A program made the translations under genes and the position numbers. Of a DNA stretch of 64,000 bases, positions 1 through 64,000 are shown piece by piece. The DNA is from Trypanosoma brucei gambiense DAL972. Taxonomy: Eukaryota > Euglenozoa > Kinetoplastea > Trypanosomatida > Trypanosomatidae. The notes below the pieces were generated by a model. That model saw only the letters and a list, made by a program, of their open reading frames with translations, ran no database searches and was not told the DNA's origin. The stretch lies in the NCBI RefSeq assembly GCF_000210295.1, contig NC_026740.1, positions 434,001-498,000 on the forward strand. Reading direction: 5' to 3'. Every line of letters begins with the position of its first letter. Position 1 is the first letter of the stretch.

Positions 1-625
1 TCTTCTCGTCACCACAGTTGTGTTGGGTTACAAATATATACACAGCACTCCTCTTTGTGGCTATAAGTCTCTTTAATATTTGAATGAAATCCTGCTTATC
101 GCTACTGCAATATTTCACACTCTGTGAGGGACACTGATATTTGCTTCTTTCGTCCATTTCATATTTTGATAGTTATGTAAATATCTTATGTGCAATCCAT
201 CTCCTTTCCAAAATAAATAAAAAGAAAGATAAAAGCATAAGCAATTATCGACATAAAAACTGGAATGAGTCTCTCGGTTACACGTCGCACGCTTCTAACA
301 TATAGACACGCTGCATGTAACCTATTTTTGTTGTTTCATGCATGTGTCAGTATGATAAAATGAAAATAGTCTCATGTTTCTCCTTGTGCTTTTGTATTGC
401 ATAAACTACTGGACTCGTCATCTCTTCCACCTATTCATCACACAGGAGTTATTCACTTGCTTTACATGTAGCATATAGTAAAAATACAAAATATCAAATT
501 ATTAAATTAATACTTCACTATAAGCAATAAAGCTTACTTGATTTTGTTTATTTCATTTATATCTGAGTTGAATTACATATGTTAATGAAATTATTCCACT
601 ACTCAAAGATACAAGCACTTTATTG

Positions 626-656
<31 letters not shown>

Positions 657-1607
657 ATGGTTTTGAGACACACCACATATCAGTTCTTCAACATTACATA
701 TGTGTAAATCCATATTTACAAAAGGTACAGCTTTTGAATATCTGCATAATTATTTGAAGTATTATTATCTAATGAAGTGAACAGTAGATGTCACTAAAAT
801 GCAAATAGTAATAATCCTCTGAAAGGCATAAATACTGTTTCACACAATACTCTAAAGTAATGCAGCGCTATGCCATGAATACTTCCACAGAAGATACAAC
901 AACTAATGTGCGATAGTTAGTCATAATGATGCCTTCCATGTGATGAACTCTGCAATACAAATCATACGTTGAACAGAAACTAAAACATTAAATACTAAAT
1001 ATAAATACATGGGGGAGTGATGTAAACTATAAGAGGGTTTATGTACGTCAAGAAAGTTTCATTAGAATACAATAATAGTTTTGAATTTTATTAGACAACT
1101 TAAAGCTTAACCACATGTGTGGAAACAACAATCACTTCACTATAGCATTTGTAGATTAGTGATTGTTACTGAAATAAATGAAAAAAAGCAAATGAAGTAA
1201 ATACGGCAAGCACTGCATCCCATATTCTGTATTCATCACTGTGTGCTGACGCGTTTGAGTAGCTTTGCCCATTGACAGAAAAAAAAATAATAAATAAATG
1301 AAATCTCTTCTTGCATCTTGTACAAGTGTATTTCAACAAAACAAAGACGTAAAAGAAATTTTATGCTTAATATATTTACTCATTTATTTGAAGGAAAGGT
1401 ACAATAGCCAAAAAATTATAAAGGTGCATGTGAGTTATACTTCATTGTCAGATAAAGTTAACTTCACAACCCTCCTGAAACACAAAAGGAAAATTAAAAG
1501 AATTGCAATGAAGAAACAGAAGGAATACAATATGTTTTTTCCAACCTCTAACATGTTATATGTAAAAGTGACGAAATGGTCTTCACAATAGGATGCTACT
1601 CATGACC
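1..1607. other. Spacer downstream of R1 (partial)
   Basis: This is the 3' flank of R1 and the right half of a spacer whose left part lies outside the window. Positions 1-173 hold the truncated 67-codon minus-strand ORF seen in other spacers. An (AT)n run at 626-641 adjoins a (GA)n run at 642-656, which reads as a CT-rich pyrimidine tract on the minus strand. A short A-tract lies near 1279-1290. A 97-codon plus-strand ORF at 1298-1591 is judged spurious. No RNA gene is seen. Confidence 0.8.
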
Positions 1608-3677
1608 TCATTTCCGTGTGAATGCTGGTGCATCTCGATATTTTCTCTCTTCATGATACGCTATTATAAGCTCTTTCTGTATCTTGTTATCAAATGTTAT
1701 TTGATACTGGTCAATACCATCCCAAAATACTTGTGTTTCCTCAGTTTGTTGCTCAGCATCAGCGGTGTTGTTGTTCACACATCGTTGCCGCGTCTTAATC
1801 ACACCACCATAAATAGCATTAACATATATCATCTCCCATGCCATGTTACGAGAAAAGGTATCCCAATCGGAAAAATACCTTGCAATGTTTGTCATAAATT
1901 CCTGTAACTCTGAAACACTTGCTTCTTTCCTGTAATTATCTGTTATTTGAATAAGCACAATAGTCTTTGAGGCAACTCCCAGTTGTGGAAAACCATCCCT
2001 CATATCCGCAACCCTTCTAGAGCAATCTTCCACAAAGAAAAAACCACCCACAAAAAGCTTACTCTCCTCCAATGACCTGTAGAGCACCTTGTATTTACAG
2101 TTTCCAATTGCATTCTGTCCAGCTTCTGGTAAGAACTTTTGTTCAACAAGTTGAAACTGTTGTGGGGTCATATCTTTCAGGATGCTACGCTTGTCTTCCG
2201 TCTCTCCGAGTCTTCGGAGGTAGTTCAAATGTTTTGTGACCACACAAAAGACTCTAGGAAAGAGAAGTGAAACCAAAGCCCTTGTTTTAAGCGAGTAGGC
2301 TCCGACCTTACCGTATTCCATCATGAATTCATGGGATGACATACTTTCCGCAACATCTGCAAACAGCGTACAGAGTATCATATTCCCAATGGCAACTGAT
2401 AGAGGTCTACAGTGGTATGATTCGAGGTTTCCATATCTGCTCCTCTCCCGTACAATCTTTATTAACGATTCTGTGAAATCATTACCTTTCCATTCAAAAT
2501 ATTTTCCCATCATCATATCATAGCCATCTCGTCTATTACAACTGAGACTGCTTAGATACCCTATTACTGCCGCCTCACGACAGCCAGCTCCATTTCTGAA
2601 AACATAACGAGGCAGCGGCCCCACAAAGTCAACACGTCTCTCCACCAACCTCCACTCATCCTCTAGTTCTTCCTTAACCTTCGCACGAGCATTTTCATCG
2701 AGAGTCGTATAGTTGGGAAATAGGGACAGTTTGTTCCAAGCCACAAACGCCTTAATGTCACGTACGTCATCGCAGTTTAAAATTATCCTTGTTTGTTCCA
2801 GGTTCTTCATCCAGTACTTGTAGCGAACTCCATCTGGGGGTGCGAGGACAGTCACACCCCAAACATTTCTTGGGATCTCATAAGGCAGACTCTCCTTAGG
2901 ACTATTAATATCAAAAATAATATGCCCTCTTTTTTTTAAACGCATTTCTTCAATAACATTAGTGACGTCTTCTCTCTCGTACAATACAACCCTCCCTTCC
3001 TCATTCCCCTTCTTGTTGTATATAAGGTAAGCTTTGGAACCCGTGAAATACACAACGACATCAAGCATTCCTTCATGGAAGTGAAGTAGGGAATGAAGTA
3101 AAAATGATCCAACTCCACATGATTTTCCAATACCAGATATACCAATGACAATGTGTGTTGGTGGTGTGCTCTCTGTCTTTTGCACCCACCATGCATTTAA
3201 TTTTCGTTGTATTATATACCACACACGCATCATTTCACGACGGATGTAGACATTATTGTCCAATATCCCAATTCTCTGATATAAACTAATTAGTCGACCT
3301 TGAAATCTATCTGATGGCCAACCCATCATTGATGTAAGGACAAAGATCTCCAGGCCAGTGGGTCTCTCCTCAAGTTCCGCATCAACTTCACAATGTTCAG
3401 GAGTTATATCCACTTCTTCTTCCGTCCATATGTGTTGTGGTCTTCCAAAGAATACCTTCATACCGAGTGGCTCTTGATTATAACCTGACATCACATAACT
3501 CCACTTCGCATAATACAGAGACTCATATAACTCCTCTTCACGAGATTTCCTTTTTCCAGTTACCGATGGATTCAGCATCTGTCGTCCACCTTGTTCCTGC
3601 ACTTCACCTTGTGCACGATTAAACCGTTCGTTAAACACATTCTGAGTATTTCTCATATTGCCGTTGTTTTGAATCAT
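1608..3677 (-). CDS. RHS: Retrotransposon hot spot (RHS) protein, copy R1, intact
   Basis: A 689-residue RHS-family protein. RHS proteins are Trypanosoma-specific and often nuclear; in T. brucei, family members have been linked to RNA polymerase II transcription and mRNA export. Residues 1-40 are Asn/Gln-rich, followed by a basic GKRKSR patch at 41-46 that could be a nuclear signal. Walker A is GISGIGKS at about 179-186, a Walker B-like HIIFD at about 252-256, and the family block VGPLPRYVF at about 352-360. The C-terminal RHS region includes FFFVE (~547), WEMIYV (~614) and FWDG (~651). The start ATG is supported by an in-frame TAA eight codons upstream. The N-terminal part looks shorter than in many T. 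brucei and T. cruzi members. Segment types (defined in the findings): A1, B1, L1, R1, D1, E1, F1. Unusual residues are FTGSKAY where most copies have FTDAKAY, and AWNKL for AWKKL. Confidence 0.93.
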   Translation of the reverse strand: MIQNNGNMRNTQNVFNERFNRAQGEVQEQGGRQMLNPSVTGKRKSREEELYESLYYAKWSYVMSGYNQEPLGMKVFFGRPQHIWTEEEVDITPEHCEVDAELEERPTGLEIFVLTSMMGWPSDRFQGRLISLYQRIGILDNNVYIRREMMRVWYIIQRKLNAWWVQKTESTPPTHIVIGISGIGKSCGVGSFLLHSLLHFHEGMLDVVVYFTGSKAYLIYNKKGNEEGRVVLYEREDVTNVIEEMRLKKRGHIIFDINSPKESLPYEIPRNVWGVTVLAPPDGVRYKYWMKNLEQTRIILNCDDVRDIKAFVAWNKLSLFPNYTTLDENARAKVKEELEDEWRLVERRVDFVGPLPRYVFRNGAGCREAAVIGYLSSLSCNRRDGYDMMMGKYFEWKGNDFTESLIKIVRERSRYGNLESYHCRPLSVAIGNMILCTLFADVAESMSSHEFMMEYGKVGAYSLKTRALVSLLFPRVFCVVTKHLNYLRRLGETEDKRSILKDMTPQQFQLVEQKFLPEAGQNAIGNCKYKVLYRSLEESKLFVGGFFFVEDCSRRVADMRDGFPQLGVASKTIVLIQITDNYRKEASVSELQEFMTNIARYFSDWDTFSRNMAWEMIYVNAIYGGVIKTRQRCVNNNTADAEQQTEETQVFWDGIDQYQITFDNKIQKELIIAYHEERKYRDAPAFTRK

Positions 3678-3724
3678 TCCTATCTCAAAATAATAACTTT
3701 AAATAGGTAATATTGCGTTACTTT

Positions 3725-3798
3725 CTGAACATATATGTGTGTGTGTTTGTGTGTGTGTGTATGTTAAATCAAATAGTAAAATGAATGGAATGATGTGT
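3725..3798 (-). promoter_or_regulatory. Candidate trans-splice acceptor region of R1
   Basis: Read on the minus strand, a T/C-rich stretch (about 3798-3766) is followed by an AG-free CA-rich repeat and then by the first AG at 3725-3726, about 48 bases before the ATG. Trypanosome mRNAs receive the spliced leader at the first usable AG after a pyrimidine tract, so this is a reasonable acceptor. The same arrangement precedes every RHS copy with a complete 5' flank. The CA repeat itself is not a pyrimidine tract, so strength is uncertain. Spliced-leader reads would settle it. Confidence 0.4.
3736..3763. repeat. (TG)n microsatellite upstream of R1
   Basis: A TG-rich run with one TTTG interruption. 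The equivalent runs upstream of the other genes are at 11735-11766, 17339-17370, 22940-22971, 28529-28560, 30400-30443, 36009-36020, 41599-41610, 47179-47190, 52767-52779, 58353-58394 and 63577-63614. Four consecutive units (R8-R11) carry only about 12-13 bases, whereas the others have about 28-44. Confidence 0.95.
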
Positions 3799-4683
3799 AC
3801 ACACTATCAAGCAACATATATATACAGTTCATGAATATCATAAACTAACAGAACAAATTATAACCCCTCCTTACAGTTAAACCCGTTAACAACCCCTTGC
3901 ATATATTGAATAGTGATGTTCAATCAATTAAATATTCTGTATGAAAGCATGAGTAATAAGATTTTTAGATATGAGAGATAACAAACACGAAATCCTAAGT
4001 GAAGAATACTACTATTTCATATAATATAATATGTATGCATATAGTATAATATGTCATACTTTTTAAAATAATAAACAATAGTATTAATAATGAGATAAAC
4101 AGAATTTACAATAATAGATTATACATTGCACACGTAATAATGAGGACAACGTATGTCACAAAGGTTCTTAATTATAACATCGAAAGAACATTAACTCAAA
4201 GCATCAGCATATATTGCACATACAAACTGTTATTCATTATAACATCTTGGCTCCATTTCACAGCATAGACGACAATGTTTGAGTGTAAACCGTAACATAC
4301 AAAACCCAACACAAATATCTTCTGTACTGTCAAATATTGGGATGGTATCTCATCTCATTATTAAACACTTTCAACATTATCTTGTTGTCTCCTTGTTTGG
4401 GAACTCTCATCTGTGACACTAAGGAATATGTGAAGATACTAAGATCATTTATTTTTTAATTTCCTAGTTGCATTTGCAATTGTTCACATATTCTTTCAGT
4501 ACACGCAAAAAAATTGAAAGTTTAAGGAAAATTGAATTATGAGAATAAGGAAACAAAGGATAAATTTTCTGTGAACAATAAAATATTATATAATATCTCA
4601 AATCTTCTGCAGTGATTCACCACATGTGGAAAATATATGCAATAGTTACATAACACTGACAACACTGAATAAAGGAATATATT

Positions 4684-4710
4684 CAATATACTCAATATAG
4701 TCAATATATT
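4684..4710. repeat. 9-base tandem repeat in spacer
   Basis: Three tandem copies of a 9-base motif: CAATATACT, CAATATAGT and CAATATATT. The same block occurs in every spacer that covers this point, with AGT/ACT variants. The spacer upstream of R11 has only two copies (53698-53715), which is a clean one-unit contraction. Confidence 0.85.
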
Positions 4711-5334
4711 TAATGCAAATATTACATGGAATATAAGAAGTGTAAGGAATCAAAGGAATATAAAAAATAAAATGTAATGGAGAATGATGGAAACTTAAGA
4801 TACATCTATGTGAGCATAGCGTTGTGTGAGTAGAAATCATGTGCATATTTTATCTTAATTTTTCCCTATATTGTACTCACTCACTCGTAAAATTTAATCA
4901 TGGAAATAAAGTTTAGGGAATAGTAAAGTTGTTCTTCCACTCGCATCAAGACACAAATACATGCTTTCTGTCATTGGAAATCATGTGTCTTTATTAAATT
5001 GTAGTATCCAATAATGAAAAAGAAGTACTCTATTACTATATCACTCATCATTTCCTACATCCCTAAATATATCGCATATTGTCACTATACATATTCTTTT
5101 TCTTTTTCATATACCATACAACAATCATATATTATTTACTTCCTTTCTTTAAACTGATGTTGTAATGTTCCTTTTGGAAGATACAAATAAATAATTGAAC
5201 AAATATTAACACAAGAGTAATAATAGAAGAAAAGAATTACCTTAAGGAAACTACATGGAACTTCCATTATATAAGATACTACACTTCATATAAGGGGTAA
5301 AAACGTAACAGTGGTTGTATCTTTTATTTTGTCC

Positions 5335-5510
5335 TCAGTGTATCGGCAATCCTTCAGTAGACACTGCTTTGCAACTGATTTCTTTTATGGATTAAGTTAG
5401 TCAGCAGTGTTGAGACAGGTTCCCCCGCATGAGGAGTGAAGGGACAAAACAATATTCCTACCTTCTAACCTATTGAACAAGAATGTCTCAAACAATATCA
5501 TTTGTCCCTA
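5335..5510. other. Island with clustered inverted repeats in spacer
   Basis: This part of the spacer is visibly less AT-rich. It holds three perfect inverted-repeat pairs: ACACTGCT at 5361-5368 with AGCAGTGT at 5403-5410; TGAGACA at 5411-5417 with TGTCTCA at 5484-5490; and AGGGACAAA at 5440-5448 with TTTGTCCCT at 5501-5509. The second and third pairs interleave, so as RNA they could form a pseudoknot-like fold. The first arm recurs in other spacers at about 7763, 13361, 18968, 24568 and 32038. It may be a structured RNA element or a relic. No known RNA family is recognised. Confidence 0.35.
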
Positions 5511-5553
5511 TTTATTTCTGCAGATGCAAATGCTATTGATGGGTGAGATACAT

Positions 5554-5757
5554 CTAAACAGCAACGGATATAACTATACTCATACAGTGTTTCTTTGATT
5601 TCTTCTCGTCATCACAGTTCTGTTGGGTTACAAATATATACACAGCACTCCACTTTGTGGCTATAAGTCTCTTTAATATTTGAATGAAATCCTGCCTATC
5701 GCTACTGCAATATTTCACACTCTGTGAGGGACACTGATATTTGCTTCTTTCGTCCAT
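5554..5757 (-). other. 67-codon spacer ORF, probably non-coding or relic
   Basis: A minus-strand ORF starting MDERSKYQ and containing VYIFVTQ. It is open at 5554-5757, 7956-8159, 19160-19363, 24761-24964, 32231-32434, 37809-38012, 43398-43601, 54558-54761 and 60182-60385. It is broken by a TGA at the Cys-Ser-Ser position in the spacer near 13708 and by another TGA near 49095. The few differences among open copies are amino-acid changing (R/K, Q/H, D/G). That argues against selection on the peptide. It could be a decayed end of an older gene, but I do not recognise the family. Confidence 0.25.
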
Positions 5758-6217
5758 TTCATATTTTGATAGTTATGTAAATATCTTATGTGCAATCCAT
5801 CTCCTTTCCAAAATAAATAAAAAGAAAGATAAAAGCATAAGCAATTATCGACATAAAAACTGGAATGAGTCTCTCGGTTACACGTCGCACGCTTCTAACA
5901 TATAGACATGCTGCATGTAACCTATTTTTGTTGTTTCATTCATGTGTCAGTATGATAAAATGAAAATAGTCTCATGTTTCTCCTTGTGCTTTTGTATTGC
6001 ATAAACTACTGGACTCGTCATCTCTTCCACCTATTCATCACACAGGAGTTGTTCACTTGCTTTACATATAGCATATAGTAAAAATACAAAATATCAAATT
6101 ATTAAATTAATACTTCACTATAAGCAATAAAGCTTACTTGATTTTGTTTATTTCATTTATAGCTGAGTTGAATTACATATGTTAATGAAATTATTCCACT
6201 ACTCAAAGATACAAGCA

Positions 6218-6225
6218 CTTTATTG

Positions 6226-6272
<47 letters not shown>
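6218..6272 (-). promoter_or_regulatory. CT-rich pyrimidine tract in mid-spacer, candidate splice signal
   Basis: On the minus strand the (GA)n/(AT)n microsatellite reads as a long (CT)n run followed by an AG-free (TA)n run, with the first AG in AATAAAG about 6218-6220. This resembles a trans-splicing signal and lies about 1 kb past the R2 stop, upstream of the inverted-repeat island in the direction of transcription. Equivalent tracts start at about 626, 8625, 14226, 19832, 25433, 32903, 38481, 44070, 49651, 55231 and 60853. Whether it is used is unknown. Confidence 0.3.
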
Positions 6273-6275
<3 letters not shown>

Positions 6276-7211
6276 GTTTTGAGACACACCACATATCAGT
6301 TCTTCAACATTACATATGTGTAAATCCATATTTACAAAAGGTACAGCTTTTGAATATCTGCATAATTATTTGAAGTATTATTATCTAATGAAATGAACAG
6401 TAGATGTCACTGAAATGCAAATAGTAATAATCCTCTGAAAGGCATAAATACTGTTTCACACAATACTCTAAAGTAATGCAGCGCTATGCCATGAATACTT
6501 CCACAGAAGATACAACAACTAATGTGCGATAGTTAGTCATAATGATGCCTTCCATGTGATGAACTCTGCAATACAAATCATACGTTGAACAGAAACTAAA
6601 ACATTAAATACTAAATATAAATACATGGGGAAGTGATGTAAACTATAAGAGGGTTTATGTACGTCAAGAAAGTTTCATTAGAATACAATAATAGTTTTGA
6701 ATTTTATTAAACAACTTAAAGCTTAACCACATGTGTGGAAACAACAATCACTTCACTATAGCATTTGTAGATTAGTGATTGTTACTGAAATAAATGAAAA
6801 AAAACAAATGAAGTAAATATGGCAAGCACTGCATCCCATATTCTGTATTCATCACTGTGTGCTGACGCGTTTGAGTAGCTTTGCCCATTGACAGAAAAAA
6901 AAATAATAAATAAATGAAATCTCTTCTTGCATCTTGTACAAGTGTATTTCAACAAAACAAAGACGTAAAAGAAATTTTATGCTTAATATATTTACTCATT
7001 TATTTGAAGGAAAGGTACAATAGCCAAAAAACTATAAAGGTGCATGTGAGTTATACTTCATTGTCAGATAAAGTTAACTTCACAACCCTCCTGAAACACA
7101 AAAGGAAAATTAAAAGAATTACAATGAAGAAACAGAAGAAATACAATATGTTTTTTCCAACCTCTAACATGTTATATGTAAAAGTGACGAAATGGTCTTC
7201 ACAATAGGATG

Positions 7212-7480
7212 CTACTCATGACCTCGTTTCCGTGTGAATGCTGGTGCATCTCGATATTTTCTCTCTTCATGATACGCTATTATAAGCTCTTTCTGTATCT
7301 TGTTATCAAATGTTATTTGATACTGGTCAATACCATCCCAAAATACTTGTGTTTCCTCAGTTTGTTGCTCAGCATCAGCGGTGTTGTTGTTCACACATCG
7401 TTGCCGCGTCTTAATCACACCACCATAAATAGCATTAACATATATCATCTCCCATGCCATGTTACAAGAAAAGGTATCCC
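7212..7480 (-). CDS. RHS: RHS protein, copy R2, 3' end only (gap-truncated)
   Basis: Only about the last 88 codons remain before the 100-N gap at 7481-7580. They match the conserved RHS C-terminus with WEMIYV and FWDG. The stop differs from R1: the TGA after TRK is CGA here, so the protein ends four residues later (RGHE). One Arg-to-Cys change precedes NMAWEM close to the gap and could be a low-quality base call. Sequence resumes after the gap in the middle of a spacer, so most of this gene and its 5' flank are missing from the assembly rather than shown to be absent from the genome. Confidence 0.85.
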
Positions 7481-7580
7481 NNNNNNNNNNNNNNNNNNNN
7501 NNNNNNNNNNNNNNNNNNNNNNNNNNNNNNNNNNNNNNNNNNNNNNNNNNNNNNNNNNNNNNNNNNNNNNNNNNNNNNNN
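7481..7580. other. Assembly gap (100 N)
   Basis: Exactly 100 N, the usual length for a gap of unknown size. The left flank is inside the R2 coding region and the right flank matches reference spacer position about 5176. In a full unit these two points are about 3.2 kb apart, so roughly that much is missing. Confidence 0.98.
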
Positions 7581-8624
7581 GGGAAGATACAAATAAATAA
7601 TGGTACAAATATTAACACAAGAGTAATAATAGAAAAGAATTACCTTAAGGAAACTACATGGAACTTCCATTATATAAGATACTACACTTCATATAAGGGG
7701 GAAATACGTAACAGTGGTTGTATCTTTTATTTGTCCTCAGCGTATCGGCAATCCTTCAGTAGACACTGCTTTGCAACTGATTTCTTTTATGGATTAAGTT
7801 AGTCAGCAGTGTTGAGACAGGTTCCCCCGCATGAGGAGTGAAGGGACAAAACAATATTCCTACCTTCTAACCTATTGAACAAGAATGTCTCAAACAATAT
7901 CATTTGTCCCTATTTATTTCTGCAGATGCAAATGCTATTGATGGGTGAGATACATCTAAACAGCAACGGATATAACTATACTCATACAGTGTTTCTTTGA
8001 TTTCTTCTCGTCACCACAGTTGTGTTGGGTTACAAATATATACACAGCACTCCACTTTGTGGCTATAAGTCTCTTTAATATTTGAATGAAATCCTGCTTA
8101 TCGCTACTGCAATATTTCACACTCTGTGAGGGACACTGATATTTGCTTCTTTCGTCCATTTCATATTTTGATAGTTATGTAAATATCTTATGTGCAATCC
8201 ATCTCCTTTCCAAAATAAATAAGAAAGATAAAAGCATAAGCAATTATCGACATAAAAACTGGAATGAGTCTCTCGGTTACACGTCGCACGCTTCTAACAT
8301 ATAGACACGCTGCATGTAACCTATTTTTGTTGTTTCATGCATGTGTCAGTATGATAAAATGAAAATAGTCTCATGTTTCTCCTTGTGCTTTTGTATTGCA
8401 TAAACTACTGGACTCGTCATCTCTTCCACCTATTCATCACACAGGAGTTATTCACTTGCTTTACATGTAGCATATAGTAAAAATACAAAATATCAAATTA
8501 TTAGATTAATACTTCACTATAAGCAATAAAGCTTACTTGATTTTGTTTATTTCATTTATAGCTGAGTTGAATTACATATGTTAATGAAATTATTCCACTA
8601 CTCAAAGATACAAGCACTTTATTG

Positions 8625-8667
<43 letters not shown>

Positions 8668-9618
8668 ATGGTTTTGAGACACACCACATATCAGTTCTTC
8701 AACATTACATATGTGTAAATCCATATTTACAAAAGGTAAAGCTTTTGAATATCTGCATAATTATTTGAAGTATTATTATCTAATGAAATGAACAGTAGAT
8801 GTCACTGAAATGCAAATAGTAATAATCCTCTGAAATGCATAAATACTGTTTCACACAATACTCTAAAGTAATGCAGCGCTATGCCATGAATACTTCCACA
8901 GAAGATACAACAACTAATGTGCGATAGTTAGTCATAATGATGCCTTCCATGTGATGAACTCTGCAATACAAATCATACGTTGAACAGAAACTAAAACATT
9001 AAATACTAAATATAAATACATGGGGAAGTGATGTAAAATATAAGAGGGTTTATGTACGTCAAGAAAGTTTCATTAGAATACAATAATAGTTTTGAATTTT
9101 ATTAAACAACTTAAAGCTTAACCACATGTGTGGAAACAACAATCACTTCACTATAGCATTTGTAGATTAGTGATTGTTACTGAAATAAATGAAAAAAAAC
9201 AAATGAAGTAAATACGGCAAGCACTGCATCCCATATTCTGTATTCATCACTGTGTGCTGACGCGCTTGAGTAGCTTTGCCCATTGACAGAAAAAAAAATA
9301 ATAAATAAATGAAATCTCTTCTTGCATCTTGCACAAGTGTATTTCAACAGAACAAAGACGTAAAAGAAATTTTATGCTTAATATATTTACTCATTTATTT
9401 GAAGGAAAGGTACAATAACCAAAAAACTATAAAGGTGCATGTGAGTTATACTTCATTGTCAGATAAAGTTAACTTCACAACCCTCCTGAAACACAAAAGG
9501 AAAATTAAAAGAATTGCAATGAAGAAACAGAAGAAATACAATATGTTTTTTCCAACCTCTAACATGTTATATGTAAAAGTGACGAAATGGTCTTCACAAT
9601 AGGATGCTACTCATGACC
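7581..9618. other. Spacer upstream of R2 and downstream of R3 (partial)
   Basis: The right-hand 2 kb of a spacer, beginning just after the gap. It contains the inverted-repeat island (about 7740-7910), the 67-codon minus-strand ORF (7956-8159), an (AT)n run (about 8625-8642) and a (GA)n run (about 8643-8668). A GCGCTTG variant near 9262 and an ACC variant near 9418 are shared with the spacer ending at 50649. No gene is seen. Confidence 0.8.
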
Positions 9619-11678
9619 TCATTTCCGTGTGAATGCTGGTGCATCTCGATATTTTCTCTCTTCATGATACGCTATTATAAGCTCTTTCTGTATCTTGTTA
9701 TCAAATGTTATTTGATACTGGTCAATACCATCCCAAAATACTTGTGTTTCCTCAGTTTGTTGCTCAGCATCAGCGGTGTTGTTGTTCACACATCGTTGCC
9801 GCGTCTTAATCACACCACCATAAATAGCATTAACATATATCATCTCCCATGCCATGTTACGAGAAAAGGTATCCCAATCGGAAAAATACCTTGCAATGTT
9901 TGTCATAAATTCCTGTAACTCTGAAACACTTGCTTCTTTCCTGTAATTATCTGTTATTTGAATAAGCACAATAGTCTTTGAGGCAACTCCCAGTTGTGGA
10001 AAACCATCCCGCATATCCGCAACCCTTCTAGAGCAATCTTCCACAAAGAAAAAGCCATCCACAAAAAGCTTACTCTCCTCCAATGACCTGTAGAGCACTT
10101 TGTATTTACAGTTTCCAATTGCATTCTGTCCAGCTTCTGGCAAGAACTTTTGTTCAACAAGTTGAAACTGTTGTGGGGTCATATCTTTCAGGATGCTACG
10201 CTTGTCTTCCGTCTCTCCGAGTCTTCGGAGGTAGTTCAAATGTTTTGTGACCACACAAAAGACTCTAGGAAAGAGAAGTGAAACCAAAGCCCTTGTTTTA
10301 AGCGAGTAGGCTCCGACCTTACCGTATTCCATCATGAATTCATGGGATGACATACTTTCCGCAACATCTGCAAACAGCGTACAGAGTATCATATTCCCAA
10401 TGGCAACTGATAGAGGTCTACAGTGGTATGATTCGAGGTTTCCATATCTGCTCCTCTCCCGTACAATCTTTATTAACGATTCTGTGAAATGATTACCTTT
10501 CCATTCAAAATATTTTCCCATCATCATATCATAGCCATCTCGTCTATTACAACTGAGACTGCTTAGATACCCTATTACCGCCGCCTCACGACAGCAAGCT
10601 CCATTACTGAAAACATAACGAGGCAGCGGTCCCACAAAGTCAACACGTCTCTCCACCAACCTCCACTCATCCTCTAGTTCTTCCTTAACCTTCGCACGAG
10701 CATTTTCATCGAGAGTCGTATAGTTGGGAAATAGGGACAGTTTCTTCCAGGCCACAAACGCCTTAATGTCACGTACGTCATCGCAGTTTAAAATTATCCT
10801 TGTTTGTTCCAGGTTCTTCATCCAGTACTTGTAGCGAACTCCATCTGGGGGTGCGAGGACAGTCACACCCCAAACATTTCTTGGGTCTCATAAGGCAGAG
10901 TTTCCTTAGGACTATTAATATCAAAAATAATATGCCCTCTTTTTTTCAAACGCATTTCTTCAATAACATTAGTGACGTCTTTTCTCTTGTACAATACAAC
11001 CCTCCCTTCCTCATTCCCCTTCTTGTTGTATATAAGGTAAGCTTTGGCATCCGTGAAATACACAACGACATCAAGCATTCCTTCATGGAAGTGAAGTAGG
11101 GAATGAAGTAAAAATGATCCAACTCCACATGATTTTCCAGTCCCTGGAATACCAATGATAATGTGTGTTGGTGGTGTGCTCTCTGTCTTTTCCACCCACC
11201 ATGCATTTAATTTTTGTTGTATTATATACCACACACGCATCATTTCACGACGGACGTAAATATGACCTCCATTTCCCCCATATAAACTAATGAGAGAACA
11301 TTGAAATCCGCATGATGGGTTATATATCTTTGATGTAAGGACAAAGATCTCCAGGCCAGTGGGTCTCTCCTCAAGTTCCGCATCAACTTCACAATGTTCA
11401 GGAGTTATATCCACTTCTTCTTCCGTCCATATGTGTTGTGGTCTTCCAAAGAATACCTTCATACCGAGTGGCTCTTGATTATAACCTGACATCACATAAC
11501 TCCACTTCGCATAATACAGAGACTCATATAACTCCTCTTCACGAGATTTCCTTTTTCCAGTTACCGATGGATTCTGCATCTGTCGTCCACCTTGTTCCTG
11601 CACTTCACCTTGTGCACGATTAAACCGTTCGTTAAACACATTCTGAGTATTTCTCATATTGCCGTTGTTTTGAATCAT
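9619..11678 (-). pseudogene. RHS: RHS copy R3, frameshifted at codon ~268
   Basis: Aligns with R1 along its full length but is split by one missing base at about 10885. The 5' half (10863-11678) then runs into a stop after ETQEMFGV. The 3' half (9619-10866) continues in the other frame to the normal C-terminus. Before the break it carries Walker A GIPGTGKS and segment types A2, B2, L1; after it R1, D1 (variant NGACCREAAV), E1, F1. The break sits on the border between segments L and R, which both contain CCCAA one base out of register. It may be a recombination scar, a plain one-base deletion or a sequencing error. As written it would give a protein of about 271 residues with Walker A but without the RHS C-terminus. 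Confidence 0.88.
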
Positions 11679-14221
11679 TCCTATCTCAAAATAATAACTT
11701 TAAATAGGTAATATTGTGTTACTTTCTGCACATATGTGTGTGTTTGTGTGTGTGTGTGTGTTTGTGTTAAATCAAATAGTAAAATGAAGGGAATGATGTG
11801 TACACACTATCAAGCAACACATATATACAGTTCATGAATATCATAAACTAACAGAACAAATTATAACCTCTCCTTACAGTTAAACCCCTTAACAACCCCT
11901 TGCATATATTGAATAGTGATGTTCAATCAATTAAATATTCTGTATGAAAGCATGAGTAATAAGATTTTTAGATATGAGAGATAACAAACACGAAATCCTA
12001 AGTGAAGAATACTACTATTTCATATAATATAATATGTATGCATATAGTATAATATGTCATACTTTTTGAAATAATAAACAATAGTATTAATAATGAGATA
12101 AACAGAATTTACAATAATAGATTATACATTGCACACGTAATAATGAGGACAACGTATGTCACAAAGGTTCTTAATTATAACATCGAAAGAACATTAACTC
12201 AAAGCATCAGCAAACATGCACATACAAACTGTTATTCATTATAACATCTTGGCTCCATTTCACAGCATAGACGACAATGTTTGAGTGTAAACCGTAACAT
12301 ACAAAACCTAACACAAATATCTTCTGTACTGTTAAATATTGGGATGGTATCTCATCTCATTATTAAACACTTTCAACATTATCTTGTTGTCTCCTTGTTT
12401 GGGAACTCTCATCTTTGACACTAAGGAATATGTGAAGATACTAAGATCATTTATTTTTTTATTTCCTAGTTGCATTTGCAATTGTTCACATATTCTTTCA
12501 GTACACGCAAAAAAATTGAAAGTTTAAGGAAAATTGAATTATGAGAATAAGGAAACAAAGGATAAATTTTCTGTGAACAATAAAATATTATATAATATCT
12601 CAAATCTTCTGCAGTGATTCACCACATGTGGAAAATATATGCAATAGTTACATAACACTGACAACACTGAATAAAGGAATATATTCAATATAGTCAATAT
12701 AGTCAATATATTTAATGCAAATATTACATGGAATATAAGAAGTGTAAGGAATCAAAGGAATATAAAAATAAAATGTAATGGAGAATGATGGAAACTGAAG
12801 ATACATCTATGTGAGCATAGCGTTGTGTGAGTAGAAATCATTTGCATATTTTATCTTAATCTTTCCCTATATTGTACTCACTCACTCGTAAAATTTAATC
12901 ATGGAAATAAAGTTTAGGGAATAGTAAAGTTGTTCTTCCACTCGCATCAAGACACAAATACATGCTTTCTGTCATTGGAAATCATGTGTCTTTATTAAAT
13001 TGTAGTATCCAATAATGAAAAAGAAGTACTCTATTACTATATCACTCATCATTTCCTACATCCCTAAATATATCGCATATTGTCACTATACATATTCTTT
13101 TTATTTTTCATATACCATACAACAATCATATATTATTTACTTCCTTTCTTTAAACTGATGTTGTAATGTTCCTTTTGGAAGATACAAATAAATAATTGAA
13201 CAAATATTAACACAAGAGTAATAATAGAAGAAAAGAATTACCTTAAGGAAACTACATGGAACTTCCATTATATAAGATACTACACTTCATATAAGTGGTA
13301 AAAACGTAACAGTGGTTGTATCTTTTATTTGTCCTCAGTGTATCGGCAATCCTTCAGTAGACACTGCTTTGCAACTGATTTCTTTTATGGATTAAGTTAG
13401 TCAGCAGTGTTGAGACAGGTTCCCCCGCATGAGGAGTGAAGGGACAAAACAATATTCCTACCTTCTAACCTATTGAACAACAATGTCTCAAACAATATCA
13501 TTTGTCCCTATTTATTTCTGCAGATGCAAATGCTATTGATGGGTGAGATACATCTAAACAGCAACGGATATAACTATACTCATACAGTGTTTCTTTGATT
13601 TCTTCTCGTCACCACAGTTCTGTTGGGTTACAAATATATACACAGCACTCCACTTTGTGGCTATAAGTCTCTTTAATATTTGAATGAAATCCTGCCTATC
13701 GCTACTTCAATATTTCACACTCTGTGAGGGACACTGATATTTGCTTCTTTCGTCCATTTCATATTTTGATAGTTATGTAAATATCTTATGTGCAATCCAT
13801 CTTCTTTCCAAAATAAATAAAAAGAAAGATAAAAGCATAAGCAATTATCGACATAAAAACTGGAATGAGTCTCTCGGTTACACGTCGCACGCTTCTAACA
13901 TATATACACGCTGCATGTAACCTATTTTTGTTGTTTCATGCATGTGTCAGTATGATAAAATGAAAATAGTCTCATGTTTCTCCTTGTGCTTTTGTATTGC
14001 ATAAACTACTGGACTCGTCATCTCTTCCACCTATTCATCACACAGGAGTTGTTCACTTTCTTTACATATAGCATATAGTAAAAATACAAAATATCAAATT
14101 ATTAAATTAATACTTCACTATAAGCAATAAAGCTTACTTGATTTTGTTTATTTCATTTATATCTGAGTTGAATTACATATGTTAATGAAATTATTCCACT
14201 ACTCAAAGATACAAACACTTT

Positions 14222-14270
<49 letters not shown>

Positions 14271-15221
14271 ATGGTTTTGAGACACACCACATATCAGTTC
14301 TTCAACATTACATATGTGTAAATCCATATTTACAAAAGGTACAGCTTTTGAATATCTGCATAATTATTTGAAGTATTATTATCTAATGAAATGAACAGTA
14401 GATGTCACTGAAATGCAAATAGTAATAATCCTCTGAAAGGCATAAATACTGTTTCACACAATACTCTAAAGTAATGCAGCGCTGTGCCATGAATACTTCC
14501 ACAGAAGATACAACAACTAATGTGCGATAGTTAGTCATAATGATGCCTTCCATGTGATGAACTCTGCAATACAAATCATACGTTGAACAGAAACTAAAAC
14601 ATTAAATACTAAATATAAATACATGGGGAAGTGATGTAAACTATAAGAGGGGTTATGTACGTCAAGAAAGTTTCATTAGAATACAATAATAGTTTTGAAT
14701 TTTATTAAACAACTTAAAGCTTAACCACATGTGTGGAAACAACAATCACTTCACTATAGCATTTGTAGATTAGTGATTGTTACTGAAATAAATGAAAAAA
14801 AACAAATGAAGTAAATACGGCAAGAACTGCATCCCATATTCTGTATTCATCACTGTGTGCTGACGCGTTTGAGTAGCTTTGCCCATTGACAGAAAAAAAA
14901 ATAATAAATAAATGAAATCTCTTCTTGCATCTTGTACAAGTGTATTTCAACAAAACAAAGACGTAAAAGAAATTTTATGCTTAATATATTTACTCATTTA
15001 TTTGAAGGAAAGGTACAATAGCCAAAAAACTATAAAGGTGCATGTGAGTTATACTTCATTGTCAGATAAAGTTAACTTCACAACCCTCCTGAAACACAAA
15101 AGGAAAATTAAAAGAATTGCAATGAAGAAACAGAAGAAATACAATATGTTTTTTCCAACCTCTAACATGTTATATGTAAAAGTGACGAAATGGTCTTCAC
15201 AATAGGATGCTACTCATGACC
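11679..15221. other. Complete spacer between R3 and R4
   Basis: It has the standard spacer layout: (TG)n at 11735-11766, 9-base repeats near 12686-12712, inverted-repeat island about 13330-13510, (AT)n at about 14226-14251 and (GA)n at about 14252-14270. The 67-codon ORF of other spacers is broken here by a TGA near 13708. A 62-codon plus-strand ORF at 12339-12527 is AT-rich chance reading. No gene is seen. Confidence 0.8.
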
Positions 15222-17282
15222 TCATTTCCGTGTGAATGCTGGTGCATCTCGATATTTTCTCTCTTCATGATACGCTATTATAAGCTCTTTCTGTATCTTG
15301 TTATCAAATGTTATTTGATACTGGTCAATACCATCCCAAAATACTTGTGTTTCCTCAGTTTGTTGCTCAGCATCAGCGGTGTTGTTGTTCACACATCGTT
15401 GCCGCGTCTTAATCACACCACCATAAATAGCATTAACATATATCATCTCCCATGCCATGTTACGAGAAAAGGTATCCCAATCGGAAAAATACCTTGCAAT
15501 GTTTGTCATAAATTCCTGTAACTCTGAAACACTTGCTTCTTTCCTGTAATTATCTGTTATTTGAATAAGCACAATAGTCTTTGAGGCAACTCCCAGTTGT
15601 GGAAAACCATCCCTCATATCCGCAACCCTTCTAGAGCAATCTTCCACAAAGAAAAAGCCATCCACAAAAAGCTTACTCTCCTCCAATGACCTGTAGAGCA
15701 CTTTGTATTTACAGTTTCCAATTGCATTCTGTCCAGTTTTTGGTAAGAACTTTTGTTCAAAAATTTGAAACTGTTGTGGGGTCATATCTTTCAGGATGCT
15801 ACGCTTGTCTTCCGTCTCTCCGAGTCTTCGGAGGTAGTTCAAATGTTTTGTGACCACACAAAAGACTCTAGGAAAGAGAAGTGAAACCAAAGCCCTTGTT
15901 TCAAGCGAGTAGGCTCCGACCTTACCGTATTCCATCATGAATTCATGGGATGACATACTTTCCGCAACATCTGCAAACAGCGTACAGAGTATCATATTCC
16001 CAATGGCAACTGATAGAGGTCTACAGTGGTATGATTCGAGGTTTCCATATCTGCTCCTCTCCCGTACAATCTTTATTAACGATTCTGTGAAATGATTACC
16101 TTTCCATTCAAAATATTTTCCCATCATCATATCATAGCCATCTCTTCTATTACAACTGAGACTGCTTAGATACCTTATTACCGCCGCCTCACGACAGCCA
16201 GCTCCATTACTGAAAACATAACGAGGCAGCGGCCCCACAAAGTCAACACGTCTCTCCACCAACCTCCACTCATCCTCTAGTTCTTCCTTAACCTTCAAAC
16301 GAGCATTTTCATCGAGAGTCGTATAGTTGGGAAATAGGGACAGTTTCTTCCAGGCCACAAACGCCTTAATGTCACGTACGTCATCGCAGTTTAAAATTAT
16401 CCTTGTTTGTTCCAGGTTCTTCATCCAGTACTTGTAGCGAACTCCATCTGGGGGTGCGAGGACAGTCACACCCCAAACATTTCTTGGGGTCTCATAAGGC
16501 GGAGTCTCATCAGGTCCATCAGTATCAAAAATAATATGCCCTCTTTTTTTCAAACGCATTTCTTTAATAACATTAGTGACGTCTTTTCTCTTGTACAATA
16601 CAACCCTCCCTTCCTCATTCCCCTTCTTGTTGTATATAAGGTAAGCTTTGGCATCCGTGAAATACACAACGACATCAAGCATTCCTTCATGGAAGTGAAG
16701 TAGGGAATGAAGTAAAAATGATCCAACTCCACATGATTTTCCAATACCAGATATACCAATGACAATGTGTGTTGGTGGTGTGCTCTCTGTCTTTTGCACC
16801 CACCATGCATTTAATTTTCGTTGTATTATATACCACACACGCATCATTTCACGACGGATGTAGACATTATTGTCCATTATACCACTTTCATCATTGATAC
16901 CTAATTGAAACGTAGCTGATGACCAACCCATCTTTGATGTAAGGAGAAAGATCTCCAGGCCAGTGGGTCTCTCCTCAAGTTCCGCATCAACTTCACAATG
17001 TTCAGGAGTTATATCCACTTCTTCTTCCGTTCATATGTGTTGTGGTCTTCCAAAGAATACCTTCATACCGAGTGGCTCTTGATTATAACCTGACATCACA
17101 TAACTCCACTTCGCATAATACAGAGACTCATATAACTCCTCTTCACGAGATTTCCTTTTTCCAGTTACCGATGGATTCTGCATCTGTCGTCCACCTTGTT
17201 CCTGCACTTCACCTTGTGCACGATTAAACCGTTCGTTAAACACATTCTGAGTATTTCTCATATTGCCGTTGTTTTGAATCAT
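15222..17282 (-). pseudogene. RHS: RHS copy R4, nonsense at codon 84
   Basis: Full-length RHS sequence with one premature stop. Codon 84, TGG (Trp in QHIW) in intact copies, is TGA here (17031-17033). This leaves an 83-residue N-terminal peptide (17031-17282) followed by an otherwise open reading frame of about 600 codons to the TRK stop. Walker A is GISGIGKS. Segment types are A3, B1, L2, R1, D1, E1, F2; the L2/R1 pairing gives PPYETPRNVWG. The same stop occurs in R9. Internal initiation could in principle give an N-truncated protein that keeps the ATP-binding region, but nothing in the sequence demonstrates this. Confidence 0.88.
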
Positions 17283-19831
17283 TCCTATCTCAAAATAATA
17301 ACTTTAAATAGGTAATATTGTGTTACTTTCTGCACATATGTGTGTGTTTGTGTGTGTGTGTGTGTTTGTGTTAAATCAAATAGTAAAATGAAGGGAATGA
17401 TGTGTACACACTATCAAGCAACACATATATACAGTTCATGAATATCATAAACTAACAGAACAAATTATAACCTCTCCTTACAGTTAAACCCCTTCACAAC
17501 CCCTTGCATATATTGAATAGTGATGTTCAATCAATTAAATATTCTGTATGAAAGCATGAGTAATAAGATTTTTAGATATGAGAGATAACAAACACGAAAT
17601 CCTAAGTGAAGAATACTACTATTTCATATAATATAATATGTATGCATATAGTATAATATGTCATACTTTTTGAAATAATAAACAATAGTATTAATAATGA
17701 GATAAACAGAATTTACAATAATAGATTATACATTGCACACGTAATAATGAGGACAACGTATGTCACAAAGGTTCTTAATTATAACATCGAAAGAACATTA
17801 ACTCAAAGCATCAGCATATATGCACATACAAACTGTTATTCATTATAACATCTTGGCTCCATTTCACAGCATAGACGACAATGTTTGAGTGTAAACCGTA
17901 ACATACAAAACCCAACACAAATATCTTCTGTACTGTTAAATATTGGGATGGTATCTCATCTCATTATTAAACACTTTCAACATTATCTTGTTGTCTCCTT
18001 GTTTGGGAACTCTCATCTTTGACACTAAGGAATATGTGAAGATACTAAGATCATTTATTTTTTTATTTCCTAGTTGCATTTGCAATTGTTCACATATTCT
18101 TTCAGTACACGCAAAAAAATTGAAAGTTTAAGGAAAATTGAATTATGAGAATAAGGAAACAAAGGATAAATTTTCTGTGAACAATAAAATATTATATAAT
18201 ATCTCAAATCTTCTGCAGTGATTCACCACATGTGGAAAATATATGCAATAGTTACATAACACTGACAACACTGAATAAAGGAATATATTCAATATAGTCA
18301 ATATAGTCAATATATTTAATGCAAATATTACATGGAATATAAGAAGTGTAAGGAATCAAAGGAATATAAAAAATAAAATGTAATGGAGAATGATGGAAAC
18401 TTAAGATACATCTATGTGAGCATAGCGTTGTGTGAGTAGAAATCATGTGCATATTTTATCTTAATCTTTCCCTATATTGTACTCACTCACTCGTAAAATT
18501 TAATCATGGAAATAAAGTTTAGGGAATAGTAAAGTTGTTCTTCCACTCGCATCAAGACACAAATACATGCTTTCTGTCATTGGAAATCATGTGTCTTTAT
18601 TAAATTGTAGTATCCAATAATGAAAAAGAAGTACTCTATTACTATATCACTCATCATTTCCTACATCCCTAAATATATCGCATATTGTCACTATACATAT
18701 TCTTTTTCTTTTTCATATACCAAACAACAATCATATATTATTTACTTCCTTTCTTTAAACTGATGTCGTAATGTTCCTTTTGGAAGATACAAATAAATAA
18801 TTGTACAAATATTAACACAAGAGTAATAATAGAAGAAAAGAATTACCTTAAGGAAACTACATGGAACTTCCATTATATAAGATACTACACTTCATATAAG
18901 GGGTAAAAACGTAACAGTGGTTGTATCTCTTATTTTGTCCTCAGTGTATCGGCAATCCTTCAGTAGACACTGCTTTGCAACTGATTTCTTTTATGGATTA
19001 AGTTAGTCAGCAGTGTTGAGACAGGTTCCCCCGCATGAGGAGTGAAGGGACAAAACAATATTCCTACCTTCTAACCTATTGAACAAGAATGTCTCAAACA
19101 ATATCATTTGTCCCTATTTATTTCTGCAGATGCAAATGCTATTGATGGGTGAGATACATCTAAACAGCAACGGATATAACTATACTCATACAGTGTTTCT
19201 TTGATTTCTTCTCGTCACCACAGTTCTGTTGGGTTACAAATATATACACAGCACTCCACTTTGTGGCTATAAGTCTCTTTAATATTTGAATGAAATCCTG
19301 CCTATCGCTACTGCAATATTTCACACTCTGTGAGGGACACTGATATTTGCTTCTTTCGTCCATTTCATATTTTGATAGTTATGTAAATATCTTATGTGCA
19401 ATCCATCTTCTTTCCAAAATAAATAAAAAGAAAGATAAAAGCATAAGCAATTATCGACATAAAAACTGGAATGAGTCTCTCGGTTACACGTCGCACGCTT
19501 CTAACATATAGACATGCTGCATGTAACCTATTTTTGTTGTTTCATTCATGTGTCAGTATGATAATATGAAAATAGTCTCATGTTTCTCCTTGTGCTTTTG
19601 TATTGCATAAACTACTGGACTCGTCATCTCTTCCACCTATTCATCACACAGGAGTTGTTCACTTGCTTTACATATAGCATATAGTAAAAATACAAAATAT
19701 CAAATTATTAAATTAATACTTCACTATAAGCAATAAAGCTTACTTGATTTTGTTTATTTCATTTATAGCTGAGTTGAATTACATATGTTAATGAAATTAT
19801 TCCACTACTCAAAGATACAAGCACTTTATTG

Positions 19832-19868
<37 letters not shown>

Positions 19869-20819
19869 ATGGTTTTGAGACACACCACATATCAGTTCTT
19901 CAACATTACATATGTGTAAATCCATATTTACAAAAGGTACAGCTTTTGAATATCTGCATAATTATTTGAAGTATTATTATCTAATGAAATGAACAGTAGA
20001 TGTCACTGAAATGCAAATAGTAATAATCCTCTGAAAGGCATAAATACTGTTTCACACAATACTCTAAAGTAATGCAGCGCTATGCCATGAATACTTCCAC
20101 AGAAGATACAACAACTAATGTGCGATAGTTAGTCATAATGATGCCTTCCATGTGATGAACTCTGCAATACAAATCATACGTTGAACAGAAACTAAAACAT
20201 TAAATACTAAATATAAATACATGGGGAAGTGATGTAAAATATAAGAGGGTTTATGTACGTCAAGAAAGTTTCATTAGAATACAATAATAGTTTTGAATTT
20301 TATTAAACAACTTAAAGCTTAACCACATGTGTGGAAACAACAATCACTTCACTATAGCATTTGTAGATTAGTGATTGTTACTGAAATAAATGAAAAAAAA
20401 ACAAATGAAGTAAATATGGCAAGCACTGCATCCCATATTCTGTATTCATCACTGTGTGCTGACGCGTTTGAGTAGCTTTGCCCATTGACAGAAAAAAAAT
20501 AATAAATAAATGAAATCTCTTCTTGCATCTTGTACAAGTGTATTTCAACAAAACAAAGACGTAAAAGAAATTTTATGCTTAATATATTTACTCATTTATT
20601 TGAAGGAAAGGTACAATAGCCAAAAAACTATAAAGGTGCATGTGAGTTATACTTCATTGTCAGATAAAGTTAACTTCACAACCCTCCTGAAACACAAAAG
20701 GAAAATTAAAAGAATTACAATGAAGAAACAGAAGAAATACAATATGTTTTTTCCAACCTCTAACATGTTATATGTAAAAGTGACGAAATGGTCTTCACAA
20801 TAGGATGCTACTCATGACC
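17283..20819. other. Complete spacer between R4 and R5
   Basis: It has the standard layout: (TG)n 17339-17370, 9-base repeats near 18290-18316, inverted-repeat island from about 18940 to 19110, 67-codon minus-strand ORF 19160-19363, (AT)n about 19832-19853 and a short (GA)n about 19854-19868. No gene is seen. Confidence 0.8.
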
Positions 20820-22883
20820 TCATTTCCGTGTGAATGCTGGTGCATCTCGATATTTTCTCTCTTCATGATACGCTATTATAAGCTCTTTCTGTATCTTGTT
20901 ATCAAATGTTATTTGATACTGGTCAATACCATCCCAAAATACTTGTGTTTCCTCAGTTTGTTGCTCAGCATCAGCGGTGTTGTTGTTCACACATCGTTGC
21001 CGCGTCTTAATCACACCACCATAAATAGCATTAACATATATCATCTCCCATGCCATGTTACGAGAAAAGGTATCCCAATCGGAAAAATACCTTGCAATGT
21101 TTGTCATAAATTCCTGTAACTCTGAAACACTTGCTTCTTTCCTGTAATTATCTGTTATTTGAATAAGCACAATAGTCTTTGAGGCAACTCCCAGTTGTGG
21201 AAAACCATCCCGCATATCCGCAACCCTTCTAGAGCAATCTTCCACAAAGAAAAAGCCATCCACAAAAAGCTTACTCTCCTCCAATGACCTGTAGAGCACC
21301 TTGTATTTACAGTTTCCAATTGCATTCTGTCCAGTTTTTGGTAAGAACTTTTGTTCAAAAATTTGAAACTGTTGTGGGGTCATATCTTTCAGGATGCTAC
21401 GCTTGTCTTCCGTCTCTCCGAGTCTTCGGAGGTAGTTCAAATGTTTTGTGACCACACAAAAGACTCTAGGAAAGAGAAGTGAAACCAAAGCCCTTGTTTC
21501 AAGCGAGTAGGCTCCGACCTTACCGTATACGCTTTCACTATGTTTCTCAACCATCAGTGTTGCAACAGTTGAAAACAGCGTACAGAGTATCATATTCCCA
21601 ATGGCAACTGATAGAGGTCTACAGTGGTATGATTCGAGGTTGCCATATCCGCTCCCCTCCCGTACAATCTTCACTAAACTGTGAACCACTTTTTCACTTT
21701 TCCACGTAAAATATTTTTCCAGAATCGTTTCATACTCTTCTTTCTTCTCATTTTCTAGGCTTCTTAGGTAATCACTGATATCCTGCAGCCGGTTGGTGTA
21801 ACTTTGCTTGCTGAAAACATAACGAGGCAGCGGCCCCACAACGTCAACACGTCTCTCCACCAACCTCCACTCATCCTCTAGTTCTTCCATAACCTTCGCA
21901 CGAGCATTTTCATCGAGAGTCGTATAGTTGGGAAATAGGGACAATTTCTTCCAGGCCACAAACGCCTTAATGTCACGTACGTCATCGCAGTTTAAAATCA
22001 CATTCCAACTTAAATAGTCCTTCTCCCAATGTTCATAATAGTGTGTATCCGGAGTGTTGAGTGTAGTTATTCCCCACCCAAGATATTGGGTCTCATAAGG
22101 CGGAGTCTCATCAGGTCCATCAGTATCAAAAATAATATGCCCTCTTTTTTTCAAACGCATTTCTTCAATAACATTAATAACGTCTTTTCTCTTGTACAAT
22201 ACAACCCTCCCTTCCTCATTCCCCTTCTTGTTGTATATAAGGTAAGCTTTGGCATCCGTGAAATACACAACGACATCAAGCATTCCTTCATGGAAGTGAA
22301 GTAGGGAATGAAGTAAAAATGATCCAACTCCACATGATTTTCCAGTCCCTGGAATACCAATGATAATGTGTGTTGGTGGTGTGCTCTCTGTCTTTTCCAC
22401 CCACCATTCATTTAATTTTCGTTGTATTATATACCACACACGCATCATTTCACGACGGATGTAGACATTATTGTCCATTATACCACTTTCATCATTCATA
22501 CCTAATTGAAACGTAGCTGATGGCCAACCCATCTTTGATGTAAGGACAAAGATCTCCAGGCCAGTGGGTCTCTCCTCAAGTTCCTCATCAACTTCACAAT
22601 GTTCAGGAGTTATATCCACTTCTTCTTCCGTCCATATGTGTTGTGGTCTTCCAAAGAATACCTTCATACCGAGTGGCTCTTGATTATAACCTGACATCAC
22701 ATAACTCCACTTCGCATAATACAGAGACTCATATAACTCCTCTTCACGAGATTTCCTTTTTCCAGTTACCGATGGATTCTGCATCTGTCGTCCACCTCGT
22801 TCCTGCACTTCACCTTGTGCACGATTAAACCGTTCGTTAAACACATTCTGAGTATTTCTCATATTGCCGTTGTTTTGAATCAT
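20820..22883 (-). CDS. RHS: RHS protein, copy R5, intact, alternative central segments
   Basis: 687 residues with no break. The N-terminal 110 and C-terminal 230 residues are nearly those of R1, but the centre carries the alternative set: A3 (SATFQLGMNDESGIMDNN), B2 (Walker A GIPGTGKS, preceded by VEKTE), L2 (TDGPDETPP), R2 (QYLGWGITTLNTPD), D2 (KQSYTNRLQD followed by ENEKKEEYETILEKYF), E2 (STVATLMVEKHSES) and F2 (IFEQKFLPKTG). It is the clearest representative of the second type. The Walker A, HIIFD and VGPLPRYVF motifs are all kept. It ends at TRK. The D2 segment is more charged than D1. Confidence 0.93.
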   Translation of the reverse strand: MIQNNGNMRNTQNVFNERFNRAQGEVQERGGRQMQNPSVTGKRKSREEELYESLYYAKWSYVMSGYNQEPLGMKVFFGRPQHIWTEEEVDITPEHCEVDEELEERPTGLEIFVLTSKMGWPSATFQLGMNDESGIMDNNVYIRREMMRVWYIIQRKLNEWWVEKTESTPPTHIIIGIPGTGKSCGVGSFLLHSLLHFHEGMLDVVVYFTDAKAYLIYNKKGNEEGRVVLYKRKDVINVIEEMRLKKRGHIIFDTDGPDETPPYETQYLGWGITTLNTPDTHYYEHWEKDYLSWNVILNCDDVRDIKAFVAWKKLSLFPNYTTLDENARAKVMEELEDEWRLVERRVDVVGPLPRYVFSKQSYTNRLQDISDYLRSLENEKKEEYETILEKYFTWKSEKVVHSLVKIVREGSGYGNLESYHCRPLSVAIGNMILCTLFSTVATLMVEKHSESVYGKVGAYSLETRALVSLLFPRVFCVVTKHLNYLRRLGETEDKRSILKDMTPQQFQIFEQKFLPKTGQNAIGNCKYKVLYRSLEESKLFVDGFFFVEDCSRRVADMRDGFPQLGVASKTIVLIQITDNYRKEASVSELQEFMTNIARYFSDWDTFSRNMAWEMIYVNAIYGGVIKTRQRCVNNNTADAEQQTEETQVFWDGIDQYQITFDNKIQKELIIAYHEERKYRDAPAFTRK

Positions 22884-25800
22884 TCCTATCTCAAAATAAT
22901 AACTTTAAATAGGTAATATTGTGTTACTTTCTGCACATATGTGTGTGTTTGTGTGTGTGTGTGTGTGTGTGTTAAATCAAATAGTAAAATGAAGGGAATG
23001 ATGTGTACACACTATCAAGCAACACATATATACAGTTCATGAATATCATAAACTAACAGAACAAATTATAACCCCTCCTTACAGTTAAACCCCTTCACAA
23101 CCCCTTGCATATATTGAATAGTGATGTTCAATCAATTAAATATTCTGTATGAAAGCATGAGTAATAAGATTTTTAGATATGAGAGATAACAAACACGAAA
23201 TCCTAAGTGAAGAATACTACTATTTCATATAATATAATATGTATGCATATAGTATAATATGTCATACTTTTTGAAATAATAAACAATAGTATTAATAATG
23301 AGATAAACAGAATTTACAATAATAGATTATACATTGCACACGTAATAATGAGGACAACGTATGTCACAAAGGTTCTTAATTATAACATCGAAAGAACATT
23401 AACTCAAAGCATCAGCAAACATGCACATACAAACTGTTATTCATTATAACATCTTGGCTCCATTTCACAGCATAGACGACAATGTTTGAGTGTAAACCGT
23501 AACATACAAAACCTAGCACAAATATCTTCTGTACTGTTAAATATTGGGATGGTATCTCATCTCATTATTAAACACTTTCAACATTATCTTGTTGTCTCCT
23601 TGTTTGGGAACTCTCATCTTTGACACTAAGGAATATGTGAAGATACTAAGATCATTTATTTTTTTATTTCCTAGTTGCATTTGCAATTGTTCACGTATTC
23701 TTTCAGTACACGCAAAAAAATTGAAAGTTTAAGGAAGATTGAATTATGAGAATAAGGAAACAAAGGATAAATTTTCTGTGAACAATAAAATATTATATAA
23801 TATTTTAAATCTTCTGCAGTGATTCACCACATGTGGAAAATATATGCAATAGTTACATAACACTGACAACACTGAATAAAGGAATATATTCAATATAGTC
23901 AATATAGTCAATATATTTAATGCAAATATTACATGGAATATAAGAAGTGTAAGGAATCAAAGGAATATAAAAAATAAAATGTAATGGAGAATGATGGAAA
24001 CTTAAGATACATCTATGTGAGCATAGCGTTGTGTGAGTAGAAATCATGTGCATATTTTATCTTAATCTTTCCCTATATTGTACTCACTCACTCGTAAAAT
24101 TTAATCATGGAAATAAAGTTTAGGGAATAGTAAAGTTGTTCTTCCACTCGCATCAAGACACAAATACATGCTTTCTGTCATTGGAAATCATGTGTCTTTA
24201 TTAAATTGTAGTATCCAATAATGAAAAAGAAGTACTCTATTACTATATCACTCATCATTTCCTACATCCCTAAATATATCGCATATTGTAACTATACATA
24301 TTCTTTTTCTTTTTCATATACCAAACAACAATCATATATTATTTACTTCCTTTCTTTAACCTGATGTCGTAATGTTCCTTTTGGAAGATACAAATAAATA
24401 ATTGTACAAATATTAACACAAGAGTAATGATAGAAGAAAAGAATTACCTTAAGGAAACTACATGGAACTTCCATTATATAAGATACTACACTTCATATAA
24501 GGGGTAAAAACGTAACAGTGGTTGTATCTCTTATTTTGTCCTCAGTGTATCGGCAATCCTTCAGTAGACGCTGCTTTGCAACTGATTTCTTTTATGGATT
24601 AAGTTAGTCAGCAGTGTTGAGACAGGTTCCCCCGCATGAGGAGTGAAGGGACAAAACAATATTCCTACCTTCTAACCTATTGAACAAGAATGTCTCAAAC
24701 AATATCATTTGTCCCTATTTATTTCTGCAGATGCAAATGCTATTGATGGGTGAGATACATCTAAACAGCAACGGATATAACTATACTCATACAGTGTTTC
24801 TTTGATTTCTTCTCGTCACCACAGTTGTGTTGGGTTACAAATATATACACAGCACTCCACTTTGTGGCTATAAGTCTCTTTAATATTTGAATGAAATCCT
24901 GCCTATCGCTACTGCAATATTTCACACTCTGTGAGGGACACTGATATTTGCTTCTTTCGTCCATTTCATATTTTGATAGTTATGTAAATATCTTATGTGC
25001 AATCCATCTCCTTTCCAAAATAAATAAAAAGAAAGATAAAAGCATAAGCAATTATCGACATAAAAACTGGAATGAGTCTCTCGGTTACACGTCGCACGCT
25101 TCTAACATATAGACACGCTGCATGTAACCTATTTTTGTTGTTTCATGCATGTGTCAGTATGATAAAATGAAAATAGTCTCATGTTTCTCCTTGTGCTTTT
25201 GTATTGCATAAACTACTGGACTCGTCATCTCTTCCACCTATTCATCACACAGGAGTTATTCACTTGCTTTACATGTAGCATATAGTAAAAATACAAAATA
25301 TCAAATTATTAGATTAATACTTCACTATAAGCAATAAAGCTTACTTGATTTTGTTTATTTCATTTATAGCTGAGTTGAATTACATATGTTAATGAAATTA
25401 TTCCACTACTCAAAAATACAAACACTTTATCGATATATATATATATAGAGAGAGAGAGAGAATGGTTTTGAGACACACCACATATCAGTTCTTCAACATT
25501 ACATATGTGTAAATCCATATTTACAAAAGGTAAAGCTTTTGAATATCTGCATAATTATTTGAAGTATTATTATCTAATGAAATGAACAGTAGATGTCACT
25601 GAAATGCAAATAGTAATAATCCTCTGAAAGGCATAAATACTGTTTCACACAATACTCTAAAGTAATGCAGCGCTATGCCATGAATACTTCCACAGAAGAT
25701 ACAACAACTAATGTGCGATAGTTAGTCATAATGATGCCTTCCATGTGATGAACTCTGCAATACAAATCATACGTTGAACAGAAACTAAAACATTAAATAC

Positions 25801-26400
25801 TAAATATAAATACATGGGGAAGTGATGTAAAATATAAGAGGGGTTATGTGCGTCAAAAAAGTTTCATTAGAATACAATAATAGTTTTGAATTTTATTAAA
25901 CAACTTAAAGCTTAACCACATGTGTGGAAACAACAATCACTTCACTATAGCATTTGTAGATTAGTGATTGTTACTGAAATAAATGAAAAAAAACAAATGA
26001 AGTAAATACGGCAAGCACTGCATCCCATATTCTGTATTCATCACTGTGTGCTGACGCGTTTGAGTAGCTTTGCCCATTGACAGAAAAAAAAAAAATAAAT
26101 AAATGAAATCTCTTCTTGCATCTTGTACAAGTGTATTTCAACAGAACAAAGACGTAAAAGAAATTTTATGCTTAATATATTTACTCATTTATTTGAAGGA
26201 AAGGTACAATAGCCAAAAAACTATAAAGGTGCATGTGAGTTATACTTCATTGTCAGATAAAGTTAACTTCACAACCCTCCTGAAACACAAAAGGAAAATT
26301 AAAAGAATTACAATGAAGAAACAGAAGAAATACAATATGTTTTTTCCAACCTCTAACATGTTATATGTAAAAGTGACGAAATGGTCTTCACAATAGGATG
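22884..26400. other. Complete spacer between R5 and R6
   Basis: It has the standard layout: (TG)n 22940-22971 without the second TTTG interruption, inverted-repeat island about 24540-24715 (first arm changed to ACGCTGCT at 24568), 67-codon ORF 24761-24964, and short (AT)n and (GA)n runs at about 25433-25446 and 25447-25461. The A-tract near 26084 is longer than in other spacers. No gene is seen. Confidence 0.8.
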
Positions 26401-28472
26401 CTACTCATGACCTCGTTTCCGTGTGAATGCTGGTGCATCTCGATATTTTCTCTCTTCATGATACGCTATTATAAGCTCTTTCTGTATCTTGTTATCAAAT
26501 GTTATTTGATACTGGTCAATACCATCCCAAAATACTTGTGTTTCCTCAGTTTGTTGCTCAGCATCAGCGGTGTTGTTGTTCACACATCGTTGCCGCGTCT
26601 TAATCACACCACCATAAATAGCATTAACATATATCATCTCCCATGCCATGTTACGAGAAAAGGTATCCCAATCGGAAAAATACCTTGCAATGTTTGTCAT
26701 AAATTCCTGTAACTCTGAAACACTTGCTTCTTTCCTGTAATTATCTGTTATTTGAATAAGCACAATAGTCTTTGAGGCAACTCCCAGTTGTGGAAAACCA
26801 TCCCGCATATCCGCAACCCTTCTAGAGCAATCTTCCACAAAGAAAAAGCCATCCACAAAAAGCTTGCTCTCTTCCAATGACCTGTAGAGCACTTTGTATT
26901 TACAGTTTCCAATTGCATTCTGTCCAGCTTCTGGCAAGAACTTTTGTTCAAAAATTTGAAACTGTTGTGGGGTCATATCTTTCAGGATGCTACGCTTGTC
27001 TTCCGTCTCTCCGAGTCTTCGGAGGTAGTTCAAATGTTTTGTGACCACACAAAAGACTCTAGGAAAGAGAAGTGAAACCAAAGCCCTTGTTTTAAGCGAG
27101 TAGGCTCCGACCTTACCGTATTCCATCATGAATTCATGGGATGACATACTTTCCGCAACATCTGCAAACAGCGTACAGAGTATCATATTCCCAATGGCAA
27201 CTGATAGAGGTCTACAGTGGTATGATTCGAGGTTTCCATATCTGCTCCTCTCCCGTACAATCTTTATTAACGATTCTGTGAAATGATTACCTTTCCATTC
27301 AAAATATTTTCCCATCATCATATCATAGCCATCTCGTCTATTACAACTGAGACTGCTTAGATACCTTATTACCGCCGCCTCACGACGGCCAGCTCCATTA
27401 CTGAAAACATAACGAGGCAGCGGCCCCACAAAGTCAACACGTCTCTCCACCAACCTCCACTCATCCTCTAGTTCTTCCTTAACCTTCGCACGAGCATTTT
27501 CATCGAGAGTCGTATAGTTGGGAAATAGGGACAGTTTCTTCCAGGCCACAAACGCCTTAATGTCACGTACGTCATCGCAGTTTAAAATCACATTCCAACT
27601 GAAATAGTCCTTCCCCCAATGTTTATAATAGTATGTATCCGGAGTGTTGAGTGTAGTTATTCCCCACCCAAGATATTGGGTCTCATAAGGCAGAGTCTCC
27701 TTAGGACTATTAATATCAAAAATAATATGCCCTCTTTTTTTCAAACGCATTTCTTCAATAACATTAGTGGCGTCTTTTCTCTTGTACAATACAACCCTCC
27801 CTTCCTCATTCCCCTTCTTGTTGTATATAAGGTAAGCTTTGGCATCCGTGAAATACACAACGACATCAAGCATTCCTTCATGGAAGTGAAGTAGGGAATG
27901 AAGTAAAAATGATCCAACTCCACATGATTTTCCAGTCCCTGGAATACCAATGATAATGTGTGTTGGTGGTGTGCTCTCTGTCTTTTCCACCCACCATGCA
28001 TTTAATTTTCGTTGTATTATATACCACACACGCATCATTTCACGACGGACGTAAATATGACCTCCATTTCCCCCATATAAACTAATGAGAGAACATTGAA
28101 ATCCGCATGATGGGTTACATATCTTTGATGTAAGGACAAAGATCTCCAGGCCAGTGGTCTCTCCTCAAGTTCCGCATCAACTTCACAATGTTCAGGAGTT
28201 ATATCCACTTCTTCTTCCGTCCATATGTGTTGTGGTCTTCCAAAGAATACCTTCATACCGAGTGGCTCTTGATTATAACCTGACATCACATAACTCCACT
28301 TCGCATAATACAGAGACTCATATAACTCCTCTTCACGAGATTTCCTTTTTCCAGTTACCGATGGATTCTGCATCTGTCGTCCACCTTGTTCCTGCACTTC
28401 ACCTTGTGCACGATTAAACCGTTCGTTAAACACATTCTGAGTATTTCTCATATTGCCGTTGTTTTGAATCAT
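26401..28472 (-). pseudogene. RHS: RHS copy R6, frameshift at codon ~107
   Basis: One G is missing from a GGG run at about 28155-28157 (CCAGTGGTCT instead of CCAGTGGGTCT). The N-terminal frame (28035-28472) therefore leaves the RHS sequence after EERP and stops. The remaining frame is open from 28038 to 26401 and keeps Walker A GIPGTGKS and the whole C-terminus, ending in the longer RGHE form. Segment types are A2, B2, L1, R2, D1 (variant GAGRREAAV), E1, F3. L1 joined to R2 (INSPKETLPYETQYLGWG) is unique in this window. Because the lesion is one base in a homopolymer next to a gap-affected unit, a consensus error is possible. Confidence 0.87.
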
Positions 28473-28641
28473 TCCTATCTCAAAATAATAACTTTAAATA
28501 GGTAATATTGTGTTACTTTCTGCACATATGTGTGTGTTTGTGTGTGTGTGTGTGTTTGTGTTAAATCAAATAGTAAAATGAAGGGAATGATGTGTACACA
28601 CTATCAAGCAACACATATATACAGTTCATGAATATCATAAA
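28473..28641. other. 5' flank of R6, truncated by gap
   Basis: This is the candidate splice-acceptor region and the (TG)n tract (28529-28560) of R6, ending at the gap. The rest of this spacer is absent from the assembly. Confidence 0.85.
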
Positions 28642-28741
28642 NNNNNNNNNNNNNNNNNNNNNNNNNNNNNNNNNNNNNNNNNNNNNNNNNNNNNNNNNNN
28701 NNNNNNNNNNNNNNNNNNNNNNNNNNNNNNNNNNNNNNNNN
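28642..28741. other. Assembly gap (100 N)
   Basis: Exactly 100 N. The left flank is the upstream region of R6 and the right flank is inside the R7 coding region, near codon 535. From the unit length about 3.7 kb, mostly spacer plus the last ~150 codons of R7, is missing. Confidence 0.98.
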
Positions 28742-30344
28742 AATGACCTGTAGAGCACCTTGTATTCACAGTTTCCATTGCATTCTGTCCAGCTTCTGGT
28801 AAGAACTTTTGTTCAACAAGTTGAAACTGTTGTGGGGTCATATCTTTCAGGATGCTACGCTTGTCTTCCGTCTCTCCGAGTCTTCGGAGGTAGTTCAAAT
28901 GTTTTGTGACCACACAAAAGACTCTAGGAAAGAGAAGTGAAACCAAAGCCCTTGTTTTAAGCGAGTAGGCTCCGACCTTACCGTATTCCATCATGAATTC
29001 ATGGGATGACATACTTTCCGCAACAGTTGCAAACAGCGTACAGAGTATCATATTCCCAATGGCAACTGATAGAGGTCTACAGTGGTATGATTCGAGGTTG
29101 CCATATCTGCTCCTCTCCCGTACAATCTTTATTAACGGTTGTGTGAAATCATTACCTTTCCATTCAAAATATTTTCCCATCATCATATCATAGCCATCTC
29201 GTCTATTACAACTGAGACGGCTTAGATACCTTATTACCTCCAACTCACGACAGTTACCTCGATTACCGAAAACATAACGAGGCAGCGGCCCCACTACGTC
29301 AACACGTCTCTCCACCAACCTCCACTCATCCTCTAGCTCTTCCTTAACCTTCGCACGAGCATTTTCATCGAGAGTCGTATAGTTGGGAAATAGGGACAGT
29401 TTCTTCCAAGCTACAAACGCCTTAATGTCACGTACGTCATCGCAGTTTAAAATTATCCTTGTTTGTTCCAGGTTCTTCATCCAGTACTTGTAGCGAACTC
29501 CATCTGGGGGTGCGAGGACAGTCACACCCCAAACATTTCTTGGGATCTCATAAGGCAGAGTCTCCTTAGGACTATTAATATCAAAAATAATATGCCCTCT
29601 TTTTTTCAAACGCATTTCTTCAATAACATTAGTGACGTCTTTTCTCTTGTACAATACAACCCTCCCTTCCTCATTCCCCTTCTTGTTGTATATAAGGTAA
29701 GCTTTGGCATCCGTGAAATACACAACGACATCAAGCATTCCTTCATGGAAGTGAAGTAGGGAATGAAGTAAAAATGATCCAACTCCACATGATTTTCCAA
29801 TACCAGATATACCAATGACAATGTGTGTTGGTGGTCTCTCTGTCTTTTGCACCCACCATGCATTTAATTTTTGTTGTATTATATACCACACACGCATCAT
29901 TTCACGACGGATGTAGACATTATTGTCCAATATCCCAATTCTCTGATATAAACTAATTAGACCACCTTGAAATCTATCTGAGGGCCAACCCATCATTGAT
30001 GTAAGGACAAAGATCTCCAGGCCAGTGGGTCTCTCCTCAAGTTCCGCATCAACTTCACAATGTTCAGGAGTTATATCAACTTCTTCTTCCGTCCATATGT
30101 GTTGTGGTCTTCCAAAGAATACCTTCATACCGAGTGGCTCTTGATTATAACCTGACATCACATAACTCCACTTCGCATAATACAGAGACTCATATAACTC
30201 CTCTTCACGAGATTTCCTTTTTCCAGTTACCGATGGATTCTGCATCTGTCGTCCACCTTGTTCCTGCACTTCACCTTGTGCACGATTAAACCGTTCGTTA
30301 AACACATTCTGAGTATTTCCCATATTGCCGTTGTTTTGAATCAT
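28742..30344 (-). CDS. RHS: RHS protein, copy R7, 5' part only (gap-truncated)
   Basis: About 535 codons from the normal start to the gap; the C-terminal RHS region is missing. Segment types are A1, B1, L1, R1, a diverged D1 (GNRGNCRELEVIRYLSRL, then FTQPLIK), E1 with ATVAES, and F1. A six-base in-frame deletion removes Ser-Thr just before Walker A (KTERPPTH). One base is missing at about 28777 (CCATTG for CCAATTG), which shifts the frame in the last few codons before the gap. Since it lies within 40 bases of the gap it may be an assembly-edge error. Otherwise the reading frame is open and the Walker A (GISGIGKS), HIIFD and VGPLPRYVF motifs are present. Confidence 0.87.
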
Positions 30345-30403
30345 TCCTATCTCAAAATAATAACTTTAAATAGGTAATATTGTGTTACTTTCTGCACATA
30401 TGT

Positions 30404-30437
<34 letters not shown>

Positions 30438-32902
30438 TTGTGTTAAATCAAATAGTAAAATGAAGGGAATGATGTGTACACACTATCAAGCAACACATAT
30501 ATACAGTTCATGAATATCATAAACTAACAGAACAAATTATAACCCCTCCTTACAGTTAAACCCCTTCACAACCCCTTGCATATATTGAATAGTGATGTTC
30601 AATCAATTAAATATTCTGTATGAAAGCATGAGTAATAAGATTTTTAGATATGAGAGATAACAAACACGAAATCCTAAGTGAAGAATACTACTATTTCATA
30701 TAATATAATATGTATGCATATAGTATAATATGTCATACTTGTTGAAATAATAAACAATAGTATTAATAATGAGATAAACAGAATTTACAATAATAGATTA
30801 TACATTGCACACGTAATAATGAGGACAACGTATGTCACAAAGGTTCTTAATTATAACATCGAAAGAACATTAACTCAAAGCATCAGCATATATGCACATA
30901 CAAACTGTTATTCATTATAACATCTTGGCTCCATCTCACAGCATAGACGACAATGTTTGAGTGTAAACCGTAACATACAAAACCTAACACAAATATCTTC
31001 TGTACTGTTAAATATTGGGATGGTATCTCATCTCATTATTAAACACTTTCAACATTATCTTGTTGTCTCCTTGTTTGGGAACTCTCATCTTTGACACTAA
31101 GGAATATGTGAAGATACTAAGATCATTTATTTTTTTATTTCCTAGTTGCATTTGCAATTGTTCACATATTCTTTCAGTACACGCAAAAAAATTGAAAGTT
31201 TAAGGAAAATTGAATTATGAGAATAAGGAAACAAAGGATAAATTTTCTGTGAACAATAAAATATTATATAATATTTTAAATCTTCTGCAGTGATTCACCA
31301 CATGTGGAAAATATATGCAATAGTTACATAACACTGACAACACTGAATAAAGGAATATATTCAATATACTCAATATAGTCAATATATTTAATGCAAATAT
31401 TACATGGAATATAAGAAGTGTAAGGAATCAAAGGAATATAAAAAATAAAATGTAATGGAGAATGATGGAAACTTAAGATACATCTATGTGAGCATAGCGT
31501 TGTGTGAGTAGAAATCATGTGCATATTTTATCTTAATCTTTCCCTATATTGTACTCACTCACTCGTAAAATTTAATCATGGAAATAAAGTTTAGGGAATA
31601 GTAAAGTTGTTCTTCCACTCGCGTCAAGACACAAATACATGCTTTCTGTCATTGGAAATCATGTGTCTTTATTAAATTGTAGTATCCAATAATGAAAAAG
31701 AAGTACTCTATTACTATATCACTCATCATTTCCTACATCCCTAAATATATCGCATATTGTCACTATACATATTCTTTTTATTTTTCATATACCAAACAAC
31801 AATCATATATTATTTACTTCCTTTCTTTAACCTGATGTTGTAATGTTCCTTTTGGAAGATACAAATAAATAATTGAACAAATATTAACACAAGAGTAATA
31901 ATAGAAGAAAAGAATTACCTTAAGGAAACTACATGGAACTTCCATTATATAAGATACTACACTTCATATAAGGGGTAAAAACGTAACAGTGGTTGTATCT
32001 TTTATTTGTCCTCAGTGTATCGGCAATCCTTCAGTAGACACTGCTTTGCAACTGATTTCTTTTATGGATTAAGTTAGTCAGCAGTGTTGAGACAGGTTCC
32101 CCCGCATGAGGAGTGAAGGGACAAAACAATATTCCTACCTTCTAACCTATTGAACAAGAATGTCTCAAACAATATCATTTGTCCCTATTTATTTCTGCAG
32201 ATGCAAATGCTATTGATGGGTGAGATACATCTAAACAGCAACGGATATAACTATACTCATACAGTGTTTCTTTGATTTCTTCTCGTCACCACAGTTCTGT
32301 TGGGTTACAAATATATACACAGCACTCCACTTTGTGGCTATAAGTCTCTTTAATATTTGAATGAAATCCTGCCTATCGCTACTGCAATATTTCACACTCT
32401 GTGAGGGACACTGATATTTGCTTCTTTCGTCCATTTCATATTTTGATAGTTATGTAAATATCTTATGTGCAATCCATCTTCTTTCCAAAATAAATAAAAA
32501 GAAAGATAAAAGCATAAGCAATTATCGACATAAAAACTGGAATGAGTCTCTCGGTTACACGTCGCACGCTTCTAACATATAGACATGCTGCATGTAACCT
32601 ATTTTTGTTGTTTCATGCATGTGTCAGTATGATAAAATGAAAATAGTCTCATGTTTCTCCTTGTGCTTTTGTATTGCATAAACTACTGGACTCGTCATCT
32701 CTTCCATCTATTCATCACACAGGAGTTGTTCACTTGCTTTACATGTAGCATACAGTAAAAATACATAATATCAAATTATTAAATTAATACTTCACTATAA
32801 GCAATAAAGCTTACTTGATTTTGTTTATTTCATTTATATCTGAGTTGAATTACATATGTTAATGAAATTATTCCACTACTCAAAGATACAAGCACTTTAT
32901 TG

Positions 32903-32937
<35 letters not shown>

Positions 32938-33876
32938 ATGGTTTTGAGACACACCACATATCAGTTCTTCAACATTACATATGTGTAAATCCATATTTAC
33001 AAAAGGTACAGCTTTTGAATATCTGCATAATTATTTGAAGTATTATTATCTAATGAAATGAACAGTAGATGTCACTGAAATGCAAATAGTAATAATCCTC
33101 TGAAAGGCATAAATACTGTTTCATACAATACTCTAAAGTACTGCAGCGCTGTGCCATGAATACTTCCACAGAAGATACAACAACTAATGTGCGATAGTTA
33201 GTCATAATGATGCCTTCCATGTGATGAACTCTGCAATACAAATCATACGTTGAACAGAAACTAAAACATTAAATACTAAATATAAATGCATGGGGGAGTG
33301 ATGTAAACTATAAGAGGGGTTATGTACGTCAAGAAAGTTTCATTAGAATACAATAATAGTTTTGAATTTCATTAGACAACTTAAAGCTTAACCACATGTG
33401 TGGAAACAACAATCACTTCACTATAGCATTTGTAGATTAGTGATTGTTACTGAAATAAATGAAAAAAAGCAAATGAAGTAAATACGGCAAGCACTGCATC
33501 CCATATTTTGTATTCATCACTGTGTGTTGACGCGTTTGAGTAGCTTTGCCCATTGACAGAAAAAAAAATAATAAATAAATGAAATCTCTTCTTGCATCTT
33601 GCACAAGTGTATTTCAACAAAACAAAGACGTAAAAGAAATTTTATGCTTAATATATTTACTCATTTATTTGAAGGAAAGGTACAATGGCCAAAAAACTAT
33701 AAAGGTGCATGTGAGTTATACTTCATTGTCAGATAAAGTTAACTTCACAACCCTCCTGAAACACAAAAGGAAAATTAAAAGAATTACAATGAAGAAACAG
33801 AAGGAATACAATATGTTTTTTCCAACCTCTAACATGTTATATGTAAAAGTGACGAAATGGTCTTCACAATAGGATG
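30345..33876. other. Complete spacer between R7 and R8
   Basis: It has the standard layout: long (TG)n 30400-30443, 9-base repeats near 31364-31390, inverted-repeat island about 32010-32185, 67-codon ORF 32231-32434, (AT)n about 32903-32918 and (GA)n about 32919-32938. It shares a set of private variants with the spacer downstream of R13 (GCATGGGGGAG near 33288, TTTCATTAGAC near 33367). No gene is seen. Confidence 0.8.
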
Positions 33877-35952
33877 CTACTCATGACCTCGTTTCCGTGT
33901 GAATGCTGGTGCATCTCGATATTTTCTCTCTTCATGATACGCTATTATAAGCTCTTTCTGTATCTTGTTATCAAATGTTATTTGATACTGGTCAATACCA
34001 TCCCAAAATACTTGTGTTTCCTCAGTTTGTTGCTCAGCATCAGCGGTGTTGTTGTTCACACATCGTTGCCGCGTCTTAATCACACCACCATAAATAGCAT
34101 TAACATATATCATCTCCCATGCCATGTTACGAGAAAAGGTATCCCAATCGGAAAAATACCTTGCAATGTTTGTCATAAATTCCTGTAACTCTGAAACACT
34201 TGCTTCTTTCCTGTAATTATCTGTTATTTGAATAAGCACAATAGTCTTTGAGGCAACTCCCAGTTGTGGAAAACCATCCCGCATATCCGCAACCCTTCTA
34301 GAGCAATCTTCCACAAAGAAAAAGCCATCCACAAAAAGCTTGCTCTCTTCCAATGACCTGTAGAGCACTTTGTATTTACAGTTTCCAATTGCATTCTGTC
34401 CAGCTTCTGGCAAGAACTTTTGTTCAAAAATTTGAAACTGTTGTGGGGTCATATCTTTCAGGATGCTACGCTTGTCTTCCGTCTCTCCGAGTCTTCGGAG
34501 GTAGTTCAAATGTTTTGTGACCACACAAAAGACTCTAGGAAAGAGAAGTGAAACCAAAGCCCTTGTTTCAAGCGAGTAGGCTCCGACCTTACCGTATACG
34601 CTTTCACTATGTTTCTCAACCATCAGTGTTGCAACAGTTGAAAACAGCGTACAGAGTATCATATTCCCAATGGCAACTGATAGAGGTCTACAGTGGTATG
34701 ATTCGAGGTCGTCATATCTGCCCCCCTCCCGTACAATCTTCACTAAACTGTGAACCACTTTTTCACTTTTCCACGTAAAATATTTTTCCAGAATCGTTTC
34801 ATACTCTTCTTTCTTCTCATTTTCTAGGCTTCTTAGGTAATCACTGATATCCTGCAGCCGGTTGGTGTAACTTTGCTCGCTGAAAACATAACGAGGCAGC
34901 GGCCCCACAACGTCAACACGTCTCTCCACTAACCTCCACTCATCCTCTAGTTCTTCCTTAACCTTCGCACGAGCATTTTCATCGAGAGTCGTATAGTTGG
35001 GAAATAGGGACAATTTCTTCCAGGCCACAAACGCCTTAATGTCACGTACGTCATCGCAGTTTAAAATCACATTCCAACTGAAATAGTCCTTCCCCCAATG
35101 TTTATAATAGTATGTATCCGGAGTGTTGAGTGTAGTTATTCCCCACCCAAGATATTGGGTCTCATAAGGCGGAGTCTCATCAGGTCCATCAGTATCAAAA
35201 ATAATATGCCCTCTTTTTTTTAAACGCATTTCTTTAATAACATTAGTGACGTCTTTTCTCTTGTACAATACAACCCTCCCTTCCTCATTCCCCTTCTTGT
35301 TGTATATAAGGTAAGCTTTGGCATCCGTGAAATACACAACGACATCAAGCATTCCTTCATGGAAGTGAAGTAGGGAATGAAGTAAAAATGATCCAACTCC
35401 ACATGATTTTCCAGTCCCTGGAATACCAATGACAATGTGTGTTGGTGGTGTGCTCTCTGTCTTTTCCACCCACCATTCATTTAATTTTTGTTGTATTATA
35501 TACCACACACGCATCATTTCACGACGGATGTAGACATTATTGTCCATTATACCACTTTCATCATTGATACCTAATTGAAACGTAGCTGATGGCCAACCCA
35601 TCATTGATGTAAGGACAAAGATCTCCAGGCCAGTGGGTCTCTCCTCAAGTTCCGCATCAACTTCACAATGTTCAGGAGTTATATCCACTTCTTCTTCCGT
35701 CCATATGTGTTGTGGTCTTCCAAAGAATACCTTCATACCGAGTGGCTCTTGATTATAACCTGACATCACATAACTCCACTTCGCATAATACAGAGACTCA
35801 TATAACTCCTCTTCACGAGATTTCCTTTTTCCAGTTACCGATGGATTCTGCATCTGTCGTCCACCTCGTTCCTGCACTTCACCTTGTGCACGATTAAACC
35901 GTTCGTTAAACACATTCTGAGTATTTCCCATATTGCCGTTGTTTTGAATCAT
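33877..35952 (-). CDS. RHS: RHS protein, copy R8, intact
   Basis: 691 residues, ending in the longer RGHE form because the TGA after TRK is CGA. Segment types are A3, B2 (GIPGTGKS), L2, R2 (PDTYYYKHWGKDYFSWN), D2 (EQSYTNRLQD), E2, F3. Near codon 412 it reads EGGRYDDLESYHC, a variant shared with R9, R10 and R12, whereas R5 has EGSGYGNLESYHC. No frame break is seen. The N-terminal MGNTQN replaces MRNTQN, as in R7 and R13. Confidence 0.93.
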   Translation of the reverse strand: MIQNNGNMGNTQNVFNERFNRAQGEVQERGGRQMQNPSVTGKRKSREEELYESLYYAKWSYVMSGYNQEPLGMKVFFGRPQHIWTEEEVDITPEHCEVDAELEERPTGLEIFVLTSMMGWPSATFQLGINDESGIMDNNVYIRREMMRVWYIIQQKLNEWWVEKTESTPPTHIVIGIPGTGKSCGVGSFLLHSLLHFHEGMLDVVVYFTDAKAYLIYNKKGNEEGRVVLYKRKDVTNVIKEMRLKKRGHIIFDTDGPDETPPYETQYLGWGITTLNTPDTYYYKHWGKDYFSWNVILNCDDVRDIKAFVAWKKLSLFPNYTTLDENARAKVKEELEDEWRLVERRVDVVGPLPRYVFSEQSYTNRLQDISDYLRSLENEKKEEYETILEKYFTWKSEKVVHSLVKIVREGGRYDDLESYHCRPLSVAIGNMILCTLFSTVATLMVEKHSESVYGKVGAYSLETRALVSLLFPRVFCVVTKHLNYLRRLGETEDKRSILKDMTPQQFQIFEQKFLPEAGQNAIGNCKYKVLYRSLEESKLFVDGFFFVEDCSRRVADMRDGFPQLGVASKTIVLIQITDNYRKEASVSELQEFMTNIARYFSDWDTFSRNMAWEMIYVNAIYGGVIKTRQRCVNNNTADAEQQTEETQVFWDGIDQYQITFDNKIQKELIIAYHEERKYRDAPAFTRKRGHE

Positions 35953-38480
35953 TCCTATCTCAAAATAATAACTTTAAATAGGTAATATTGTGTTACTTTC
36001 TGCACATATGTGTGTGTGTGTTAAATCAAATAGTAAAATGAAGGGAATGATGTGTACACACTATCAAGCAACACATATATACAGTTCATGAATATCATAA
36101 ACTAACAGAACAAATTATAACCCCTCCTTACAGTTAAACCCCTTCACAACCCCTTGCATATATTGAATAGTGATGTTCAATCAATTAAATATTCTGTATG
36201 AAAGCATGAGTAATAAGATTTTTAGATATGAGAGATAACAAACACGAAATCCTAAGTGAAGAATACTACTATTTCATATAATATAATATGTATGCATATA
36301 GTATAATATGTCATACTTTTTGAAATAATAAACAATAGTATTAATAATGAGATAAACAGAATTTACAATAATAGATTATACATTGCACACGTAATAATGA
36401 GGACAACGTATGTCACAAAGGTTCTTAATTATAACATCGAAAGAACATTAACTCAAAGCATCAGCATATATGCACATACAAACTGTTATTCATTATAACA
36501 TCTTGGCTCCATCTCACAGCATAGACGACAATGTTTGAGTGTAAACCGTAACATACAAAACCCAACACAAATATCTTCTGTACTGTTAAATATTGGGATG
36601 GTATCTCATCTCATTATTAAACACTTTCAACATTATCTTGTTGTCTCCTTGTTTGGGAACTCTCATCTGTGACACTAAGGAATATGTGAAGATACTAAGA
36701 TCATTTATTTTTTTATTTCCTAGTTGCATTTGCAATTGTTCACATATTCTTTTAGTACACGCAAAAAAATTGAAAGTTTAAGGAAAATTGAATTATTAGA
36801 ATAAGGAAACAAAGGATAAATTTTCTGTGAACAATAAAATATTATATAATATCTCAAATCTTCTGCAGTGATTCACCACATGTGGAAAATATATGCAATA
36901 GTTACATAACACTGACAACACTGAATAAAGGAATATATTCAATATACTCAATATAGTCAATATATTTAATGCAAATATTACATGGAATATAAGAAGTGTA
37001 AGGAATCAAAGGAATATAAAAAATAAAATGTAATGGAGAATGATGGAAACTTAAGATACATCTATGTGAGCATAGCGTTGTGTGAGTAGAAATCATGTGC
37101 ATATTTTATCTTAATCTTTCCCTATATTGTACTCACTCACTCGTAAAATTTAATCATGGAAATAAAGTTTAGGGAATAGTAAAGTTGTTCTTCCACTCGC
37201 ATCAAGACACAAATACATGCTTTCTGTCATTGGAAATCATGTGTCTTTATTAAATTGTAGTATCCAATAATGAAAAAGAAGTACTCTATTACTATATCAC
37301 TCATCATTTCCTACATCCCTAAATATATCGCATATTGTCACTATACATATTCTTTTTATTTTTCATATACCAAACAACAATCATATATTATTTACTTCCT
37401 TTCTTTAACCTGATGTTGTAATGTTCCTTTTGGAAGATACAAATAAATAATTGAACAAATATTAACACAAGAGTAATGATAGAAGAAAAGAATTACCTTA
37501 AGGAAACTACATGGAACTTCCATTATATAAGATACTACACTTCATATAAGGGGGAAATACGTAACAGTGGTTGTATCTTTTATTTGTCCTCAGTGTATCG
37601 GCAATCCTTCAGTAGACACTGCTTTGCAACTGATTTCTTTTATGGATTAAGTTAGTCAGCAGTGTTGAGACAGGTTCCCCCGCATGAGGAGTGAAGGGAC
37701 AAAACAATATTCCTACCTTCTAACCTATTGAACAAGAATGTCTCAAACAATATCATTTGTCCCTATTTATTTCTGCAGATGCAAATGCTATTGATGGGTG
37801 AGATACATCTAAACAGCAACGGATATAACTATACTCATACAGTGTTTCTTTGATTTCTTCTCGTCACCACAGTTCTGTTGGGTTACAAATATATACACAG
37901 CACTCCACTTTGTGGCTATAAGTCTCTTTAATATTTGAATGAAATCCTGCTTATCGCTACTGCAATATTTCACACTCTGTGAGGGACACTGATATTTGCT
38001 TCTTTCGTCCATTTCATATTTTGATAGTTATGTAAATATCTTATGTGCAATCCATCTCCTTTCCAAAATAAATAAAAAGAAAGATAAAAGCATAAGCAAT
38101 TATCGACATAAAAACTGGAATGAGTCTCTCGGTTACACGTCGCACGCTTCTAACATATAGACACGCTGCATGTAACCTATTTTTGTTGTTTCATTCATGT
38201 GTCAGTATGATAAAATGAAAATAGTCTCATGTTTCTCCTTGTGCTTTTGTATTGCATAAACTACTGGACTCGTCATCTCTTCCACCTATTCATCACACAG
38301 GAGTTGTTCACTTGCTTTACATATAGCATATAGTAAAAATACAAAATATCAAATTATTAAATTAATACTTCACTATAAGCAATAAAGCTTACTTGATTTT
38401 GTTTATTTCATTTATAGCTGAGTTGAATTACATATGTTAATGAAATTATTCCACTACTCAAAGATACAAGCACTTTATTG

Positions 38481-38528
<48 letters not shown>

Positions 38529-39465
38529 TGGTTTTGAGACACACCACATATCAGTTCTTCAACATTACATATGTGTAAATCCATATTTACAAAAGGTAAA
38601 GCTTTTGAATATCTGCATAATTATTTGAAGTATTATTATCTAATGAAATGAACAGTAGATGTCACTGAAATGCAAATAGTAATAATCCTCTGAAAGGCAT
38701 AAATACTGTTTCACACAATACTCTAAAGTAATGCAGCGCTATGCCATGAATACTTCCACAGAAGATACAACAACTAATGTGCGATAGTTAGTCATAATGA
38801 TGCCTTCCATGTGATGAACTCTGCAATACAAATCATACGTTGAACAGAAACTAAAACATTAAATACTAAATATAAATACATGGGGAAGTGATGTAAAATA
38901 TAAGAGGGGTTATGTGCGTCAAGAAAGTTTCATTAGAATACAATAATAGTTTTGAATTTTATTAAACAACTTAAAGCTTAACCACATGTGTGGAAACAAC
39001 AATCACTTCACTATAGCATTTGTAGATTAGTGATTGTTACTGAAATAAATGAAAAAAACAAATGAAGTAAATACGGCAAGCACTGCATCCCATATTCTGT
39101 ATTCATCACTGTGTGCTGACGCGTTTGAGTAGCTTTGCCCATTGACAGAAAAAAAAATAATAAATAAATGAAATCTCTTCTTGCATCTTGCACAAGTGTA
39201 TTTCAACAGAACAAAAACGTAAAAGAAATTTTATGCTTAATATATTTACTCATTTATTTGAAGGAAAGGTACAATAGCCAAAAAACTATAAAGGTGCATG
39301 TGAGTTATACTTCATTGTCAGATAAAGTTAACTTCACAACCCTCCTGAAACACAAAAGGAAAATTAAAAGAATTACAATGAAGAAACAGAAGAAATACAA
39401 TATGTTTTTGCCAACCTCTAACATGTTATATGTAAAAGTGACGAAATGGTCTTCACAATAGGATG
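35953..39465. other. Complete spacer between R8 and R9
   Basis: It has the standard layout with a short (TG)n (36009-36020), inverted-repeat island about 37590-37765, 67-codon ORF 37809-38012, (AT)n about 38481-38506 and (GA)n about 38507-38527. No gene is seen. Confidence 0.8.
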
Positions 39466-41541
39466 CTACTCATGACCTCGTTTCCGTGTGAATGCTGGTG
39501 CATCTCGATATTTTCTCTCTTCATGATACGCTATTATAAGCTCTTTCTGTATCTTGTTATCAAATGTTATTTGATACTGGTCAATACCATCCCAAAATAC
39601 TTGTGTTTCCTCAGTTTGTTGCTCAGCATCAGCGGTGTTGTTGTTCACACATCGTTGCCGCGTCTTAATCACACCACCATAAATAGCATTAACATATATC
39701 ATCTCCCATGCCATGTTACGAGAAAAGGTATCCCAATCGGAAAAATACCTTGCAATGTTTGTCATAAATTCCTGTAACTCTGAAACACTTGCTTCTTTCC
39801 TGTAATTATCTGTTATTTGAATAAGCACAATAGTCTTTGAGGCAACTCCCAGTTGTGGAAAACCATCCCTCATATCCGCAACCCTTCTAGAGCAATCTTC
39901 CACAAAGAAAAAGCCATCCACAAAAAGCTTACTCTCTTCCAATGACCTGTAGAGCACTTTGTATTTACAGTTTCCAATTGCATTCTGTCCAGCTTCTGGC
40001 AAGAACTTTTGTTCAAAAATTTGAAACTGTTGTGGGGTCATATCTTTCAGGATGCTACGCTTGTCTTCCGTCTCTCCGAGTCTTCGGAGGTAGTTCAAAT
40101 GTTTTGTGACCACACAAAAGACTCTAGGAAAGAGAAGTGAAACCAAAGCCCTTGTTTTAAGCGAGTAGGCTCCGACCTTACCGTATCTCATCATGAATTC
40201 ATGGGATGACATACTTTCCGCAACATCTGCAAACAGCGTACAGAGTATCATATTCCCAATGGCAACTGATAGAGGTCTACAGTGGTATGATTCGAGGTCG
40301 TCATATCTGCCCCCCTCCCGTACAATCTTCACTAAACTGTGAACCACTTTTTCACTTTTCCACGTAAAATATTTTTCCAGAATCGTTTCATACTCTTCTT
40401 TCTTCTCATTTTCTAGGCTTCTTAGGTAATCACTGATATCCTGCAGCCGGTTGGTGTAACTTTGCTTGCTGAAAACATAACGAGGCAGCGGCCCCACAAC
40501 GTCAACACGTCTCTCCACTAACCTCCACTCATCCTCTAGTTCTTCCTTAACCTTCAAACGAGCATTTTCATCGAGAGTTGTATAGTTGGGAAATAGGGAC
40601 AGTTTCTTCCAGGCCACAAACGCCTTAATGTCACGTACGTCATCGCAGTTTAAAATTATCCTTGTTTGTTCCAGGTTCTTCATCCAGTACTTGTAGCGAA
40701 CTCCATCTGGGGGTGCGAGGACAGTCACACCCCAAACATTTCTTGGGGTCTCATAAGGCGGAGTCTCATCAGGTCCATCAGTATCAAAAATAATATGCCC
40801 TCTTTTTTTTAAACGCATTTCTTTAATAACATTAGTGACGTCTTTTCTCTTGTACAATACAACCCTCCCTTCCTCATTCCCCTTCTTGTTGTATATAAGG
40901 TAAGCTTTGGCATCCGTGAAATACACAACGACATCAAGCATTCCTTCATGGAAGTGAAGTAGGGAATGAAGTAAAAATGATCCAACTCCACATGATTTTC
41001 CAATACCAGATATACCAATGACAATGTGTGTTGGTGGTGTGCTCTCTGTCTTTTGCACCCACCATGCATTTAATTTTCGTTGTATTATATACCACACACG
41101 CATCATTTCACGACGGATGTAGACATTATTGTCCATTATACCACTTTCATCATTGATACCTAATTGAAACGTAGCTGATGGCCAACCCATCATTGATGTA
41201 AGGACAAAGATCTCCAGGCCAGTGGGTCTCTCCTCAAGTTCCGCATCAACTTCACAATGTTCAGGAGTTATATCCACTTCTTCTTCCGTTCATATGTGTT
41301 GTGGTCTTCCAAAGAATACCTTCATACCGAGTGGCTCTTGATTATAACCTGACATCACATAACTCCACTTCGCATAATACAGAGACTCATATAACTCCTC
41401 TTCACGAGATTTCCTTTTTCCAGTTACCGATGGATTCTGCATCTGTCGTCCACCTCGTTCCTGCACTTCACCTTGTGCACGATTAAACCGTTCGTTAAAC
41501 ACATTCTGAGTATTTCTCATATTGCCGTTGTTTTGAATCAT
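39466..41541 (-). pseudogene. RHS: RHS copy R9, same nonsense at codon 84 as R4
   Basis: Codon 84 is TGA (41290-41292) where intact copies have TGG, leaving 83 residues (41290-41541). The frame is open afterwards to the RGHE end at 39466. The 5' half (A3, B1, L2, R1) matches R4 segment for segment. The 3' half differs: D2 instead of D1, then E1 with the unusual MMRYGKVG, and F3. D2 followed by E1 is found only here. The pattern suggests that a 5' block carrying the stop was copied or recombined onto another 3' half. Expression of a functional protein would need readthrough or internal initiation. Confidence 0.88.
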
Positions 41542-44069
41542 TCCTATCTCAAAATAATAACTTTAAATAGGTAATATTGTGTTACTTTCTGCACATATGT
41601 GTGTGTGTGTTAAATCAAATAGTAAAATGAAGGGAATGATGTGTACACACTATCAAGCAACATATATATACAGTTCATGAATATCATAAACTAACCGAAC
41701 AAATTATAACCCCTCCTTACAGTTAAACCCCTTAACAACCCCTTGCATATATTGAATAGTGATGTTCAATCAATTAAATATTCTGTATGAAAGCATGAGT
41801 AATAAGATTTTTAGATATGAGAGATAACAAACACGAAATCCTAAGTGAAGAATACTACTATTTCATATAATATAATATGTATGCATATAGTATAATATGT
41901 CATACTTTTTGAAATAATAAACAATAGTATTAATAATGAGATAAACAGAATTTACAATAATAGATTATACATTGCACACGTAATAATGAGGACAACGTAT
42001 GTCACAAAGGTTTTTAATTATAACATCGAAAGAACATTAACTCAAAGCATCAGCATATACTGCACATACAAACTGTTATTCATTATAACATCTTGGCTCC
42101 ATCTCACAGCATAGACGACAATGTTTGAGTGTAAACCGTAACATACAAAACCCAACACAAATATCTTCTGTACTGTTAAATATTGGGATGGTATCTCATC
42201 TCATTATTAAACACTTTCAACATTATCTTGTTGTCTCCTTGTTTGGGAACTCTCATCTTTGACACTAAGGAATATGTGAAGATACTAAGATCATTTATTT
42301 TTTTATTTCCTAGTTGCATTTGCAATTGTTCACATATTCTTTCAGTACACGCAAAAAAATTGAAAGTTTAAGGAAAATTGAATTATGAGAATAAGGAAAC
42401 AAAGGATAAATTTTCTGTGAACAATAAAATATTATATAATATTTTAAATCTTCTGCAGTGATTCACCACATGTGGAAAATATATGCAATAGTTACATAAC
42501 ACTGACAACACTGAATAAAGGAATATATTCAATATACTCAATATAGTCAATATATTTAATGCAAATATTACATGGAATATAAGAAGTGTAAGGAATCAAA
42601 GGAATATAAAAATAAAATGTAATGGAGAATGATGGAAACTTAAGATACATCTATGTGAGCATAGCGTTGTGTGAGTAGAAATCATGTGCATATTTTATCT
42701 TAATCTTTCCCTATATTGTACTCACTCACTCGTAAAATTTAATCATGGAAATAAAGTTTAGGGAATAGTAAAGTTGTTCTTCCACTCGCGTCAAGACACA
42801 AATACATGCTTTCTGTCATTGGAAATCATGTGTCTTTATTAAATTGTAGTATCCAATAATGAAAAAGAAGTACTCTATTACTATATCACTCATCATTTCC
42901 TACATCCCTAAATATATCGCATATTGTCACTATACATATTCTTTTTATTTTTCATATACCATACAACAATCATATATTATTTACTTCCTTTCTTTAAACT
43001 GATGTCGTAATGTTCCTTTTGGAAGATACAAATAAATAATTGTACAAATATTAACACAAGAGTAATAATAGAAGAAAAGAATTACCTTAAGGAAACTACA
43101 TGGAACTTCCATTATATAAGATACTACACTTCATATAAGGGGGAAATACGTAACAGTGGTTGTATCTTTTATTTGTCCTCAGTGTATCGGCAATCCTTCA
43201 GTAGACACTGCTTTGCAACTGATTTCTTTTATGGATTAAGTTAGTCAGCAGTGTTGAGACAGGTTCCCCCGCATGAGGAGTGAAGGGACAAAACAATATT
43301 CCTACCTTCTAACCTATTGAACAAGAATGTCTCAAACAATATCATTTGTCCCTATTTATTTCTGCAGATGCAAATGCTATTGATGGGTGAGATACATCTA
43401 AACAGCAACGGATATAACTATACTCATACAGTGTTTCTTTGATTTCTTCTCGTCACCACAGTTCTGTTGGGTTACAAATATATACACAGCACTCCACTTT
43501 GTGGCTATAAGTCTCTTTAATATTTGAATGAAATCCTGCTTATCGCTACTGCAATATTTCACACTCTGTGAGGGACACTGATATTTGCTTCTTTCGTCCA
43601 TTTCATATTTTGATAGTTATGTAAATATCTTATGTGCAATCCATCTCCTTTCCAAAATAAATAAAAAGAAAGATAAAAGCATAAGCAATTATCGACATAA
43701 AAACTGGAATGAGTCTCTCGGTTACACGTCGCACGCTTCTAACATATAGACATGCTGCATGTAACCTATTTTTGTTGTTTCATGCATGTGTCAGTATGAT
43801 AAAATGAAAATAGTCTCATGTTTCTCCTTGTGCTTTTGTATTGCATAAACTACTGGACTCGTCATCTCTTCCACCTATTCATCACACAGGAGTTATTCAC
43901 TTGCTTTACATATAGCATATAGTAAAAATACAAAATATCAAATTATTAAATTAATACTTCACTATAAGCAATAAAGCTTACTTGATTTTGTTTATTTCAT
44001 TTATAGCTGAGTTGAATTACATATGTTAATGAAATTATTCCACTACTCAAAGATACAAGCACTTTATTG

Positions 44070-44109
<40 letters not shown>

Positions 44110-45046
44110 TGGTTTTGAGACACACCACATATCAGTTCTTCAACATTACATATGTGTAAATCCATATTTACAAAAGGTACAGCTTTTGAATATCTGCATA
44201 ATTATTTGAAGTATTATTATCTAATGAAATGAACAGTAGATGTCACTGAAATGCAAATAGTAATAATCCTCTGAAAGGCATAAATACTGTTTCATACAAT
44301 ACTCTAAAGTAATGCAGCGCTATGCCATGAATACTTCCACAGAAGATACAACAACTAATGTGCGATAGTTAGTCATAATGATGCCTTCCATGTGATGAAC
44401 TCTGCAATACAAATCATACGTTGAACAGAAACTAAAACATTAAATACTAAATATAAATACATGGGGGAGTGATGTAAACTATAAGAGGGTTTATGTACGT
44501 CAAGAAAGTTTCATTAGAATACAATAATAGTTTTGAATTTTATTAAACAACTTAAAGCTTAACCACATGTGTGGAAACAACAATCACTTCACTATAGCAT
44601 TTGTAGATTAGTGATTGTTACTGAAATAAATGAAAAAAACAAATGAAGTAAATATGGCAAGCACTGCATCCCATATTCTGTATTCATCACTGTGTGCTGA
44701 CGCGTTTGAGTAGCTTTGCCCATTGACAGAAAAAAAAATAATAAATAAATGAAATCTCTTCTTGCATCTTGCACAAGTGTATTTCAACAAAACAAAGACG
44801 TAAAAGAAATTTTATGCTTAATATATTTACTCATTTATTTGAAGGAAAGGTACAATAGCCAAAAAACTATAAAGGTGCATGTAAGTTATACTTCATTGTC
44901 AGATAAAGTTAACTTCACAACCCTCCTGAAACACAAAAGGAAAATTAAAAGAATTACAATGAAGAAACAGAAGGAATACAATATGTTTTTGCCAACCTCT
45001 AACATGTTATATGTAAAAGTGACGAAATGGTCTTCACAATAGGATG
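41542..45046. other. Complete spacer between R9 and R10
   Basis: It has the standard layout with a short (TG)n (41599-41610), inverted-repeat island about 43170-43350, 67-codon ORF 43398-43601, (AT)n about 44070-44087 and (GA)n about 44088-44108. No gene is seen. Confidence 0.8.
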
Positions 45047-47122
45047 CTACTCATGACCTCGTTTCCGTGTGAATGCTGGTGCATCTCGATATTTTCTCTC
45101 TTCATGATACGCTATTATAAGCTCTTTCTGTATCTTGTTATCAAATGTTATTTGATACTGGTCAATACCATCCCAAAATACTTGTGTTTCCTCAGTTTGT
45201 TGCTCAGCATCAGCGGTGTTGTTGTTCACACATCGTTGCCGCGTCTTAATCACACCACCATAAATAGCATTAACATATATCATCTCCCATGCCATGTTAC
45301 GAGAAAAGGTATCCCAATCGGAAAAATACCTTGCAATGTTTGTCATAAATTCCTGTAACTCTGAAACACTTGCTTCTTTCCTGTAATTATCTGTTATTTG
45401 AATAAGCACAATAGTCTTTGAGGCAACTCCCAGTTGTGGAAAACCATCCCTCATATCCGCAACCCTTCTAGAGCAATCTTCCACAAAGAAAAAGCCATCC
45501 ACAAAAAGCTTACTCTCCTCCAATGACCTGTAGAGCACTTTGTATTTACAGTTTCCAATTGCATTCTGTCCAGCTTCTGGTAAGAACTTTTGTTCAAAAA
45601 TTTGAAACTGTTGTGGGGTCATATCTTTCAGGATGCTACGCTTGTCTTCCGTCTCTCCGAGTCTTCGGAGGTAGTTCAAATGTTTTGTGACCACACAAAA
45701 GACTCTAGGAAAGAGAAGTGAAACCAAAGCCCTTGTTTCAAGCGAGTAGGCTCCGACCTTACCGTATACGCTTTCACTATGTTTCTCAACCATCAGTGTT
45801 GCAACAGTTGAAAACAGCGTACAGAGTATCATATTCCCAATGGCAACTGATAGAGGTCTACAGTGGTATGATTCGAGGTCGTCATATCTGCCCCCCTCCC
45901 GTACAATCTTCACTAAACTGTGAACCACTTTTTCACTTTTCCACGTAAAATATTTTTCCAGAATCGTTTCATACTCTTCTTTCTTCTCATTTTCTAGGCT
46001 TCTTAGGTAATCACTGATATCCTGCAGCCGGTTGGTGTAACTTTGCTCGCTGAAAACATAACGAGGCAGCGGCCCCACAACGTCAACACGTCTCTCCACT
46101 AACCTCCACTCATCCTCTAGTTCTTCCTTAACCTTCGCACGAGCATTTTCATCGAGAGTCGTATAGTTGGGAAATAGGGACAGTTTCTTCCAGGCCACAA
46201 ACGCCTTAATGTCACGTACGTAATCGCAGTTTAAAATCACATTCCAACTTAAATAGTCCTTCTCCCAATCTTCATAATAGTATGTATCCGGAGTGTTGAG
46301 TGTAGTTATTCCCCACCCAAGATATTGGGTCTCATAAGGCGGAGTCTCATCAGGTCCATCAGTATCAAAAATAATATGCCCTCTTTTTTTTAAACGCATT
46401 TCTTTAATAACATTAGTGACGTCTTTTCTCTTGTACAATACAACCCTCCCTTCCTCATTCCCCTTCTTGTTGTATATAAGGTAAGCTTTGGCATCCGTGA
46501 AATACACAACGACATCAAGCATTCCTTCATGGAAGTGAAGTAGGGAATGAAGTAAAAATGATCCAACTCCACATGATTTTCCAATACCAGATATACCAAT
46601 GACAATGTGTGTTGGTGGTGTGCTCTCTGTCTTTTGCACCCACCATGCATTTAATTTTTGTTGTATTATATACCACACACGCATCATTTCACGACGGATG
46701 TAGACATTATTGTCCATTATACCACTTTCATCATTGATACCTAATTGAAACGTAGCTGATGGCCAACCCATCATTGATGTAAGGACAAAGATCTCCAGGC
46801 CAGTGGGTCTCTCCTCAAGTTCCTCATCAACTTCACAATGTTCAGGAGTTATATCCACTTCTTCTTCCGTCCATATGTGTTGTGGTCTTCCAAAGAATAC
46901 CTTCATACCGAGTGGCTCTTGATTATAACCTGACATCACATAACTCCACTTCGCATAATACAGAGACTCATATAACTCCTCTTCACGAGATTTCCTTTTT
47001 CCAGTTACCGATGGATTCTGCATCTGTCGTCCACCTCGTTCCTGCACTTCACCTTGTGCACGATTAAACCGTTCGTTAAACACATTCTGAGTATTTCTCA
47101 TATTGCCGTTGTTTTGAATCAT
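45047..47122 (-). CDS. RHS: RHS protein, copy R10, intact
   Basis: 691 residues with the RGHE end. Segment types are A3, B1 (GISGIGKS with VQKTE), L2, R2 (YYYEDWEKDYLSWN), D2, E2, F3. It therefore combines the first-type Walker A segment with second-type segments on both sides. NCDYVRD replaces the otherwise invariant NCDDVRD after the R segment, an Asp-to-Tyr change in a block that is conserved in all other copies. The frame is unbroken and all main motifs are present. Confidence 0.93.
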   Translation of the reverse strand: MIQNNGNMRNTQNVFNERFNRAQGEVQERGGRQMQNPSVTGKRKSREEELYESLYYAKWSYVMSGYNQEPLGMKVFFGRPQHIWTEEEVDITPEHCEVDEELEERPTGLEIFVLTSMMGWPSATFQLGINDESGIMDNNVYIRREMMRVWYIIQQKLNAWWVQKTESTPPTHIVIGISGIGKSCGVGSFLLHSLLHFHEGMLDVVVYFTDAKAYLIYNKKGNEEGRVVLYKRKDVTNVIKEMRLKKRGHIIFDTDGPDETPPYETQYLGWGITTLNTPDTYYYEDWEKDYLSWNVILNCDYVRDIKAFVAWKKLSLFPNYTTLDENARAKVKEELEDEWRLVERRVDVVGPLPRYVFSEQSYTNRLQDISDYLRSLENEKKEEYETILEKYFTWKSEKVVHSLVKIVREGGRYDDLESYHCRPLSVAIGNMILCTLFSTVATLMVEKHSESVYGKVGAYSLETRALVSLLFPRVFCVVTKHLNYLRRLGETEDKRSILKDMTPQQFQIFEQKFLPEAGQNAIGNCKYKVLYRSLEESKLFVDGFFFVEDCSRRVADMRDGFPQLGVASKTIVLIQITDNYRKEASVSELQEFMTNIARYFSDWDTFSRNMAWEMIYVNAIYGGVIKTRQRCVNNNTADAEQQTEETQVFWDGIDQYQITFDNKIQKELIIAYHEERKYRDAPAFTRKRGHE

Positions 47123-49651
47123 TCCTATCTCAAAATAATAACTTTAAATAGGTAATATTGTGTTACTTTCTGCACATATGTGTGTGTGTGTTAAATCAAA
47201 TAGTAAAATGAAGGGAATGATGTGTACACACTATCAAGCAACATATATATACAGTTCATGAATATCATAAACTAACCGAACAAATTATAACCCCTCCTTA
47301 CAGTTAAACCCCTTCACAACCCCTTGCTTATATTGAATAGTGATGTTCAATCAATTAAATATTCTGTATGAAAGCATGAGTAATAAGATTTTTAGATATG
47401 AGAGATAACAAACACGAAATCCTAAGTGAAGAATACTACTATTTCATATAATATAATATGTATGCATATAGTATAATATGTCATACTTTTTGAAATAATA
47501 AACAATAGTATTAATAATGAGATAAACAGAATTTACAATAATAGATTATACATTGCACACGTAATAATGAGGACAACGTATGTCACAAAGGTTCTTAATT
47601 ATAACATCGAAAGAACATTAACTCAAAGCATCAGCATATACTGCACATACAAACTGTTATTCATTATAACATCTTGGCTCCATTTCACAGCATAGACGAC
47701 AATGTTTGAGTGTAAACCGTAACATACAAAACCCAACACAAATATCTTCTGTACTGTTAAATATTGGGATGGTATCTCATCTCATTATTAAACACTTTCA
47801 ACATTATCTTGTTGTCTCCTTGTTTGGGAACTCTCATCTTTGACACTAAGGAATATGTGAAGATATTAAGATCATTTATTTTTTTATTTCCTAGTTGCAT
47901 TTGCAATTGTTCACGTATTCTTTCAGTACACGCAAAAAAATTGAAAGTTTAAGGAAAATTGAATTATGAGAATAAGGAAACAAAGGATAAATTTTCTGTG
48001 AACAATAAAATATTATATAATATCTCAAATCTTCTGCAGTGATTCACCACATGTGGAAAATATATGCAATAGTTACATAACACTGACAACACTGAATAAA
48101 GGAATATATTCAATATACTCAATATAGTCAATATATTTAATGCAAATATTACATGGAATATAAGAAGTGTAAGGAATCAAAGGAATATAAAAAATAAAAT
48201 GTAATGGAGAATGATGGAAACTTAAGATACATCTATGTGAGCATAGCGTTGTGTGAGTAGAAATCATGTGCATATTTTATCTTAATTTTTCCCTATATTG
48301 TACTCACTCACTCGTAAAATTTAATCATGGAAATAAAGTTTAGGGAATAGTAAAGTTGTTCTTCCACTCGCGTCAAGACACAAATACATGCTTTCTGTCA
48401 TTGGAAATCATGTGTCTTTATTAAATTGTAGTATCCAATAATGAAAAAGAAGTACTCTATTACTATATCACTCATCATTTCCTACATCCCTAAATATATC
48501 GCATATTGTCACTATACATATTCTTTTTATTTTTCATATACCAAACAACAATCATATATTATTTACTTCCTTTCTTTAAACTGATGTCGTAATGTTCCTT
48601 TTGGAAGATACAAATAAATAATTGTACAAATATTAACACAAGAGTAATAATAGAAGAAAAGAATTACCTTAAGGAAACTACATGGAACTTCCATTATATA
48701 AGATACTACACTTCATATAAGGGGGAAATACGTAACAGTGGTTGTATCTTTTATTTGTCCTCAGTGTATCGGCAATCCTTCAGTAGACACTGCTTTGCAA
48801 CTGATTTCTTTTATGGATTAAGTTAGTCAGCAGTGTTGAGACAGGTTCCCCCGCATGAGGAGTGAAGGGACAAAACAATATTCCTACCTTCTAACCTATT
48901 GAACAAGAATGTCTCAAACAATATCATTTGTCCCTATTTATTTCTGCAGATGCAAATGCTATTGATGGGTGAGATACATCTAAACAGCAACGGATATAAC
49001 TATACTCATACAGTGTTTCTTTGATTTCTTCTCGTCACCACAGTTCTGTTGGGTTACAAATATATATACAGCACTCCACTTTGTGGCTATAAGTCACTTT
49101 AATATTTGAATGAAATCCTGCTTATCGCTACTGCAATATTTCACACTCTGTGAGGGACACTGATATTTGCTTCTTTCGTCCATTTCATATTTTGATAGTT
49201 ATGTAAATATCTTATGTGCAATCCATCTCCTTTCCAAAATAAATAAAAAGAAAGATAAAAGCATAAGCAATTATCGACATAAAAACTGGAATGAGTCTCT
49301 CGGTTACACGTCGCACGCTTCTAACATATAGAAATGCTGCATGTAACCTATTTTTGTTGTTTCATTCATGTGTCAGTATGATAAAATGAAAATAGTCTCA
49401 TGTTTCTCCTTGGGCTTTTGTATTGCATAAACTACTGGACTCGTCATCTCTTCCACCTATTCATCACACAGGAGTTGTTCACTTGCTTTACATATAGCAT
49501 ATAGTAAAAATACAAAATATCAAATTATTAAATTAATACTTCACTATAAGCAATAAAGCTTACTTGATTTTGTTTATTTCATTTATAGCTGAGTTGAATT
49601 ACATATGTTAATGAAATTATTCCACTACTCAAAGATACAAGCACTTTATTG

Positions 49652-49699
<48 letters not shown>

Positions 49700-50649
49700 T
49701 GGTTTTGAGACACACCACATATCAGTTCTTCAACATTACATATGTGTAAATCCATATTTACAAAAGGTAAAGCTTTTGAATATCTGCATAATTATTTGAA
49801 GTATTATTATCTAATGAAATGAACAGTAGATGTCACTGAAATGCAAATAGTAATAATCCTCTGAAAGGCATAAATACTGTTTCACACAATACTCTAAAGT
49901 AATGCAGCGCTGTGCCATGAATACTTCCACAGAAGATACAACAACTAATGTGCGATAGTTAGTCATAATGATGCCTTCCATGTGATGAACTCTGCAATAC
50001 AAATCATACGTTGAACAGAAACTAAAACATTAAATACTAAATATAAATACATGGGGAAGTGATGTAAAATATAAGAGGGTTTATGTACGTCAAGAAAGTT
50101 TCATTAGAATACAATAATAGTTTTGAATTTTATTAAACAACTTAAAGCTTAACCACATGTGTGGAAACAACAATCACTTCACTATAGCATTTGTAGATTA
50201 GTGATTGTTACTGAAATAAATGAAAAAAAACAAATGAAGTAAATACGGCAAGCACTGCATCCCATATTCTGTATTCATCACTGTGTGCTGACGCGCTTGA
50301 GTAGCTTTGCCCATTGACAGAAAAAAAAATAATAAATAAATGAAATCTCTTCTTGCATCTTGCACAAGTGTATTTCAACAGAACAAAGACGTAAAAGAAA
50401 TTTTATGCTTAATATATTTACTCATTTATTTGAAGGAAAGGTACAATAACCAAAAAACTATAAAGGTGCATGTGAGTTATACTTCATTGTCAGATAAAGT
50501 TAACTTCACAACCCTCCTGAAACACAAAAGGAAAATTAAAAGAATTGCAATGAAGAAACAGAAGAAATACAATATGTTTTTTCCAACCTCTAACATGTTA
50601 TATGTAAAAGTGACGAAATGGTCTTCACAATAGGATGCTACTCATGACC
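47123..50649. other. Complete spacer between R10 and R11
   Basis: It has the standard layout with a short (TG)n (47179-47190), inverted-repeat island about 48755-48930, (AT)n about 49651-49678 and (GA)n about 49679-49698. The 67-codon ORF is interrupted by a TGA near 49095. It shares private variants (GCGCTTG near 50294, AATAACC near 50446) with the spacer downstream of R3. No gene is seen. Confidence 0.8.
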
Positions 50650-52710
50650 TCATTTCCGTGTGAATGCTGGTGCATCTCGATATTTTCTCTCTTCATGATA
50701 CGCTATTATAAGCTCTTTCTGTATCTTGTTATCAAATGTTATTTGATACTGGTCAATACCATCCCAAAATACTTGTGTTTCCTCAGTTTGTTGCTCAGCA
50801 TCAGCGGTGTTGTTGTTCACACATCGTTGCCGCGTCTTAATCACACCACCATAAATAGCATTAACATATATCATCTCCCATGCCATGTTACGAGAAAAGG
50901 TATCCCAATCGGAAAAATACCTTGCAATGTTTGTCATAAATTCCTGTAACTCTGAAACACTTGCTTCTTTCCTGTAATTATCTGTTATTTGAATAAGCAC
51001 AATAGTCTTTGAGGCAACTCCCAGTTGTGGAAAACCATCCCTCATATCCGCAACCCTTCTAGAGCAATCTTCCACAAAGAAAAAGCCATCCACAAAAAGC
51101 TTACTCTCTTCCAATGACCTGTAGAGCACTTTGTATTTACAGTTTCCAATTGCATTCTGTCCAGCTTCTGGCAAGAACTTTTGTTCAAAAATTTGAAACT
51201 GTTGTGGGGTCATATCTTTCAGGATGCTACGCTTGTCTTCCGTCTCTCCGAGTCTTCGGAGGTAGTTCAAATGTTTTGTGACCACACAAAAGACTCTAGG
51301 AAAGAGAAGTGAAACCAAAGCCCTTGTTTTAAGCGAGTAGGCTCCGACCTTACCGTATTCCATCATGAATTCATGGGATGACATACTTTCCGCAACATCT
51401 GCAAACAGCGTACAGAGTATCATATTCCCAATGGCAACTGATAGAGGTCTACAGTGGTATGATTCGAGGTTTCCATATCTGCTCCTCTCCCGTACAATCT
51501 TTATTAACGATTCTGTGAAATGATTACCTTTCCATTCAAAATATTTTCCCATCATCATATCATAGCCATCTCGTCTATTACAACTGAGACTGCTTAGATA
51601 CCTTATTACCGCCGCCTCACGACAGCAAGCTCCATTACTGAAAACATAACGAGGCAGCGGCCCCACAAAGTCAACACGTCTCTCCACCAACCTCCACTCA
51701 TCCTCTAGTTCTTCCTTAACCTTCAAACGAGCATTTTCATCGAGAGTCGTATAGTTGGGAAATAGGGACAGTTTCTTCCAAGCCACAAACGCCTTAATGT
51801 CACGTACGTCATCGCAGTTTAAAATTATCCTTGTTTGTTCCAGGTTCTTCATCCAGTACTTGTAGCGAACTCCATCTGGGGGTGCGAGGACAGTCACACC
51901 CCAAACATTTCTTGGGATCTCATAAGGCAGAGTCTCCTTAGGACTATTAATATCAAAAATAATATGCCCTCTTTTTTTTAAACGCATTTCTTCAATAACA
52001 TTAGTGACGTCTTCTCTCTCGTACAATACAACCCTCCCTTCCTCATTCCCCTTCTTGTTGTATATAAGGTAAGCGTCCGCATCCGTGAAATACACAACGA
52101 CATCAAGCATTCCTTCATGGAAGTGAAGTAGGGAATGAAGTAAAAATGATCCAACTCCACATGATTTTCCAATACCAGATATACCAATGACAATGTGTGT
52201 TGGTGGTGTGCTCTCTGTCTTTTGCACCCACCATGCATTTAATTTTTGTTGTATTATATACCACACACGCATCATTTCACGACGGACGTAAATATGACCT
52301 CCATTTCCCCCATATAAACTAATGAGAGAACATTGAAATCCGCATGATGGGTTACATATCTTTGATGTAAGGACAAAGATCTCCAGGCCAGTGGGTCTCT
52401 CCTCAAGTTCCGCATCAACTTCACAATGTTCAGGAGTTATATCCACTTCTTCTTCCGTCCATATGTGTTGTGGTCTTCCAAAGAATACCTTCATACCGAG
52501 TGGCTCTTGATTATAACCTGACATCACATAACTCCACTTCGCATAATACAGAGACTCATATAACTCCTCTTCACGAGATTTCCTTTTTCCAGTTACCGAT
52601 GGATTCTGCATCTGTCGTCCACCTTGTTCCTGCACTTCACCTTGTGCACGATTAAACCGTTCGTTAAACACATTCTGAGTATTTCTCATATTGCCGTTGT
52701 TTTGAATCAT
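50650..52710 (-). CDS. RHS: RHS protein, copy R11, intact
   Basis: 686 residues, ending at TRK. Segment types are A2 (KICNPSCGFQ then GGNGGHIYVRREMM), B1, L1, R1, D1 (NGACCREAAVIRY), E1, F3. FTDADAYLIY replaces FTDAKAYLIY, a change shared with R12 that lies about 25 residues after Walker A. YEREDV at about 233-238 is shared with R1 and R12, where other copies have YKRKDV. The frame is unbroken. Confidence 0.93.
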   Translation of the reverse strand: MIQNNGNMRNTQNVFNERFNRAQGEVQEQGGRQMQNPSVTGKRKSREEELYESLYYAKWSYVMSGYNQEPLGMKVFFGRPQHIWTEEEVDITPEHCEVDAELEERPTGLEIFVLTSKICNPSCGFQCSLISLYGGNGGHIYVRREMMRVWYIIQQKLNAWWVQKTESTPPTHIVIGISGIGKSCGVGSFLLHSLLHFHEGMLDVVVYFTDADAYLIYNKKGNEEGRVVLYEREDVTNVIEEMRLKKRGHIIFDINSPKETLPYEIPRNVWGVTVLAPPDGVRYKYWMKNLEQTRIILNCDDVRDIKAFVAWKKLSLFPNYTTLDENARLKVKEELEDEWRLVERRVDFVGPLPRYVFSNGACCREAAVIRYLSSLSCNRRDGYDMMMGKYFEWKGNHFTESLIKIVRERSRYGNLESYHCRPLSVAIGNMILCTLFADVAESMSSHEFMMEYGKVGAYSLKTRALVSLLFPRVFCVVTKHLNYLRRLGETEDKRSILKDMTPQQFQIFEQKFLPEAGQNAIGNCKYKVLYRSLEESKLFVDGFFFVEDCSRRVADMRDGFPQLGVASKTIVLIQITDNYRKEASVSELQEFMTNIARYFSDWDTFSRNMAWEMIYVNAIYGGVIKTRQRCVNNNTADAEQQTEETQVFWDGIDQYQITFDNKIQKELIIAYHEERKYRDAPAFTRK

Positions 52711-55228
52711 TCCTATCTCAAAATAATAACTTTAAATAGGTAATATTGTGTTACTTTCTGCACATATGTGTGTGTGTGTTAAATCAAATAGTAAAATGAA
52801 GGGAATGATGTGTACACACTATCAAGCAACACATATATACAGTTCATGAATATCATAAACTAACAGAACAAATTATAACCCCTCCTTACAGTTAAACCCC
52901 TTCACAACCCCTTGCATATATTGAATAGTGATGTTCAATCAATTAAATATTCTGTATGAAAGCATGAGTAATAAGATTTTTAGATATGAGAGATAACAAA
53001 CACGAAACCATAAGTGAAGAATACTACTATTTCATATAATATAATATGTATGCATATAGTATAATATGTCATACTTTTTGAAATAATAAACAATAGTATT
53101 AATAATGAGATAAACAGAATTTACAATAATAGATTATACATTGCACACGTAATAATGAGGACAACGTATGTCACAAAGGTTCTTAATTATAACATCGAAA
53201 GAACATTAACTCAAAGCATCAGCATATATGCACATACAAACTGTTATTCATTATAACATCTTGGCTCCATCTCACAGCATAGACGACAATGTTTGAGTGT
53301 AAACCGTAACATACAAAACCCAACACAAATATCTTCTGTACTGTTAAATATTGGGATGGTATCTCATCTCATTATTAAACACTTTCAACATTATCTTGTT
53401 GTCTCCTTGTTTGGGAACTCTCATCTTTGACACTAAGGAATATGTGAAGATACTAAGATCATTTATTTTTTTATTTCCTAGTTGCATTTGCAATTGTTCA
53501 CATATTCTTTCAGTACACGCAAAAAAATTGAAAGTTTAAGGAAAATTGAATTATGAGAATAAGGAAACAAAGGATAAATTTTCTGTGAACAATAAAATAT
53601 TATATAATATTTTAAATCTTCTGCAGTGATTCACCACATGTGGAAAATATATGCAATAGTTACATAACACTGACAACACTGAATAAAGGAATATATTCAA
53701 TATACTCAATATATTTAATGCAAATATTACATGGAATATAAGAAGTGTAAGGAATCAAAGGAATATAAAAAATAAAATGTAATGGAGAATGATGGAAACT
53801 TAAGATACATCTATGTGAGCATAGCGTTGTGTGAGTAGAAATCATGTGCATATTTTATCTTAATTTTTCCCTATATTGTACTCACTCACTCGTAAAATTT
53901 AATCATGGAAATAAAGTTTAGGGAATAGTAAAGTTGTTCTTCCACTCGCGTCAAGACACAAATACATGCTTTCTGTCATTGGAAATCATGTGTCTTTATT
54001 AAATTGTAGTATCCAATAATGAAAAAGAAGTACTCTATTACTATATCACTCATCATTTCCTACATCCCTAAATATATCGCATATTGTCACTATACATATT
54101 CTTTTTCTTTTTCATATACCATACAACAATCATATATTATTTACTTCCTTTCTTTAAACTGATGTTGTAATGTTCCTTTTGGAAGATACAAATAAATAAT
54201 TGAACAAATATTAACACAAGAGTAATAATAGAAGAAAAGAATTACCTTAAGGAAACTACATGGAACTTCCATTATATAAGATACTACACTTCATATAAGT
54301 GGTAAAAACGTAACAGTGGTTGTATCTTTTATTTGTCCTCAGTGTATCGGCAATCCTTCAGTAGACACTGCTTTGCAACTGATTTCTTTTATGGATTAAG
54401 TTAGTCAGCAGTGTTGAGACAGGTTCCCCCGCATGAGGAGTGAAGGGACAAAACAATATTCCTACCTTCTAACCTATTGAACAAGAATGTCTCAAACAAT
54501 ATCATTTGTCCCTATTTATTTCTGCAGATGCAAATGCTATTGATGGGTGAGATACATCTAAACAGCAACGGATATAACTATACTCATACAGTGTTTCTTT
54601 GATTTCTTCTCGTCACCACAGTTCTGTTGGGTTACAAATATATACACAGCACTCCACTTTGTGGCTATAAGTCTCTTTAATATTTGAATGAAATCCTGCC
54701 TATCGCTACTGCAATATTTCACACTCTGTGAGGGACACTGATATTTGCTTCTTTCGTCCATTTCATATTTTGATAGTTATGTAAATATCTTATGTGCAAT
54801 CCATCTCCTTTCCAAAATAAATAAAAAGAAAGATAAAAGCATAAGCAATTATCGACATAAAAACTGGAATGAGTCTCTCGGTTACACGTCGCACGCTTCT
54901 AACATATAGACATGCTGCATGTAACCTATTTTTGTTGTTTCATTCATGTGTCAGTATGATAAAATGAAAATAGTCTCATGTTTCTCCTTGTGCTTTTGTA
55001 TTGCATAAACTACTGGACTCGTCATCTCTTCCACCTATTCATCACACAGGAGTTATTCACTTGCTTTACATATAGCATATAGTAAAAATACAAAATATCA
55101 AATTATTAAATTAATACTTCACTATAAGCAATAAAGCTTACTTGATTTTGTTTATTTCATTTATAGCTGAGTTGAATTACATATGTTAATTGAAATTATT
55201 CCACTACTCAAAGATACAAGCACTTTAT

Positions 55229-55284
<56 letters not shown>

Positions 55285-56221
55285 TGGTTTTGAGACACAC
55301 CACATATCAGTTCTTCAACATTACATATGTGTAAATCCATATTTACAAAAGGTAAAGCTTTTGAATATCTGCATAATTATTTGAAGTATTATTATCTAAT
55401 GAAATGAACAGTAGATGTCACTGAAATGCAAATAGTAATAATCCTCTGAAAGGCATAAATACTGTTTCACACAATACTCTAAAGTAATGCAGCGCTATGC
55501 CATGAATACTTCCACAGAAGATACAACAACTAATGTGCGATAGTTAGTCATAATGATGCCTTCCATGTGATGAACTCTGCAATACAAATCATACGTTGAA
55601 CAGAAACTAAAACATTAAATACTAAATATAAATACATGGGGAAGTGATGTAAAATATAAGAGGGTTTATGTACGTCAAGAAAGTTTCATTAGAATACAAT
55701 AATAGTTTTGAATTTTATTAAACAACTTAAAGCTTAACCACATGTGTGGAAACAACAATCACTTCACTATAGCATTTGTAGATTAGTGATTGTTACTGAA
55801 ATAAATGAAAAAAAACAAATGAAGTAAATATGGCAAGCACTGCATCCCATATTCTGTATTCATCACTGTGTGCTGACGCGTTTGAGTAGCTTTGCCCATT
55901 GACAGAAAAAAAATAATAAATAAATGAAATCTCTTCTTGCATCTTGCACAAGTGTATTTCAACAAAACAAAGACGTAAAAGAAATTTTATGCTTAATATA
56001 TTTACTCATTTATTTGAAGGAAAGGTACAATAGCCAAAAAACTATAAAGGTGCATGTGAGTTATACTTCATTGTCAGATAAAGTTAACTTCACAACCCTC
56101 CTGAAACACAAAAGGAAAATTAAAAGAATTACAATGAAGAAACAGAAGAAATACAATATGTTTTTGCCAACCTCTAACATGTTATATGTAAAAGTGACGA
56201 AATGGTCTTCACAATAGGATG
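52711..56221. other. Complete spacer between R11 and R12
   Basis: It has the standard layout with a short (TG)n (52767-52779), a contracted two-copy 9-base repeat (53698-53715), inverted-repeat island about 54330-54510, 67-codon ORF 54558-54761, the longest (AT)n run of the window at about 55231-55262, and (GA)n about 55263-55282. No gene is seen. Confidence 0.8.
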
Positions 56222-58297
56222 CTACTCATGACCTCGTTTCCGTGTGAATGCTGGTGCATCTCGATATTTTCTCTCTTCATGATACGCTATTATAAGCTCT
56301 TTCTGTATCTTGTTATCAAATGTTATTTGATACTGGTCAATACCATCCCAAAATACTTGTGTTTCCTCAGTTTGTTGCTCAGCATCAGCGGTGTTGTTGT
56401 TCACACATCGTTGCCGCGTCTTAATCACACCACCATAAATAGCATTAACATATATCATCTCCCATGCCATGTTACGAGAAAAGGTATCCCAATCGGAAAA
56501 ATACCTTGCAATGTTTGTCATAAATTCCTGTAACTCTGAAACACTTGCTTCTTTCCTGTAATTATCTGTTATTTGAATAAGCACAATAGTCTTTGAGGCA
56601 ACTCCCAGTTGTGGAAAACCATCCCTCATATCCGCAACCCTTCTAGAGCAATCTTCCACAAAGAAAAAGCCATCCACAAAAAGCTTGCTCTCCTCCAATG
56701 ACCTGTAGAGCACCTTGTATTTACAGTTTCCAATTGCATTCTGTCCAGTTTTTGGTAAGAACTTTTGTTCAAAAATTTGAAACTGTTGTGGGGTCATATC
56801 TTTCAGGATGCTACGCTTGTCTTCCGTCTCTCCGAGTCTTCGGAGGTAGTTCAAATGTTTTGTGACCACACAAAAGACTCTAGGAAAGAGAAGTGAAACC
56901 AAAGCCCTTGTTTCAAGCGAGTAGGCTCCGACCTTACCGTATACGCTTTCACTATGTTTCTCAACCATCAGTGTTGCAACAGTTGAAAACAGCGTACAGA
57001 GTATCATATTCCCAATGGCAACTGATAGAGGTCTACAGTGGTATGATTCGAGGTCGTCATATCTGCCCCCCTCCCGTACAATCTTCACTAAACTGTGAAC
57101 CACTTTTTCACTTTTCCACGTAAAATATTTTTCCAGAATCGTTTCATACTCTTCTTTCTTCTCATTTTCTAGGCTTCTTAGGTAATCACTGATATCCTGC
57201 AGCCGGTTGGTGTAACTTTGCTCGCTGAAAACATAACGAGGCAGCGGCCCCACAACGTCAACACGTCTCTCCACTAACCTCCACTCATCCTCTAGTTCTT
57301 CCTTAACCTTCGCACGAGCATTTTCATCGAGAGTCGTATAGTTGGGAAATAGGGACAGTTTCTTCCAAGCCACAAACGCCTTAATGTCACGTACGTCATC
57401 GCAGTTTAAAATTATCCTTGTTTGTTCCAGGTTCTTCATCCAGTACTTGTAGCGAACTCCATCTGGGGGTGCGAGGACAGTCACACCCCAAACATTTCTT
57501 GGGATCTCATAAGGCAGAGTCTCCTTAGGACTATTAATATCAAAAATAATATGCCCTCTTTTTTTTAAACGCATTTCTTCAATAACATTAGTGACGTCTT
57601 CTCTCTCGTACAATACAACCCTCCCTTCCTCATTCCCCTTCTTGTTGTATATAAGGTAAGCGTCCGCATCCGTGAAATACACAACGACATCAAGCATTCC
57701 TTCATGGAAGTGAAGTAGGGAATGAAGTAAAAATGATCCAACTCCACATGATTTTCCAATACCAGATATACCAATGACAATGTGTGTTGGTGGTGTGCTC
57801 TCTGTCTTTTGCACCCACCATGCATTTAATTTTCGTTGTATTATATACCACACACGCATCATTTCACGACGGACGTAAATATGACCTTCATTTCCCCCAT
57901 ATAAACTAATGAGAGAACATTGAAATCCGCATGATGGGTTACATATCTTTGATGTAAGGACAAAGATCTCCAGGCCAGTGGGTCTCTCCTCAAGTTCCGC
58001 ATCAACTTCACAATGTTCAGGAGTTATATCCACTTCTTCTTCCGTCCATATGTGTTGTGGTCTTCCAAAGAATACCTTCATACCGAGTGGCTCTTGATTA
58101 TAACCTGACATCACATAACTCCACTTCGCATAATACAGAGACTCATATAACTCCTCTTCACGAGATTTCCTTTTTCCAGTTACCGATGGATTCTGCATCT
58201 GTCGTCCACCTTGTTCCTGCACTTCACCTTGTGCACGATTAAACCGTTCGTTAAACACATTCTGAGTATTTCTCATATTGCCGTTGTTTTGAATCAT
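56222..58297 (-). CDS. RHS: RHS protein, copy R12, intact, clear chimaera
   Basis: 691 residues with the RGHE end. The 5' half (A2 with GGNEGHIY, B1, FTDADAY, L1, R1) is almost the same as in R11. From about codon 360 it switches to D2 (EQSYTNRLQD), E2 and F2, as in R5, R8 and R10. The switch follows the invariant VGPLPRYVF block, which would be a suitable stretch for homologous exchange. The frame is unbroken and all motifs are present. Confidence 0.93.
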   Translation of the reverse strand: MIQNNGNMRNTQNVFNERFNRAQGEVQEQGGRQMQNPSVTGKRKSREEELYESLYYAKWSYVMSGYNQEPLGMKVFFGRPQHIWTEEEVDITPEHCEVDAELEERPTGLEIFVLTSKICNPSCGFQCSLISLYGGNEGHIYVRREMMRVWYIIQRKLNAWWVQKTESTPPTHIVIGISGIGKSCGVGSFLLHSLLHFHEGMLDVVVYFTDADAYLIYNKKGNEEGRVVLYEREDVTNVIEEMRLKKRGHIIFDINSPKETLPYEIPRNVWGVTVLAPPDGVRYKYWMKNLEQTRIILNCDDVRDIKAFVAWKKLSLFPNYTTLDENARAKVKEELEDEWRLVERRVDVVGPLPRYVFSEQSYTNRLQDISDYLRSLENEKKEEYETILEKYFTWKSEKVVHSLVKIVREGGRYDDLESYHCRPLSVAIGNMILCTLFSTVATLMVEKHSESVYGKVGAYSLETRALVSLLFPRVFCVVTKHLNYLRRLGETEDKRSILKDMTPQQFQIFEQKFLPKTGQNAIGNCKYKVLYRSLEESKLFVDGFFFVEDCSRRVADMRDGFPQLGVASKTIVLIQITDNYRKEASVSELQEFMTNIARYFSDWDTFSRNMAWEMIYVNAIYGGVIKTRQRCVNNNTADAEQQTEETQVFWDGIDQYQITFDNKIQKELIIAYHEERKYRDAPAFTRKRGHE

Positions 58298-58356
58298 TCC
58301 TATCTCAAAATAATAACTTTAAATAGGTAATATTGTGTTACTTTCTGCACATATGT

Positions 58357-58396
<40 letters not shown>

Positions 58397-60853
58397 AATC
58401 AAATAGTAAAATGAAGGGAATGATGTGTACACACTATCAAGCAACACATATATACAGTTCATGAATATCATAAACTAACAGAACAAATTATAACCTCTCC
58501 TTACAGTTAAACCCCTTCACAACCCCTTGCATATATTGAATAGTGATGTTCAATCAATTAAATATTCTGTATGAAAGCATGAGTAATAAGATTTTTAGAT
58601 ATGAGAGATAACAAACACGAAATCCTAAGTGAAGAATACTACTATTTCATATAATATAATATGTATGCATATAGTATAATATGTCATACTTTTTGAAATA
58701 ATAAACAATAGTATTAATAATGAGATAAACAGAATTTACAATAATAGATTATACATTGCACACGTAATAATGAGGACAACGTATGTCACAAAGGTTCTTA
58801 ATTATAACATCGAAAGAACATTAACTCAAAGCATCAGCATATATGCACATACAAACTGTTATTCATTATAACATCTTGGCTCCATCTCACAGCATAGACG
58901 ACAATGTTTGAGTGTAAACCGTAACATACAAAACCCAACACAAATATCTTCTGTACTGTTAAATATTGGGATGGTATCTCATCTCATTATTAAACACTTT
59001 CAACATTATCTTGTTGTCTCCTTGTTTGGGAACTCTCATCTTTGACACTAAGGAATATGTGAAGATACTAAGATCATTTATTTTTTTATTTCCTAGTTGC
59101 ATTTGCAATTGTTCACATATTCTTTCAGTACACGCAAAAAAATTGAAAGTTTAAGGAAAATTGAATTATGAGAATAAGGAAACAAAGGATAAATTTTCTG
59201 TGAACAATAAAATATTATATAATATTTTAAATCTTCTGCAGTGATTCACCACATGTGGAAAATATATGCAATAGTTACATAACACTGACAACACTGAATA
59301 AAGGAATATATTCAATATACTCAATATAGTCAATATATTTAATGCAAATATTACATGGAATATAAGAAGTGTAAGGAATCAAAGGAATATAAAAAATAAA
59401 ATGTAATGGAGAATGATGGAAACTTAAGATACATCTATGTGAGCATAGCGTTGTGTGAGTAGAAATCATGTGCATATTTTATCTTAATTTTTCCCTATAT
59501 TGTACTCACTCACTCGTAAAATTTAATCATGGAAATAAAGTTTAGGGAATAGTAAAGTTGTTCTTCCACTCGCATCAAGACACAAATACATGCTTTCTGT
59601 CATTGGAAATCATGTGTCTTTATTAAATTGTAGTATCCAATAATGAAAAAGAAGTACTCTATTACTATATCACTCATCATTTCCTACATCCCTAAATATA
59701 TCGCATATTGTCACTATACATATTCTTTTTCTTTTTCATATACCATACAACAATCATATATTATTTACTTCCTTTCTTTAACCTGATGTTGTAATGTTCC
59801 TTTTGGAAGATACAAATAAATAATTGAACAAATATTAACACAAGAGTAATGATAGAAGAAAAGAATTACCTTAAGGAAACTACATGGAACTTCCATTATA
59901 TAAGATACTACACTTCATATAAGGGGGAAATACGTAACAGTGGTTGTATCTTTTATTTGTCCTCAGTGTATCGGCAATCCTTCAGTAGACACTGCTTTGC
60001 AACTGATTTCTTTTATGGATTAAGTTAGTCAGCAGTGTTGAGACAGGTTCCCCCGCATGAGGAGTGAAGGGACAAAACAATATTCCTACCTTCTAACCTA
60101 TTGAACAAGAATGTCTCAAACAATATCATTTGTCCCTATTTATTTCTGCAGATGCAAATGCTATTGATGGGTGAGATACATCTAAACAGCAACGGATATA
60201 ACTATACTCATACAGTGTTTCTTTGATTTCTTCTCGTCACCACAGTTGTGTTGGGTTACAAATATATACACAGCACTCCACTTTGTGGCTATAAGTCTCT
60301 TTAATATTTGAATGAAATCCTGCTTATCGCTACTGCAATATTTCACACTCTGTGAGGGACACTGATATTTGCTTCTTTCGTCCATTTCATATTTTGATAG
60401 TTATGTAAATATCTTATGTGCAATCCATCTCCTTTCCAAAATAAATAAAAAGAAAGATAAAAGCATAAGCAATTATCGACATAAAAACTGGAATGAGTCT
60501 CTCGGTTACACGTCGCACGCTTCTAACATATAGACACGCTGCATGTAACCTATTTTTGTTGTTTCATGCATGTGTCAGTATGATAAAATGAAAATAGTCT
60601 CATGTTTCTCCTTGTGCTTTTGTATTGCATAAACTACTGGACTCGTCATCTCTTCCACCTATTCATCACACAGGAGTTATTCACTTGCTTTACATGTAGC
60701 ATATAGTAAAAATACAAAATATCAAATTATTAAATTAATACTTCACTATAAGCAATAAAGCTTACTTGATTTTGTTTATTTCATTTATATCTGAGTTGAA
60801 TTACATATGTTAATGAAATTATTCCACTACTCAAAAATACAAACACTTTATTG

Positions 60854-60886
<33 letters not shown>

Positions 60887-61836
60887 ATGGTTTTGAGACA
60901 CACCACATATCAGTTCTTCAACATTACATATGTGTAAATCCATATTTACAAAAGGTACAGCTTTTGAATATCTGCATAATTATTTGAAGTATTATTATCT
61001 AATGAAATGAACAGTAGATGTCACTAAAATGCAAATAGTAATAATCCTCTGAAAGGCATAAATACTGTTTCATACAATACTCTAAAGTAATGCAGCGCTA
61101 TGCCATGAATACTTCCACAGAATATACAACAACTAATGTGCGATAGTTAGTCATAATGATGCCTTCCATGTGATGAACTCTGCAATACAAATCATACGTT
61201 GAACAGAAACTAAAACATTAAATACTAAATATAAATGCATGGGGGAGTGATGTAAACTATAAGAGGGTTTATGTACGTCAAGAAAGTTTCATTAGAATAC
61301 AATAATAGTTTTGAATTTCATTAGACAACTTAAAGCTTAACCACATGTGTGGAAACAACAATCACTTCACTATAGCATTTGTAGATTAGTGATTGTTACT
61401 GAAATAAATGAAAAAAAACAAATGAAGTAAATACGGCAAGCACTGCATCCCATATTCTGTATTCATCACTGTGTGCTGACGCGTTTGAGTAGCTTTGCCC
61501 ATTGACAGAAAAAAAAATAATAAATAAATGAAATCTCTTCTTGCATCTTGCACAAGTGTATTTCAACAAAACAAAGACGTAAAAGAAATTTTATGCTTAA
61601 TATATTTACTCATTTATTTGAAGGAAAGGTACAATGGCCAAAAAACTATAAAGGTGCATGTGAGTTATACTTCATTGTCAGATAAAGTTAACTTCACAAC
61701 CCTCCTGAAACACAAAAGGAAATTAAAAGAATTACAATGAAGAAACAGAAGGAATACAATATGTTTTTTCCAACCTCTAACATGTTATATGTAAAAGTGA
61801 CGAAATGGTCTTCACAATAGGATGCTACTCATGACC
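58298..61836. other. Complete spacer between R12 and R13
   Basis: It has the standard layout with a long (TG)n (58353-58394), inverted-repeat island about 59960-60135, 67-codon ORF 60182-60385, (AT)n about 60853-60870 and (GA)n about 60871-60886. The 97-codon plus-strand ORF of other spacers has a one-base deletion here (near 61722). No gene is seen. Confidence 0.8.
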
Positions 61837-62590
61837 TCATTTCCGTGTGAATGCTGGTGCATCTCGATATTTTCTCTCTTCATGATACGCTATTATAAGC
61901 TCTTTCTGTATCTTTTTATCAAATGTTATTTGATACTGGTCAATACCATCCCAAAATACTTGTGTTTCCTCAGTTTGTTGCTCAGCATCAGCGGTGTTGT
62001 TGTTCACACATCGTTGCCGCGTCTTAATCACACCACCATAAATAGCATTAACATATATCATCTCCCATGCCATGTTACGAGAAAAGGTATCCCAATCGGA
62101 AAAATACCTTGCAATGTTTGTCATAAATTCCTGTAACTCTGAAACACTTGCTTCTTTCCTGTAATTATCTGTTATTTGAATAAGCACAATAGTCTTTGAG
62201 GCAACTCCCAGTTGTGGAAAACCATCCCGCATATCCGCAACCCTTCTAGAGCAATCTTCCACAAAGAAAAAGCCATCCACAAAAAGCTTACTCTCCTCCA
62301 ATGACCTGTAGAGCACCTTGTATTTACAGTTTCCAATTGCATTCTGTCCAGTTTTTGGTAAGAACTTTTGTTCAAAAATTTGAAACTGTTGTGGGGTCAT
62401 ATCTTTCAGGATGCTACGCTTGTCTTCCGTCTCTCCGAGTCTTCGGAGGTAGTTCAAATGTTTTGTGACCACACAAAAGACTCTAGGAAAGAGAAGTGAA
62501 ACCAAAGCCCTTGTTTCAAGCGAGTAGGCTCCGACCTTACCGTATACGATTTCACTATGTTTCTCAACCATCAGTGTTGCAACAGTTGAA
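61837..62590 (-). pseudogene. RHS: RHS copy R13, 3' part downstream of retroposon
   Basis: Codons from about 440 to the TRK stop, beginning with E2 (STVATLMVEKHSEIVYGKVG) directly after the retroposon poly(A). Segment F2. The reading frame happens to run back into the retroposon tail, so an ORF starting MAPPVGG and fusing retroposon 3' sequence to the RHS C-terminus is open to 62652. That extension is a chance fusion, not a native start. One residue near the end differs from other copies (FDKKIQ for FDNKIQ). Confidence 0.9.
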
Positions 62591-62768
62591 TTTTTTTTTT
62601 TTGGAATTTTCTTCGTGCCTTCGTGAGAGTTTCCCCCCACTGGCGGGGCCATCAGCCATCACCGTAGAGCCCTGAGATGCTATCGATCTGGCGACTGTGG
62701 CAGAGTCTCCCTTTTTTATTCATCCTAACACTCCCTCTATAATTTTTTGTTGTAGCTCCACAGTGAAA
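62591..62768 (-). mobile_element. 3' end of an ingi-like non-LTR retroposon inserted in R13
   Basis: About 178 bases unlike any other unit, with GC-richer stretches. On the minus strand it reads as the last codons of an ORF (TVELQQKIIEGVLG, stop at 62720-62722), a 3' untranslated stretch with GGCCCCGCCAGTGGGGGG, then GGCACGAAG and a 12-A tail abutting RHS codon ~440. A poly(A)-tailed insertion within an RHS gene is the defining habit of ingi/RIME elements in Trypanosoma, and the tail sequence looks ingi-like to me from memory. The 5' part of the element, and any target-site duplication on that side, is lost in the gap. It could be a full ingi or a shorter derivative. Confidence 0.75.
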
Positions 62769-62868
62769 NNNNNNNNNNNNNNNNNNNNNNNNNNNNNNNN
62801 NNNNNNNNNNNNNNNNNNNNNNNNNNNNNNNNNNNNNNNNNNNNNNNNNNNNNNNNNNNNNNNNNNNN
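62769..62868. other. Assembly gap (100 N)
   Basis: Exactly 100 N between the retroposon 3' end and RHS codon ~218 of R13. It hides the 5' part of the retroposon and about 220 RHS codons. Confidence 0.98.
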
Positions 62869-63520
62869 TGTATATAAGGTAAGCTTTGGCATCCGTGAAA
62901 TACACAACGACATCAAGCATTCCTTCATGGAAGTGAAGTAGGGAATGAAGTAAAAATGATCCAACTCCACATGATTTTCCAGTCCCTGGAATACCAATGA
63001 TAATGTGTGTTGGTGGTGTGCTCTCTGTCTTTTCCACCCACCATGCATTTAATTTTCGTTGTATTATATACCACACACGCATCATTTCACGACGGACGTA
63101 AATATGACCTCCATTTCCCCCATATAAACTAATGAGAGAACATTGAAATCCGCATGATGGGTTACATATCTTTGATGTAAGGACAAAGATCTCCAGGCCA
63201 GTGGGTCTCTCCTCAAGTTCCGCATCAACTTCACAATGTTCAGGAGTTATATCCACTTCTTCTTCCGTCCATATGTGTTGTGGTCTTCCAAAGAATACCT
63301 TCATACCGAGTGGCTCTTGATTATAACCTGACATCACATAACTCCACTTCGCATAATACAGAGACTCATATAACTCCTCTTCACGAGATTTCCTTTTTCC
63401 AGTTACCGATGGATTCTGCATCTGTCGTCCACCTTGTTCCTGCACTTCACCTTGTGCACGATTAAACCGTTCGTTAAACACATTCTGAGTATTTCCCATA
63501 TTACCGTTGTTTTGAATCAT
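62869..63520 (-). pseudogene. RHS: RHS copy R13, 5' part upstream of gap and retroposon
   Basis: Codons 1 to about 218, from MIQNNGNMGN to the YLIY just after Walker A (GIPGTGKS). Segment types A2 and B2. The frame is open up to the gap. Because the retroposon lies between this part and 61837-62590, the gene is disrupted as assembled. It is not certain that the two parts belong to one locus, since the gap may join different array units. Confidence 0.85.
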
Positions 63521-63573
63521 TCCTATCTCAAAATAATAACTTTAAATAGGTAATATTGTGTTACTTTCTGAAC

Positions 63574-63617
<44 letters not shown>

Positions 63618-64000
63618 AATCAAATAGTAAAATGAAGGGAATGATGTGTACACACTATCAAGCAACACATATATACAGTTCATGAATATCATAAACTAAC
63701 AGAACAAATTATAACCTCTCCTTACAGTTAAACCCCTTAACAACCCCTTGCATATATTGAATAGTGATGTTCAATCAATTAAATATTCTGTATGAAAGCA
63801 TGAGTAATAAGATTTTTAGATATGAGAGATAACAAACACGAAATCCTAAGTGAAGAATACTACTATTTCATATAATATAATATGTATGCATATAGTATAA
63901 TATGTCATACTTTTTGAAATAATAAACAATAGTATTAATAATGAGATAAACAGAATTTACAATAATAGATTATACATTGCACACGTAATAATGAGGACAA
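63521..64000. other. 5' flank of R13 and start of the next spacer
   Basis: Holds the candidate splice-acceptor region of R13, a pure and long (TG)n run (63577-63614) and standard AT-rich spacer sequence to the window end. Nothing else is seen. Confidence 0.8.

Follow-up and report, generated by a model that had tools for sequence, protein, structure and literature searches.

The closest described system to the locus analysed here is tandem array 55 (Tb55) of Trypanosoma brucei, the RHS7 (retrotransposon hot spot 7) array of Tb927.7.2030, with which it shares subfamily, chromosome and genome (PMC1855330, PMC2854126). The accessible parts of those reports give 10 annotated copies in Tbb and 20 in Tbg (Jackson 2007, PMC1855330; Jackson 2010, PMC2854126), recombination by PHI and breakpoint tests, and conflicting networks for coding and UTR sequences. 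Table 2 of PMC2854126 lists a PHI mean of 0.570 and an observed value of 0.185 (p<0.001) for this array, with 12 breakpoints by LRT and no fewer than 3 by GARD, whose run timed out. Array recombination is thus already in print and as such is not a new finding; cassette boundaries and the list, age or frequency of segment versions are not found in the accessible text of the two papers, whose figures and supplements may differ. What is added here is an anatomy of the cassettes, estimates of how old the versions are and how evenly they occur, and a link to the reported salivary-gland-restricted RHS7 transcripts.

Three other systems are comparable in part. The available text on the RHS genes of Trypanosoma cruzi likewise describes mosaics that arose through recombination together with gene conversion, with 53 events among 139 sequences, but about 30% of that family is subtelomeric and a gene may contain as many as three inserted fragments, whereas RHS7 forms a single internal array with fixed cassette positions (PMC7563717). 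ISG65, BARP and Tb927.2.5290 are mosaic tandem copies in the same genome as RHS7 (PMC2854126, Table 2); the ISG and BARP proteins are surface proteins whereas RHS7 is a P-loop domain protein, and the likeness considered here is that of mosaic tandem arrays. Finally, RHS proteins have been grouped with CRN proteins as Crinkler-RHS (CR) proteins (Zhang 2016, as cited in the part of PMC5289972 available), and CRN proteins often combine a P-loop NTPase with a restriction-endonuclease-like domain; the comparison of RHS7 with them covers the RHS Pfam domains. Those domains, RHSP (181–209 bits) and RHS_N (98–118 bits), lie above the curated Pfam cut-off in all three RHS proteins searched, which places these proteins in the RHS family; no other Pfam domain was found in them; a fourth protein, from a plus-strand frame, has no Pfam match, and the window has no Rfam match at the gathering score.

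The window, a stretch of 64,000 nucleotides, is assigned to chromosome 7 of T. b. gambiense DAL972 (C7:434001-498000) and belongs to a tandem array that comprises 27 RHS genes, complete or partial. This internal chromosome 7 array is homologous to Tb927.7.2030, a link made by chromosome, family and array and not by accession, with the RHS7 name and locus taken from PMC1855330. Among the matching proteins, P0003 is named as a DAL972 RHS protein and the TREU927 proteins P0005 and P0006 are 84–85% identical. The copies in the window are as follows, with their names in the original prediction, which was made from sequence alone, in brackets.

1596–3698, minus strand: u02 (R1); A-DRFQG, B1, L-INSPKE, R1, D1, E1; ORF intact
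7212–7480, minus strand: C-terminal RHS fragment of 269 bp, adjoining the gap at 7481–7580; probably R2
9607–11699, minus strand: u03 (R3); A-CGFQ, B2, L-INSPKE, R1, D1, E1; broken frame
15210–17303, minus strand: u04 (R4); A-SATFQ, B1, L-TDGPDE, R1, D1, E1; in-frame stop
20808–22904, minus strand: u05 (R5); A-SATFQ, B2, L-TDGPDE, R2, D2, E2; intact
26401–28493, minus strand: u06 (R6); A-CGFQ, B2, L-INSPKE, R2, D1, E1; broken frame
28742–30365, minus strand: u07 (R7); A-DRFQG, B1, L-INSPKE, R1, D1 subtype RELEVI, E1; 3' part lost at the gap at 28642–28741
33877–35973, minus strand: u08 (R8), the reference copy; A-SATFQ, B2, L-TDGPDE, R2, D2, E2; intact
39466–41562, minus strand: u09 (R9); A-SATFQ, B1, L-TDGPDE, R1, D2, E1; in-frame stop
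41563–45046, strand not applicable: example of a spacer between copies, about 3.5 kb
45047–47143, minus strand: u10 (R10); A-SATFQ, B1, L-TDGPDE, R2, D2, E2; intact
50638–52731, minus strand: u11 (R11); A-CGFQ, B1, L-INSPKE, R1, D1, E1; intact
56222–58318, minus strand: u12 (R12); A-CGFQ, B1, L-INSPKE, R1, D2, E2; intact
61825–63541, minus strand: u13; A-CGFQ, B2 ... E2; split by a gap
7481–7580, 28642–28741 and 62769–62868: assembly gaps

The spacers between copies, about 3.5 kb long, diverge by about 1% (20 compared), and a whole repeat unit measures 5.6 kb. The ORF is intact in 13 of the 23 alignable copies and interrupted by stops or frameshifts in nine, with u25 truncated at a gap; the broken copies carry shuffled cassettes just as the intact ones do. 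According to the genome paper the assembly is a capillary shotgun with 22.1 of 32.6 Mb of contigs placed; it is gapped in the RHS7 array. Eight N runs, three of them in the window, lie within C7:424001-588000, and copy number and array order are unreliable for that reason; u06 and u07 adjoin at a gap with no spacer between them, and some of the "copies" may be alleles.

Window copies were translated, and each segment was clustered at the DNA level across the 23 copies, gap-bearing copies being typed by short motifs; the motifs left D of u04 and L of u22 untyped, both of which DNA-level clustering resolved. Four cassettes emerge, A, L+R, D and E, in 15 combinations among the 23 copies. Nucleotide identity between versions is 54–61% for A (three versions), 52% for R, 58% for D and 53% for E, so that these are genuine alternative versions; the versions of L and B are closer (82%), and segment F has only a few scattered substitutions and is not split by clustering at 88% identity. 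Framework divergence among the same copies is about 1.5%. The cassette positions in u08, converted from alignment columns, are the following.

35533–35607, minus strand: cassette A (columns 366–450), within the RHS_N match (its C-terminal half) and preceding Walker A
35413–35442, minus strand: segment B (columns 540–570), start of the Walker A motif, GIPGTGKS type
35161–35202, minus strand: segment L, TDGPDE (columns 780–822), at and after the HIIFD strand
35058–35160, minus strand: cassette R, QYLGWG version (columns 822–925)
34708–34884, minus strand: cassette D, SYTNRLQD version (columns 1098–1275)
34588–34647, minus strand: cassette E, ATLMVEKH version (columns 1335–1395)

The variable segments are found on either side of the P-loop motif and at the motif itself, as had been claimed in placing them around an ATPase core. 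The HIIFD strand is Walker B-like as judged by eye, and a P-loop ATPase of AAA+/STAND type (Walker A GxxxxGKS) is a candidate classification. Two structure predictions have low confidence (mean pLDDT 41.9 and 53.8, with ten-residue means of 31–43 in cassette A of the second model) because three protein searches (20, 21 and 8 matches) supplied only 25 distinct relatives, and cassette placement is for this reason given solely as order along the P-loop core; a sequence search of solved structures gave nothing at E<=1. The segment table of the original prediction (11 copies by 7 segments) is reproduced in 76 of its 77 entries. The exception is D of u07, a diverged D1 subtype that reads RELEVI and not REAAVI, so that R1 and R7, which the original prediction lists as agreeing, differ at D.

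Recombination among the copies is evident in every subset compared. Four gametes are present at 68% of 29,161 pairs of 242 biallelic informative sites, Rm is 29, and PHI is 0.13 against 0.68 in shuffled data (P 0.0005, 2000 permutations, 23 copies). PHI is 0.05 against 0.54 in the 13 intact ORFs, 0.07 against 0.62 in the 14 copies away from assembly gaps (which hold 10 combinations), and still significant at framework sites alone (0.43 against 0.60, 54 sites). Linkage is short-ranged: r2 falls from 0.84 (<10 bp) to 0.30 (100–200 bp) and 0.11 (800–1500 bp), a decay over about 100–200 bp. L and R occur in exchanged pairings although virtually nothing separates them (L-TDGPDE with R1 in 3/23 copies, L-INSPKE with R2 in 1/23), u22 is a hybrid inside cassette A, and a TGA at codon 91 is common to u04, u09 and u23, which have three differing cassette combinations. 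Adjacent copies in the array show no significantly greater similarity than copies far apart (Mantel P 0.42 for cassettes, 0.12 for framework). Across B, r2 is 0.54 for A–L, 0.04 for A–B and 0.07 for B–L; we give no weight to the A–L value as a sign of co-selection, there being only 20–23 copies and the homologous B zone being easily converted.

We put the probability that short-tract interlocus recombination has shaped the chromosome 7 RHS7 copies at roughly 80%, a figure that applies to recombination and not to selection. Gene conversion with occasional unequal crossing-over is the most likely mechanism, although one assembly cannot separate the two. Such recombination would continually homogenise the framework and the 3.5-kb spacers, and would also carry four short, old, strongly diverged cassettes and small framework variants between copies; this movement would make many copies different combinations on one scaffold. 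The earlier proposal of recurrent segmental gene conversion producing protein diversity is thus strongly supported as regards short-tract recombination, whereas its non-reciprocal transfer and its diversity function are steps that we infer.

The versions are old and evenly represented. Between-version dS is 0.38 for A, 1.58 for R, 0.62 for D and 0.54 for E, and only 0.08 for L, compared with 0.02 in the framework; per-site diversity is 0.22–0.26 in cassettes, 0.015 in the framework and 0.010 in spacers. Version counts are near even (A 10:10 of 23, L 13:10, R 12:11, D 13:10, E 12:11). Tajima's D is +2.59 for A, +3.37 for LR, +3.11 for D and +3.24 for E, with +0.24 for the framework and -0.04 for spacers, values that are off-label here, since the sites of one cassette travel as a block and paralogous copies do not amount to a sample from a population. 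The isolate comparison found the same versions in the TREU927 proteins P0005 and P0006 and in the equiperdum protein P0004, whose combination does not occur in the 23 DAL972 copies. Old versions at even frequency in one genome, recurring in three proteins of two further subspecies, could reflect a balanced polymorphism, and selection for cassette diversity is plausible: the cassettes may be kept diverse because variation of the ATPase domain is useful, under balancing or frequency-dependent selection. Between-version dN/dS is 1.51 for A, 3.02 for L, 0.46 for R, 0.95 for D, 1.46 for E and 0.24 for B; with a ratio of about 1 overall and only two or three versions per cassette, positive selection is more than these values support.

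A neutral origin of the cassettes competes seriously with selection, although we rate it somewhat below even odds. The cassettes would be fast-evolving RHS stretches whose diverged versions are too unlike to align for piecemeal conversion, so that they are left as relict islands, now hitch-hiking, in an otherwise homogenised gene. Cassette dN/dS near 1 and the nine broken copies fit this, as does the lower conservation of the pooled cassettes in seven full-length non-RHS7 RHS proteins (Mann-Whitney P 5e-9), where the mean commonest-residue frequency is 0.77 in A, 0.60 in L, 0.69 in D and 0.62 in E against 0.82–0.85 in the framework. R, however, is at framework level (0.82) in those proteins, and other family-variable stretches (about codons 320–360 and 560–580) have no cassettes in RHS7. 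The C-terminal third is only about 45% identical in amino acids between RHS7 and other RHS proteins (cassette versions are mutually 29–61% identical) and yet 96–100% identical within the RHS7 copies compared; a divergence barrier alone, acting on founders of different subfamily origin, would be expected to leave this third in two forms as well. Moreover, since exchange involves whole cassettes, drift would be expected to eliminate versions, yet these are near-even and common to the subspecies.

It is unlikely that one version of each cassette is a recent import, acquired through ectopic conversion by a different RHS subfamily located elsewhere in the genome. Dispersed RHS matches do occur on contigs 2, 3, 5, 6, 8, 9 and 11, and five of the eight stretches compared (L019-L023) are 76–85% identical to RHS7 in DNA over 200–270 bp between cassettes A and L, enough to make ectopic pairing possible; with part of the contigs unplaced, donors may also be absent from the assembly. 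The comparison covered L019-L026 (L025 includes L001; the contig 2 match was left out), and in these eight the cassette queries matched DNA only twice and briefly (31 and 33 bp); at the protein level R and D gave 26–48% identity, and A and E, very short queries, had no match. The two R versions are about equally distant from other RHS proteins (best 0.53 and 0.50). The search of the eight stretches for a recent ectopic donor found none.

That capillary reads of two or three uniform types and two alleles were merged into chimaeras is very improbable: the eight N runs and the u06/u07 junction would suit such an artefact, but the L/R, D/E and A/B switches span about 0–100 bp, which fits within one capillary read, the mosaic persists in the copies away from gaps, and the versions recur in TREU927 and in equiperdum, there in a new combination. 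The authors of the genome paper also consider variation among duplicates open to accurate assessment.

Were the versions selectively maintained, RHS7 would exemplify combinatorial diversity of an ATPase-type protein and not of a surface antigen (we know of no surface role for RHS7); were they neutral, the array would still preserve a clear natural record of the scale of recombination tracts and of how conversion can spare diverged islands. The old, sharply bounded versions, together with the reported activity of RHS7 genes in the salivary gland, make it worthwhile to test what these genes are for. RHS7 transcripts have been reported as restricted to the tsetse salivary gland, and cassette diversity may be used there. 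A term search of the main text of two single-cell salivary-gland studies did not find RHS. RHS7 mRNA is reported as raised upon REG9.1 depletion (PMC5380359, from a figure legend), so that expression may not be strictly salivary.

A bolder reading, which we consider quite doubtful, is that RHS7 is a combinatorial recognition repertoire of the tsetse salivary gland, an intracellular AAA+/STAND-like ATPase with four interchangeable sensing segments, whose old versions balancing selection would maintain and conversion would reshuffle. Its role might be to tell self from non-self, to govern gamete compatibility or to detect nucleic acid that is foreign or mobile. In T. b. gambiense, which is strictly asexual, a repertoire of this kind would be expected to decay, and the nine broken copies of 23 would fit that expectation. 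We note that the salivary gland, where this reading places RHS7 action, is the site of trypanosome gametes and mating.

A blast of one RHS7 copy over C7:424001-588000 (chromosome 7 of a 22.1 Mb genome in 11 contigs), an interval that includes the window at C7:434001-498000, finds 27 RHS copies, whole or partial, between C7:429872 and C7:575705, all on the minus strand and mostly spaced by about 5.6 kb; all three RHS proteins tested contain the Pfam RHS_N and RHSP domains. Twenty-two of the 27 copies are full length; u25 is truncated at 1,950 bp, and four others (u07, u13, u14 and u18) are short or interrupted by gaps. The searched interval includes eight runs of N, so array order and copy number are uncertain. 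Other features of the array, in window coordinates, are as follows:
28493-28741, junction of copies u06 and u07, where the usual 3.5-kb spacer is absent and a 100-N gap is present; probably a collapsed or misjoined unit
7212-7480, RHS fragment of 269 bp found by blast, additional to the 27 copies
7188-7802, plus strand, open frame of 204 codons without a Pfam match, overlapping both a gap and the RHS fragment
20808-22904 and 33877-35973, example pair of copies whose 3' ends differ; two C-termini segregate in the array, ..TRK or ..TRKRGHE, terminating at codon 698 or 702 of the alignment

In an alignment of the 23 N-free copies (the other four of the 27 were left out), diversity in 30-bp steps stays at 0-0.09 over most of the gene but reaches 0.11-0.39 in four blocks with sharp boundaries, near codons 120-150, 260-310, 370-420 and 450-460. 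Clustering at 88% identity gives three versions of segment A plus one hybrid (in u22) and two versions each of B, L, R, D and E; segment F does not split into versions at this threshold. There are 15 distinct A-B-L-R-D-E combinations among the 23 copies, no two of which are identical over the aligned gene. The mosaic of segment versions in the original prediction is thus borne out, and 76 of the 77 entries in its segment table hold as written, the exception being the D segment of its copy R7 (u07), which is a diverged subtype.

Recombination among the RHS7 copies is established. Across 242 biallelic informative sites (29,161 pairs), all four gametes occur in 68% of the pairs, PHI within 100 bp is 0.13 compared with 0.68 when site order is shuffled (2000 permutations, P 0.0005), the Hudson-Kaplan minimum is 29 recombination events, and mean r2 falls from 0.84 below 10 bp to 0.58 for sites 50-100 bp apart, 0.30 for 100-200 bp and 0.11 for 800-1500 bp. 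The signal persists in the 13 intact ORFs, in the 14 copies without an adjoining gap, and in framework or cassette sites alone (the cassettes being the strongly diverged A, L+R, D and E); copy similarity shows no significant dependence on array distance. Copies u04, u09 and u23 carry the same in-frame TGA (codon 91) on three different combinations of cassettes, and u16, u18 and u19 have a TAG in common at codon 127; because copies that differ in cassettes share these nonsense codons, inactivating changes are shuffled too. Of the segmental gene conversion first proposed, the recombination is established by these tests on aligned copies, and conversion is the likeliest mechanism.

Recombination in this array is already in print. 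Jackson 2010 (PMC2854126) lists it among the subspecies-specific sequence mosaics, with 10 and 20 copies, a mean PHI of 0.570 versus 0.185 observed (p<0.001) and 12 LRT breakpoints. Jackson 2007 (PMC1855330), where RHS7 (Tb927.7.2030) is array 55, reports disagreement between coding and UTR networks, and conversion events in 21 arrays, of which array 55 may be one; its Ds of 0.0658 and Dn of 0.0647 agree with our whole-gene dS of 0.068 and dN of 0.063. Among the T. brucei titles and abstract openings listed by open-access paper searches on this array, none announces a cassette-level description.

In 17 copies (five frameshifted copies and u25 were dropped), dS between versions is 0.38 for A, 1.58 for R, 0.62 for D, 0.54 for E and only 0.08 for L, with 0.02 in the framework; the dN/dS ratio of the framework is 0.53, that of A, L, R, D and E pooled 1.02. 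Spacers are about 1% diverged (20 of 26 compared, those N-free and 3.0-4.2 kb long). Tajima's D, used descriptively only, ranges from +2.6 to +3.4 for the cassettes, compared with +0.24 for the framework and -0.04 for the spacers. This coexistence of old, evenly frequent versions with a homogenised framework resembles balanced variation. Part of the cassette pattern could also come from a barrier to conversion where stretches have diverged, since A, L, D and E are variable across RHS subfamilies as well; R, unlike these, is not. A barrier alone fits poorly with the C-terminal third, where identity is about 45% between RHS7 and other RHS but 96-100% among those RHS7 copies that were compared, and with some family-variable stretches that are nearly uniform in RHS7. 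In eight dispersed RHS stretches no close donor was seen for any cassette.

It is unlikely that the mosaic is an artefact of assembly, since L/R switches have almost no spacer, variation among duplicates is, according to the genome paper (PMC2854126), accurately assessable even though the count of repeat units in the assembly can be arbitrary, and proteins of other strains (cluster representatives) carry the same cassette versions:
P0005, T. brucei TREU927: A-DRFQG, R1, RELEVI-type D1
P0006, T. brucei TREU927: A-CGFQ, R1, D1
P0004, equiperdum: A-SATFQ, L-TDGPDE, R2, D2, E1, a combination that none of the 23 copies has

RHS2, RHS4 and RHS6 have been linked to RNA polymerase II transcription (PMC6597758). 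RHS7 transcripts are reported as salivary-gland-restricted (PMC8483307) and outside the metacyclic transcriptome, and a figure legend in PMC5380359 has RHS7 mRNA up after REG9.1 depletion. The salivary-gland population is mixed, with even HAP2-positive cells scattered among epimastigotes (PMC8483307), so we place the transcripts at the level of the gland, with gametes as only one possible source. Our reading that RHS7 diversity might serve mating or self-recognition is speculative; by the account of PMC4739771, T. b. gambiense is strictly asexual. We note that BARP, Tb927.2.5290 and Tb927.7.360 are both mosaic arrays (PMC2854126 Table 2) and salivary-gland-upregulated (PMC8483307 Table 1), so mosaicism and salivary expression may co-occur beyond RHS7.
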